From: Asterochloris sp. CNOR1
Taxonomy: Eukaryota; Chlorophyta; Trebouxiophyceae; Trebouxiales; Trebouxiaceae
Length of the DNA stretch: 64,000 nucleotides
Direction of reading: 5' to 3'
Assembly: GCA_963969365.1 (NCBI GenBank)
Contig: OZ017760.1
Span: 2,108,001-2,172,000, forward strand
Shown here one piece after another: positions 1 to 64,000 of this stretch; within the stretch, counting starts at the first letter, position 1, and each line of letters starts with the position of its first letter. The notes under the pieces are model-generated. The model made no database searches, had not been told where the DNA came from, and was given only the letters and a program-made list of their open reading frames with translations. Position numbers and translations under genes: made by a program.

Positions 1-1932
1 GGGTGCACGTCAAGGAGACCACCGAGATTGGTGAGTCTCTGGGCCTTCTCAACAAGCAGTCCCATGGACTGTGCCCCCTGGGCTCCTTCTGACTGTGCAA
101 TCCGAGCAGGCCAGCCCGTTGCCTGGCCTGCCATGGTCAGCACTGGCAAAAGCATTGGCGAGCATGCTCACGTGCAACATGGAACTGCTTGGGGGGGTTA
201 GGATGGCAGCAAGCCCAGAGTGAGCTCTTTCTCACATGGCATCAAGCTAGTAGGCTAGCCCTTTCCCCTTGTAAGCGCCCCACATCCAGCCGAGCTGTTG
301 TGTTTCACCGAGCCTGGCTTCAAGCAGCCCTGATCATTGCAATTCTATCAGCCATGACAATTGGAAGCCAGGACTAGGCGTTCTCCCTGGGCACCTGGTG
401 GTACCGGCTACAGCTGGCTGTCCCCCTGGCAATCTGCCTGAGCCGTTGAGGCTGCTCTCAGCTCCCTGACTGCCCCTCCTCCATTTTCTCCAGGCGAGGG
501 CAAGATGTTCTCCCCAGGAAACTTGAGGGCAACCTTTGACAACCCTGAGTATGAGAAGCTGATCAGCTACTGGATCGGGGAGAAGTACACCCTGCGCTAC
601 ACTGGCGGCATGGTGCCCGATGTGTTCCAGGTAAGCTAACATCGCACATCAAGCAAGTATGGAACACAACCCTGTCAGGGCTTGAGGTGTGCTGGTGGAA
701 AGCACCCAGCCTGCAAAAGTCTGTGGCAGCAGATTACTGGACAGTCAGAGAAGCCTCTGCTGTGAGCTGGTTGCAGGGTTGGCATCTGGTGGCAGCAGCA
801 CCAGAGCCATCATGGCTTTATGCTGCGTAGTCAAGAGGTGAACCCTATACACAGGTGGCTGCCATGTGTCTGTCAGGTTGGCAGTGACTGTGGTGTTTGG
901 TGGAGCTGGCTTTGAGCTACATCTCCACAGGACTGGGGGCGCAGCGCAAGGGTTTCTGGAGGTAGTCTGTATGGCAGGGAGCTGGTAGCTTGCTGTTCCA
1001 CAGGCTCTGCCAGAGGAAAGCTGGAATGCCTTCGCTTGGGCAGCTGAGGGTAGTCCTGCCTGCAAGAGCTCCTATTGCAGCAGATGCCGCAAGATGACAC
1101 TTGGTGCTGTTCACCGGTGAGCAACCAGCTGTTTCAAGCCTCCCCGGCAGCTAGTTGTCAGGGAGAAGAATGTATTCAGCGCTGCATCCCAGCTGCATGC
1201 CATGGCTTAAGGCAGCTCATCTCTGCTGCTGTGACTGCAGATCATTGTCAAGGAGAAGGGCGTGTTCAGCAACGTGACCTCCCCATCCACCAAGGCCAAG
1301 CTCCGCATCCTCTTCGAGGTTGCTCCTCTTGGCCTCCTGGTAGAGAAGGCCGGCGGGGCCTCCAGCTGCGACGGGCAGCAGAAGTCTACCCTGGACGTCC
1401 TCATCACCAAGCACGACCAGGTGAGCAAACGCGCTGGCATGCGTCTTTTAACCTGGCGAGCAGCAACTCCTGGGCATGCCACCAGCTGCAATGGGCAGCT
1501 GAAGTCCACCCTAGATGTCCTCATTGCCAAGCACATCCAGAGTAATACTGCAGTAGATGTGCACGCTGCGTGCCTCTGGCAGCTCTGCTTCTTGCCAGCA
1601 GAGCACCAAGTGGCTTGAGCTGCTTTGTATTCTCCCAGCAGCCACTGTTGTTGAGAGTCTCCAGTCTGTTGTGGTAAAGCTGCATCTGCGTGGCCAGGCC
1701 TCCCCTGCTGTGCTGTGCAGGCCGCTGCATTTGCACAGCATCTGGGCGCAGGTGTGCTGGTGCAGATTCAATTGCCACTGCAACAATCTTTATGCATTTG
1801 TCCTGAACAAATTGCCCTTCCTGCCTGCAGAGAACACAGGTGTGCTATGGCAGCGTAGGTGAGGTCAAGCGCTTTGAGGAATTCATGTACGGCAAGTCTG
1901 AGCGCTTCTCCGACTCCAAGGTGGCAGCATAA
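1..1932 (+). CDS. SBP: Sedoheptulose-1,7-bisphosphatase, 3' part (5' end outside window)
   Basis: Removes the C1 phosphate of sedoheptulose-1,7-bisphosphate in the regeneration phase of the Calvin cycle, in the chloroplast stroma. Exons are 1-30, 494-630, 1241-1420 and 1831-1932; all junctions keep phase and have GT-AG ends, giving the last 148 residues. The family C-terminus is clear: [13 protein letters not shown], then [14 protein letters not shown] (substrate-binding tyrosines), then [19 protein letters not shown], then RTQVCYGS and a GEVKRFEE tail. The [16 protein letters not shown] form and the RFEE tail separate SBPase from fructose-1,6-bisphosphatase. The N-terminal redox cysteines lie outside the window. 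Insertion of CDGQQK in the AGGASS loop is slightly longer than in land plants. A decayed copy of exon 3 sits in the last intron. Confidence 0.93.
1480..1540 (+). repeat. Exon ghost: decayed copy of SBPase exon 3 end
   Basis: About 61 bases inside the last SBPase intron match positions 1360-1420 (end of exon 3) with roughly 11 differences. The reading frame is intact ([11 protein letters not shown] against [11 protein letters not shown]), but no GT donor follows the copy and no clear acceptor precedes it, so it should not be spliced in. Several differences are CG to CA or TG changes. Confidence 0.85.
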
Positions 1933-2079
1933 GAGTCCCCTTGAGAGGCCACAGTCTCAAGCGCCTGAGTACGAGAGGTTTTCCTGCACCCCATCCTTAT
2001 CTGAGGAGTGATGATTATTCTGAAGACACCCAACCTCTCACATTCATCCACTGCTATTCATTTCTTGAGAAGACACAGT

Positions 2080-2084
2080 TGTAA
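2080..2084 (+). promoter_or_regulatory. Candidate TGTAA poly(A) signal of SBPase
   Basis: TGTAA is the usual polyadenylation signal of green algae; this one lies about 150 bases after the SBPase stop codon and before the convergent gene ends at 2192. Position fits, but the motif is short and unproven here. Confidence 0.4.
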
Positions 2085-2191
2085 GGGCATTTATTCAGGG
2101 TCTGAAGTACAGCTAGGGGTCAATGAACATGCGTCACGTGCCATGTGCAAATAACAAGCTTGCGGGAGGTCATGCCTCCTACATTATGTGC

Positions 2192-2730
2192 CTAAGCATC
2201 ATTTTCATCATCCGTCATTTTGGGGCGGTGCAGATCCTGCACATTGTCTCCCTCGGGCAGCTTGCCAGGATTGACTTGCTTTGCCAGGGCATTGTCTGTC
2301 ACAAGCGAGCCTCCAGATTCCACTGACTGGCTGCTGTTGGTGGAGTCCATTACTGTCACCTTGAGGGGCTTGCCGACTACCTTCTCCACCGTGACCTGCC
2401 CAGCAGTATCTGTCACATTGTTAGGAGGCGCCACCCCCTCAGAACCAGTGCGCTGCGCCGCTGTGGCGGCATCATGTACTCGAACGACCTCACTACTGCA
2501 GTGGCCGTCCCAGCACTCCTCCACGGTCACGGTGTGCCCCTGCTTTGTGCCCGTGTCAACGCGGGCGCCGCGCCGCAGCTCCTGGCGGTTGCTGTTGCGA
2601 TGGGTGGAGGCTATTGCCATACCGCCCAGCAGGAGCATGCAGGCTGCCAGAGCAAGGATGGTTCTGCGGCGGGACCGGGCCGGCAGCTTGCCGGCATGCT
2701 TATCGCTGCCCAGCGCAGCGTCTACTCCTC
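2192..2730 (-). CDS. Small single-pass membrane protein, terminal exon
   Basis: Not recognised. The terminal exon begins after a tgtgcag acceptor at 2731 in phase 1 and ends at a TGA at 2192, giving about 179 residues. Near its start a basic stretch (PARSRRR) precedes one hydrophobic helix (TILALAACMLLLGGMAIAS). The rest is hydrophilic, with two cysteines in EECWDGHC and a DDEND end, as expected for a type II or tail-exposed membrane protein. Upstream exons were not found; the sequence from 2731 to about 3400 contains several decayed copies of this exon's acceptor edge. It is convergent with SBPase, 259 bases away. A start at 2791 inside the same frame is possible but would read through the splice acceptor. 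Confidence 0.5.
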
Positions 2731-2802
2731 CTGCACAGTAGGCAGGCAGCAGTTGAGTTATCAGGGTGAATGATAGCAGTGTGAGGCACAAAGTTTGTTG
2801 GC

Positions 2803-3372
2803 GTGCTGATTGCTGCCCAGTGCAGCGTCCACTTTGCAGCCTTCGAGTCTCCTTTATAGAATGGGCTCTGTCAGGACATTTGATCTTGAACAGTTTGGCG
2901 AAGCCATGTCAGGCACTGTCTGGCCCTCCTGCACAGGTTGTTGATCAGGAGGTGGCAATGTGTGGATGGCACCTGCAATAGTGCTGTGCAGCGTACAAGC
3001 TCTTGTCTTGCATGAGCGGATTTCAGTTGGGTGGTAGCAACGTCGGGCACATATTTGTTACCATGCTCATGGCTGGCGGGTGCAGCGTCCATTCCACCTG
3101 CATACAGGAGGCTGGTCAGGAGGTGGCGGTATGTGAAGATTGTTGCTACCCTGTGCAGTGTCTACCCCTCCTGCAAACCAGCCAGGCAGCATCTGTGTGC
3201 TGATAGCAGGTGCACTGGGCGTCTTGCTTGCATGGCTTGAGCGATACGATGTCGCCCCATCCTGCACGTGAGCTAGGCCAAATTTCAGTGGCAACCAGAA
3301 AAACATGACTTGCTGGCGTGCTGTATGGTAACCTGTGCAGGGACCACCCTCCTGCAGTCAGGCTAGGCAGCC
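2803..3372 (-). repeat. Exon ghosts: repeated copies of the acceptor edge of the 2192-2730 exon
   Basis: The exon edge at 2697-2753 recurs in decayed form at 2803-2840, 3079-3115, 3139-3190 and 3310-3372. Each copy keeps the core of the acceptor and exon start (plus-strand pattern tgcagcgtcyac...cctgca...ggcaggcagc). All are in the same orientation as the exon, with spacing from about 60 to 270 bases. This accounts for most of the otherwise empty 1.1 kb between this gene and the start of the next at 3871. Confidence 0.75.
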
Positions 3373-3870
3373 ATCTCAGAGAGGTTTATGGCGCACCTTG
3401 CGGACAAGCATCCTTTACTTTTACAGAGTCCTGCACAGGCCAGACTGCATGGCATGTATAGTGATTAGGTAGGCTGAAGTGCAGGCGTGCTATGCTCAGC
3501 AAAACTGTGCCGAGCAAGACTTGGACTCAGTGCGTATGCACACATCAAGGGCACTGCAGGCCTGATGGCCCTCGATCATGCTGTCTCATCTCAACATGCA
3601 GGGAATGCCTGACAGCCCTGCATGTTCAGAAGGCAACAGCCTGTGGCCACCAATCAATGCTTCTGTGCTCACCTGCAAGCGCTGTTGGCAGTAAAGGACT
3701 GGCTCGCCCCTTAGGTGTGGTGCTCTGTCTCTGCTGCATTGAAGCCCATCAGGTTGTTCACAACCACGATCCAGCCTGTTGATGCTCCTGTCTGCGGAGG
3801 CAAACTGTCTGTCTGCGGAGACAAATCTAGGTCAACATTCCTCTCCTTCTCTCTCACAACTACTTCCAAC

Positions 3871-6800
3871 ATGCAATCGTGGCAGGCTTTGATGGTGATT
3901 GTGGCATGCATCAATGTGTCCTTTGCGGGGCAGCCTCCCAAGGTTCATGTTGCCCACCTTTGAGCAAAAGGGGCACCATGGAAGACAAGTGTGTGACAGT
4001 GAGGACTGGCGCAAGACCAGTCTAAAGCTGATCAAGGAGGTCCAATTTGCTGGCCTATTTGAGGATCTGCAGGGTGATGATGCTGCTTGCTATACTGATC
4101 ACAAGTTCCCGCTGTCTTTGCAATGTGTATCACACTTGCGCGGTGCCTGCCAGGGGAGACCAAGTTTGAGGCCTCAGGCATGGCCTTTGTCAACAACACC
4201 TACCATATTGTTTTTGACAGGTGGGACTAGGCCTGCAATCCAGCAGGCATAGTCACAGCATGCTCATGCAGGCTGCACTCGTGCATCAGGCAGGCCTACT
4301 GCTGTTCCTGATTTCTTGAGGACCGATAGTATGTGCATCCTGCAAAGCAGGTGGCAGCACAGCTCATGATCTCACAGAACAGCCATGACAGCACCGCCTA
4401 CATTTTCTACAGACGGCCCCATCACAGCCGGCACAGCAAACACAGAGCCTTGTACAGACTGCCTTCAACTGACCTGCAGCCGCCGCAGGCGCTATTCATG
4501 ACCAGTCAAGCTTTGATGCACACAATCCCTCAACCTGACATAGGCTCCCTTGCAGCCACCGCATCCTGAAAAGAGTGGAGATGCAACGAATGCTGCTGTT
4601 GATGCAAAGCAATGCATTACTGCAAAAATGCTGCACCTCACAGTAGCTGCTCTAGTACCGTCAGCCACAGCAGGCTGAACAGAACAAAGCTGCTGTCTCT
4701 AAGTGGTAGGCCATCACTGCACAAGCTTGCACCTTGCAGAAACCTCCCTACTGCCCTGCAGCCATCACAGCCTTGGCAGGATTGGGGCAAAGCTGGAGCT
4801 GCTGTCCCCCAGCAACACCTTCATCGGCGCAAAGGGCGGCGACAGCCAGTTTGAGGGGATCGCATACAAGCCCAAGACTGGGACCTTCCTGGTGGTCAAG
4901 GAGTCGCATGAGCATGGAGGTGGGTGTTGTGGCTCTGCAGGCTCCTGCTTGCACACATGGTGGCCACAGCCAATGTGAGAGCTGATGCAAAGTTTGCTTG
5001 AGCAAGAAAGTGAGTGAAGCTGGCTGTTGCATGTGGCTCTGCAGAGCCTGTGGGCAGTCAGTGTCACGGACAATCAGCTTGAGGACAGGACAGGCAAGTC
5101 GAACAGGTTGTCCGTTCCTGGTGGTCAAGGCCTAGCATGAGCATGCAGGCAGGTTCCCAAAGACGCACTCCTTGATCTGTTGGCGCCTAAACTATAGGCC
5201 TCAAGCCCCCAGTGAGATCTGCAGTTTGCCTCAACTAGCACAATTTGCCTTCATGAGCTGCGCATGGTATGGTTGACTGAATCACAGGCAGATGCTTGGA
5301 GACGCCCTGTTTGAGTGCTATTAGCTACACGTTGGGCTGCAGCCCCATCATCTGCCTTAGGCAGTGAGCAAGATGTGAGTGCCTGCGTCGCTGGCCCTGC
5401 TGCTGTCTGTAGCTGCAGTCCAGAATCTTGGCCTGACCCTCCCCCGTGAGGGTGACGGGCTGCACACCAGGTGGTGCATACATGGTCATGCAGGCCAATG
5501 GCACTCTGAAGGTCATGCTGGCAAGGTCCAGCACAGTGACCAAGCAGTGTGGCGCTGGCCTGCAATTTTGCAATGGTCCTCCTGAGGCAGACCAGGTCTC
5601 AGCCTTTGATGCCTCCCTTGCAGCTGCTGGCTTGGGCAGGTGTGCTGCCCTGCCAGCTCGGTGCCCTTTTAAGAGATGCTGGTAGCAGCAGCTGGGCCAC
5701 CACCAGCGCAGTCAACCTGACTGCTCCCTCAGAGTGGACGCAGCTGGGCCTCCTGAGGACCTGCAACTTGGTTGGCCTTACTCAAAGCTGCTATTGATGG
5801 CAGCTGGGCCACCTAAAGCACCTGCGATCTGGCTGCTTGCTCACATGTGCTGTTGGTGCAGCTGGGTCACATTAACTTGGCTGTCTTTGCTTGAGCAGCT
5901 GCTGGCGGCAGCTGGGCTGGTCTGGCCTGAGGCCTGCTGTTCCACCGGGAGCTGCTGCCAGCCATTTTTGCCCCTGCCAGGGACGCCTTCACCTCTCTGC
6001 AAGCACAGTGAACACTCTGTGAGCAGACTCGACAGAGAGGATGCCCCTCACAGAGAGTGTGCCTGCCAAAGGATGTGCGCCCCTCAGCAAGCACCACCTT
6101 AGCATGTTGCAGCACCACAGCGCCCAACTTTTCAGCAGGCTCAACCCAGCCCCACCCTAGAGGAGCTGCGCCTGCTAACAGAGGATGGCGCCCGCCACGT
6201 GCACCCCTGAGCAGGCAATCTGAGCATGTGGCAGTCACCCTGCGCCCGTGATTGGACCCCACTTCCTTGCAGGCGAGATCAGGCCCCTCAATGGGGATCG
6301 GCACCTGCTGCCCAGTCTCATGCCAGCATGCTCCCTTGCGTGCAGGGGACTGTGTTGACTAGTCAGACTGCACACTTGGAGGCTGCTGCCAGTCGCAAGC
6401 CTCCTCTTGGTTGCTTGCAGCAGCCAGAGCTCTCAAGGATCTGATAACTCAGTCCTGCACCCCCGTCGAGCGGGTTCCACTGAACGCTCCTTCATGCCTT
6501 GCCTACAGGCGCCATCAAGCCCCTCATTGAGGAGTTGCGCTTGCTGCCAGAGGACGGCAGCTATGAGGTTGTGCAGCAGTGTGTCATGGACTTTGACCTG
6601 TCTCACGAGAACAAGGGCATCGAGGGCATGCAGTACGTGGACGCCGGCGACAGCGGTGAGCCGGGTTTTGCCCTGTAATTTGAGCTCAAGTGACATCTGC
6701 TGCACTGACACTGGATATGGGGTTTTCTGATGTGCACATTGCTGGTCCAGCACTTGACTTTGTCCAAGCAGCCAGGCGTTGAGAGATGACCAGGCTGTGG

Positions 6801-8129
6801 ACGCAGGGTATCAGGGTGACACATCTTGGGTGGAAAGAAAGAGCTGTGCGTCGCTAGTTTTGCATGCCGACCAGATGCGGGCCTCAACTTCAGCCGTTGG
6901 TGGCCTGCCTCCAGGACAGTTTCTGCTGGCGCTGTGCGAGGGCAACCATTGCTCAGGCGGACGCCGGGGGCGGGACCGGGGAAATGGACGCATTCTGTTG
7001 GCTCAGCTGCACAGCAATGCCAGCAGCACAGGCAAGAGTGATGAAGGGGGGCACCACAACGACACAGACTGCAGGTGGGCCAACTCTGCAGCGGTTTGGT
7101 TGGCAAAAGCTGTCTTGCAGGGTTGACGTTATACGTTGGGCTCACTTTAAGGTTGTGTAAGTCTGGCCCCCTCAGTGCACCCTTCCAATCGTCCCAAAAT
7201 GCCCTTTCTGTGCAGGTGGGCCATCCAGAAGCAGCTGCACATCCCCGCCAGTGCAGACTTTCTAGACTACAGTGGCATGTCTTACAGAGGAAACACGCTT
7301 GGCATCATCTCTCAGGTGGGAGTTTTGTGCTTGCTGAGCCAGTCTCCATTGGTCTTCAGACCTGCTCTGAGCATGTGGCTGCAGCGATATGCCTTGCAGA
7401 GAAACCTCATCCACTTGCACCTCTCAGGTACATCTTCTGACTTGCCAAACTTCTTGCCGCACCCACGCTGCAACACCGTATCGGCTTCAAAAGCAGGGCT
7501 CAGACCTGTCCTATACTGCTGTGCTGACGCTGTCAGGGCCGGTCAGTGTCCGCAGGCGCAGCCTCTCTCTCTCCTGACGGCTGGGATTTGCCCTGCCTCG
7601 CGGGCTGGCCGCAGCCACCCCTGAGCTCATCACTCATGCCCTGACGGGTCAGTGTCTGCACCCGCCTGCAGGAGGACTCTGCGCTGTGGGTGGGGACCTT
7701 CAATTCCACAACTCTCGAGTTCGAGGGGCAGGGCCATGTGTACCACTTCCCAAGGTCAGGCTGCAGAACAATCCTTTGCGCCTGCCACAGAATCTGCCTA
7801 GAGCAGAGTCAGGATGCTGCCTTGTGGCCGCCTCTGAGCTGCAGTGTCTTGGATGCAGGGACAACATGTGCAACCAGGTGTATTGCAATGTGGAGGTGAG
7901 AGACTGCTGGCTGCCAAAGCTTGTCCCGCTTACTATTCTGAGAGAGAGCTGTGAGAATGCGTGGCTGTTCTAGCTCCTGATCTCCAATGCGTGCCCTGCT
8001 CAGGGCATGCACTGGGTTGACGGCGACCGGATTGCTGTTGCCTCAGACCGGGCCAAGTCCAATCAAGATTTTGTGTGTACTGTGCATGACCAGTCCCTTG
8101 CGCTGTTTATGCTGCCACCCAGTGCCTGA
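3871..8129 (+). CDS. Secreted beta-propeller-like protein (SdiA-regulated/phytase-like type)
   Basis: Phase-consistent exons are 4154-4220, 4780-4919, 6509-6655, 6915-7074, 7216-7315, 7672-7754, 7859-7895 and 8004-8129 (286 residues). Repeating FEG/EG motifs mark the family: TKFEASGMAF, DSQFEGIAYKP, NKGIEGMQYV, LLALCEGNHC, ADFLDYSGMSYRGN, ALWVGTFN and EGMHWVDGD. This spacing resembles SdiA-regulated or esterase-like phytase beta-propellers known from algae and oomycetes; a function cannot be assigned. The ATG at 3871 opens a good signal peptide (MQSWQALMVIVACINVSFAG), so I start there, but the junctions between 3871 and 4154 are not resolved. The 1.6-kb intron 4920-6508 is filled with exon ghosts and a 58-bp minisatellite. 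Confidence 0.6.
5066..5152 (+). repeat. Exon ghost of the 4780-4919 exon
   Basis: Copies the second half of the exon: TTCCTGGTGGTCAAGG is identical and is followed by a near-match to the exon end (agcatgagcatg). A frameshift and an in-frame stop have accumulated, so it is not coding. Confidence 0.75.
5686..5940 (+). repeat. Degenerate 58-bp minisatellite, about five copies
   Basis: Units begin with GGCAGCTGGGCCACC or close variants, at about 5686, 5740, 5799, 5857 and 5906. Copies differ by point changes and small indels. It lies inside the large intron of the beta-propeller gene. Confidence 0.7.
6159..6315 (+). repeat. Two exon ghosts of the 6509-6655 exon
   Basis: Positions 6159-6190 copy the middle of the exon (encoding EELRLLTEDG against EELRLLPEDG). 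Positions 6262-6315 copy the acceptor and exon start (ttgcaggcgagatcaggccc against ctacaggcgccatcaagccc). Both are same-strand and lie just upstream of the true exon. Confidence 0.8.
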
Positions 8130-8564
8130 ACGATGTTTTGTTGCCTGAGTGGACCTGCAACCAGTCGCTGGCGCACAGCGCCAGTCTCAGTACTGCGCAG
8201 AGGCTGTGCACAAAGACAGGCGCTGGTTGTTTGATTGAGGCATTAAGACGCAGCACTCGTTACTTTAGCTGACACATGTCTCAGAAGTCAGAGCTGGCAC
8301 TGCGCAGCCAAACAAAACCATCAGCATCGACACCAGCCCCAGCTGCCAGCAGGTCCAGCGTGGTGCCTGCCGGATAGCCAGCTGCAATTGCACCTCGTCA
8401 TGCAGGTGCAGGCTCTGTGGCGAGCTCAGGCTCATCTTATCAGCGTGAGCAAAAGCGCCCCCGGGGCATGTGGTCCGTGTTGTTGTTGATGTTGCTCAAA
8501 GCAGAATTACAGAGCATGCGTCACAGGAAGCAGCAGACATGAACTCAGGTCATGGATGGGAGGC
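8130..8564. other. Gap between convergent genes; source copy of a segmental duplication
   Basis: No gene is visible. From about 8243 rightwards this sequence recurs in diverged form at 25830-26530. On the minus strand a TGTAA (plus-strand 8507-8511) lies about 55 bases past the oxidoreductase stop and may be its poly(A) signal; the same site is mutated in the duplicate. Confidence 0.7.
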
Positions 8565-11500
8565 TTAGAAGAAGTCACACAGCAGGATGCGTTCACGCTG
8601 GACATGCTCGATGCCCAGACGGCGGGACAGACTGGACAGCTGCTGCGCCGGCAGCCCCGCCAGGAACACGCTCAGCTCCTGCGGGCGCCGATCTGCGCTG
8701 CAGAAGGCTGCGAGCCCCCTGGGCCCCCCAAACAGCGCTGCCTCCAAGTCGTCCTGCAGGGAGTCCTGCCCCGGGGCAGCGCCATTTCTGGAGAACCCCT
8801 GGCGCACCCGCGCCCCAATGTAGATCGGTGTCACCGTGATCTGCAGCATGCATGAAAGTGTGCGGTGCCATTAGAAACTGGAGAAGTCTCATGACACGTG
8901 TCATGATGATCTGCAGCAACAGATTGCGAGTACTTGTAGTTCCTGCGATGTCGGCAGCAGCGAAACTCTGGCTTGAGGGCTTCCAGGCAACAATGACCTG
9001 CAGCGGCAGAGGAGACAAATCCTGAAGCGGCAGGTCATGCACAGGCTGCAAAAAGTTTTAATTCTACAAGCATTCGCTTTATTTGGTGGTCAGGACGGCA
9101 GGGATATGTATGTTTTAGCAAGATGAGCGCCGCAGCCTGGGGAAACAGCAGGGGGCTTGGTGCAGTAGCCCCTGGTAGCAGACAGGGAGGCTATTGCTCC
9201 GCACAAGGATTAGTTCTGCAGCCTGTCGCAGTGATTGCTGCCGTCCTTGCAGCAGGGCAGAGTAGTACATGTTTGCAGGCATGATAGCGCTACGCCAAAT
9301 TTCTTGGGGTTTCTGGTGGCTCTTCTGAGGCCAAATACAAACACATGCAGCAGGGACTTGCACAGGCTACCTGGCTCTGTTCCTTGCCTGCAAGTTGCAA
9401 TGATTGTGTCCAGGACAGATTGCCCAGCGGCAATGCAAGGTGGCAGTCCCTTGAAGCCCCTCATACAGGCGCCTTCTGGCTCTGAGCAGCATGTGATCAA
9501 TGTGCTCCACATGTCACGTGGACACGCTGCCCCAGGAAAGGCAACTCAGTGCTCCTCCAGCGGCTGCTGCGCCATGATGCAGGATCTGCACCTCATGCAT
9601 CAGGCGTGGAGCTGCAGTCAAAATCACTCACCCCAGCCTCTCGCAGCTCGTCCCACTCTGTCACATAGGCTGCCCCCTCCTGGCTTTCAGCAACATACAC
9701 CAGCGACACACGGTTGGCTGTGGCCTGAGCCTGCACCGGTGTCCACTGCGCCAGCGCTCGCAGAGGAGCAATTCCCTGCAGGTAGGGCGGACCCATGGTC
9801 AGCAAGCCAGGTGACAGCATCGTGCATGGCATGGCTGCTTTGCAGGCAAGAGCAATGCTGAGGCCTGCTGAGTGTTGGCGGCTTGCAGCACCAGGCACAG
9901 AAAGCGTTGTTGGTGGGCGCGGCAACGTGGCTGCAGAGCAGCTAAGGCTCATCAGTCACAACCATACAAGCTGGACTGGAGTCATGCTGGCTGAAGAGAG
10001 CGCCTGCCGCTGGCTGCGTGGACCCCTTGGTCAGAGAGTCACTTGCAAATGGAAATGCGGTTACAGACTGATGCCTGCCTTCCACGCAGGCAGATGACAT
10101 GTGGACGGAAAGGTCAGACAATGTGTTGTTTCAGCTGTAGCACTCAACAGCACAGCTGTAGAAAGGAAAACGCATCTTGTACTGCTCCAGGCAAAGCTCA
10201 ACACACAGCATAGTAACAGATGCCACCCAGATGCAGCTGGATGCGCCAAGAATGCTGGGGGCCCCCATGAGCATTTTCACACTGCCCCACGAATAGGCAG
10301 GCAGCTTGCAGCATTTACAGGCAGCAATGGACCACGCGCAGCAAGCGCAGTTGGATGCCTCAAATGAGACAAGCTTACCTGCGAGCCCCAGGCCACCATG
10401 AGCATGTCACGTTGCTCCTCCAATGCGGACAGCAGCCCCACATAAGAGTTGAACAGCGATGCAAAACTGCAGCAGGGGGCACTGTGAGGCATCTCCATGT
10501 CAAGAGTTCAGGGTTGACGTGTACATGCTGCTGGGGCAAGCCAGCAGAGCCACAGGATCTGGTTGCCAGGTCCTGCTGCACTGCAACTTGAGGAACAACA
10601 GAATGAAGAATGTGGTGGAGTACGAAAGACATGCATCATGGCTTCAAGTGAGGCGGTTGGCTGATGCCAAGAAGTGCATCAGATCCAGCCAGCTGCAAGC
10701 AGAGTGCAACATGCAACTTGTGCCCCCAGACCACAATCAGGGCTGCTGCTTTGCACTTGGCCCACAACTCAGCTGGTGATTTACATATAGAAATTTGCAG
10801 ACAGCACCTGGCTGATGGCCAGGGGTGCTTTCCGTTGCAGCTGTTCCAAATACAATCTGCATGTACACCAAGCAGGTTCACATCCTGCTCTCCCTCTTTC
10901 CAGCACCTGCTGGAGTCACCTGGCCCCAGATGTGCCCGGGTACAGTTCAGACCAGGCACACAATGCTCACCCGCGACCCAGCACCTGGCTGATGGCCAGG
11001 GGTGCCCCTGGCCCCAGCTGGGCCAAGTGCGCCTCGCTCTCCTCCCCATCAGCTGCGACTAGCAGCTCCAGGATGGTGGCATCCAGGTCAGCACTCTGCC
11101 GTCTGCAGAGAGGTTAAAATATGTGGTCGCTCATCAGCTGCTGCCAGCAGTGCCAGCATAATGGCATCCAGGTGGAGTCCTTGGGCATTCCATTGCAAGC
11201 GGCAATCTGGACCCATAGCCACCACTCACCGTGCGTCATAGGGGCTGCTGGAGATGGCAAACAGGCGGGGGGCACGGCAGTCTGGCTCTGTCCCCTTGGG
11301 CTGGCTGCAATACTTAACTGCCACCATCTGCAGATGCATCACCACTTGGCTTTCAGTACTTCAAGGCTGGGCACACAATCAGAAGCAATTGCAATGCAGG
11401 GGGCAGTGCTTCGAGTGCTGCAAAGTACCCCTTGCGGACAGTTGCTGGCATGGTGCGACTAAGGTGTGCATAAGGCAGCTGTTTGAGTGCAGCAAGGCCG

Positions 11501-12932
11501 CCTTTGCGTACAGTGGCAGGCATTATGCGCTTGTACTGTGCAGAGGGAGCACTTAGATCAAAGAGGGTAGCACTTTAAAAGCAGGCCGCTTGAGGGCGCC
11601 TTTGTGGACAAAAGCAGGCTTGGTGTGACTGTGGTGTGCAGATGGCAGCCCTGAGCACAGCAAGACCTCTCCTGTCAGACTGCTTCAAGCGGTGCTGCTG
11701 CACCAAGCACCAAACATGGGAGACCACCCTCCGCTGCGGACCCAGCTGAAAGCAGACATGCCAGCCTCGTGTGTGCCTGTTCATGTTTGGCCCACCTGCC
11801 CAGGAACCTCATACTCGTCCAGCCAGCGGGTGCCTGTTCTGCGCCTCTCCATGGTGCGCCCCTCAATGTAGGTCACCTATAGGGACAAAATCTAAGTAGA
11901 GTGCAGCTCTAACAAGGCAGACAGACATGGTCAGGCTGTAAACTCTATAGCGTTCTGTAGCGCACCCCCTCAGTGGTCGTCACGCTGCAGCTTCAGAAGG
12001 GCAGAGAACATCTTGCAGACCAGCGGGTGCCTGTGCTGCTGTGCTCAGTGGTGCATTGCTCGTTGCAGGCCAACTGCAGCACAGGTGATATGCAAGCATG
12101 ACTTTCCCTGGCACCACACAGGCAGCCTAAGCCTGCCAGGCCTCGTTGCTGTGGAAGGGACCAGAGCACAGCAAGGGATCAGGGCAGCAATGCAGCTAGA
12201 CTTGTCAATCCTTCTCTCAGGTGGGCTTCAGCATTCCTCATGTGGCATGCCCCTGAGAGATAGACACCCAGTGTGGGCAGCACAGCGCCTGCCTGCTTGC
12301 GAGAAAGATTGCCATAAACACGATAAGCTCTGCCACGCAGCGGCGATGGATGTGCTGCCTAGCACCGAAGAGCTGTGCAGCTCTGCCGCAGCAATGGCAC
12401 ACAACCACTAGCCTAGCTGTGGACATCCCGCCCACAGGGGCAGGACATGACGCCAGACATCTGTCAACAACCCCCTGCCGCTTACAGGGTCCTCCACTGC
12501 AATCACTAGTGTCCTCAGGGAGCCGTCGGCGCTGGCGGCCATGCTCTTGATGACAGTCGCCTTCGTGAAGTGCAGGCGGTCCTGCACAGGGGAACGCTCA
12601 TCATCTCATTTGTCTGCTCGATAACTGACCGCTGACATGCAGAGGTGGGCTGCTGATCACTGGGGGAGGCAAGCACAATGCATCACCTCTGCATGCCTTG
12701 CAGGCGGGTCAGGCTGTGTTGCCTGCCCCGAGCCTGCCTTTGCTGATGCCCAAATTGAGGCCCTTCTGCTGATACTGGCCCTTTGGAGCTTTGCTGGGGG
12801 CTGCATGATGCACACCCCACCAGACTGGGCATCTCTGGTCCGCAGTCTCTTCGCAGATCTGCTGCCCGGTGGTATACCATCATGCCGACAGCATCTGGTA
12901 GGACATTGCACGCCATTGATCGCCAGCACCAT
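8565..12932 (-). CDS. Plastid-type FAD/NAD(P)-binding oxidoreductase (pKIWI502/FNR-like)
   Basis: Exons in coding order: 12932-12687, 12581-12486, 11876-11796, 11327-11230, 11102-10971, 10466-10379, 9775-9632, 8840-8565. Their lengths sum to 1161, an open frame of 386 residues. The first exon reads as a transit peptide rich in Ser, Arg and Ala (start MVLAINGVQC). Then come an FAD-binding barrel (RWLDEYEVPGQMVAVKY, LFAISSSPYDAR), the hinge APLAISQVLGRGF, and an NAD(P)-binding lobe (GIAPLRAL, VSLVYVAES). The ending HVQRERILLCDFF matches the family, whose ferredoxin-NADP reductase fold transfers electrons between NAD(P)H and flavin; the partner is unknown. An in-frame ATG at 12956 would add eight residues. 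Its start lies only 74 bases from the divergent CBM20 gene. Confidence 0.78.
10802..11005 (-). repeat. Exon ghost pair in the oxidoreductase gene
   Basis: A 27-base stretch inside the 10971-11102 exon (10979-11005) recurs without change at 10802-10828 in the neighbouring intron, with weaker similarity to either side. A further decayed copy of the exon's 5' edge lies at about 11140-11190. Confidence 0.8.
11405..11640. repeat. Degenerate tandem repeat, about 75-bp unit, in intron
   Basis: Three to four loosely similar units carrying the pattern gagtgctgcaa..gccccttgcgnacagt..ggca, at about 11405, 11480, 11560 and 11610. No coding potential. Confidence 0.5.
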
Positions 12933-13006
12933 GGTATGGAACTCTTCAGAGATCAATTATTCAGCACTCCAGTGCCTGGCAATAAGCAGGAGGGAGTCTT
13001 TCAAAT

Positions 13007-16000
13007 ATGCAGCATTCTGGATGCTTTTCAAGGCAGTCTCTTGAGTCCCGAGTCACCGTGCTGCCATGCTGTTGGCTTCTTTCACCAGCATCGGTGCCAG
13101 GGCAGAGAGCTCCCAAAAGAGGTGAAAGTCCCCCATGCGGAACAACAGCTGTTCTTGCATTTCGTGAACACCAATATGATGTGGACTGTGCTGCCTGTGC
13201 AGGTGTCAGAAGCCAGGGGAGAGAGGTTTCATGGGCATGCATGCGGGCGGTCTTTCACAGACCCCGCAGGTGCTGGCATTTATGGGCTGCAGCAGAACAG
13301 GTTGGTCGTGCTTCAGTGCTGGCAACAGGTTTGTGTCAGGCTGAAACCTTCATTAGCATTTGGCCATATGCAGGGCCAGCCTGCAGACGCCACAAGACAA
13401 GGCCAGCAGAGTGTGGTGTTCAGAACCACACACAGGGTGGCATTTGGAGAGAGGATAAAGGTGTGCAGCTGCACCTATTGGTGTCAAGCACTTATTTTGA
13501 GATCAATGCAGCTTGGTCAACTCAATTCTGAAGCTTGCTGCCTGCAGATTTGTGGAGACCATCCAGTGCTGGGCAACTGGGAAGTGGCAGAGTCTCCAGG
13601 TGCTGCCCTCATGTCAGCAGCCTGCATTGGGAAATGTCGCAGAGGCTGTGCCTGGCACCACCCGGCTTGCCGATGCATGGGCTGTCTGGGCAGTGGAAGG
13701 CACAGTTCAGCGCACAGCTCAGGCAGCCCATGCAGGGGCGGCCCGCTGAATGCCCTATGATGACAATGAAAACCTCTCTGTGCCTGCAGTCATGGAATGG
13801 ACTGATGGCGATGAGTGGTCCCTCACTGTGCCGCTGCCCCCTGGAGTGACAGACTTCAAATGTGTTGTGGTAAGGGACGATGGCAGCATTGCAGAATGGG
13901 AGCCAGGGGCAAATCGCAACATTGAGGTGAGCTGGCTTGAATGCAGCTGTGCTGCCATCTCGTGCCCCTGTTAGTTAAAGTGCGCATCGATTGCCGAGGG
14001 GCCTGCCATTTGATGTACGGGTGTGGATTGCCTGGGGAACGTATTTCGTCATGCCCGATGGCGGCAACGCAGACTGGGGGCCAGGAACAAATTGCAACGT
14101 TGAGGTGAGCTGGCCTGGGTGCGGCCGTGCTACCACCTTGAGCGCCTGTGGGTGTGACTGCTTATCGACTGCTGAGGGGCCACATTTTGGTGTGAGGGAG
14201 TTGATAAGCCCAAGGACCCTGTGCACATCTGCTCTTCAGCAACCTCTGCTTTCAGGAGCAGTGCTTTGCAATTTTCGAGGGCAAGGGTGAATCGATGCAG
14301 TAAGGTGAGCAGAGCACCAAAGTGGAGCTGCTACCTGCTGTGCCATGATGCAAATTCAACCATTGAGTGCACCTGCCGTTTTGCCCTCTAAATTTGATGC
14401 AAGTACGAGGCTGCTATATGATACTGGTCAATGTCTCCTGACAACTGCAAGGAGCAGGGTTACAGAGAGTCATGCACCCCTGAATTTAGGATTTGAGGAC
14501 CCCAGCAGGCCATGGTGCTCTCCACAACCCCTCAAGTATGCCCTGCCATGCAGGTCCCCGCGGGCAGCAGCCCCAAAGCTTTGGAGGTCATCTGCCCCTG
14601 GAGCAACACCCTGGACACCATTCAAACTATGTCTTGGGATGAGGATATGGACTTGATGGTAAGAGTGCAAACCAATCTACCAATGCAGGCACAGGTTAGC
14701 AAGTCATGCATGCATAACAAAGCCAAGACACTAAGCAATGTTGCCTGCATCTGAGAAGTGCACAGGTAAGCTGGCCATCCTGTCCATCATCCAGCTCAGC
14801 CTGGGGCAATCAGCCCCAGACAGATCCTTGCAGCTGAATGTCAGTTGCTGCATTGCAGGACTCGATGGGGGAGGTGGTTGGGAATGGCCAAGCAGGAAGC
14901 TCATCTGACCAGGTGGGCGTCTGCTTATCTCAATGTCACATCCGCAGTGTCTGGTGGTGCATTGATTGATGTGGGGGTGCCCACATACAGGGGGTGCACA
15001 TCACATGCTACACCGCAATTTCAATGAAACGGCAACCTAGAGCACACCTTTTTGGCTTGGAGGGTAGGATTGCATAGACCTGCAGTGTAGTGAGACAGGC
15101 CTCTAATGCGGCAGCTAAGGATTAGCACCCACCAGTGCATGGTGGGGCTGGCCCTCTGTCGGATCATGGTGCCCACAACGTTCAGCGACACTTTTGCCAA
15201 AGCCCTTGCCAAGCAATAGACAATGTTGCACACGTGAGCGCAGGCACCCCAGCAGGTCACCCTTCAGCAGGCAGCGGGCTCTAAGCTGCTGAGCAGTGAA
15301 AGGACTGCATACGTGATCTGCAGGTACTCCAGCAAGCCACCTCTCAGCAGGCAGCAGGCTCGGCTGAGCCAGCAGGTGGCAGCGGGGCAAGCACTGCGCC
15401 CACGAAGCCAGTCATCGACGATGAGCAGGCAAGCAGCGTGCTGCATGGCCTGTTTGGGGTGCACAGGGACTTGGCTGTGCTGAGCAAGGGAAGTCTGCTG
15501 TGTTGAGGGAGGCTTCTGTGCTGCCGTACTTTCTGCTGTGGTGGGGCGCTTTGGGTGCAGGAGGAGCCCCTCTGCTATGCATGAGGCCAGGGCACAACAG
15601 CCTGCCTAGACTCCAGCTGCACAGCTGCAGGGGTCTACTCTGCTGTCATAATGCTGACAGTGGGCCACAAGAGTGTGCTCCGGCAGTGGGCGCTCATCTA
15701 ACGTGGGCCTCATGCTGCCGGCAGGCCATGCCTGCCTGCCTGTATGACAGCAGGACTCCGTAGTCAACTGGTTGGCTGTGCTGAGCATGTTGCGCATCTG
15801 TGATGCAGGTGGCTGACTCCACTGGTCGGCTGTGCTGAGCATGATGCGTATCTGTGATGCAGGTGGCTGACTTCCTGCAGGGAAGCCTTGCTTGTGCCTC
15901 AGAAGATGCCGTGGCGCCTTCTGACAGCAGCAATGGCGGGGGCCGCCCTGTTGAAACTCAGTCGACATCTGGACGCAGGGCAGTCCCTGCTTCAAGCAGG

Positions 16001-19000
16001 CCAACCCCAGATGCAGAACATTCAACATCAGCAGCTGGGGCATCAGAACACTCCAAACACTCTGGCAATGCAGGCAGTGTACATCAGGCCAAGGTAAGGC
16101 CATCTGAGCTGCAGCTGCTGGCTTGTGTTGTCAGGGAGAGTCAGCACTGCTGCCATGCACCTTGCCTGACCCCACACACATGGGCCCCCCCCCCGCCCCC
16201 TCTTCACCTCTTTCATGGCTCCAGCAGCCCATGGAGATAGGCTCTGCCTTGGCCGTCGTGCTGTGGCAGTTCCGTGGTACAGAGGTCCAGCAGATATCCC
16301 ACCGCTCTTGCAATTTTTTTTTGCTGGAGAGCAATCCACAACGACAGGCGCAGCACTGAAGTACACATACAGCAGTCCTCACGTCGATCATGGGCTTGCA
16401 GCCAGATTTACAGCTTGATGACCCCCACGCCCCACCCAGCCTTCCGCCCACACACATTCACTGCAGGGGTTCAACAGGTGCAGGCGTGGCCAGCCAACAA
16501 GAAGAAGTTTCCCACCTTCACGCTCTATTGCTCCAGGGGGCTGCAGTGCAACTGCTGGCCTGGAGTCCAGAGGGGACGCCTACACGCTGTTGTTCAGTTT
16601 GTGGCTGCAGACCCAAGTGCACCTTTGCAGCAGGTGGCGCTGCTTACATTGAGACACCCCACTTCCCTTCCGGCAGCATGGGTGCAGCAGAGGTCCAGCA
16701 AGCAGGCAGCAACGCTGTCTTGGTTGCTGCTGCTGCAGGGGGGTGCTGCTGAGGTGCAGAAGGTGCAGGAGGCAGTGGCCCTGGACCCCACCCGGCTGTC
16801 TGCCGCGCTGCTGGGCCTGTTGGCTGTGCCAGTGGTGGCCTGGTCTGAGTACACTCTGAAGACCACAGGTCAGCGCCTCAACTACTTTGTTGTTTTGGTG
16901 CCTGCCCCTTACTTCGACCCTTTAATATTTTTGGCTAGGTACAGCTGGAGGTCCTACAGCTTAGGACATGTCCATATTACTTTGCATGCTGCAGATTCTG
17001 GTGATGGGTGCCTCACATCTCCACTCAGCAGCATCACAGCCCCCGCAGTCTGGCGCCGCACATGGCAATATGATTGCTCCATCTGATTGGTGCTGCCCAG
17101 CCAGACCCACAGCTTATCCTGCAAACCCAGCCAGCTTGCTTCATGTGCCGTGCAGGGTGTGGGCTGCCGCCAGGCCCAAGTGGGTTGTTAGGGGCCGCTG
17201 AGGGCATCTCCTACCTTGTCGTGGCTGGACTGGTGTTCTGGTCTCTGGGGTCTCGGGTGACCAGGAGACGAGGCCTGGCCCCAGGTGGGTGCTGCACATG
17301 AACCACCGTTGGGATCCCCCATTGTAACGGTGAACTGCAGCATTGGTGTGGGCTCCTGGGCAGGGAGTGGCCTCAGGTGGATACTGCTTCTCACACTGTT
17401 GCTTACATTGCCAAAGAAAAGTAAAAGAAATTGTGCTAGTGTGTCAGATACAAGGATGGACCTGGCAAGCTTGACAAGGCAAGCAACATGTTGTGATGGT
17501 GGGTGGCTGTACTGATACTGAGGTCTCGCACGGCTCACACTCAGGTGGGTGCTGCATACCCTGACTGCTGTGCACGTGCCCCTGTCAGATGCCTCATGCT
17601 TTAATGAACTCATCTGCACCGTAGAACAGTTACTGGGCCCCCAGCTGTGGGCTGCTTTACAGCCATGAGGTAGTCAGTGATGTTGAGCCCCCATGGCTGC
17701 TGGTGCTCTGCAGGCGAGGGCTCCTCCCCTGTACTGGGGCTGGCAGAGCTGCTGAGCTGGGGGGTGGCAGTGGCTGGAGTGGTGGTCCTGGGTCTGCAGG
17801 TTAGCGCTACCTGATCATCTGAACAATTTTTGGCCGTCCCATACTCGAAAGCTGCTGCACCATGCCAGAAAGGAGGGCTTTGGCAGAGGTGGCCTACCAG
17901 ACCCAAAACCGTTTTTGCACTGCCATGGGACGCTCTCTGCACGGGTGTTCATGCCTCAAGGCTGCTGGACAATCAGCACATCAAGCCCTTTCCAGGACGC
18001 GTGCAACAAGGCTGCCATGCCAGAGGCGAGGCGAGGCACCTGTCTCATCTGAAGGGATAAGTAGCGGCAGCTCAAGGCATGCCTGCAACCCACAACTACC
18101 TCAGAGCAAGACAGTGGATCTGTCTGAGCCTCCATCAAAACATCCCCTGGCTAATGCTATCCAAGCTGCAATTGGTGCAAGGTTCCTGCAGCCCCTGCTG
18201 ACCTCAGGTCATTTTCAAGGCAGGCCAGCAGCATCACAGTGCATTCTGCCACCAGCTTTGACAATTCCCTACCCCTGCAGTACAAGGAGTACGGCTACAT
18301 CCCTGCAGCCCTGCCAGATTCAAGGTGCTTTGGCGAAGGCAGCTCAGTGACGACCCGCAAAGTCTCCGCAGAGAGATCTTTGAGCCTCCTGCAGCAAAGG
18401 GGACGCTCTGCCCCTGCCCTGGCGGTCAGGCCCAGGCTGGGCGGGAGCAACATCTTGGGCAACCTAGCCGAGACACAGCCGCCAGGTGCCACCAAAGCAG
18501 GTGGGTGCTTTGTGTTGAACCACAGCTTGGGGTCCAGGCACCAGGTCTCCTGTGCATTACCATTCAGCCATAGCCCCAGCAGTCAGGTTCAGGCTGGTCA
18601 TCGTGGCCTTGAGAAGATGCCCTGCTCATTGTTTGCTAACTGACACAAAGCTGCTCTCTGGCAATCTGCCAGACCCAAACATTGCCACACCATTTTGGGC
18701 TGGAGTTCATGATCGCCTGCGTGCGCTGATTGCCCAGCATCTGGAGCAGCGCACAGCATTGCTGCATCCCAGGCTGAGGCAGACGGACAGCAAATGGCCT
18801 CACCTGTCTTTCGTCTGTCTCGAACAACACGAGTACCTACCACTGTGTCAGCCCCCTTGACGGCCTACAGGGTGGGCACTTCTGGCTGCACAGCCTGGAG
18901 ACCACACTGCTTCGGCAGAGGAGCCAGCGGTGCTGCCTGCCAGGTGTCCATCAGGGCTGTGCCCTTTCTCCCAGCTGTGACGGCTCACTCGAATGCCAGC

Positions 19001-22000
19001 TGCAGGGTTGCTGGGCTTGCACATGCACAGCTTAACTTGGCATTGCTGGCCCACAGCTTGATACCATATCTGGAGCCTCCTTCAAAACAGCCTGCAGGGT
19101 GCTGATTCTTGGGTACACAGTCCCAGAGACCCGGACTGGCGTGTCAAAAGAGCTAGCAGGGCTGCCTGCCTGCCAGGTGCCATCAGGGCAGTGCACTTCC
19201 TGCTCAGCTGTGACAGCTCAAGTAAATGCCTGGTGCAGGGTTGTTGGGCACGTGAGTGCAACACCTGGCTTGCCAAATTCAGGCCCTCAGCCTTATAGCT
19301 GGTCCACCCCATTGAACAGCCTGCCAGGTGCTGACACATCCCCTGGCCCGTGTGCTTTCTCTGAGTGGTGCCTTCTCAGTGATGACGTGCCTGCTGTAGG
19401 ACCAGGGCTGTGTGCTCCCCCTCAGTGGGTCACACCTCACTAACACACCTCCCTGGAGGATTGCTGAGCGTGCGCGCGCAAAGGCCAGAGCCTGCAGCAT
19501 GACCCAGCTTTGCTGACCTGCAGCCAGCATTACTTTCCCCATGTGCCAGCGTGAGCCTCTCGGTGAGGTCAGCCCCTTGCACTGCTTGCAGGACCGTCAG
19601 GTGCAGGCAGAGCAAGTGCAGGGACAGCGGCAGGGGCCACCGCTTCTGCCTCCCAGTCAGCAGAGGAGGATGGGGGAGCTCCTGGCTTTGTCAAGGCAGC
19701 GCCTGGTGCGGCTGCAAAGGTGGCGGTGGCAGCCGAGAAGAAGCTCGGCAAGGCAGCCGTCAGCGTGCGGGCAAACTACAACAGCGCCATTGAGGCCATG
19801 AGACAGGTGTGTCACAGGGGGGGACACCTGGATGGCCAAGTTCTGTCTGGCACTGCTCAGCCTGTACCACTTGCAGCAAGGCAGCTTCCATCATCCCAGC
19901 AAAATGAAACATCGCGGTCTCGACCCTGCAACATCAATGCCGCAGGGAGGGGTGCCACCTGACTGATCTGTCTGACCTGAAAGCCAAGGCTGCACTCATC
20001 ACTTTGCCTGCACGACGTAGGCTGCCGTGCTGGAGAGACTGCCTGAGCAGTGCGTGCAGCAGAGGAGCCTCCATTTTGCTAGCGACTCGCTACACTGCAC
20101 TTGAGGCAACAACATCTGTCCACCTCCACGGTGCTGCGGATGCATGAGGGTTGCGTGATGGTTGGACGCTGCTGTGAATTCTCTGGTGCACAAATTCAGG
20201 GTAGCTCTCTGTTGCAACTGTCTAAAGACAGGTGCTGCAGCCTGCAGCAACACCTTCTGACAGATACACATGCAGACTGGCCATGTGCTGCCATAGCATG
20301 CTGTGGCGACAATATCCAGACTTGCTGTGGCATCCCTCTTCTGGCCTGCAGGCCAGATTTTGTGATGCAGGAACGTCCCTGCAGCGTGCCTGTTGGACTC
20401 GTTGTTGAACCTCAAGACTTCAGAATTGCTGCTGTAGGTGGATCTAAGCCCGGTCAAGGAGGAGGCAGGGTTTGTTATAAAGACCCTGGGCGAGGGTTTT
20501 GCAGGGCTGGGCAAGTCAATGACAGACATGAGCAAGCAGCTGGCGCAGGCAAGCAGGCTCACACACATTCACATGTCCCACTCTTGTGCACACTTCTGAA
20601 TGGTCATGCCATTTACACACGTTGCCCCAGACCAGGCCTATGTAGAAAGTCTGGCTTGGTGCCTCAAAGCAAGGTGTTGTGGTCTCACGTGCAGCAGGCT
20701 GTGCACCACAAGCAGCATGTGCAGTGTGCCCCGTGGAGGGCTTTCAGGAGCAAGACATGCTTGTGCGCCGTTACATATGCTGTGATCAAGGGCCAGCGTT
20801 TGATGCAGAGCCTAACCTCCCACAAACAGTAAACTGAGTGCAAGTTCAACATGGACTGTGCACCCTGTTCTGTGAAAGGTGAGGTCCAGGTTGCCTCCTG
20901 ATCGGAGGCAAGGAGCACATGCTTAGCACTGCCCTGTGCAGGCTGCCCAGCCTAGGTGCTCAGTGCCAATGTGACTCTCTGCCATGTGCTCTCCAGGAGA
21001 TGATGCTTTACCCCGGATGTCAATCAGAATGCAGCCAACTGATTGCACTCACAGGCTTGTCCAGGGCATTCCGCTCTAATTGTGGAACTCCGCGTCTGTG
21101 CCCTGCCCTGCAGAAAGTGGTGCCCAGCTCGCCCCCTGACGTCACTCAGGAGCTGGCCAACCGGGCTGACGAGGTGTACAGCGGCGCCGTGGACGGCATA
21201 GATTCCTCTGAGCTGGGCACTGTGGTGGAGGAGCTGGAGGCAGGAGCAGAGGCTCTGAGGGTACGGCACAAGGGGCTTTCGCGGTCTTGAAGATCGCGCA
21301 AGATCATGATGTGCGATGTCTAAGCAACCTCTGCAAGTGAGCTGAGGTGGAAGAGCTGAGGCAGAAGAGCTGAGGCCATCAAGCACCACACTGCAACATA
21401 TACCAATTAATCATGAATGGACCCCAGCTAATGTGCCTGAAATGGCCTTCACCTAGCCAGTGGCTAACTCTGCAGAATGCTTGCAGCTGCAATCTGCACT
21501 CTGCACTTACTGCGTCTACAGAACTGCCTTGCCCTGCAGGAAGCGCTGCGCAAGGCCTGGCATCGAGCGCAGCAGCTCGTGGCTCATGTCAGCCTGAGCC
21601 CGGCCGACGTGTCGATGGCGAGCGCCATGCTGGCGCTGCCCCAGGTCAGCCTGGTGGGCACCATGATGATCCCAACAGTGGCAGCCAACAACGCCGCCGC
21701 GGCTGCAAACAACGTCAACGCCAACCTTAACAGTGTCATTCTGCAGCTCAGCAACACGGTGGGCACAGTCATCGAGCTTGTCATACAGCTGTGTCTGAGT
21801 GGCAGTGGTGAAGGCCTTTGTTGGCCATGATCAGCAACATATGAGGCAGCATCGCGCTTCAATCACATTGATGTTTGAAGGGCGGAAGGGAGGGTCTTCT
21901 TCGGCCACTATCAGCAATGTCCAATGGGACAAACACCTGGCTGCATCATGCTTCATGCAGTTCTGACCTCTGAGGAGCCATTGAAAGGCTCCTCTCTTGC

Positions 22001-23347
22001 CATGAGCAACACACTGTCCAGTGTGTGGAGCTCGTCCTGTGCAGAGGGCCTGTGTTGGCACTCAGTGACTTAGCAGCAAGGTGTAGAGGGATTGTGGCTT
22101 TGCGCTGCCAGTGGTGTGTACTACTTTTGCCTGCAAGGGGGTTCATACGCGCCCTCAGGATTCTGGTTTTGCGTGTCTACCTCAGAGCTTCAGGAGAGGT
22201 TCTGACAGAGTGGTGAGGTGCAGCTGTAGAGGCTGAGGGCCCTTGCTGTGGCACCCCATGTTGACGTCAAGTATCCAAAGGGGGACACGCTCAGAATGTG
22301 GTGGCCTGACTTTAGAAGTTGCCTGTTGCAGGTGATTGGCATCAGGAGCACTCTGAGTGGACGCCGGCACTGAGCCAGTGCTCCCTTGGGCACATTCTCA
22401 GACCACATCCAGCCGCCATGTTATGATATGTTGTGCAGGTGAACGGCATCAAGAGCACAGTGACTGAGGTCTCAAGAGTCAGCGCCCGCCGCAGTGGCAG
22501 CACAGACTGGGCCCGCCTGGAGAAGGCTGTGGGCACTCTGCAGTCTCAGCTGTCGGCTGCCAAGCAGCAGGCATCCAGCGTGGAGCTGACAGGATTGGCA
22601 TCACAGCTGCAGGGGGCTGCTGACGCTCTTAAGGTGGGGCTAGGACCTATGGACATGTCTCCTCAGCAGACATGAATCGTCGTGCTGAGTTGGGAGAACC
22701 CAACACACATGGGCACCCTGTGCTGTGACCATGCCGCCATTTTGTAATAGGTCATCAGCTGCCTGCCGCTGCTGCAGGGGGTGGCTGATGCTCAGGCAGT
22801 TGCCTGCCACCTGCCTAACAATGTCTGCATGTCTGCTAACTGGAGAGGGGTAGCCGCTGGATGCTGGCGAGTGTTCTCAGGCGTGAGCTTCTGAAAGGCA
22901 CCAGCAGCGCGCCTGCCTGCGCTGCAGCTGTGGTGGTGCCTGCAGACAGCTGCATCTGGCGGATGTGGCCCTGATCAAGTAGCAAGTGCTTATCACGATT
23001 AGTATGGTTGTAAGGTTCAGGAGAGGGTAAGCGACAGCTCTCACATGGCTGGCCTGCAGGACAGTGGAGAGAGCAATGCAGGGGGCCGCCACGCAGCCCA
23101 GCTAGCCCTCGCTCTGTCTGACGCCGCACAGGACCTACAAAGCGCTGCCGGGGCGACCGCGCAGGTGCCCCAGCTGGTGGACAGCGCTCAGCGCGCAGCA
23201 CAGGCGCTGAGAGGGGAGGCTGCGCTCCCCGGGGAGCAGGGGTTGGACTATGATACCCTCATGAAGGACTTTGACCGCGTCGCGGAGGAGCTGCAGACTG
23301 CCCTGGCGCGCCTCAGCAGTGCGGCCAGCAAGGTGCCCACCAGCTGA
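13007..23347 (+). CDS. CBM20 starch-binding protein with three transmembrane helices
   Basis: Exons: 13007-13202, 13387-13460, 13548-13599, 13790-13926, 14554-14658, 14859-14912, 15863-16093, 16739-16868, 17156-17284, 17714-17799, 18281-18500, 19592-19806, 20438-20548, 21114-21260, 21540-21758, 22439-22633, 23060-23347; total 862 residues, all phases matching. The N-terminus looks like a transit peptide. Residues about 75-165 are a CBM20 starch-binding domain (VVFRTTHRVAFGERIK, ICGDHPVLGNWEVAESP, VMEWTDGDEWSLTVPLP, WEPGANRNIE). A Ser/Gly-rich linker follows, then three hydrophobic helices near residues 300-320, 340-362 and 378-398 (LSAALLGLLAVPVVAW, ISYLVVAGLVFWSLG, GVAVAGVVVLGL). The last 380 residues are Ala/Leu-rich amphipathic helix. 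The layout suggests a plastid membrane protein that holds starch; that role, perhaps at the pyrenoid, is inference. First-exon choice is the weakest part. Intron 20549-21113 uses a GC donor. Confidence 0.72.
14033..14112 (+). repeat. Exon ghost of CBM20 exon 13790-13926 with its donor
   Basis: Matches 13862-13935 at roughly three bases in four, including the last exon bases and donor (gttgaggtgagctggc against attgaggtgagctggc). It encodes a recognisable GNADWGPGTNCNVE against GSIAEWEPGANRNIE. The donor is preserved, but I see no matching acceptor. Confidence 0.85.
15784..15862 (+). repeat. Duplicated splice acceptor, about 54-bp unit
   Basis: The unit ggctgtgctgagcatg.tgcg.atctgtgatgcag followed by gtggctgac occurs twice, giving two nearly equal acceptors at 15808 and 15862. 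Use of the first would insert 54 bases (18 codons) in frame; I chose the second because it joins the long exon. Confidence 0.75.
16278..16720 (+). repeat. Exon ghosts of the 16739-16868 exon start
   Basis: Decayed copies of the acceptor and first codons (gcaggggggtgctgctgaggtgcag) lie at about 16278, 16463 and 16675-16720, the last being clearest (gcatgggtgcagcagaggtccag). All precede the real exon and share its orientation. Confidence 0.6.
18925..19340 (+). repeat. Two diverged copies of a ~245-bp intron segment
   Basis: Copy one starts at about 18930 and copy two at about 19170. Shared blocks include gctgcctgccaggtg.ccatcagggc.gtgc, agctgtgac.gctca and cagggttg.tgggc, and both end with a near-match to cagcctgcmagggtgctga. 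They fill most of the 1.1-kb intron before the 19592 exon. Confidence 0.6.
22326..22400 (+). repeat. Exon ghost of the 22439-22633 exon start
   Basis: Copies the acceptor and exon start just upstream of the real one (gttgcaggtgattggcatca against tgtgcaggtgaacggcatca). A second ghost of this exon, from its 3' part, lies at about 22757-22800 (cagggggtggctgatgctca against cagggggctgctgacgctct). Confidence 0.8.
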
Positions 23348-24029
23348 TGGAGTCTGGCCAGGGCCTTGTCACCCAGGAGAGTGATTTCGCAACGAGGAAT
23401 TTTGCAAGCTGAGAGGCTTGGCATGGTGCTCATCAGCTGACACGCTGAACTTGACTTCAGCACAGCTGACATGTTCTCTGCCAGCTAAGAGCGGCGGAGA
23501 AGGTGCACAGCAACAATGCTCCGTGTGTGAGTGAGGTCAAGTACCGGTTCAGAGCAGAGATGAGCTCCAGTTTTAATGTCCCAGCAGCAAGTATGGACTA
23601 CTTTGGGGAGAGCCTGCTGAAGAGCACATCATCATCGTATCGCATTGCAGCACAACAGTCCAAGTTTAGGCAGAGTGTTCGCGCAGCTTGAAGCATGGAA
23701 TTTCCTTGAAGACCAGCAATGGCAAGAGCTGGTGAGCTTTCAATGCAAGCTCTCATCACCCTGATAGGAGAAGGAATCTGCTTCCACAGCAGAACAGAAG
23801 TCTGCAGCAGGAGCGCTGCGGCTTGTTGGCTTGACCTGCAGACACCATAACAGCTTGAAGATTGGGGGTGTTCCTGAGAAGCCGCAGCCACCTAGCTGTA
23901 CACCAGGCTGCTCTTCTGTTGCCACTCTGCCACCAGGCCGCCACTCTAACAGACTGCCAGGCCACCGGTGGTACCTGTAGAAAGGGCCTTTTACTTTCAT
24001 TCAATCAGCATGAAGTCGAGGGTAGCCAA
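23348..24029. other. Intergenic, no gene seen
   Basis: Between the convergent CBM20 and F-box genes. I see only short, low-quality reading frames and no RNA gene or clear repeat. Confidence 0.6.
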
Positions 24030-25521
24030 TCAATCGTTTATCTGATCATGCAGCGACTCTTCATGCACAGTAGCAACGTACTCAGGTAGTGCAACAGCAG
24101 GCACACATCTGTCAAAACTACAAAGGATAAGCTTGGTGACACCAGGTGGCAGTGAGAGCAGGGTGTCAGGGCACAGGTCCTTTTCAAAAAAATCAATAAA
24201 GTCCAACACAATGGTGTTGAGATGGGCTAAAGGGGCCAGAGTGGCAAGCTGCTCATGTGCATCAGTCATTGAAGAAGTAACAGCGAAGCGGATGTAAGCA
24301 AGGAGTGGCGCCGAATGGGCAATGCCAAGTTCTTTGGGACCTGGACACATTTTCCATCCTGTCATCTGGGCGCCCCATGCGCAGTATGTGCCAACAAGTG
24401 AAAGCACTTGCAAAGCAGGTAGATGTGGCAGCTGCGTATCGGCATGCTCCTCTGAGGGGCAAGGTATGAGGACTGCCAGGTCAAGACGCAGCTCAGTCAG
24501 GGCTGTCAAATGTCTCAGATCTGGAAGCGATACAATGCCACGAGCAAAGCTTAACGCCTGGAGTGAGCTGGGAAGCATGGCACAGAACATCTCAACATCG
24601 GGCCTCTGCCAAGTCCCATAATCTTGCAAAGGCAAAGCGCATGCTTGAATCAGTCTCTCAGACCATGTCAGGCATCAGCTGTGCAATGCAACCCACTCTT
24701 CTAGATCTTCCTGCTGTTTATAGTCTCCCCAATCAAGCTTTAGCCGCTGCAGCATTGGTATGCGACCACAAATGAAGGTGAAGAGCATGACGCTGGCAGT
24801 GGCATACCCAGGGCCGACGGAGGTGAAGCGAATGTGCACATCCTTGACAGCTGCCATCTGAACATGGTTTAGCTGTATCAGAAGACGCAGGTCTGCCCAC
24901 CACACGTCCAACACAGGCAAAACAGCCTTTGCTTTGCCACTCCTCCACGCCTTGCACACACAGGCGCATGCCAGCAGATCCCTGGGGTGGTCAAAGGCGC
25001 TGAAGACAGAGACCAGCAAGTCCTCTGGGAGGTTTGCCCAGAAGGGGGCCCCAGCCTGCAGCATGCTGTTGCTGTCAAGAGTGAGAGCAACAGCTTCTGT
25101 CAGCAGCCCAGCTGTCAAAGGAGCCAAAAACACCCACCTGCATGGCAAAGGAATGGGTTCAGCTCTCTGGGAGCACCGCCAAGGTTGCCAGCTTGCTCCC
25201 TGGAAGTGGTGTTGATCAGCCTGCAGGCATGCCCCCCAGATGCAGCACCATTTGGTCCTCTGCATTTAGTAAGCAGGGGCGTAGGTGTGCAGGGGCTTTT
25301 GCTGTTCAAGACCTATGCCAGAGGCTTACCTGTGAGGGGAGCACACCTGTTATCTGTCCCAGTGCGATGCTGCCGAGGCACAGCAAGCGGTCGATTCTGT
25401 GCCAGTGGTATGTGGCCTGGATTGTTTGCCAGTGGTGAGGTCCAAGAACCAGCAACTTCTCAATCGCTTCTTTTTTGCCGATCAAGGCCTGGTTCGCCAG
25501 CATGACTTCCCGAGGTGTCAT
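24030..25521 (-). CDS. F-box/leucine-rich protein, with one in-frame TGA
   Basis: Exons 25521-25330 and 25055-24030 join in phase. After a 64-residue N-terminal part, an F-box is plain (FWANLPEDLLVSVFSAFDH, then CVCKAWRSG), followed by leucine-rich stretches such as LHLPALQVLSL-type repeats. F-box proteins bring substrates to an SCF ubiquitin ligase; the target here is unknown. The frame is open for 340 codons except for a TGA at 24677-24675, after EEWVALHS. The frame continues unchanged after it (LIQACALPLQDYG), and the leucine-rich pattern carries on. Either the gene was recently broken, or a short unseen intron removes the stop, or this is a sequence error. The start ATG at 25521 is the first good one after an AT-rich stretch. 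Confidence 0.65.
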
Positions 25522-25984
25522 GATCCCGAGGTGTAGATCATGATGATACTGAGCAATTTTAACAATAAAATCTACAAGTTCCCCCTCACATGAAGTTCAA
25601 GTGTGGCAGCATAAGGCTCTGTCATTCTGCCATTCCCAGCCAGACGACTTTTGGAGAAGAGGAGATAGCGGAGCCTCCAGATGCAGCCATGGTGGTTGGC
25701 TGCCAACCAAGCGCTGGGGAGTTGCCCATGCTGGGCAAGCCCTGAGCGCGGCAGCCTTGGGAACAGGGCACCAAGGCAGAGACAGATGCTGCTTTAAAAG
25801 CAGCCAGGTACGCTGAATGTTTAGTGTGAGGCAATAAGACGCAGTACTTATCGCTTAGCTGCCATTATGTTACTGCAGGGCTGGCATTATGCAGCCAAAT
25901 AAGCCATCAGGCATCAATGCCAGCGCCAGCTGCCAGCCTGCTAGACAGCTAGCTGCACCTCATCATGCAAATGGTGCAGGATCT

Positions 25985-26142
25985 GTGGCAGGCTGTTGCC
26001 CCACGGCACTTTTGCTCACTGTTTCATATACCTAATATCAGGTACATGAAACAGTGAGCAAAGGTGCCATGGGGGCGTGAGCCTGCCACATCAAGTACAT
26101 GAAACAGTGAGCAAAAGTGCCGTGGGGGCGTGAGCCTGCCAC
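25985..26142. repeat. Inverted plus direct repeat, ~50-bp unit
   Basis: A left arm at 25985-26033 is the reverse complement of 26040-26089, with a spacer of six bases, so it can form a long hairpin. The right arm is then repeated directly at 26093-26142 with three to four differences. Core: gaaacagtgagcaaa. The source locus near 8440 has only a single, weaker copy in the forward orientation. Confidence 0.85.
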
Positions 26143-26576
26143 AGATATCATGATCATGTTACTTTGGCGCTGTATGTGCTTGCCATCATTCCCTGGCATG
26201 CGCCTGTCATTCTGCGCAGGATGCAGCCGCATGCAGCTCTTCTCATCCAAAAGGCATTGCACCCGTGCTGCAGAGCCGTTTTGGCCAGGGAGAGCCCTCG
26301 TGACAGCAGAGGCAAAACTGAAGACAGGAGCCCTGGCACAAACATGGAGATGACTTGAGCAGGGGACTGCCAGGTGTGGCCTGCCCTGCCCCACATGTGC
26401 TGCCTGGGGCCCCTTCCCTCCCGTCGAGAGTCTGCTGTTGTGGGCGCTCATGGGGTTTTAGGACACTATCACTGCGCAAATCCCGCCATGACTCCATTGG
26501 GGAAGGTTGTCAGCAGAATCACAGAGCATGCGCCACAGCAAGCAGCAGACATGACCTCAAATCAAGAATTGGAGGC

Positions 26577-26830
26577 CTAGAAGAAGTCGCACAGCAGGAT
26601 GCATCCAAGCTGGATATGCTCATTACCCCACCGGCGTGACAGGCTGGACAGCTGCTGCGCAGGCAGCCCCGCCAGGGACACGCTCAGCTCCTGCGGTCAC
26701 CACTCTGTGTTGCAGAAGGCTGCCAGCCTCCTGGGGCCCCCATACAGCGCTGCCCCCAAGTCAACTTGCAGGGATTTGTGCCCAGAGGCAGTTTGCTTTC
26801 TGGAGGACCCCTGGCACACCCGCTCCCCAC
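26577..26830 (-). pseudogene. Decayed copy of the oxidoreductase terminal exon
   Basis: On the minus strand it keeps recognisable coding sequence (ELSVSLAGLPAQQLSSLSRR, then CILLCDFF) that matches the last exon at 8565-8840, but carries an in-frame TGA and small length changes and has no upstream exons. It is part of the segmental duplication and is unlikely to make protein. Confidence 0.85.
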
Positions 26831-27434
26831 ACTCTGCAGCTGATCTGTTGAGCAGCAAGCATGTGCTGACACTTGCATGCATGTTGCAACATGCAATGGC
26901 GGCCCACCTGCATTTGAGCCTGCTCAGCCCTGACCAAAAGTCGGGGCAGGATGCAGTATATGCTGTGTGCTTTGCTTGCAGATTCGCCTGGTTCAGGACG
27001 GTGGAGCGCTCTGCACACGTCACCAGGCAGGACATCAGATCAGGCCTTGCCTTTAAGGAGTTGGCCTGCTACGGGTCTCGCTGTGTCGGTTGATGGGAAG
27101 GTTCCAGCATGCTGGGGAGTCCAGGTTTGTCTTAGCATGGCATTGGTATCTGCAGCAGGCAGTGTCAACACAACGTAATGATGTCCTTCAGCAGTAATGC
27201 AGGGTGCAGGGGCCTTGGGATTTTGCCTTTACCATCAGTTGCCATGATTTATTCCTGGCAAATCTGCACGGCAGCAGCATGAACCTTGCAATACCGCAAC
27301 AAGACTGGCAGAGGCAGGGCGGTCAATTCTGAGGATGTCAGGTAGGTGTGGGTCAACGTGAACCAGCCCTCGAAGATCTTACCCACCGGTCGCGTCCTGA
27401 TCTACGTCGTTCAGCTTCTGACTTTGATAGGGCC
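26831..27434. other. Intergenic, promoter side of the nucleosidase gene
   Basis: No gene is supported. The frame of the nucleosidase first exon is open back to about 27348 (a GTG codon), so an upstream exon or non-ATG start cannot be excluded. Confidence 0.5.
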
Positions 27435-29207
27435 ATGTCATCTCCGGGAGATGGTGCAGGCAGTGCATCGAGGCAGATCAAGAGTGTTGCCATCCTCTGT
27501 GGTGAGACGGCTTTGCTAGCAGCTGCAGGATGACAATGATGTTAGTGAATGTCTCTGGAGTAGCTGCTGACATGAGTTGGTGTGTGGCCTGCAGCAATGA
27601 GTGCTGAGGCGCAGCCAATGGTGGACCACTTGGGGCTCAAAGAGGACAAGCTCAGTGCCTTCCCTGCCCAGTCACCCGTCACCAGCTGGTCAGGCAGCTA
27701 TGCTGGCCTGAAGGTGCATGTCATCCACAACGGTGAGAGCTGCTGGGGCATGAGGAGGTCTGCTGCCTGAGACTGAACACTGCATCCGTAGCCTTACAAA
27801 GAGGCACATGCGGGCATGAAGTCTGCCTGTGGTGCTGAGCTCAGCTTCTGCTATGGGTCCAAGCGTCTCAGCAGCTGGGCCTTCCCTTCTACCCCCACTG
27901 GTTGTGGAAGCCCTTGCACTCCACCTGACCATGCTCTTGCAGCAGTGCTCCCTGCACCATGCCCGCCATTTTGCTACACACCGACATGCTTTCTGGAGCC
28001 GCAAGTCAGCAGCAGGCATATTACTGCATGACATGATGCAAACATATGAGAACAGCAGCGGCACCTCAGCTGCAGCACCACACCAGACTGCTCGTCCTTG
28101 CCTGCAGGTGTGTCTGCACGATACAGTGTTGACAATGTGGGCACAGCAGCAGCAGCCCTGGCAGCCTTCCAGGCCCTAACAGCCTTCCACCCTGATCTGG
28201 TCATCTCGATTGGCACTGCTGGGGGCTTCAAGGCGCGGGGCGCTCAAATAGGAGACGTCTTTGTTGGGACACAGACGCTCAATCATGACAGGCGCATTGC
28301 CATCCCTGTGAGCTTCTTGTGTAGCCATATGTGCAATGTGACCAGCTTGATCTGCAATGCCTCTGGCAGCTCAGTGAGGGTGCCTTGTGAGACCTGGTAT
28401 GGATCGGATGGGCTCCAGGGTTGCAAGAACCTGCATGTCTTGTGTCCATGCCAGATGCTGCACTCTGACCTGCAGGTCTCTCAAACCATGATCAGAGCTT
28501 TGCAAGCTGCTGCCAGCAGGAAGATGCTATGAGGAGCCCTTACACTTCAACATTGTGAACTCGCTTCAGAAGGCTGTGAGCAAGATCACCACCGCAGCTA
28601 CCATACTCAGGCTGACAGGCAGCTCCACCTGGCTGCAGGGGTTCGACAAGTATGGGGTGGGGTCCCTGGCATGTGTGCCGACACCCAACTTGCAGCAAGC
28701 GCTGAAACTGAAGGTGTGTGGTGCACCTTTGCACGATGTCTCAAGCTTCACCATGGCATGTCCATCCCTGTTGCTGACACAAGGCCTACACAGTGCAGGC
28801 TGGTGTTGTGAGCAGTGGCAACAGTCTGGACTACACCACTGAGGACTTTGCCGCCATGTCACAGACAGAGACGGCCATCAAGGAAATGGAAGCCGCAGCC
28901 ATTGCATGGGTGGCTGACATGTTTGGCACCCCCATGTTTTGCCTAAAGTCCGTGACAGATATTGTTGATGGTGAGTTCAGCGTGCCATCCAGCTTGAGTG
29001 TACACCAGACTGCATACGGGGGCCTCAATTGCTGCTGGGCTGCTTTGCAACTGGTTCTGCACCACTAACTTCTTATGTCACTGCCCAGGAGACAGGCCCC
29101 CAGAGCAGGAGTTCTTGGAGAATCTGCAGCGAGCAGCCTCTGCCCTGCAAGCTGTAATCCAGCCAGCTTTGGAGTTCATCGCCGGCAAAACCTGTGACCA
29201 GCTCTAG
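27435..29207 (+). CDS. MTN1: 5'-methylthioadenosine nucleosidase
   Basis: Hydrolyses 5'-methylthioadenosine (and in some relatives S-adenosylhomocysteine) to adenine and methylthioribose, feeding the methionine (Yang) salvage cycle in the cytosol. Exons 27435-27501, 27595-27732, 28108-28307, 28639-28713, 28799-28970 and 29089-29207 give 256 residues, the normal family length. Seen: KSVAILCAMSAEAQPMVDHL (catalytic Glu), HPDLVISIGTAGGFKARGAQ (phosphorylase fold glycine loop), IGDVFV with NHDRRI, then KEMEAAAIAWVADMFGTP (purine and ribose contacts) and KSVTDIVDG carrying the catalytic Asp. Land-plant MTN proteins share these motifs. The ATG at 27435 is preferred because it leaves a short N-terminus like plant MTN. 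Confidence 0.93.
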
Positions 29208-29913
29208 GCCATGCTCTTCCCCATGCTGCATGGCAGCTATCCCCTTGATGCTCGAGCCGTCACCACGGTCGTGTCTGATCAGTGTATTTGAATTGAGGGT
29301 GTCAACCTGGGCACTCTCGCATCGAGCCTTCCAGGCAGATCGCTGCTGCACATGAAAACTTGTCCGCTGCCTGGATTGGGCACTGAAATGTTGTGCGAAT
29401 CGTAAGAAAGTACCTGGGAGGGAGCTTAAGCTCACATTGCCACCAGACTCTGTGCTTGACGACAGCACCGACGCGCATAAGCTGCTGAGGCGACGAAAGG
29501 CAAGCCCGCGAAGACCCTGCCCCCTGCAGCTCAGCTGAGGTCACACAAAACATTTCAACAGCATGGGTGCTCATTAAGAAGAAGCAATCCTACAAGCAGC
29601 TGCCAGGCTCCTTGAACACCGTATGCAGCAGGCCCAGCTTAGGAGCGCAGAACAGGACACAGCCTCAAAAGCAAGTGCCCCAGTATGCATTGCAGACTTC
29701 CAAGAGGCATTATAGCATGTGCTGCATGTCATGTATGCTGCTTCTGGCCTGTGCAACAATGATCTGTCGTCCAGCAGTCACTAAAGTGCTGACGTGGAGT
29801 GTTTCTGCTCTTGGCCTGTCACATGGCCACAAGTACGCCTTCTCGGGCATTGCCTCCTTGGCAGCTTCCGGACTACTCTGCCTGCTCAGCACGGAGCATT
29901 GCGTTGAGCAGAG
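29208..29913. other. Intergenic, no gene seen
   Basis: Between two genes on the same strand. The sequence is less GC-rich than the exons; no RNA gene, repeat or credible exon was found. Confidence 0.55.
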
Positions 29914-32900
29914 ATGGCTCTTCAGCTGCCACGAGTTGTGCAGGCCAAGTTGGTTGCACTCAGTGGCGTGCTGGCTTCCCAGTGCCAGCATGTACAGAGT
30001 GCACTGGATCTTGTAGCAGAGGTGTCGCTCACAGGGCAGCAGGCTTTTGGCAACTTGCGCTGACCCCGCCCCCTGCCACTGCAGAAGTTTCAGCCGCCAC
30101 TGGAGGCCCCTGCCTGGCTGGGAGGCATGCCGCAGCAGTCGCCTGAGGCTGCTGGGGACATGTCAGCCATGCCGGAGCTGGATGCGAGGTCTGCCAGTCC
30201 AGATGTTTTCAGATGGAGCATACCCGGTCTGCTGGCTGACATCAAGGTGAGGCGCTACATGCCCACATTCTGAATGTTTGCGATGCTGTATTGTCCAGGC
30301 GGCAGCCTAGGATTGCAAGGCTGTGTCTTGTGCCGCGCTAGGACTGCGCCAGGTGCAGCAGGTTGTCCAATCTGTCCCAAACGTTTTAGGCTGGAGCATA
30401 TCCAGGATGCTGGCCTGCATGCACGTGAAGACCTGCAACTGCCTTGGCTCCCTGGAAGGAGTTCTTGTTGTTATTCACAGCAGGGTCTCTTGGGTGCTGC
30501 TAGCCTGAAAGCCTCCATGCTTGCTGGTTAAGCCCAGAACCGCTGGGCTTGGCATTGCGTGCCAGGCCTGCCTGTGCGTCATTGCATGTGCACAGCATGT
30601 GTCTGACTAGGCCCTGGCACCATCTCATTGTCCAGCATTGCGCGACAAGCTCCACCAATTGTGTGTCTGGGCCACCAGAGAAGCACCCGTTGCTGGCCCT
30701 GCAGCACTCAGCCACTGTGGGTGGCTTAGAGGCTGGTGCAGACAAGAGGCTGCAGACAGCTTCAGCAGCATGTCTGCATGCCTGAGTATAGGCTCCTGCA
30801 TGAACTGCAGCATTCCGTCACAGCTGGTGGCTTGGAGGCTGGACCAGATGTGAGGCTGCAGACGACAGATGGCAGCCGCTCGGCCAGCCGAGAGTACAGC
30901 GTGGCAGGGAGTGAGGAGGGTGGCGTCACAGGCAAGCACTTGTGACCCCCAGCAGCACTGTGCGATTGCAGTTCCTTGTTGATATCGACAGCGGCGGGGG
31001 GCACTGGAGGCTAACTTGATGCCTGAAAGCTGCTGGACTGCAGGGCGCCTGAGGCGTGCGCACAGCAGGAGCATCACCACGCTTTGCACAGAAGTGTGCC
31101 TGAAGTGCACCAAGACAGACCGTGCGTGGCTCACCCTTCCGACTGTTGTCAAACTTCCCTCAGCAAGCCAAGACTCTAGGTGACAGGCACTACAGATGAC
31201 ATGCAGCCTGCTACCTCAGGCCCCATCTAGTTGCATGCCACTGCCGAAAGCGATGAGTTTACCATGGGTGCAGGGCGTGCTGCCTCAGCCCCCAGTGAGT
31301 CGCCGTGCACTGCCCTGACCGACAGCCTGCAGCCTCAGGGACGCCGCTCTGCGCTGTTGGAGTCCACCAAGAGTGGGCAGGTGAGTGGGCTGTGCAGCTC
31401 TTGTTGCTTTGCTGGGTGAAACCAGATGAAGTGACTTGTCGCCGCTGCTTGAGCGGCAGCTTTTGCATGTGCGAGGTGGCAATGCACGCATACCTCTGCT
31501 GATGACAAGCGGCAGGCTTTGCAGTCATTTGAGGCAGGTGCTGGGCACACCATCTGCGCCGCTCTCAAGTGGCCACGTATGATGGTGCACAGTCCTCCCT
31601 GGCGCAGTGCCACATCTACAAATCTTTCTGTTGGGCAGAGCAGCCGCCATGATCAGTGCATCTTCATTCCTTCATCAGCTGAGCAGCAGCAGTCCATCTG
31701 CATTGGCAGCTCCCAATTCCAGCTGAGCATCAGTTGCATGTGTGTGCAGGTTTTCTTGTCAGGCGATGTGTCTGCGGCTCCTCTGGAGGCAGCCCCCCAG
31801 GCTGCAGGCGGCAAGCTGCCGCGTCTGCTGAAGAGCAAAGCACCCGGGCGGGGTAGGCGCAAGGTGAGAGTTCGGCTCTGCTTGCCAACATCAAAGTTTC
31901 AGCAGCAGCAGCAGCATTGAGCTTGTGCTGAAGACCAGAGCGCACGGGCTGAGCAGGCAAAAGGTGTGACGGTGGCGACGCCTAGCTGCCAACTTGAGAG
32001 TAGCAGCAGCAGCAGCAGCATTGAGCCTGCACGGAACAACACACTGCCTGGGCAGGACATGTGCAAAACAGGACTGCAGCGGCGCCTGGCTGCCTGCAGC
32101 AGCAGCAGCAGCAGATTGGTGAGCCAATGCCCAGGAGTTGCAGATGCAAGGTGAGAAAGTGCGGTGGCTTGTGGCTATGAAAATTGGCGCAGCAGCACCT
32201 CAGTCCTGGCAGAAAGCTTGTTAGCCGGCAGTTCATGTTAAAGCAAGACGCGTGGCGCCATTTGCAAGGGTATATCTGGCTCCCAGTAGCAGCGGCAGCA
32301 TACAGTTGATCTTGGCTCACAGGTGCAAGTCCTGTTGTGGCTTGCAGGCACTAATGGCAGGCAGTCTTGTGTTACCTCCTCTTACCCTAGACAGAACAAC
32401 ACATGGTCCTGCACAGCGCGGAGCTGCACAAGGCTGACATGAAGTGGTGTGGCCGGATCTCACTCAAGTAGCTTCTCTGGGCCTTGCAGCCTGGCAGACA
32501 TCTGAAAAAGAGCCCCAACTTCCTCCAGGATAACATATGGTAGTGGCGCCTCCGTATGGCCATTGTCATGTGTGCTGTAGGCAACCTACAAACCCTGCAG
32601 GGCCCGCAAAGCATCACTGGCTTCCCATTGCAGAACAAGTTAGCAGCAGTTGTCGCATCTTGCCGGTGGCGCTTCTGACATGCGCTTCTCACCTTTCAGG
32701 CCGGCAAGGAGCTGCATCGAGGCCCAGGCTTTCAGGCAGTCATCCCAGATCAGGTGGGCACGCCCAGCCCACAGATCAAAGCATGGCGTGGAGAGCCTCA
32801 GAGGGTGTCCTTTGAGGTAGCGAAGACACTGGCACATGCAAGCGAGCTGACGGCTGCAGAGGCACTGCCCGCTGATGCCATCTGGGAGTTCGATGAGCCG

Positions 32901-35900
32901 GATACACGAGGTGGGAAGGCAGGAGCTGCAGGATCTCTGACTATGGGAGACATGTAGGGCAGGCCCAGGCAGGTGCTGTCCTGAAGGCTGTCCTGTGATC
33001 AGGCACATATGCTGGCGCATGGCAGCAAGTCCTCAGGTGAGTCATCTGGGAGCAGTATAGGGTAGATGTTGAACATGAGAATCAGGGGCCACGTGCAGGT
33101 CTGAGGCCCCTGTAGCGGTGCTGGGAGGCAGAGGGTCCTGGCTGGCCTCCAGCTGCCTGTCTGAGCCGCAAGTGCCCAGCAGAAGTTTGGTCTGTGCCCA
33201 ATGTTTTGGTGATAAGTGGTGGGGCTGACCTGCCCTTGCTGTGACCATCCTTGGCACTGGCAGCGTCCTGGCTGCAGTGTGCAGCATGCGGGTCACCAAT
33301 GCAGCTGCACTGGCCACCTTCAAATGCTTGCAGCTGCATGTGATGTGTGTCCAGCAGTGGCTTCCATTGTTTTCCAGGGATTGTCGTCTAGCATAGACCT
33401 GTCAGCTTGGCCCTGCAGGCGCTAGCTCACGCCTGTACCTCTGTTCGGCAAACAGTGTTGCTGTGCTGATGATGACATCTATATGAACGCTTTCCTGCCT
33501 GCAGGCAAGCCGCTGGACACCAGGAAGCGCCCGCAGCGCAAGTGCCGCTGCTTGGCAAATGGATCCGCTTTGCTGACAGTGACACCTCGCTGAGGCTCTC
33601 ATTCTTGCAGGCAAGCCGCTGGACACCAGGAAGCGCCCGCAGCGCAAGTGCCGCTGCTTGGCAAATTGATCCGCTTTGCTGACAGTGACACCTCGCTGAG
33701 GCTCTCATTCTTGCAGGCAAGCCGCTGGACACCGGGAAGCGCCTGCGGCGCAAGCCTCAATGGATGGCAAGTGCTGTGGCGGGCCCTGGCAGCGCCCAGC
33801 TGCCAACAACTGGCGCAGCGGCCACACAGGAGGTGAGAGTCTCAAACAGCTTCCCAAGCAGCTGGGCCTCCATTTGAGTCTGGGGGAGCCTTGCAAACAC
33901 TGTGCCTGCCTGCACTGAGGGTTACAGGTGGTGCGATGCCGGCATGCCCCTGACAATGGTCTCCACAATGGGTGCACACCAACAGTCTGTTGACACTGCA
34001 GGAGTGCATTTGCTTGCTGCTGTAGGTCCCCCTGCAGCTGATTTGAGACTGGCATGAGGTATGCTTATGGTGACAAGCTTGCCACCAGGCACGGGCATTG
34101 CCTGCTGTGGGTTGGTGGTGCTGCACACGACCTATATTGAGGACACAGCTGAGGCTGACGCATGCCATGCTGGTGCTGCAGAGTGATGGACAAACTGAGA
34201 AACCTGGCCCAAAGAGGGGCAGGGAAGGCGAAGCAGGGTGAGGTCCAGCCCCACTTCCCTGTGCTCCCACCATCTCAGCAGTCTCCAGCCAGCAGCTGGT
34301 CACCCACTCATCGTGGGCAGCTTTGGTGCATATTGGCACCTCAGAAGCTGCTGGCACCTTCAACAAGCACTTTACCCTTCACGCAGACTGAGAGTCTTGG
34401 GCAGCGCCTCCCTCACTCACTGCAGGCAGTCTGTCATTGTCGTTTATAGGGGCTTCAGCAGCTACCAGCTGTCTCAGCAACTGTGACAGGCTGCATTAAG
34501 ACTGATGGTCTAATGAGCATATTGGTGGTGCGTGGGCTGCATGACAAGCTGCAAATCTGCGGTAGCTGCACTGCTCCTTCATATGATGATGTCAGCTTGC
34601 CCTGTCTCAGCACCTGGCTCCTCATGCAGCAGTTGTGCCGGGCCCCAGCTTTCTTTACAGCTGCTGATGACGTGCGTGCCCGTCTGCAGGGCACCTTTGC
34701 CCCAGCAGGGCCCCAAGCGGATTCGGGTGGTCAACGGCTTCGCAGATGGAGCCGGACCCAAGTAAGGGCACTGTCGCTCCCGATGATTTGGTTGCCTGCC
34801 AACAAATGAGCTGCATGCGTGTGCTAGGCGTTGCAAGCTGCCCAATGTGCTCCCATCACCTGTGCTTCTTGCATCCCATCACAATTTTAAGGCTCTGCAA
34901 GCACCAAAAGTGGCCTGCTCAAAGGCGCTCCAGGACTCTGGCACTGGCTGGGTCAGGCCTGACTGGCTTGTGCTCAGAAGGCCATAACTGAGAGCTTCTG
35001 TAGTCACACTGCAGTTGAATCAACTCTGCAGCCCGTTTGGGAGAAACCCTAACCCCTGTGTCAATCATGTCTGCAGGGCCAATGGTGCCAGTGCCAGCCT
35101 GCCTCAAGTGCTGTCCTGGAAGGCCCTCAGCAATGCAGACGACCTGCAGGTGAGAGAGAAGCAGGCTGTTCTGAGAGCCCTGAGACTGGTGCGCACCAAC
35201 GTGCCAGCTGGATTGTATGCACGGGCAGGTCCAGGGCTGTAGCAGGATGCTCTTGCTGTGAGCACTTCAGCGGCGCTCCTAGGAGATGCCTGTTGTGCCT
35301 GTCGCCTGCACAGCGCAGCAGGCAATGGCCCTTATCAGCAGATCAGCGGACACCAGCTTGAAGTGCAGCAAGTGCTAGCCTGTCCTCTAAGGCTACAGCA
35401 TGATGCTGTTGAGCTCTGCCCCTGCGTCGGCACTATGGTAGATGCATGGCTCTTGTATCGCATGGTTGGTGTAGGCAGCAGCTGCCCTGTGCAGTGAGTC
35501 TTGGTGTACCAGCCATCTGCGTTGCAACGGTCAATAGCCTACTAGCCAGCCTGCACCATGATGCCCTGCTTGTTATGACTGTTAAAAGTGCACTCCTGTG
35601 CAATGACCAATGTGCATGGCTCTTGACACCTCACAACTAGTGCAAACGGCAGATGCCCTATGCAATGTGTCTTGGGACTTTGTTGTCTGCACTGTGACCA
35701 TGACTCGACCAGGTCTGCATGATGCTCTTGCTGAAGGTCTGCCACTCGGCATACGTGAAATGCTCAGCTGTCTGCAACCCACCTCACAGCTTGCACACTG
35801 TTGCTGTGCACAGTCAGGGAGGCTACCTTCAAAGGATGGTGCACGCCACCCCCAAAGTTGTAGCACCAGACAGATCCGTCTGCACCATAGATTGCTAGTT

Positions 35901-38900
35901 TGCCCACCTCACAGCCTGCACGTGGCCTCCTGCAGATCACCATCATGCACAAAGGGCGGACCTTCATGGGGACGGTGCACTTCACCGCGGAGGTTGCGGC
36001 GCAGATGCCAGCACTGCCCCTGAACCTGCATCAGGCAAAGCCTGCAGGGGCAGCTGCGGCCCCACATAAGGTGGCCGATCAGAAACCCCATGCACAGCCT
36101 CAGCGGCAGCACCTGCGGCAGCAGCGGCAGGCGCCTCCGGCACACCCATTGCTGGCGCAGGCAGCGAGGGAGGCAGTGACTCCCCCGCCAGCGGTGGTGG
36201 CTGCACGAGGGAAGCAGGTGCCAGCCAGTTTGGCCAAGGAGGACAAGGTTAGTCATGCCATTGGCCCCCATGCTTGAGGGCATGTATGCAGATCCTGGCA
36301 TCATCTCATGCGCGCCCTCCTTGACATCACAGAACGCAGCCATCCAGGGGTTGGGTATTGTAATCTACATCTGCCTGTGACTCCATGCGGACATGCTCCA
36401 TGGTAGGGACCTGGCCCCCTAAACTTCATCTACACCTGACCAAATATACAGGTCATACCCTGACACTGAAGCACTCCATGCAGGACCTGGCCGCTCAGCG
36501 CTTGGAGGCCCTGGGCCCCACCTCGGGCTCGTCTGCCAACGAAAGCGGCTCCGAGGCGAGGCGTGCGCAGGCCGAGCGCGAGTTCCTACGAATGGAGCGA
36601 GAGGGTCCTCCCGCAGGCACCAAGTGAGTGCCTGCAGTCCTGGCATCTGCTCTGCACACCACAGCCTCTGCGCTGGTGTCATTGTTGCACATGAGACCGG
36701 GAGGGCGCATCTGCAGGCGCCAACTGAGAACCTGCAGCCCTAGGCGCTGGTGAGGCTGACATTTTTTGCCTTGTTTGATCTGGCATAAGGTCCTCCCAGC
36801 TAGAAGCTACCTGCTGAAGCTCGTGAGCGACAGCCAGCACTGCAAAGACAACAGTCTTGGCACATGGATGCCTGTTGCCATACCAGCATTGGAGCATGGA
36901 TGCATGCTGTGCAGTGATGCCTGGATACACAACGTAGTTTACTGTTTCCGGCATCAGCAGAACATTTTGGACCTCTGCTTGTCAGTTGTGCCCACAGGCA
37001 TATGCTGTGCCGCCACATGGCCCAGCAAATTCCAGACAGCCCTTGTTATGAGGAGCAGTTGCAGCTCATGTCACTTCTTCGTGTCCAGACATCCTTCCAC
37101 CCCGCTCTGCAGGTGCATGCTGTGCCATCGCAGCGCCTTGGATGCTCTGCAGAAGGCCATGTGTGAGGGGGCAGTTGCAGAAATTTGTTTGCAAATGGAA
37201 TCAGGGTTTCACTTCCCGCCCTGCAGGTGCACGCTGTGCCACCGCGATGCCTTGGAAGCTGCTCGGGAGCCCCAGTTTGAGGGGCGGCTGCGTCAGGGGC
37301 TGGGGTGCCTGGTGTGCGTGCGCGTGACCGCCACCCAGAACACTTGGGTGCACGAGCAGTGCGCCTTTTGGTCGCCCGAGGTGGGAGCTAGGGCTAGGCA
37401 GTTGCATGCATGTAAGCATGCATCAGGGTACGGCCTGGGGATGCTTGTCCCTTTTCGCGGGGGCTAGGCTCCTGGTGTCTCCAGCTGGACCGCTTGGTTT
37501 GCATGGGCGTGGACCGCCTCAGGGTGCGGTGCCCTGTGTGTATGTGCGCGGGCGCCTGACCTCAGTGCACAGGCGGTGCACCTTCTGGTGGCCTGAGGTG
37601 GGTGCCAAGCATTTGCATCGTAAGTGAGACTGGGTTTCCCAGCACTGAACACACCTGAATGCATGTGCACTGCGCTCTGTGGCCCCTGAAAGGTTGCCTG
37701 CCAACGTTACACCTAGTCTCAAGCTGGGATGCCTGGTGTGCGCATGCACGATGCATTTTGAACTCTGCAAGCCCCATCCTGGATGCTAACTGTAATCTCA
37801 AAATCATGCTGTGACGTCTGAGCCCTTACAGCAAGCTTGCACTGCATTCAGAGCGATGTGCTGGACTTATTGACGGCAGCTGAGTGACTGAAACCATGGT
37901 AACGCCAGGGCAGCTTCATTTTGCAGCTTCGTATGTGTTTTCAAGGGCTGCGTCATTTAACTGTTGGCTGCAGCTGCCTAGTGTCGTACATAGCCTCCTC
38001 AGCTGCTCTTCGTGCCACACACAGTCTGGCTGCAAATGCCCTGCAGATATCTGGCTACAAATCCCCTGAAGGTGCAGATGTGGGCTGCCACTCAAAAGCC
38101 GCAGAGATTCCCAGAGGCCTTCCTTGTGCCACCATTCATGCCACCTGTCACCTGGTGTCACCCCCCAACCCCTGCAGGTGTATGAGCAGGACTACCAGTT
38201 CATGGACCTGGGCGTGGCTGTGCGGCGGGGCCGGCTGATCAAGTGCAAGGTCTGCAACAGCAAAGGGGCCACCCTTGGCTGCCACGTGGCGACCTGCAAG
38301 AACAGCGCCCACCTCCCCTGCGCGCGCTTCAAGAAGTGGCTCATGGATGTGAGGGCTTGTCTGTGTATCATCGCACCCTTTCACACAGGGCACCTGGCTT
38401 CCAGCATCTATAGCATGCGTATCTGCGCAGCTGTGCTGCTCGGAAAACTGGGCCCCACTATGCAAGCAACAGTGCCCATCTTATGTTATAGAACGCTTGC
38501 CATGTCCATGCTTTGCTCGCATTACTAGCAATGATGTGTGAGGCAATTAGCAAGACACTTGTTACCTCAGACGAAATTTCTTCCCTGTCCTTTGCTTTGC
38601 ACCCACCTCCTCTAGACATGCTGCAAGGACTGGCTTTCCTGCGCTGAAAGGTCACATTACCATCCAGACTGCATCCATGCATGGGTGCACTGTGCATGAC
38701 TGCACAGTTCCACCAGAAGCACTCTTCAACGTGTACTTTGTCAGATGCAAGTCTTTCAGCACACATGCTGCCCGCTGTGCCTGCATTGTGCCTGCCATGT
38801 AGCTCATCATGAGGGTAGTCGCCTGGCTCCATTTGCATGCTCTGTTTCAGGCAAGCAAGCCGCCCTGTCCTCACGCAGAGCACTGACCAAGTCCTGCAGT

Positions 38901-41265
38901 CAACTGCACACACACGGTCTCCTGCCCCAAGCCCTACAGCCAGACCCAGGGGCAGTCATCTGTTCCCACCACGCTGCGCCTGCACCGTGCCTGGCCTGCA
39001 GCTCGTCACAGGCTTAGTCACCTGCTCCTGTGCACAGTGCAGGCATTACTTGCTGATTTCAAGTCCCCTGCTCACATCTATCATCACGTTTATGCGTCGC
39101 CACTGCTCCTCATGCAGTGCAATGCTCAAGTCCATAGTCACCTGCACCTCACACTGTCCCCTGCCCCTGCTCTGCAGCCAGATAGCGGAGTTGTCACCTG
39201 CTCCACCCACCAGCCTGGCATTGCTCGCTCGTCTCGGGCCCTGCGTCGCACAGGCAGCTCGCAGCAGGCTGATGAGGAGCACACGCCACCAGCAGGTAAG
39301 ATTCACACCCTGAATGTGACACTGCAGCCTGAGAACGCCTGGTCAGTGTCGAGTGGCCGGGTGAGTGATCCTTCTCCCACAGAGAGCTGCGCGGACGCGC
39401 GTTATCTTGAATGACATGCCCTCATATATGTTTGTTTTCTTTTCACTTCCAGACAGCGGTAAACATAAATATCTTGTTTGACCTGCAGCCAAGTCAACAA
39501 AATGCTCCATGCAGCAGAGGTTGGCAGCCTTGTGTCAAATGCCCCTGCAGCACACCTGTGGTGCTTATTGCTGCAGAGGAAACGGGTGACAATGTGGCCC
39601 GTAGCGGCAGTGGGCGGGGGCAGAGCTGGAGTGGGGGGGCCACAGCCGTGGGGACGCATCAGGGAGAGCAGGCAGGGCCGCCGCCAGTCGTGCTGGGGAG
39701 GACGCAGGCTGTTTCAGGTGGGAGAGATTGAGGGTCTCTGCACATTTGAGGGATGCGGTTTGAAACCAGGCAGTATGCTGGGTGAGGCTGTCGATTCTGG
39801 TGTGCTGGGCCCAGGTTGATTTCAGGTTGAAGTTGCTGAAGCTCTGTATTTTCTGGCATACTTGAGGTATGTTGGGGTGCTCTTAGGATGGCTGCTGAGG
39901 ATTCCAAGTAGTGCTCATATTTACCTGTGAGAAGCCTGAAATGACAGAGTGATGATGCACTTTGCTGGTGGGACTTGAGCAATGGTTGTAAAGTGCTTGT
40001 GAAGCGGCTGGGCTGCAGCTCTTACCGTGAGGCCTGCCTTGGTCACGGGTAGTGTGTTCAAGACTAAGGCGCCTCAGGCGTCACTGGGCCAAAAAGCCAG
40101 TTCAGATCACCCCCTTGCGTGAGAGACTCTCTGTCTACCTACATGTGCAAATCTCACCTGTGTACCTCTGCTGCCTACAGCTGCGCCCTCTGGGGGCCAG
40201 GCAAGGGCATCTGAGCAGGCAGAGGACGGCGTCGCTGCGGATAGGGACATCTCCCCAGATCAGGACTGGAAGGTGGGCTGCTCTACCGAGCAATGCACCC
40301 AGCTCTCTGAAGTCCTGCCAGCAAGCCTGGTGGTATGGACTGCTCAGAGGGGGATTTTGCCCTCCTGAGCAGTGCATGCAGTCAGTCCAATTGCTGCAAG
40401 CACAGCTTTTGGTGAGGATGGTTGCCCGATAGAAGACCTCCTCTGCAGCAGCGTGCTGAAACATGCAGTGCCAGTCAGCATGCACAGACGGTGGTGGGGA
40501 GGTCCAATCAGAAGAGGGACTGGCTGAGCTGAGGGCATGCAGAGTCGCCTCTACCTCTGTGCAGATCACTATGACGCCCACCCTGGACACCAAGCTGGTC
40601 AACATGCCGCCCCACAACTTTGACCCGGCGGAGGTGCCTGACGCCGACATGTGTGAGTTTCTGGGAGGAAGCATGGGCACCCCCGGCACGCGGAGGGGCA
40701 GTCCAGGTGAGACTGTTGCTGCTCGGCCATGTTGCATGGCGCGCCACCTCGTTAGGACAGGCTCCGCTTGGCTGGCAGGTACAGCTGTCATTGGCCAATC
40801 AGTGTGGCCTGCCATCATGCGGCAGGCAGCCCAGAGGAGACATGCCAGTGCTGGGTTGTGTGTACATGACCCCTGCAATACTTGCAAATTTGGGGGGCCA
40901 AGTCACATCATTGTGCTGTGTCTGTGAGCAGCTGGCATGCTGGAGCCTGCAGATGTATGCTGCATCAGTGGCAGCGTTTCCCACAAGCTGCTCGTTTTTG
41001 CTTTGTTTCTCTGTGCACCATTCCACAGGATTGGGTTCTGGAATGCGGCACTGTTTGCAACACAGGCCTGCGCCGCATCTTGTAGCGCCTCACGTCAGGC
41101 AGGACATGAACATGCCCCTCCTGGCTTTATGCAGGCATCTGCCGCATCTGCATCGTCACCCGCCAAGGCAAGTGTGGCGCCCCTAGTGCCTCCCGCCGCT
41201 GCCTGCGGCGGCAGCTCTCTGAGCGCTACCACCACCTTCTGGGGCATGCGTTCCCTCAGCAATAA
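29914..41265 (+). CDS. ELM2-like and extended-PHD chromatin protein
   Basis: Large multi-exon gene. Best-supported exons: 29914-30021, 30085-30246, 30811-~30931, ~31231-31380, 31750-31863, 32700-32910, 33003-33036, 33717-33832, 34690-34761, 35077-35149, 35936-36247, 36484-36623, 37227-37380, 38178-38348, 39178-39295, 39577-39717, 40181-40272, 40565-40706, 41135-41265. Some internal joins (30931/31231, 31863/32700, 33036/33717, 33832/34690) do not match in phase or need a missing exon. HRGPGFQAVIPD resembles the start of an ELM2 domain. GKPLDTGKRLRRK is a likely nuclear signal. An extended PHD zinc finger spans two exons (CTLCHRDALE, WVHEQCAFWSPEV; CKVCNSKGATLGC, CKNSAHLPCARF). The last exon has a cysteine-rich motif, CRICIVTRQGKCGAPSASRR. 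Such proteins usually read histone tails; partners are unknown. A further PHD-like piece (CKDWLSCAERSHYHPDC) at about 38616-38690 may be another exon. Its introns hold the richest set of ghosts here. Confidence 0.68.
30310..30430 (+). repeat. Exon ghost of the 30085-30246 exon end
   Basis: Copies the last third of the exon just after it: ccaaacgttttaggctggag against ccagatgttttcagatggag, then catatccaggatgctggcctg against catacccggtctgctggctg. The donor is replaced by acctgc. Confidence 0.75.
30697..30770 (+). repeat. Exon ghost of the 30811 exon
   Basis: Upstream copy with acceptor: ctgcagcactcagccactgt against ctgcagcattccgtcacagc. It encodes HSATVGGLEAGADKRLQT against HSVTAGGLEAGPDVRLQT, with an intact frame over this length. 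It might still act as a cassette exon. Confidence 0.82.
31901..32114 (+). repeat. CAG microsatellites within intron ghosts
   Basis: Three (CAG)n tracts at 31901-31915, 32002-32020 and 32098-32114. Each of the first two is followed by attgagc(c/t)tg. Between them, 31926-31972 is a decayed copy of the 31750-31863 exon end (gtgctgaagaccagagc against ctgctgaagagcaaagc). Confidence 0.7.
33505..33757 (+). repeat. 106-bp tandem duplication of an acceptor and exon start
   Basis: Units begin right after CAG at 33505, 33611 and 33717. The first two full units differ by only one or two bases. The third shares its first ~40 bases (gcaagccgctggacacc) and then becomes the true exon. Each unit has a usable acceptor, and all three encode GKPLDT(R/G)KR. 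This is the youngest duplication of its kind in the window. Confidence 0.93.
36705..37225 (+). repeat. Exon ghosts flanking the first ePHD exon
   Basis: 36705-36760 copies the end of the 36484-36623 exon with its donor. Then two ~115-bp copies of the next exon's acceptor and start lie at about 36995 and 37110 (aggtgcatgctgtgccatcg against aggtgcacgctgtgccaccg). The nearer copy still encodes CMLCHRSALDAL against CTLCHRDALEAA; the farther copy is more decayed. Confidence 0.88.
37495..37760 (+). repeat. Two downstream ghosts of the 37227-37380 ePHD exon
   Basis: 37500-37640 copies the second half of the exon and the first intron bases (ggtggcctgaggtgggtgcc against ggtcgcccgaggtgggagct; the ggcctggtgtgc..gtgcgcg core is kept). 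37660-37760 is an older copy with tgcctggtgtgcgcatgcac. Neither keeps a zinc-binding set of cysteines. Confidence 0.82.
38936..39160 (+). repeat. Serial ghosts of the 39178-39295 exon start
   Basis: The exon start (cagccagatagcggagttgt) has decayed copies at 38936 (cagccagacccaggggcagt), at about 39003 and at about 39128 (each keeping ..tagtcacctgc.cc). All lie upstream and in the same orientation. Confidence 0.7.
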
Positions 41266-41928
41266 GGCCAACCTGCGTGCTGGTCCCCTCAGCAATGAGG
41301 CTGGCGTGTATGTCGGCCCCTGGCATGCGACTGCCAGCGCCGTTCCGCAAGCGCTGCCATGGCCACCAGGCCTTAGCAACAGGCAGTTCCCCAAGAAGGA
41401 GGCTGCCCAGGTGCCGGCTTTGGAATGCCGTCAGGTTCCTGACTGACTGCAAAAAGCAGAGTCTTGCCGGGCCCTTACAGCTGCAGCAGCTGCCACTTTC
41501 AGTGACCAGGCCGGCTGGGCGCCAGTCTCTAGCAAGCTGCAGACTCTGCAAGCGCCCAAAGAAGGCTGCACCCCAGTGAGAGCAGTCCTCACTGCAGCAA
41601 AGATGTTGAAGGCAAAGTAGTGATAAAGTCAGGGGCGGCAGCACCCCCACCCGCAGGTGTTGCCTTGCTGCAAGCAGCTGGCTGCAGGCCACACCCACCA
41701 CTGACCCTCCATACTGACTTCCTGTGCTGTCTTTTGCCCCAAATGAATCAGGCATTGCCATGACTGGCCGCCTGCTTGCTGAGTAGAATGGTGATCCCAC
41801 AACTCTCAGGTCTTAGCCTAGAGAAGCTCAATGAAAGTGCAATATTGATGGATGGTCCTTTACCTTCACAAAGGGGGACCACCTCCCTGTTGGCGTCACC
41901 AAAGGCTCGATTTTTCTTCTATTGTGTC
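41266..41928. other. Gap between convergent ePHD and coiled-coil genes
   Basis: Contains a small tandem duplication at 41250-41310 (cctcagcaataaggc / cctcagcaatgaggc) spanning the ePHD stop codon. The 205-codon antisense frame here has no domain and is probably chance. Confidence 0.55.
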
Positions 41929-44900
41929 TCAGGCGTCAGAAGGGCCGGCATCACCTGCCTCCTGTGATGTCCATGTCTCAGGTGCAGCCACCAGCACAAC
42001 ACCTCTGTGCACCGCTTCATCTGCTGCACTCATGGGCTGGTAGCAGGAGGTGCTGACGCGCTGCAGCAATGCCCCAAGCTGCTCCCTGGGCACCTCAAGG
42101 GAGGCTGGGCGCTCATGTCGCCACACAGCTGGCCTGGGAAGCTGCTCCTGGTGGGCAGCTGACGCTGGCTGGTGCGCTGTGGTCCCAGGGTATGTTTGCT
42201 CCAAGGCATCTGGCAGAGGCCTGCAGAGACAAAAGGGTTGCTGTCATTAAGATGGTAGCAGCGGATTGCAGCACCACACAACTTCAGACTCTCGCTGCAC
42301 AGGGCACACAATGAGTGAGCCTGAATGTGGCCCCGCCCAAGCATGGCAGACAGCATTGACAATGTTGTTGGTACTGGCTGGCCTTTACTGTCAACAAGGG
42401 TGCACACTGGACAGACCTGGCAAATGTCAGACGCTGGGCACTGGGAGAGGGCTGCAGGGCAGCAGCTTGCAGCGGCTGCTTCTTTCCCGCTGTGGCCTGT
42501 CTGCCGCTGCCCTGCGCAGGCTGTGTCTGGGATCCCTCAGACCTGACTGCAGGGGCTGCAGGGGCTGCAGGGGCTGAGAGGCCAGCCTCATGCCTCACGC
42601 CCCCCTCTTGGCTGCTGCCACCATCAGCTGTGGCTGAGGCCTGCTGCTGCGGCTCCAGGCCAGAAGCACCTGCCAATCCAGCACCCACTGTGCCTGCATC
42701 TGCGCTGCTGGCACTGGTTAGCGGCTGGGGCTGTTGGTTATGAGGGCTAGCTACCTGACTGGCCACTGGAGCTAGCATGTCGCGTTGGGCAGTGTGTCTG
42801 CTGGGTGGCCTCTCAGGGATGGCTGAGACTGCAACAGCAGAGGCGTCAGCAGCAGAGGCCTCAGCTGCAGAAGTGCTGCTGTGCAGAGAGCGCCTGCTGC
42901 TCTGCAGAGCCCGCTTGGCCTGCTGCGCCTCAGCAATGTAGACGCCCATGTTGTGGCGCAGCACCTCATTCTCAGCGCAAACCCTGCACTGAGTATACAA
43001 GGGGTTCTTGGTAGTGTAGCCCCATGCAATGACGCAGCAATATGTTCTCAGCACAGACCCTCAGTGTAGATCCTGCTTGCGCTCTAAAGAGAGCTGTCAG
43101 TGATGCACACCCATGGCATATTGTGGCGCCTTGTTCTCAGTGCAGACTCTGCAGGAAGCGCATGACAGGGCTGTCAGTGACCTACACCATCATTCTTGGC
43201 TCAGGTCATGTGCAGGATGTAGATCCTGTGATTTGTTCATTGTATGGCCACACTGACAGAACCACATGCAGTACTCTAACCATCAGTAGTTGTGTGCAGA
43301 GTCACGGTTGACATGTGTCAGACACTAAAGCTTCCCAAACGGCACAGGCCCAAGCAGTGCCTGGCAATGGCTGCTGAGCCTGCGTGTGAAGCAAGTCTTC
43401 CCAGCATGACATGTACTAAGCTAGACATGTGCCCACTAAAGATAGAGGAGGTTCAATGACATCTTTGAGGGATGAGGCTGCAGCCAAAAAAAGCAACACA
43501 CAGGTGCAACAGTGCTGTCTCAGATGAATGTGTGCACATAGCTTGAGACCTTGGACTTGAGTGCATTTGTATCCACAATTGCTATGTGGCTCAGTCAGGA
43601 CGTGCTGGGCACACGTGAGATCATCATCACCTGTCAAGCTCCCTGGAGAGGTGTAGAGACTTCTCCAGTGTAGCCCTTGCTGCGGCCGACCCCTGCCTTG
43701 TTCCCTGCCCCCGTGCTGCTGATGCCTGTGCTGCCTCCAGCTGTGCACGCAGGTGGCGCACCTGCTGTCGATACAGCACCTGCAGTGGAGGCATCCACAC
43801 AAAATATGAGCACGAAGTTGGCTTGGTGGGCGCCTGTTAATGAAACCTTTGCTATGTCAAGTTGCATTCAGCCAGCATATTCAGACCCCATTTTGTTACT
43901 GTTGCTGCCTTCAATGAGGCTGCCTTGGCCTGAGGTGCACTCGACTGCTGCTGATGCAGGACTTACAGTCCAGCAGTGTATGCTCTGCTGTTGTGTCGAC
44001 GTGGGGGCCTGTCACACCTTGGATGGCTGTCTGCGCAGCAGCTGCTGTTGGATCGCATGGTTCCAAGACCAGGACAATTTGCAGGGCAACACAAACCCTG
44101 GGCCCACCTGAACATAAGGCTGAGTATTGGCGGCGCGCCTGCGCAGCACCTGCTGCTGCCTAGAGAAAAGCTGGCGCAGCGCATGCAGCCGCACCTGCAT
44201 CTGCGCCAGGTAAGCCTGCAGACAGTATCAGACCAGCTTTATGACGATGTTTGATCCGGGGTTGCACTTCTCGTACGCCCAGCCAGAGCAGGTGCAGCGC
44301 CTGCAGCCGCCCAACATACAGGCAGCAGGGCAATGTGTGTACAGGCAGCCAATGGGAGAGCTGCGGTCTATGTTTGGGCAGGTGCAGAGAGCTAGTCCCG
44401 CCCCTGCATCTTTATCATGTAGGCCCAAGAACGTCAGGGGGAGCATGGCAAGCATAATTGATATTGCCTTTTGGCCAGTGTTGGGCCAAGCCCCCAAGCT
44501 GAGGCTGCATAAGACCGCCAGGTAACAAGGCACAGGATGGATGCTGTCCATCCAAAGGTGAACAACTAGAATCATGAGGGTGATGCAAAAGGCAGGAAGA
44601 GTTGCTCAAAAGCTGGAAAGCTGTGTTTGCACAGCAACAAGACGGTGAGGCCTGCCAGCACCACCTGTGATGGGCTTGCAGGCCCCTTGAAAGAACAGGG
44701 GCACGCTGCCTGCCGGTGATGCACCAAGTTCGTAAACTTGCCTTGTGGACCTGCATCATGAGCTGCTGCAGGTCTCCCCATGTGGCATCCAGGCTCAGGC
44801 GCCGCACAAACTGGGCCAGTGCCTCTACTGCTCTGGTTGGCAGCCAGGCCCCTCTGCCAGCCTGCCGGTGGCGCCTCAAGTCTGCACAGAAGCTCAACCC

Positions 44901-47521
44901 TAATCAGATTCTGCCAGGCAACGTCAGGGCAGAAATCCGTGATGGTGTGGCTGGCCAGGTGCCTAAATGCTGGGATTCTCTGAGCTGGCCAAGCCCCCTG
45001 GGGCACATACAATTGCCCACCTGCTATCTCTGCTGAGGCGTCTGCTGTGGGCGGCACAATGGAGGGCCCCAGATCTGCGTGACGACCATCTTCCGACAGC
45101 TCAGCAGGAGCATAGCCGCCCCCAGTGCGGTGCAGTCTGCAGAAGTCAGAAACACGCTTTCAGCAGAAGCACCCTCCAGGAGGTGATGAAACCACCGTCG
45201 CCCCCAGTGCAATGCAACGTGCAACGTGCAACACGCAAGAAGAAGCTTCAGCAGCGGTGCACAGCTTGGGAGCACACAGACCAGCAGCGCACAGAGATGC
45301 AATGCAGCTGCCCCTGGGGGCCAGCGACAGCAGCAGGTCTTCACAGAAGCAGCACCCTACAGTAATGCAAAGCAGCAGCAGCAGCGGCAGCAACGGCTCT
45401 TGCACAGTGGCAGCAGCGTGAAGTACAGGGCAGCAGCAGCAGCAGAAAGTGTTGGGCTGCAGCTGCGGCAGCGGCAGCGGCAGCGGCAACGGCTGGTCAT
45501 GGGCAGCGTCAGCGGCAGAAGCTGCCTCATGCAGAAGATGCAGCAATCTAACTGCACAGGCAAGGGTACATGTGATGCCAGCCCAGGCGCGCTGCCTCAC
45601 ACAGTGGGCACAGTGCGCGGGGAAGGGTCCGCGACGTAGCTCAGCCCACTTCCCTGCACGATGGCTCGCGGCGATGCCAGGAGGTCCAGGCCAGCTGGAG
45701 CCGGCAGGCTGCCTCCAGTCACCTGTGCCTCCTGCAGGGTGTCGGGTTAGGGGTTTAGGGGTCATGGTCTATACTGGCAGTGTTGCCGGTGTCTCTTGTG
45801 ACGGGAGCAGTGGTGACCTCTTGGTGGTGCTCTGTGCTGCCTGCAGACAGGCAGCGGGGCCTGCAACAGAGCTCAGCCAAGTCTGCCTGTGCCTTGAGAC
45901 GCCCTCAGCAGGTCCAGCTCTGGCATGTACAGTCTGCAGGTGGGCAGCATGCCACCCACCTGCAGACAGCTCAGATACTGACCGTACACGCCAGTGATGC
46001 TTAGCACAGCCCTGGTTGGAATCATATCAGGTCCAGTCCTGGCACCGCAGCGCCTGTTCTCCGTCCTCAAGCGGTGCACCCCCAACACTTGAGATGTTCT
46101 GACCACGACTTACGCCTCAGCACCGTGCGCTCCCCGTGCAGGCGCTGCATGTAGCACATCACACAAGCGCAGCGTGCCCCATCCCCTGCCCTCATACGAC
46201 ATCACAGGTGCAGGCAGCCCACCTGCAGCATGCGCCGCAGCACCCCATTCTCCCCCCGCAGGCGCTGCACCTCGTCCATGGCCTGGTTGTACAGGCGGGC
46301 TGCCTGGCGGGCCCCCGCCAGCTCCTCGTGGCTCTCCTCCAAGGCACCTGCAGTGGCACAGCGTCCACACCTTCAGCTGCATGGTCGGTACTCATGTTTC
46401 CTTTTCCAAAGACATCTGCAAGGGCACAGCATTGACACCTTCAGCTGCCTGGCATGCCTGCGTCAGCTCGTCTTGGCTCTCCCCCAAGTCACCTGCAGGG
46501 GCCTCCCAGAAATTACAACCTGTGCTGCAGATGTATAGATGGCCACGCTCACAATGCTGCCAATGTGTGTGTGCACGGCGCGCCAGGTGGCTGCTGCAGC
46601 CTTTGACAACCTCAAGCGTCGGCGCTTGCCTGCCAGGTCCAGCTGCAGCTGGCGGCTGTGGCTCAGCTTGCTGACAGCCTCCGCCAGCTGCTGCTGCAGG
46701 TGCTGCAAGTGCCGCTCCACCTGATCAGCCTGGCCCGCTCTGGCTGCCGCCTGCAGCGCCTCTCTTTCCTTCTGGGCTGCCCACTCCCTGCAGCAGAGCA
46801 CGTGGCGCTGTTTGCCGGGGAGGCAGCCATGCATGCAGGCTCCATGTCCCCTGAGACCTGGCAGCGTGCCTCTCTGTAGCTGTCACCTGGCAGGCTGGCG
46901 CGTCGGCCATAGGTGCAGCCTGAGGGCGGGGCGTTTGTCCTTTTAACTAACAGCCCTCTAGGACTTGGAAGGTCATCGCAGGCAGCTGCAGCTGTGCCCT
47001 CCACGCTCTCACAAGGTGCACAGAGCGGTGAGACTGGACCTTGCAGGTAGCTACAGATGTCATGTCGTGCAAAGGGAAGCAGCAGGCTGAAGGACTGACT
47101 GCCGACAAACTAGCCCACTCTGCAAAGCAAGGTGTCGGCCAGCTCAGCTGGATACCTGAGTCTGCTGACGTCCTGATCCCTGGTCTGCACCGACTGTTGC
47201 AGGGAGGCCACTTGCATGCGCAGCTCCTCGATGTGCTGCTCCCGGAACTGCTGCTGAACCCTCTGGCCATGTTGCCAGCTCTGCTCTGAGGGCCCTTCTG
47301 GCTGCTCCCAGGGTTGGGAAACAGCACTGGGCGCCTCTGGCGCTGCATCTGGATGAGCTTCTGCATAAAGCTGACTGCAAGGGGCCACTTGATCAATCAG
47401 GACAAACGCACATGCAATCATATCACAACTGCCTAAGGATCAGAAAAGCAGCAAACCTGAATCGTAGCCTGTCCTTGAGCTCCTGCACAACAGCACGGGC
47501 CCTTCCTGTCGTCCTGATCAT
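41929..47521 (-). CDS. Unrecognised coiled-coil protein
   Basis: Not recognised. Exons in coding order: 47521-47457, 47374-47156, 46787-~46493, 46347-46223, 45731-~45650, 45136-45021, 44881-44751, 44215-44108, 43779-43631, 42983-42417, 42220-41929. Phase matches at most joins; the ends of the third and fifth exons are uncertain. Nearly all the N-terminal 400 residues are heptad-rich: IEELRMQVASLQQSVQTRD, HLQHLQQQLAEAVSKL, ARLYNQAMDEVQRLRGENG, MQVRLHALRQLF and VRHLRAQLEAAQASAA. The C-terminal third is Ala/Ser/Gln-rich and probably disordered. A structural or ciliary role would be a guess, suggested only by the nearby CCDC96 gene. It starts 289 bases from the divergent FIST gene. Confidence 0.6.
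43026..43170 (-). repeat. Two ghosts of the 42417-42983 exon start
   Basis: Minus-strand copies of the acceptor and first codons (ggtttgcgctgagaatgagg): one near 43026-43070 (gggtctgtgctgagaacata) and one near 43110-43170 (gagtctgcactgagaacaag), the second extending into an image of the following HNMGV codons. Confidence 0.8.
45313..45500. repeat. CAG/CGG-rich low-complexity tract in intron
   Basis: Runs of CAG and CAGCGG, densest at 45369-45390, 45430-45445 and 45458-45491. They produce long but meaningless Ser/Gln/Arg and Cys/Leu frames on both strands. Confidence 0.8.
46020..46505 (-). repeat. Ghosts on both sides of the 46223-46347 exon
   Basis: Downstream in coding direction: 46125-46160 and 46020-46080 copy the exon's second half (HRLRTENRRCG against QRLRGENGVLR). 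Upstream: 46420-46505 copies its acceptor and start (plus strand cttggctctcccccaagtca against cgtggctctcctccaaggca, then cctgcag). This is the clearest case of one exon with decayed copies on both flanks. Confidence 0.85.
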
Positions 47522-47810
47522 CGTCTGTGGGCTTGCATTTTTGGGTGGTGACCTACATCAAGCCTTTGTCACATCTGGACACTAAGGCTTCTGCAATTGC
47601 TTTCTAACACAGCTGGCACTCAGCACTCTAAGGATGGAGAGCTTGATCAAGTTCAGCGACCCAAGCTCTTCAAGGTGACAGGATTCTTTACCTGGTGCTT
47701 GCTCGGGCACACCGGCATGCCTGGACCATGGACTTCAGTTGTAGCCCGTGCAACGGTGCAGGTGTGCAGCAGCCCCACTGCTGCACCTTACATCCCAGCC
47801 TCAGCCATGC

Positions 47811-50800
47811 ATGCCATACAGCCCCAGCTGCAATGGCTGCAAGCGCCAGCGCCTGCAGCAGCAGCACGTACTTGTCAGCCAGCCTGCCCGCAAGAGGGCA
47901 GCGGAGTGCCATGTGCACCCCCAAGCTGCCGCAGCACAACCACCCTCCGCTCAGCAGGACACTCACCGGTGGGCGACCTTTGTGTCGCGCCACGGCAACA
48001 TATGGACTGCTGTGGAGGAGGCCAGCCAAGGGGCCCTGTCTGGCTTCGGACCTGAGAGCGGTGAGACTGTCGCTAGGAAGCTGGCGCAGGATTTGTACCA
48101 AGTAGGCTTGGCCCCCAAGGGCATCCATGCGGCTGCTGCTCACTGCCCAGCAAGCAGGACTGGCAAGAGTCTGTGGTTTTCACCGCTTAGCTCCTGCCCT
48201 GGACGGAGCTATCAGGCCACCCATGGCATGCACAGCGCTGATGTTGACAGCAATGGCTTGACAATGCAAGGCAGCACTTGCACAATCACATGGCTATGCA
48301 AGGGTTGGAAGTTCAGTGCAGACCCTGCCAGTGCACTGCAAAGGCAAGATCACGTGACACCCGATGCTTGCAGCTTGCTGAAGGAACAATAATGGCTCAC
48401 AAGCCATGCAGAGCACAAGCTCCCTCCATCTTTGCAACTACCACAAACCTGGGGCATCATCAGCATGTCTGCAATGCAGGAGCATGGCTAGTACAGCACA
48501 GTCAACTGAGAAGCAGACCTTGACAGGGCCTGGCTGACAAGCCTGTGTGTCTTTGCAACAAGCAGCTTTGCAGGCAAAGCTTGAGTTGGCAACCTTCCGC
48601 CCTGCAGGTCCAGAGCCCACCTTGGCCATGTTGTTTTGCTCCTCATCGTATGCCATCGAGTTTGACCGAGTGGTGCCCACCCTGAGGACCCGCTTCCCGT
48701 CCCTGCGGCACATAGTCGGCTGCACGGTGAGCATCTAGCAGCTGGCCTTCCAGCCTGCCCCTTGGGCAGCTGGGGCTGCATCTTTTGGACGTTTCCTCCT
48801 GCGGTCGTGCGCGCCTGGCAGCTGAGCATCCAGCAGGCCTCTTAAGTGGCTGGGGCTGGGGCCCTCCCAGACATTGCCTGCATGCCTCCGTGGTCCATCT
48901 CCCTGCGGTACACTGAGACCTGCATGGAAAGCACCTGGCAGCTAGCCTTGAGTTACGCCATTGCTGCTTGGGGCTGCTTCCTGCACGTGCACACATGCTT
49001 CGGTACGTGGGCAAACAGTCAGCAGCCAAGCTTGAGCTGGACTGTAGGGGGGGCCAGACAGCTGCAAAGCGGCCAGCAGACATGAACCTCTGCATGTGTG
49101 CGGGCAAGCAGGCTAGGCCTTGCTGCATGACCTGACAGTGTCAGACTGCAGCATGCTCAGTCGGCCTTGGCAACCGACTTGAAGCGGCAAAGTGAATAGA
49201 GAATGCAGACAAACAAGGCAGCCTGTCTCTCCACATGCAGGGCTCTGGAGTGATTGGCAACAGTGCTGAGGGCCCTCAGGAGATTGAAGGGGAGCCAGGC
49301 CTGTCCCTCACGCTGGGCTACCTGCCGGGGGTAAGTAGCCAGCAGCTTCAATGACTGCGACAAGACATCTCTGATACTCTGTCTCTTGATAGAACACCTA
49401 CTCGTTGGGATACAGAGGCAGTGAATGCACACTTGCACAAAGGCCAGCCACTGCACCTTGTCTACCAAGCCAGATCGGAGAGAGCAGCAAGGACCTGGTG
49501 TCTGCCTGGAGTTCTGTCAAGCTCTGCAGATTGTCCAGCCCACACTGCACCCGCTGCATGGGCCATAGGCTTGCCCTCCCAGTGCTCCATTACCTAGCTA
49601 GGCGTGCTGGCACTGCTGTGACATAGGCCTGCCCTACAGGATGCCATACCCTCTGCTGCCATGCATGGCGGTGCAGACCTGCCCAGTGCTGTGTGTACTT
49701 CACTTCTCAAGGTCTGAGACTCACTGTGTGTGGCCACCTGTTCAGCATAAGGTACAAAGAGTGTCCACCACTAGGCATCCCCAGCTCGCTGCTGCTGTGA
49801 CTTTCACTTTGCAAGATCTGGGCCTCACTGTGGGCCTTACCAACCTCTCTCAAAGGTTTCTGCTTGCAAATTTGGCGCTGCACATTACACAGCGTAATCG
49901 CAGGCTGAAGCGGTGCCAACGTTTAGGGATGTTGCTTGAGCTGCAGCTGGCACTGCAGCCTTGTGTTCACCAATGTGATGTGCACTCTGTGCAGGTGGAG
50001 GTGCAGGCGCTGCACATCACACGGCGAGACCTGCCAGACGCAGACGCCTCCCCCGAGCAGTGGCAGACGCTGATGGGCACCCCCATCGACACGCCCAAGC
50101 AGAATAACTTCATCATGCTGTGTGACCCCAGCTTCAGCCAGGTGCCTGACCTCATCTCAGGTGGGCATTTGCGGTGGCGCAGCCGCAACAGCCACACACT
50201 GCAGCTCATCCATGCTGACCATCCAAGCTAAGTGGTCAAGGCACAGGGCTGGCTGCCACCGGCTGAGCAAGCTGCCTATTGCAGCTCAATTGTAGGCTGG
50301 CCCAGCTTCTGTGCCCGAGAACCCTGTGCCTTTTGCCTTGCAGCGCCGCCTGACTTGTGAACAGAAAGTCTCGCAAGGTTTCTGGTCTTAAAGCGTGTGT
50401 TGATGCCCCTGCTGCCTGTTTGCAGGGGTGAACTGTGTCTTACCTCTGCTTGTCGCTGCCAAAATCTTGTGCAGCTCCTGGTCTCTGCAGCGCCCAGCCA
50501 GCCCTCCTGTGCGAAGGGTCATGTAGCAAGAGTCACGCAATTTCTATCCTTTGTATTCAGTACCTTACATTCTTTGTGCACAATTACCTAACAATCGTTC
50601 TGATGGGTGTGTCTTGCTGCCCTGCAGGGCTGGACTACGCATTCCCAGAGGCCGCCAAGCTGGGCGGCTTCATCAGTGCAGCCACACAGTCAGCCAAGCG
50701 GGCACTGTTTTGCTGGAACGCTGCCGGTCGGGGTGCACAAGACGCCGACGATGAGCAGGCGGACGGCATTGTCCAGGTGGGCACGATTCAGGGACTCGTG

Positions 50801-53800
50801 CTAGTTGAGCGCCAGGTGGGGTCCCAAGGCACTGACAAGGGCTGGTGCCGTTGCGTGAGCACAACTGAAATATGCCTCTAGGCACTTGTGAGACAAATGG
50901 CCCATGTTGGGTATTGAGCATCATCTACCTGCCAGCCTAGGGTGATGACAATAAGAGACCTGCATGAGTCTGGACCTGGGGTTTTGGAGTGACCCTGTAG
51001 TGTGCCAGGGGAGCTTTGTATTCTGAAAGAGCAGATGTGGAAGTCTCTGCAGCCTCCTGCAGCGAGGCGAGATGCTCAAGTATGCCTCCCCCATCAAGCA
51101 ACGCTGTCAGGGTGTTGCGCGCTGATCCTCAGCATGACAGTGCACGTCTTCTGTGCATGCAGGTTAGATGCGTCGCGGTGATGATGTATGGGCTGGCGCT
51201 GATTCAGCCCCACATCGTCCTGTGCGGCATTTGGCGGGCCAGCCTTATTACTTACACCCTTTGTGCTTGCAGGGAGGTTGCGTGGTGGTCGTGATGCATG
51301 GCCTGGTGACGATCGAGCCCCTCATTGCCCAGGGCTGCCGCGCCCTCAGCGAGGAGAGCGTCTGGCTGGTGCAGGGCTGCTCAGGCAACATCATCTCTGC
51401 GGTGAGCAGCCCTCATGAGTGGCACTGGCTCAGCCTGGCAGCTGGCAGGGCCTCATACTCAGGGACCACACCTGGCTGGGGCAGGGGTGCTCAGGCAGCA
51501 TTCAATGTGCGGTGAGCAGCCCACACGAGAGGCTCTAGCACATCATATCAGCTGGAAGGGCTGCATGCTTAGGGACAGCACCTGGCTGGGGCAGGGGCCC
51601 TCATGCGACCCCACATCTCTGTGAGCAGCTTTGATGAGCGGGCAGCACCTGGAGTGGGCAGTCCCCCCAGCACAGTGACAAGTGGGATCAACTGGGCAAG
51701 CTGCAGACTCCTATGCAGCTCAGCTTGGCAGAAGATGTTCTGCAACCCTGCAGGCCTCATACTGCACTGGCCCCTCTGCGTGGCGCTGCCGGCTGTAGCC
51801 TACCAGCGCTGACTCTGTCCAGCCGCCCTGATTCTGCAGGCAGGCAATGGAGCAGGGTCACCCCCCTGCCATTACTGCATGCTGCTGCACAGCCTGCCTT
51901 TCTCCCTGCAGTCTGAGCGCTAGCGTTGCGGGCAAGACTCCCTTGCAGGGCGCTTCCTCCTGATCTGACGCCGTGCCAGTCCCATGCATTTGAGCGCTCC
52001 AGACATGCGCGGTAGTACAAGCCACCTGCCAGGTGCTGCATGCTGGACGCTGCCCTCCACCTGTTGCAGGTGAGCCTCTTGACAGGGCAGACGAAACAGA
52101 GCGAGGCAACTCCTCTGTGGCCCCAAAAGACACCAAGGATGTTGACCAGATCAGCCCTTTTGTCACTGTGCAGGTGAGCGCTCCGGACGGGCAAGGGAGG
52201 ATGACGCCCCTCAGGGCGCTGCATGCAGACCTGCTGGCTCTCAGCCAGGAAGAGCGGGAGCAGGCAGGCAACAATCTGGTGGTGGCGACAGCGCCCGATG
52301 ACCTACTGCGCGCTGGCGCCCAGCCAGAGGACAGCTGGATGATTCGTATGCTGGTGCGCTGGGGTGTGCAGTCTCAAGAGGCCTGCTTCGCCCCCTGCTC
52401 GGCTCAGCTGGGTGACTGCTCGGGGCCCAGCTCGCATCTTCAGCAACCAGAGGAGTCTGCCCGGGCAGGTTCTGGCACCACTCAGCGCCATCTCCCTCAT
52501 GTGGTGCTGCAGCTTTGCACCATGTCTCCTTCACCACGCTATGTGACATTTGCTTCTTTACAAGTTCTTGGGCACATCAGCAGCTGGCAGAGCCCATCTC
52601 AGCACCATCTCCTGCTACCAGTTGCAGCAAACCTCTTGGTACAGGCGCATGTAAGGCAGAGGGGCTGGAGCGTGAAGCGCATTCACCGCAGATCTTGTGT
52701 CATGCCAGATCGTTTGTTGTAAGCATCTCTCCAAGCCCATTGGTGGTACAGCACTGGCTTAGACTTTGCTCTCCTTTTGACTCTGCTGCCCTGCCTGCAG
52801 ATGGGCATCGACCCCAACACTGGCTGCGTTGCTGTGGGAGATACTGTTCACCTCGGACAGCGCATCAGATTCATGGTGAGCCCTGCCTTCCTCAGCAGGA
52901 AAGGCTGTCTGTTCCCTGCACCAACTGCCTCTGTCAGGTGTGTGGCCCCACTTGCCCTGAGCGCGAGCGGGACAACTGGTGAGGTGCTAGGCTGCCAAGC
53001 CTCATTGTGCTGCACAATTGTGTACCCGCGGCTGTGATCATCTGCATCGCTTGTCAGCAGTGTTGTCTACCTCTCCTCAGCACTGAATGTCTGTGAGCGG
53101 TGCCTTCAGCAGGGCCGCCTGCTCTGGTGGGCCACGGCCTTCTGTGCATCAAGCGCTATGCCTGCAGCTCTGTTTGCTCATGCACTGCTTGGCCAGCAGT
53201 TGGGGACAGGGTTCAAGATCCATGGATCTTCGCATCCCCAACAGGACTGGCAGCACCTGTCTGGAATGCTTCACCTCTCTTCAGGTCAGGACCTCATGCC
53301 CTGTTGTGGTACGCCATCCCTCTCTGTGCGTTCTTCGAGCTGTGGGGTCGCAGCTGGAATTGCTCGCCATGCAGTGCTGTCCTGGGGATGTGCACGGTGT
53401 TGAGTCGAATCTGCAAGTCGCGCCCCTCTGTTGTGCGCAAATGCTGGTTGCCCTAAGTGCCTGCTGGGGCTCGGGTGTTCAGACCTTCATATCCCCCATG
53501 CACGCCTCCCACACCTCCCAGGCAGGTGCACAATGCCCTGGGCAACAGGCAGGACCCACCACAGCAGACATCATGTGCTCAGGGTCCCTGCCGGCCGCCT
53601 GTTGCTGGCTGTCGGACGCCCCAGGTGCCCGCCAGGGCTCAGAACTGCAGACATCCTTGTGCACAGAGACCCTGCCTGCTGGCTGGTGCAGGGAGGAGCT
53701 CAAGACGTTTGCCAGGCCCTTGGCAAGGAGCGCATGCGATGCGTCCGGCCCTGGCCCTCAACCAACCCCACTCTGCCCCCGCCTGCAGGTGCGTGACGCC

Positions 53801-54333
53801 CAGGGGGCACGACAGGATCTGGACAACCAGGGCCTGGCCTACAAGCGGAGGGAGCTGCAGGCTTCCATGACGGGGCAGCCGCGGCCCTCCCCCTTTGGCG
53901 CGCTGGTGTTTACCTGCAACGGGCGGGGGAGGCACCTCTACGGCGAACCCCACTGGGACTCGCGCCGGCTGGCAGACTTTGTGCCGGTGCCCTCCTCCGG
54001 CTTCTTCTGCAACGGTGGGTGTGGCTGCCATGCTCCTGCCCGGGCTCGCTGAAGCCTGATGAATGTGGGCTTGGCCATGCTGCATTGCAAGGGGTTCTAG
54101 CAGTGGCTGGCTCAGTTGATCCCTGATCTTGAGTAAGAGGCCAGGCAGGCTTTGCTGTGGTGGCGCTTGTACAAATCTGCAGCAACGCGATGCCTGCTGG
54201 TGTCTGCAGCCTATGACTCTGACACACCAAGCTGCCACCTGCAGGCGAAATTGCGCAGGTGACCAAGCAGACTGCGGTGCACGGCTTCACCTGCGCTGTT
54301 GGCATCTTGAGACCAGTCCTGCCCCTTGATTGA
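47811..54333 (+). CDS. FIST-domain sensory-type protein
   Basis: Exons 47811-48060, 48608-48726, 49241-49330, 49995-50160, 50628-50776, 51273-51401, 52174-52353, 52801-52875, 53789-54014 and 54245-54333 sum to 490 residues with every phase matching. FIST_N features: WATFVSRHGNIWTAVEEA, then PTLAMLFCSSSYAIEFDRVV, then LRHIVGCTGSGVIGNSAEG. FIST_C features: VVVMHGLVTIEPLIAQGCR, GCVAVGDTVHLGQRIRFM, then FCNGEIAQV and a HGFTCAVGIL end. The FIST pair is a ligand-sensing fold found in bacterial signalling proteins and in eukaryotic F-box relatives such as FBXO22; no F-box or enzyme domain is visible here. ATG 47811 is the first in-frame start; an upstream exon could add a targeting peptide. The donor at 52354 (gtgcgc) is weak. 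Confidence 0.85.
51150..51640 (+). repeat. Ghosts on both sides of FIST exon 51273-51401
   Basis: Upstream 51150-51240 copies the exon start (gcggtgatgatgtatgggct against gtggtcgtgatgcatggcct). Downstream, the exon end plus donor recurs in ~110-bp steps at about 51482 and 51590 (ctggctggggcaggggtgctcaggcagca.. then gcggtgagcagccc, and again ..cacatctctgtgagcagc). Both downstream copies keep a GT donor. Confidence 0.85.
52065..52100 (+). repeat. Ghost of the 52174 exon acceptor
   Basis: gttgcaggtgagcctcttga precedes the true gtgcaggtgagcgctccgga by 105 bases, with matching acagggcag / acgggcaag after it. The reading frame is open between the two, so use of the earlier acceptor is conceivable. 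Confidence 0.65.
53517..53640 (+). repeat. Ghosts of the 53789 exon acceptor
   Basis: Two decayed copies of gcaggtgcgtgacgcccagg lie at about 53521 (gcaggtgcacaatgccctgg) and 53619 (ccaggtgcccgccagggctc), about 100 bases apart and upstream of the true exon. Confidence 0.65.
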
Positions 54334-55340
54334 AGATGTGTATTATGCTTGCAAACCGTTGTGTCTCGCAGCGTCTAACTGGAATTGCTGAATTCGACCC
54401 GAAGATATTGCTTACCATGATGGAGGCTTCCACTGCTGACACCTAATGAGCCTGAGCATTTGGAAGCCTCATGTCCCGCTGCTAACCCCTTAGAGCCCAT
54501 CACGCTGCTGACACCTAGTGAGCCTGAGCACTTGGAAGCCTGATGTCTCATCAAGGCCTGCTGCACACCATGCGGCAGGTGAAGGACACTGTCAGTTGGC
54601 CAACTGCTGTGCCAAAGATGTGAGTCACAGTATGCTGATACAGGCAGGCCCCTAGGGAAGCCCGGCCAAACAGGTATGCACTTGCTCTGAAAGCGCGCCA
54701 GTAAATGTTGCCTGAGCTGAAGGCTGTGCAGCGGCAACATGCATATGACACCTTTGCCACTACAGCCAGCTGCAGCTATTTTGTCAACACTTCAGAAGAA
54801 ACGCTGGACAGCATCAAGTGGCCAAAGCAGCTCAGAAAGTCAGGTTCAAGGGGAGCGGTTGTTCAACTGGTCTTGTAGCATCCAGCAGGGCACATGCCTG
54901 TTCACTGTGGCTTCAAACCACCTCTCTGGATGAGAGGAGGGCAGTCCTGAAGCAGACCTTAGGCTCAAGTGTCAAGCTCAGCATCCTCCTCATCTGGCAG
55001 AGGGGCAGTCCAACCCCACTGTGTATGCGCTGGCTTCTATTGGTCCATTCCGACCAAATGGGCTATGTCTGGCTTGTCAAGAACCCTGTTGCACAAGCGC
55101 CTGCATGTTTGCAATGGCTTCAGGGGACAGCTGATATGCCACACGCATGGCCTCACAACATGCCCACTTGGACAGGTGTTTGGCAGGTGCCCCACTGACT
55201 GCCTCTCATGTCTCATGTTTCATGTTTGTGCTGTTTTACAGGCCTGACCTCCATCCTGGGACTTGCCCTGTACCTCACACGTGTCCACACGACAGCTCCT
55301 GTTTCTCACTGAAGTCCCCCCTCGCAACAAAAATGACATT
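54334..55340. other. Intergenic with a 73-bp direct repeat
   Basis: 54434-54474 and 54507-54547 are near-identical 41-base blocks (gctgacacctaatgagcctg..) at a 73-base period. No gene is visible in the rest up to the tRNA. Confidence 0.65.
55329..55333 (-). terminator. RNA polymerase III T-run terminator of tRNA-Thr
   Basis: A run of five T on the minus strand begins eight bases after the tRNA 3' end, where Pol III termination is expected. Confidence 0.75.
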
Positions 55341-55413
55341 TGCCCTCATACAGAGTCGAACTGTAGACCTTGACCTTACTAAAGTCACGCTCTACCAACT
55401 GAGCTATAAGGGC
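55341..55413 (-). tRNA. trnT-AGU: tRNA-Thr, anticodon AGU
   Basis: A 73-base cloverleaf without intron. Acceptor GCCCTTA pairs with TGAGGGC (one G-T pair), D-stem GCTC/GAGC around AGTTGGTA, anticodon stem TGACT/GGTCA with loop TTAGTAA (anticodon AGT), and T-stem TACAG/CTGTA with loop TTCGACT. The discriminator base is A and CCA is not encoded, as expected for a nuclear tRNA. A-box (TAGCTCAGTTGG) and B-box (AGTTCGACTCT) promoter elements are intact. Confidence 0.95.
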
Positions 55414-55864
55414 GCCCTTCTTCGATGTATGTATACGTGTTTCAGATGTACCAATTCAAGACTGTCAAGGACATAGCTTTAGCAGGTCGTCAGCAGTGAA
55501 AATCTAGAGGTGGCCTTGGCGCTGTCAAGAACAAAGCAGGCCCTTGCAACAGAATCATGAGAAGCCTTGCCGAATCCAGGCACCTGCCTATCCCATGCCC
55601 CATGCTGGCTTAATGAAGGACCCTAGAGACTGGCATGCAAGCAAAGGCCTGCGGCGCAGCCACCACTGAGGGAGCGGCATCACTAAACACTTGCTGAGAT
55701 GGCAGGCACCACAGCATAATGGGTGCAAGGAAGCCTTCATCGTGTTGAGGGCTCCAGACTAGAGGGGGTTGGGAGAGCACCCTGGGTCCTGGGACAGGGG
55801 CGATGGCCAGAGCAACACCTCCCCGGCTTTCCCGTCCGTCTAAAGCAAAAGTCTAAAGCAAAAC
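55414..55864. other. Spacer between tRNA-Thr and 5S rRNA
   Basis: No gene or repeat is visible. The reading frames present are short and unlike the coding exons elsewhere in the window. Confidence 0.55.
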
Positions 55865-55980
55865 GCTACAGCACCAGATATTCCCGCGTGGTCACCCAAC
55901 GTAGTACTGATCTGGCCCAATCCAGTTTGCCTTCCGTGATCGGACGAGAACGGGGTTATTCTGGATGGTATGACCGTAGC
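55865..55980 (-). rRNA. rrn5: 5S ribosomal RNA, single copy
   Basis: About 116-119 bases on the minus strand. The ends pair (GCTACGG with CTGTAGC). Family blocks are present: GGTCATACCA, CGTTCTCGTCCGATCACGGA, GATCAGTACTACGTTGGGTG, GACCACGCGGGAATATC and TGGTGCTGTAGC; a TTTT terminator follows directly. It resembles nuclear 5S and not plastid 5S. The AATAACCCC segment departs from the usual GCGCCCGAT-type loop, so it might be a divergent variant. One copy is seen, so 5S genes may be dispersed in this genome. Confidence 0.88.
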
Positions 55981-55982
55981 AT

Positions 55983-56306
55983 GCCACACCTGTAAATGTA
56001 CAGATAATATGCCTATGTAGAGAGAGGCTCTGTAGAGGCTCGCGTTACGTATCGCAGCTGTGGGGGTGCAGGCAACTTGGGTGGGTGCCATGTCTGGCAT
56101 TTCACCTGGCCCAATCTGATATGAGTCGAGCTGCACCATGAACAGGCATTGCACCTGGCCCAATCTGATATGAGTCGAGCTGCATCATGAACAGGCAAAC
56201 AAGCTCCAGGCTTCCTCTTCAACTGCCTAGACAGCAACTGTGTAGTGTACGTGCAATGCTCACAATGCGTCCATTTGTAACTTAGCCACATAAGCAGGTC
56301 ACAGGT
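55983..56306. other. Intergenic with a 49-bp tandem repeat
   Basis: 56103-56151 and 56152-56197 are nearly identical copies of cacctggcccaatctgatat followed by gagtcgagctgca; only two bases differ. The repeat lies between the 5S gene and the end of the CCDC96 gene. Nothing else is visible. Confidence 0.75.
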
Positions 56307-59300
56307 TCAGGGGTACGTAGTAGTGGGCACAGCAAAGTTGCGTGGTGCAGTGCGTGGGGTGAGGTTCAGGTGCTCAGAGTGGAAGGCCTCAGCGATGGCC
56401 TCAGCCATATGTTCTTCGCTTCCTTTCACCTCTTTCATGGCTTCCAGAGCTGTTAGCCCATGGCGGGAGTGAGGAGTTGCTCCCCTGCTGGCTCCCCGCC
56501 GGCTGCCTGGCCGCGACACTGCGCTGGCCTTGGAGGGGTGCTGCACGGCGGCTGTGGCTTGCCCAACCTGCGGCACATACCGTGCCCTGCTTGGTGTGGC
56601 CCTGGCCTGCTGAAGCAGGCCCTGGTGCAGCAGAACGGCATCGATGCACGGCTGTGGCAACGCGGCAAGGACGATGTGCAGGCTGCCAGCAGCTGCTCCC
56701 TTCGTCCCTCAAGCAAGCCCACCTGGGTGCGCAGTGACCCTGACAGCTCCAGGAGTCGCGAGGTCAGCTCGGCCGTACGGCCTGTGGTTGCGCTGTGGGC
56801 CCTCTGCAGCTGTGCCAGGTCCTCCCGTAGGTCAGCCCTCCTGCTCTTCTGGATCTGCACGGCGTGTGCTGGCACATCGGAATGATGTGCGCTGGTGCAG
56901 GCCTGCATCTGCCCCTCCGTGAGCCCTCCTGCTCTTGTATATCTGTGCGGCACATCCTGGCCCATCCAAACTGATATGCACTGGTGCAAGCCTGCATGAG
57001 CAGGGCTCTCCCGCAGATACACCCGTCTGCTCTTGCTGTATCTGTGCATGATTGTGCTTGCGTGTGCGGATGGCTTGCAGCTGCACAAGAGTCTCGGAAG
57101 ACTAGCCTTGACATGGCAGTCCTTCTGCATCTGGAACATGCCTCAGCACAGGGTGGTCTTGATTCATGGGTGCACATATGCAGCTCACCGCCACCCCTCC
57201 TCCGACAGCAGGGGGAAAAAAGAGAGAAAAGTTCAGGCCTGCTTGAGCTTAACTGCAGCAGCCTCGCAGCGGCCATCCTATGCCTTGACATGTGCAGACT
57301 TGACAATATAATGGCGGTGTGCAGACACAGGCGTCCCTGACCCCCACGTCCCCTGGCAGCACAGGGCTGTTCAGCATGGGAGAGGCCTCCCACAGCCCTG
57401 CAGCAGCCACCTGGTGGCGGCTGCGTGATACCTTGTCAGCAATGCCCTGTTCAATGCTGAGCGCAGTCTGCAGACACTGGTTCACCTGGACCCCACATTG
57501 GCGATGGCAAGCAGCAAATGCTGTCGAGCATTGAAGCGAAAGGCCGCAGCCCTGCAGACAGCCGCTCTCAGGCGGTCAAGCTGTGCCTGACTGCAGTGCA
57601 ACCCTGCTAAATGCAAGGAGCACTCTGTCGGCACAGGCCCCCCTCACCTCCACATCCCCCAGCAGCGCAGGGGTGTTGAGGGTGGAGGACGCCTCCCTCA
57701 GCCCTGCCGCAGCTGCCTTGAGGCGCTCGCGCTGCGCCTTGATGCGCGTGAGCTGCTCACGGCGATTGCCCATTGAGCGCTCCACCTCCTCCAGCTCAGC
57801 CTGGAAGGCAAGTAGCAGTGTTTGCTCTGCTGGCATGGGGGTGACTTCCAAACCTGTGCGGCAGCACAGATGTTGACCTGTGTCACCAGAGTGCAGGAAA
57901 TGGTGGCCAAGGCAGAGCACCTCCAGGGACTCACTCTGCAGGCAGAGGCAACACAGACAGGTCTGCCAAGACTGGGCAGACAAAAGAGCTGACCTGAAGG
58001 GCCTCATTCTCCTTCTCGACGTGCTGTAGCTTTTCCTTGACATGGGTCAGCACCTGTAGCAAAGGAGATCTGCCTCAGCATCATCTAGCAGTAAATGGCA
58101 TTGCTATGCAAGCCACAAAAGCATTCAGACTACGCAGCGTGGCAGCTGCTTTGCAGAAGACATTGCCATAGATGCATGGAAGCAGCAAAGGCTACATCCT
58201 CTTGAAAGGCACTGCAGTCAGCTTCCCCCAACAGCGGCAGCATTGCTGCCAGTTCATTCAATACTGCAGGTCGTCCTCTTGCAAAGCATTGCCCCACTGA
58301 AGCCACGCCTGCCAACTGCCTGCACACTAAAGTCTACTTTCTGGACCAAGAGGCAAGCACCATTACCATCACACCTACCTGCACAGTGGAGGTGGTCTTT
58401 TTGCGCAACTTGAGAAGCTCCTCATTGCGCTCCTCAATCTTCTCGTTCAGACTCTGGTTCTCGATTTTGAGCTGCTCAAAGTCAATGAGGTGTAGCCCAG
58501 CTGCCAGCTCCTCCTGCAAAATCACACAGACTCAAATTGAGGTCAAACTGCATCAGGGAGCATGCTGCTGCATGAGTGTCATGCCTTGCGATGCCTCAAC
58601 ACAGGCCTTGGATAAGCACCTGCCCCTGAAAAAGCCTGAGCGTGTCAGCACAAGATAGGACGTGCAGGAAGGCATTAGGTGGGCCAGATGCAGCAGGGGA
58701 ATCCCTGACAGGCAGCTGCAACTGAGCACTGGCAGCAGGGGCATCCCTGCACAGGCAGCTGCAACTGAGCACTGGCAGCACGAGCCCACCTTCTGCTTCA
58801 GCGTGGCCTCCAGCTTCTGCTGCTGGTGGGTCAGCGAAAGGTGCCTGAGGCGAACTGCTGCGATGCGTGCATCTGCTGCCACCTCCTGCTCGGCGTAGCT
58901 GTTCAGCACCTGCAGGGGAGCAGCATGCAGCTTCAGGGCAGCTGCTGGCACAGCACGGCTTGCAGATGGCACCACGCTCTGTGAAAGTCTCTCCAGCTTT
59001 GCCCACCAGTTCCCATATGCCCCTGCCCTGCTTGCCCTGCAGAGGTTAGGCAAGCTGTCAAGGCCAGCTTTACTGAGCCTGAGGTGCAGACTGACGCGCA
59101 TCTGTGCAAGGAGCTCCTGCCGTGCACAGCGGCTCAGCACCTGCAGGAATAGACACTGCCAGGGCAGCTTCAGTCAGCTAGTTTGCAGACTGCTGTCTGT
59201 GGCAAGACCTCCTGCTGGACACGTTGCTTTTGCACCTTTTCAAGCAGGGGAGAGCAGCCAGATGTAGACTTCAAAGACGCTTCAATTGATACAGTCACAA

Positions 59301-62300
59301 CAAACAATCTGGGTAGGCCTCATCATCTGGAGTCTCAGTGCAAAGCTATTGCAATGGTGAAGAGAGCCCTGCGGCAGTCTTGCCGTTTCATTGCACAAAA
59401 GCTGGCAGAATTGTTTCTTCTGTGCATGGTACCTTGAACCTTCTAAACCAGATAGTCACTGACAGTGTCAAATGCAAAACCCCAGGGAGGCACAAGGGCA
59501 CTGTGGCCAGTGGCGCTGCCCACCTCATTGAGTGCATTGCCCTGTAACTTTACTCGCATAGTGGCCGGTGGCGCTGCCCACCTAATGTGAGTGCATTGCC
59601 CCGCAAAGCGAGGCATCCCTGTGCCATGCTCTCTTGCGCTGCGCACCTTGGCAGGGATGTTCCTTCCATTCTTGGTGTTCTCAGAGCCACGAGCAACCTC
59701 AGTCAAGAAGTGGCGGAATGTCTTCCGCGTCTCCTCACTGCGGTTCAGGCGCTCCTCCAGAGTGGCCTGCAGGGAGTCCCTTTAAATCAGAAGGTGCGTG
59801 CTGGCAGTCTAGACCTTGCTTTGCTTCCAAATCCAAGACCTTTACAGACCATGCATTGAGCCAGCTCCTGCTGCACCATGTGTAGATTGACATGCAAGCC
59901 AAATGCAGCACACAACTCCAGCACTGACCAGCGATTATTAGCTTGGAACTGCCAAAAGTGTGTGCTAGCCCTCATCCCACAACACTCTTTTACAGTCTCT
60001 TGGTCTACGCCTTAACATGCAGCTCCACCCATGCCAACCCTCCTCAGCTGCCTCTGCCCAGCAGGCTACATGACCTACTGGCTAAGCCTGTCATTGAGTA
60101 GCTGCACCACCAGCTGGTAGGTGAAGACACAGAATGCTGCTTCTCTGTGGAGCCAAACACCTCTGATCACTGGCTGCATGCATGAAGCCAGCAGGAAAGA
60201 CAGCCACATGAACACCCAGCCTCACAAGCAACCCCTGCAACTTAGCCTGCTGTGACAGGCTGTGACTGCCTAGTGTCTGGGGTCACCCAGGGTCTACCTT
60301 GAGCCCAGCAATTGGTACAGCTAGCTGCGAACATCAAGCCCACCATAGCAGGCAACCCAAAGAACCGACCTGCAGAGTCAGGGTTTGCGAATCGAAGTGA
60401 GCCTCCACTCTCGCCAACTCCTCTGCCGCTTCTGCCCAGCTGATCACTGCAGCATTGTGACGTTCCTCCAGCCCCCCTCGCGCGACTGCCAGCGCTGGGT
60501 CCAGCCCAGCAGCGGGGCGCGCTGCTGTCCTCCCCTTTGCGCGCGCCTCCAGCACCTGCAAGGGTGGCATTGGTTGGTGACTAAGGCTCAGCAGCAGTTC
60601 CTCCCTTTTGGTCGCGCCTCCAGCACCTGCAACAGCAGCACTGGTTAAGACGCAGCAGCAGTTGCTCCCCTTTGCGCGCGCCTCCAGCACCTGCATGGGT
60701 GGCATCGTTTTGTGAGTAAGGCTCAGCAGCAGGTCAGAGGTGGGGTCTGACTAAGAGCTGCAAGCGGTAACTAGCTGTGTTGCCTACTACCTGCAAGGGT
60801 GGCAGGCACAGGCTTGAGGTTGGCTCTGGGGCGAAAATTGTGAAATTCTGCAGGACAATGCACACACGAGCTCTACGGCATTGCTGCCCTGTCTTGACAT
60901 CTGCCACCAGGACCTGTTTGGGAAAGGTAAGTCACACATGGCAAAGAGTGCTGCAGGGTGGGCAGCATGTGGCACCTGCAGTTCCCTGAGAGGGGCCATG
61001 TCCACTTCTTTGTCCACAAATGCAGCTAGGGCAGAGGCAGCCTGAGAGGGGTACATGGTCCCAAGGCAGTCATGCCACTGGCTTTCCCAACCCTCTGCCA
61101 ACATCACCATGCAGACAGCCCCTTTGATGCCTGCCAGTTTGTCCTGATGGACCTGCGATGCAATGCTGCAGGCTTGCAGCTTCCTCGCCCATCACTCTCA
61201 CAGAAGGTTGTCAGGGGCACATGGTGGTGCATTGCCAGCCAGTCCCCAAGCTGGAATGAGGGATACTGCGCTGCAGCGTGTACCCAGCTGGCTTTCTGCC
61301 ACTGCCTGCACCCACCCAAGGTGCTACACTGCAGAGCCCTGCTGACCTGGCACACATGCTGACCTGGCACACATGCCCTGCTGACCTGGCACATATGCTG
61401 CTGTAGGGTGGCATTCCCCTCTGCTCAATTCGCACTGCCACCCTGTCCTTCAGCTGGCCTAAGCCTCTGTGCAGGCCGCTCAAGCCATTGCACAGCTGTC
61501 ACACTGGCAGTGCTGATAGCAAGCTGCTGTAGCGAGCTGTTTCCTACATGAGCCCTGCTGTCAAACAAACCAGCCCACCCAGCACACAGGCCTTGCACTT
61601 GTGCAGCACAGCACAGCACGCCCACCTGGCGCACGCGCTGCTGCAGGGTGGCGTTCTCCTCCGCCAGGCTGCGGTGCTGCTCCTCGCTCTCCTGCAGGGC
61701 CTCCTGCAGCCGCAGCTCCAGCTCATCCACATCCACCTCTGACTCCAGATCCCGACCTGCGATGCCAGGTGTGACTGGTTTGGGGGGTTTGCAATGTGTT
61801 AGGATAGGGCTGGGCATGGCTTGCACAAGGCCTGTCTTGCAGCATCAGACATCTGAGGGCCTACATAGTTTCGGTTGGCTATCAGCATGTCAGCAGGGCC
61901 GAAAGGCTCGTAATTGCGGCTTGGCATGGGTTTCACCACCATGGGCCGCCTTCGGAGGCAGCCTCCCAACTCATGGCTGGCACAGCTTTGGTGCCCTGGC
62001 GGCAGGCTGTGATCCTGGTGGATGGGTTGGCTGCGGCTCCACATCTCGGCAGGTGGGCCTCCTACCTGTGACACTGGATGCATCAGCTGTCGTGGCTGAC
62101 GTGGGGCGAAAGTCGTCACTGAAGCCGTCAATCTGTGCTGCAATCTCGCGGGAGGTTGGGCGGGACCCTGGGGTGGACACCTCGCGCGAGAGCTGCCTGC
62201 TAACGGGGGTGGGCATCCTTGCCTGCACCAGAAGGTCACGCAAGGGAGTGAGCTCAGGGGCTGTGCGTGAGGACTTGAGGGACAGTGGCAATGCGCCTGG

Positions 62301-63659
62301 GGCCGCATTGCTGCGCGCATCTGCTGACACTAGGCCGCGCTTGAACCTGCAGCAGGGGCGGAGGTCATGAGAGCGGGCTGGGGATGCTGTTGCTGCCTGT
62401 GCATACAAGCTTGGTCTTGAGTTTGCGGTTGCTGCCTCTGCAAAGCCATCTGCACGGGCAGCCTGTACGATGCCTTTCGACATACTATGATTCATCCGCC
62501 ATGCAACGGGAGAGCAGCTCTTGTTGGGCGTCACCCTGCAGTGTAGTTGTGGCCTGCTTTTAGTGGGTACTAAAGTGCTGCCTGCACTGATAGCCAGGCT
62601 GAGTGTCAGCGTCAGGGGAAATTGTGTGAAACCACTGCTGCCAGCCAGTCAACAGAAAAGGGCTGACAAAGCAGCTGCCACCGCGACTCCGAGCGCATTG
62701 CAGCAGGCAAGCAGAGCTTGCCTCTGAGCAGGACAAAGTGCTGCACAGGCTGCAGGTGGACCACAGCCGTCTGCTGCCAAGCAGGGCGCACCTGCAGCCC
62801 ACTGCCCACCTCCTGTGCCCTTGGAGTATCCCATGCCAGCCAAGCGGAGTAGCATGCTCGGCTGAATGGCAGTCCATTCAGCACAGAAATAGCCCCATGA
62901 CTATCAACTGCCAGGGCAAAATATACTTAGCCCTTGGCGCACCTGCTGTACCCCTGAGCCCACCATGCCAAGCCGTACATGGCTTTGAGCACAACAGGCT
63001 GCTGCTCTGCTTGCAGAGGTCAGAGCTGACGTCCAGCTTGTTCCAGGCAGCCACTGCCGGACAGGTCCAAGGCACAGTCCGCAGCCCACCTGTTGTGCGG
63101 CCCCCTCGCCCGCCAAGCAGAAGGCCACACTCGGCTGCTTGGCAACCTGGGCCACTGCTGTCTCATCCGCTGCAGACCCCTCGGGTGCCCCTTGCGCAGC
63201 AGCTGCATCTGGCTGCATGGCTGCAGGCTCCTCAGCAACTGGCTCCAAGCCCCCTGCGGGCCCAACAGGGACCTGATTTCCCGGCACAGCCTCAGCTGAG
63301 GGCCCCAACTCGCTCGCTGCCGCTGCTGGCACATCGGGGCTGGCAGCACCATCCGCTGTCACTGCAGCGCTCTCCTCTGGCGCGGCCGCAGCCGCATCCC
63401 CTGCTGCTGCAATGTCTGCAGGCAGGGGGCACAACAACAGTGGAGCTGATTGTGCCAGATGCAGGCATAGTCTCATCAGCGAAGCTATGCAGGGCCGGGG
63501 ACCCCTAACTTCACCTGCAGCATCTGCCTGCGTCTCCTCCATCGGCCCCTCAGCAGGTGGGGCTGGAGAGGCTTCGGAAGACATACTGTGTGCTTCTTCC
63601 ACCGGGCGCTCAGCATTTGAAGCTGCCACATCAGATGGTGCTGCAGCCTCTTCCGCCAT
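56307..63659 (-). CDS. CFAP184: Cilia- and flagella-associated coiled-coil protein, CCDC96/CFAP184 family
   Basis: Exons in coding order: 63659-63515, 63415-63090, (one unresolved), 62346-62066, 61756-61626, 61041-60976, 60555-60370, 59766-59647, 58909-58790, 58513-58379, 58053-57994, 57800-57648, 56854-56723, 56651-56307. All joins match in phase except around the unresolved one. About 730 residues. The N-terminus is acidic and Ala/Glu-rich (MAEEAAAPSD), as in CCDC96. The hallmark C-terminal block is plain: LHLIDFEQLKIENQSLNEKI, EERNEELLKLRKKTTSTVQ, VLTHVKEKLQHVEKENEALQ, then AELEEVERSMGNRREQL. CCDC96 and CCDC113 work together at the base of radial spoke 3 on axonemal doublets. The related CCDC113 shares this block, but the long acidic N-terminus favours CCDC96. 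A tail of about 115 residues after the coiled coil is unfamiliar. Confidence 0.85.
56915..57070 (-). repeat. Two ghosts of the 56723-56854 exon start
   Basis: The exon start and acceptor (plus strand ctcctgctcttctggatctg) recur at about 56928 (ctcctgctcttgtatatctg) and 57030 (gtctgctcttgctgtatctg), about 100 bases apart, with matching ggtgcaggcctgcat / ggtgcaagcctgcat between them. Confidence 0.85.
57325..57425 (-). repeat. Ghost of the 57648-57800 exon end
   Basis: About 95 bases copy the exon end and donor region, encoding AAAGLWEASPMLNSPVLPGD against AAAGLREASSTLNTPALLGD. It keeps a continuous frame and a gtgg at the donor position. It lies about 230 bases downstream in coding direction. 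Confidence 0.88.
59079..59142 (-). repeat. Ghost of the 58790-58909 exon start
   Basis: Upstream copy with acceptor: gtgctgagccgctgtgcacg against gtgctgaacagctacgccga; encodes VLSRCARQELLAQMRV against VLNSYAEQEVAADARI. It might be skipped or used as a cassette exon. Confidence 0.78.
60592..60810 (-). repeat. Serial ghosts of the 60370-60555 exon start
   Basis: Plus-strand pattern ctcccctttgcgcgcgcctc followed by cagcacctgca recurs at about 60600 and 60665, each followed by ggctcagcagcag-like intron sequence; a shorter, older one lies near 60790. The 60665 copy is identical to the exon over about 30 bases. Confidence 0.88.
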
Positions 63660-63753
63660 GATGTGGTGTGACTTCTGCACCTGCCCAAAGTCATCGTACC
63701 TGACTTTGCCTAAAATCACCTCGTGACCCACATCGCCCTTTCGGAAAGAGATG
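63660..63753. promoter_or_regulatory. Short divergent promoter region
   Basis: Only 94 bases separate the start codons of the CCDC96-family gene and the gene starting at 63754. No TATA box is evident. Shared control is inference and depends on both start codons being right. Confidence 0.4.
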
Positions 63754-64000
63754 ATGCAAACCCAGCAGGTCAAGCTCAACAAGCCGCTGAACTTTTCTTC
63801 AAGGACGTCCAGACTCAGACCTCACTCATCGGTGCCTGCGACGCAGATGAAGCTGCAGATTACCAAGTGAGTCACCGGTTGCTGGCATCATCGACATCGG
63901 GGCGTTGCACTCATACATGCACACTGTGCACACAGGCACCTACTCAGCACACGTCTGGCTCTACTCCATGCATCCTCGCAGCACCTGGTTCTCGTCAGCA
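63754..64000 (+). CDS. First exon of an unidentified gene, cut by the window end
   Basis: An ATG at 63754 (another at 63751) opens 37 codons that end at a good donor (accaa|gtgagt) at 63866. The peptide (MQTQQVKLNKPLNFSSRTSR, then a Ser/Thr/Arg-rich stretch) has no acidic residues and looks like a plastid or mitochondrial targeting peptide. Bases 63867-64000 are intron. The product cannot be named. It is divergent from the CCDC96 gene. Confidence 0.45.

Follow-up and report, generated by a model that had tools for sequence, protein, structure and literature searches.

About one quarter of the introns tested here (57 of 213) hold a decayed, same-strand copy of the edge of a neighbouring exon. 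These copies, which we call ghosts, are probably the products of local same-strand duplication that is blind to reading phase, filtered afterwards by selection and decaying near-neutrally where they lie in introns. The sample covers 264 kb, made up of the 64-kb window (the whole stretch of DNA presented above) and ten further blocks, each of 20 kb, from this genome.

Local same-strand copies of exon edges

Gene models were made ab initio, and those for SBPase, MTA nucleosidase and PABP were checked against solved or database homologues, not against RNA; the MTA nucleosidase has only 64% identity to two Trebouxia proteins. An early gene finder without penalties called too many short exons, and its models were replaced. 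Two reliable flanking exons are present for 221 of the 439 modelled introns, of which 213 were long enough for the exon-edge test and 193 entered the spliced-junction test. The GC content of the stretches of genome examined is 56–59%, nearer to the 56–62% reported for Asterochloris glomerata than to the 49.68% of a Trebouxia genome, and the Trebouxia affinity assumed in the sequence-only reading is probably wrong.

Each exon edge was compared with its own intron at a score of at least 70, using a low-complexity filter and leaving out the consensus ends of the introns. Copies were found for 60 of 426 edges, compared with 3 on the reverse strand, 2.3 in introns of other genes (mean of three draws) and none in shuffled introns. 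Under three other gene-model settings the edges with a copy numbered 43 of 364, 72 of 452 and 73 of 442, against 2, 5 and 5 on the reverse strand and 1, 3 and 4 in random slices. The sequence-only reading of the window had described the copies as local and on the same strand, and this is borne out, as neither equality of the two strands nor equality with random introns was seen across the 264 kb. Its statement that all stages of decay are present also holds, with identities from 100% down to approximately 68%. Copies had further been claimed for at least nine of ten window genes; the strict test finds them in seven of our ten window gene models, and the figure of nine is reached only when unrestricted exon–intron pairs are added.

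Local pairs were also counted, with inverted pairs and a distant control spacing as controls. At a score of at least 100, the filtered pairs in the 264 kb number 152 on the same strand, 8 inverted and 0 at the control spacing, and the window alone contains 44 direct pairs at 20–599 bp, 2 inverted and 0 distant. The excess is not peculiar to the window, since nine of the ten other blocks also show it clearly; block B06 has almost none (5 direct, 1 distant and 1 inverted at scores of at least 70; 1, 0 and 1, respectively, at 100). An artefact of chance similarity, CAG-rich low complexity, the common CTGCAG consensus or faulty gene models is most improbable and is excluded by the controls as the main cause: the unfiltered pair search did contain (CAG)n pairs, TGCAG stands at the acceptors of 187 of 221 introns and the gene models were built by an ab initio script, yet the edge test was filtered and omitted the consensus ends, the inverted, distant and other-gene controls are close to zero, the result is stable across the three further settings, and the homologue-checked genes also carry copies.

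Geometry and examples

Donor-side ghosts (31) and acceptor-side ghosts (29) are about equally frequent, which removes the suggested preference for the acceptor; pairs spanning a junction number 19 at acceptors and 13 at donors. Nor is a fixed step of about 50–115 bp confirmed, as the distances of the 60 ghosts from their sources range from 65 to 713 bp, with 24 between 100 and 148 bp, and those of all pairs peak at 80–130 bp. The 178 chained pairs comprise 72 intron–intron, 75 exon–intron and 21 exon–exon pairs and 10 outside modelled genes, and the exon–intron pairs have a median chained length of 45 bp and a median distance of 156 bp. Of all intron bases, 9.7% lie in detectable local copies at a score of 70 (control 0.3%) and 14.0% at 60 (control 2.3%); a detectable share of about 10% does not show that most intron sequence comes from duplication. 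DNA outside the modelled genes is less covered than introns (3.8% versus 9.7% at a score of 70), and has 8 pairs at a score of 100, where rotation leads one to expect 14.9.

In the window, the SBPase gene (+ strand), whose frame is supported by its alignment to the solved chain 7b2o_A, has an exon 3' edge at 1358–1420 that runs up to the donor. Its ghost lies in the following intron at 1478–1540 (83% identity), stops at the equivalent of the junction and has AG in place of the donor GT; the source exon is present once in the homologous protein. A weak second ghost, at 1147–1180 (76% over 34 bp, score 82), precedes the acceptor and exon edge of 1237–1270 by 90 bp. Also on the plus strand, the exon stretch 4886–4925 has an intronic copy at 5115–5154 (85%), the stretch 6498–6548 has one at 6262–6312 (75%), and an acceptor-side ghost at 22327–22359 matches 22434–22466 (82%). 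Both kinds occur in one modelled intron, with a donor-side ghost at 30377–30437 of 30199–30259 (69%) and an acceptor-side ghost at 30699–30757 of 30805–30863 (80%). In a gene with a PHD-like zinc-finger match, a donor-spanning exon edge at 37298–37388 is copied at 37515–37605 (80%). Arrays are found as well: the unit of a 106-bp tandem array at 33430–33773 (2.4 copies, 91%) consists of a CTGCAG acceptor and an exon start, and a FIST-domain gene has acceptor and exon-edge copies stepped by 110 bp at 51152–51228 and 51262–51338, with a 110-bp array at 51362–51629. The same process away from junctions is seen in a 54-bp tandem duplication (15764–15872, 93%) that lies entirely within a modelled intron.

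On the minus strand, an exon edge at 2685–2758 has intronic copies at 2792–2833, 3062–3102 and 3140–3198 (chained pairs, 76–81%), and edges at 11047–11088 and 11823–11878 are copied at 11132–11173 (81%) and 12020–12075 (71%), respectively. An exon–intron pair joins 58883–58916 and 59114–59147 (79%), and a 71-bp array of about three copies crosses an exon edge at 60528–60735. A glutamine-rich, coiled-coil-like gene has an acceptor-spanning copy (46299–46502, 83%), called an exon by the first gene model and possibly a true second exon. The Pfam search covered five of the eight first-pass window proteins. In the blocks, a B02 protein has an AMP-binding match in Pfam and is without a match to a solved structure at E ≤ 1e-20, and a B04 protein, queried with the first 743 of its approximately 1476 residues, gave no family.

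Origin of the copies

In the explanation that we favour, stretches of approximately 20–200 bp would be duplicated locally in the same orientation, in tandem or near-tandem, in and around genes, probably through end-joining repair of staggered breaks or replication slippage. Duplication would ignore the reading frame and selection would filter the products afterwards. Within exons mainly in-frame duplications would persist, and a duplication spanning a junction would leave one functional junction and one intronic copy that, being untranslated, would decay at close to the neutral rate; the ghost would necessarily adjoin the exon edge, and introns would grow through such events.

Pair distances modulo 3 fit phase-blind birth with a filter in exons, as exon–exon pairs are distributed 13/3/5 (n = 21), exon–intron pairs 23/27/25 (n = 75) and intron–intron pairs 21/24/27 (n = 72). 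Mismatches by codon position over the 60 ghosts (0.176/0.176/0.250) follow the pattern expected of a ghost that drifts everywhere and an exon whose changes fall mainly at third positions. Exon–intron pairs exceed rotation 1.3–1.8-fold. Such pairs stay recognizable for longer than intron–intron pairs because selection holds the exon half, and in simulation this longer visibility alone yields an excess of 1.2–1.5-fold (242 versus 178, 173 versus 148 and 127 versus 85 detected, of 420 each), so that a process targeted to junctions is unnecessary for most of the excess. Among young full-tandem pairs (identity at least 0.9), six of ten overlap by just 1–4 bp past the unit. In PABP, two of the four ghosts adjoin exons that align without gaps to the solved homologue, the other two lying outside the compared stretch. 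Of the earlier proposal, local duplication that takes in splice junctions and makes introns longer is supported, and the copies fit ordinary recurrent local DNA duplication rather than a novel intron-making route.

Two other sources of the copies were considered and rejected. Copies of spliced exon–exon junctions with both sides scoring at least 35 occur in none of 193 introns (one at 30 or above; controls 0), which points to a DNA rather than an mRNA template. In a profile of 46 pairs selected by their exon side, exon-side identity declines from 0.80 to 0.34 over the 60 bp next to the junction; as partial edges prevail, the ghosts are not classed as full-exon duplications.

Plain tandem duplication is nevertheless challenged by the drop in similarity at the splice junction, which is sharper than simulations predict, the simulations having been made to judge the intron-side figure of this profile with parameters (unit sizes, indel ratio and rates) that were our own choices. 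The junction test used 24 of the 60 ghosts, all of them reaching the junction, and their intron-side identity of 0.32 ± 0.04 (background 0.25) lies below the prediction for neutral decay: 21 of the 24 belong to identity classes in which equal-rate simulations give 0.39–0.61, and the other three, at 0.42, to a class simulated at 0.73–0.81. For the 47 of 60 ghosts with an intron-side gapped score, 7 exceed 71, compared with approximately 14–20 expected from our sum over the simulated classes. Full tandem pairs account for 42 of the 178 chained pairs, with shares of 6 of 75 exon–intron and 26 of 72 intron–intron pairs; when full tandem duplications are left to decay in simulation, their share comes out higher in most classes, and most of all among young pairs, as 10 of the 25 youngest pairs are full tandem compared with a simulated share of 0.64–0.90. 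Young pairs are also scarcer than a constant birth rate would give. Pairs ending at a junction number 25 against 4.2 by rotation, roughly six-fold, which rules out random placement of short patches regardless of junctions, and simulated tandem duplication accounts only in part for the edge share (0.33 observed versus 0.13–0.22).

These data could mean that copying of exon edges is halted at the junction, or that retention as functional decoy edges, which would compete for splicing or act as spare sites, makes the copies decay about half as fast as the flanking intron; we consider this pair of readings unlikely. If it were true, exon boundaries would be tied to local copying or retention, a link undescribed in the literature examined. 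Strictly exon-limited copying, in which the copied stretch would stop at the junction from birth, its template or breakpoints being tied to exon boundaries, is likewise doubtful. The low intron-side identity and the excess of junction-ending pairs speak for it, as does the finding that none of the 26 pairs with identity of at least 0.82 crosses a junction by 20 bp or more. Against this, the pairs at B07 11031, B05 1227 and B04 5506 clearly run 20–50 bp into the intron, those at B04 5698 and B02 7156 do so with indels, as judged by eye, spliced junctions are not copied, and letting the flanking intron decay at twice the ghost rate reproduces the intron-side figure (0.32–0.33 in the two lower identity classes).

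A current or recent role for many ghosts as alternative exons or splice sites, weakly constrained and derived from tandem exon duplication with alternative splicing, is similarly improbable. In favour of this view, 673 ghost codons contain 5 stops where 10.4 ± 3.0 are expected (P = 0.035), the ratio of replacement to synonymous differences is 2.30 compared with 4.05 for a randomly mutated ghost, and the copies at 46444–46502 of the window and in B07 look coding. Ghosts may offer the spare splice sites suggested in the sequence-only reading: GT or AG is retained in 36 of the 51 junction-reaching ghosts, somewhat above the 0.54–0.57 of control dinucleotides, but the alignment favours retained cases. 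The third codon positions differ by just 25% and the flanking intron is near random, so a long coding history of the pairs is excluded; by our estimate, a drifting ghost combined with synonymous change in the source would also produce these replacement and synonymous counts, and ghost and source differ in amino acids in SBPase, an acyl-CoA synthetase-like gene and PABP. Judged from sequence, the stop deficit leaves room for a coding minority among the ghosts.

That introns arose here from tandemly duplicated exon sequence bearing AGGT, a route raised in the sequence-only reading, is highly unlikely: the mechanism is established elsewhere (PMC3443670) and tandem duplications and the AG|GT consensus both occur, but comparison of donor and acceptor regions at a shift equal to the intron length gives a mean identity of 0.253 outside the consensus, no higher than that of 14 neighbouring shifts, with none of the 221 introns reaching 0.45. 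It is thus unsupported for introns young enough to show the signature, ancient gains lying beyond the reach of the shift test.

Significance and relation to known systems

Should this density prove representative of the whole genome, about one intron in four would preserve legible traces of duplication at its own junctions, and the alga would be a good system for measuring intron growth and the tolerance of splicing to decoy copies of its sites. The unpenalised gene finder called spurious exons in both SBPase introns, each of which bears a ghost; similar errors are therefore possible in automatic annotation, which may miscall ghost-bearing introns in such genomes, a practical warning.

Within-gene duplications that create introns resemble those seen here in that both carry splice signals; here, however, the AGGT signature test gave no sign of intron creation in the 221 introns, and the copies lengthen introns that already exist. 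In mammalian cells, the repair of breaks whose overhangs are complementary yields small tandem duplications (PMC8355091), which share with ours the orientation, the size of tens of bp and a short overlap at the joint (six of ten young full-tandem pairs), although 136 of our 178 pairs are not full tandem. Introners, characterized in PMC9860276 as self-copying elements that enter many genes, likewise place repeated sequence within introns, whereas exon-edge copies, the only kind tested in this respect, are at background in introns of other genes (2.3 versus 60).

A close parallel is tandem exon duplication, for which unannotated or degenerate intronic exon copies are known (a 2002 study, as cited in PMC9013439; Exonize, PMC12343006). 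As in that system, same-strand exon copies, degenerate ones included, lie in introns of the same gene, similarity exceeds controls (60 versus 3 and 2.3 of 426 edges), and the copies, drifting at all codon positions, for the most part no longer code. Unlike in that system, most are partial edges, and they are dense: 1558 of 76,795 exonic bases (2.03%) are matched at 80% identity by a copy in an adjacent intron. Beside figures obtained by another method (PMC9013439), this looks high against the 0.08% for fly and 0.06% for worm and is close to the approximately 2% for human, where introns are much longer.

Exon-edge copies along the genome

The search covered 264 kb, comprising the window (G000:C15:2108001-2172000; GC 0.575) and ten 20-kb blocks taken from contigs 1-10 of the 56.4-Mb, 21-contig genome. 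Gene models came from our own splice-aware, self-trained and annotation-free ab initio gene finder, which arrived at a CAG/GTGAG-like donor and a CTGCAG/G acceptor, both seeded with a weaker general consensus. Among 221 reliable introns the acceptor consensus is very strong (TGCAG in 187, CTGCAG in 128), and GC donors were modelled in 16. Under the final setting the SBPase model is free of two spurious segments exposed by alignment to the solved chain 7b2o_A, and the PABP model can be matched along 371 residues to a solved poly(A)-binding protein (6r5k_D), interrupted by short gaps only. The best database relatives of the final MTA-nucleosidase model cover 97-100%, its best named protein matches being from Trebouxia (64% identity); its solved-structure alignment was made with the first-pass protein.

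Filtered pairs lying 20-599 bp apart number 152 on the same strand, 8 inverted and 0 in the distant control at a score of at least 100 across the 264 kb, and 378, 34 and 17, respectively, at a score of at least 70. The window and all but one of the ten added blocks show a clear same-strand excess; the exception, block B06, is nearly without it (5 direct, 1 inverted and 1 distant at a score of at least 70). Chained local pairs per block run from 2 in B06 (L012-L013, C6:500001-520000; 39 modelled introns) to 24 in block B02 (30 introns), which suggests that the process, or its visibility, differs along the genome.

The comparison of each exon edge with its own introns, proposed by the sequence-only reading, yielded a same-strand copy for 60 of 426 edges; the reverse strand gave 3, introns of other genes 2.3 and shuffled introns 0. 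Such copies occur in 57 of 213 introns, and three further gene-model settings agree. These decayed exon-edge copies, or ghosts, are therefore real, are found in nearly all sampled blocks and are strikingly dense. Their presence in at least nine of the ten window genes holds when unrestricted exon-intron pairs are counted (9/10), whereas the strict test gives 7 of 10 models.

Other parts of that reading fared less well. Ghosts thought to sit mostly at the acceptor are shared equally between the sides (31 donor, 29 acceptor), and in place of a constant step the distances spread widely and peak at 80-130 bp. With a score cut-off of 70, local copies, taken to be the main intron material, cover 9.7% of intron bases (control 0.3%), and with one of 60, 14.0% (control 2.3%). 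The signature of intron gain by tandem duplication was seen in 0 of 221 introns, and copies of the spliced junction scoring at least 35 on both sides in 0 of 193 (one at 30 or more); the reading's strongest step is not supported. Two young tandem duplications outside modelled genes, of 53 bp at 26037-26143 (94%) and 49 bp at 56096-56197 (96%), show that the process is not confined to introns.

Probable birth, filtering and decay of the copies

Copies are born blind to phase, the distances modulo 3 being 23/27/25 for exon-intron and 21/24/27 for intron-intron pairs, and within exons the survivors are mostly in frame (13/3/5). Ghost mismatch by codon position (0.176/0.176/0.250) fits free drift of the ghost together with an exon changing mainly at third positions. 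Exon-intron pairs are 1.3-1.8 fold above random placement; in simulation longer visibility alone yields a 1.2-1.5 fold excess, because selection holds one partner. A tandem duplication leaving an exon copy in an intron would have to cross the splice junction, and the ghost would therefore have to abut the exon edge. This required contact accounts in part for the marked clustering at edges (25 copies against 4.2 by rotation, the random-placement control; edge share 0.33 against 0.13-0.22 simulated). The molecular step is probably end-joining or slippage; breaks with overhangs are reported to give small tandem duplications in mammalian cells (PMC8355091). In the simplest reading, the ghosts are what remains visible of ordinary local duplication after selection has filtered the products.

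Several observations fit this account poorly. Similarity halts too abruptly at the junction: in 24 ghosts lying within 3 bp of it, identity over the next 12 intron bases past the consensus is 0.32 ± 0.04. For the two classes of lower identity, which hold 21 of these ghosts, simulation gives 0.39-0.61 at equal rates and 0.29-0.37 if the flanking intron evolves 2-3 times faster than the ghost; for the top class (3 ghosts), 0.42 was observed against 0.73-0.81 and 0.51-0.61, respectively. Similarity spans the whole shift (full tandem) in 6 of 75 exon-intron pairs versus 26 of 72 intron-intron pairs, and young pairs are too few for the steady process simulated. Pairs are also sparser outside modelled genes, where 3.8% of the DNA is covered against 9.7% in introns. 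Ghosts contain 5 stops where 10.4 ± 3.0 are expected, and 36 of 51 retain GT or AG at the junction. Either copying is exon-limited at birth, or ghosts decay at about half the rate of the surrounding intron; the abrupt junction edge is the part that merits following.

Candidate repeated exons and individual loci

Genuine second exons probably account for a minority of the ghosts, for example the pair at 46299-46502. Two arrays of acceptor plus exon start, in steps of ~106 bp at 33430-33773 and ~110 bp at 51152-51629 (a FIST-domain gene), are candidate real repeated short exons. Several ghosts are carried by each of two conserved genes, an AMP-binding (acyl-CoA synthetase-like) one in B02 (L004-L005) and the PABP gene of block B05 (L010-L011). 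The window also holds minus-strand genes for a tRNA (55341-55413) and 5S rRNA (55863-55981), spaced ~450 bp.

Comparison with known systems

Intronic exon copies, degenerate ones included, are already known: a 2002 study cited in PMC9013439 put tandem exons in ~10% of animal genes, and a tool applied to 20 genomes reports intronic and inter-boundary matches (PMC12343006). Among the open-licence papers listed by our searches, judged by title and opening abstract lines, no study dealt with copies of this kind in the nuclear introns of a trebouxiophycean alga. Genome descriptions give 56 Mb, GC 56-62% and 9 introns per gene in Asterochloris (PMC6652019) and 69 Mb with GC 49.68% in Trebouxia (PMC12712428); by its size, GC and protein matches the present genome is probably that of a trebouxialean closer to the former. 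Intron gain via tandem duplication, as reviewed in PMC3443670, does not match the pattern here. Exonic bases with an 80%-identity copy in an adjacent intron amount to 1558 of 76795 (2.03%; 41 of 492 exons), beside the 0.08% in fly, 0.06% in worm and ~2% in human that PMC9013439 gives for exonic sequence having an 80%-identical homolog, a comparison across differing methods that is a lead and not a measured excess. The algal density is reached despite short introns, with a median of 297 bp over all models.
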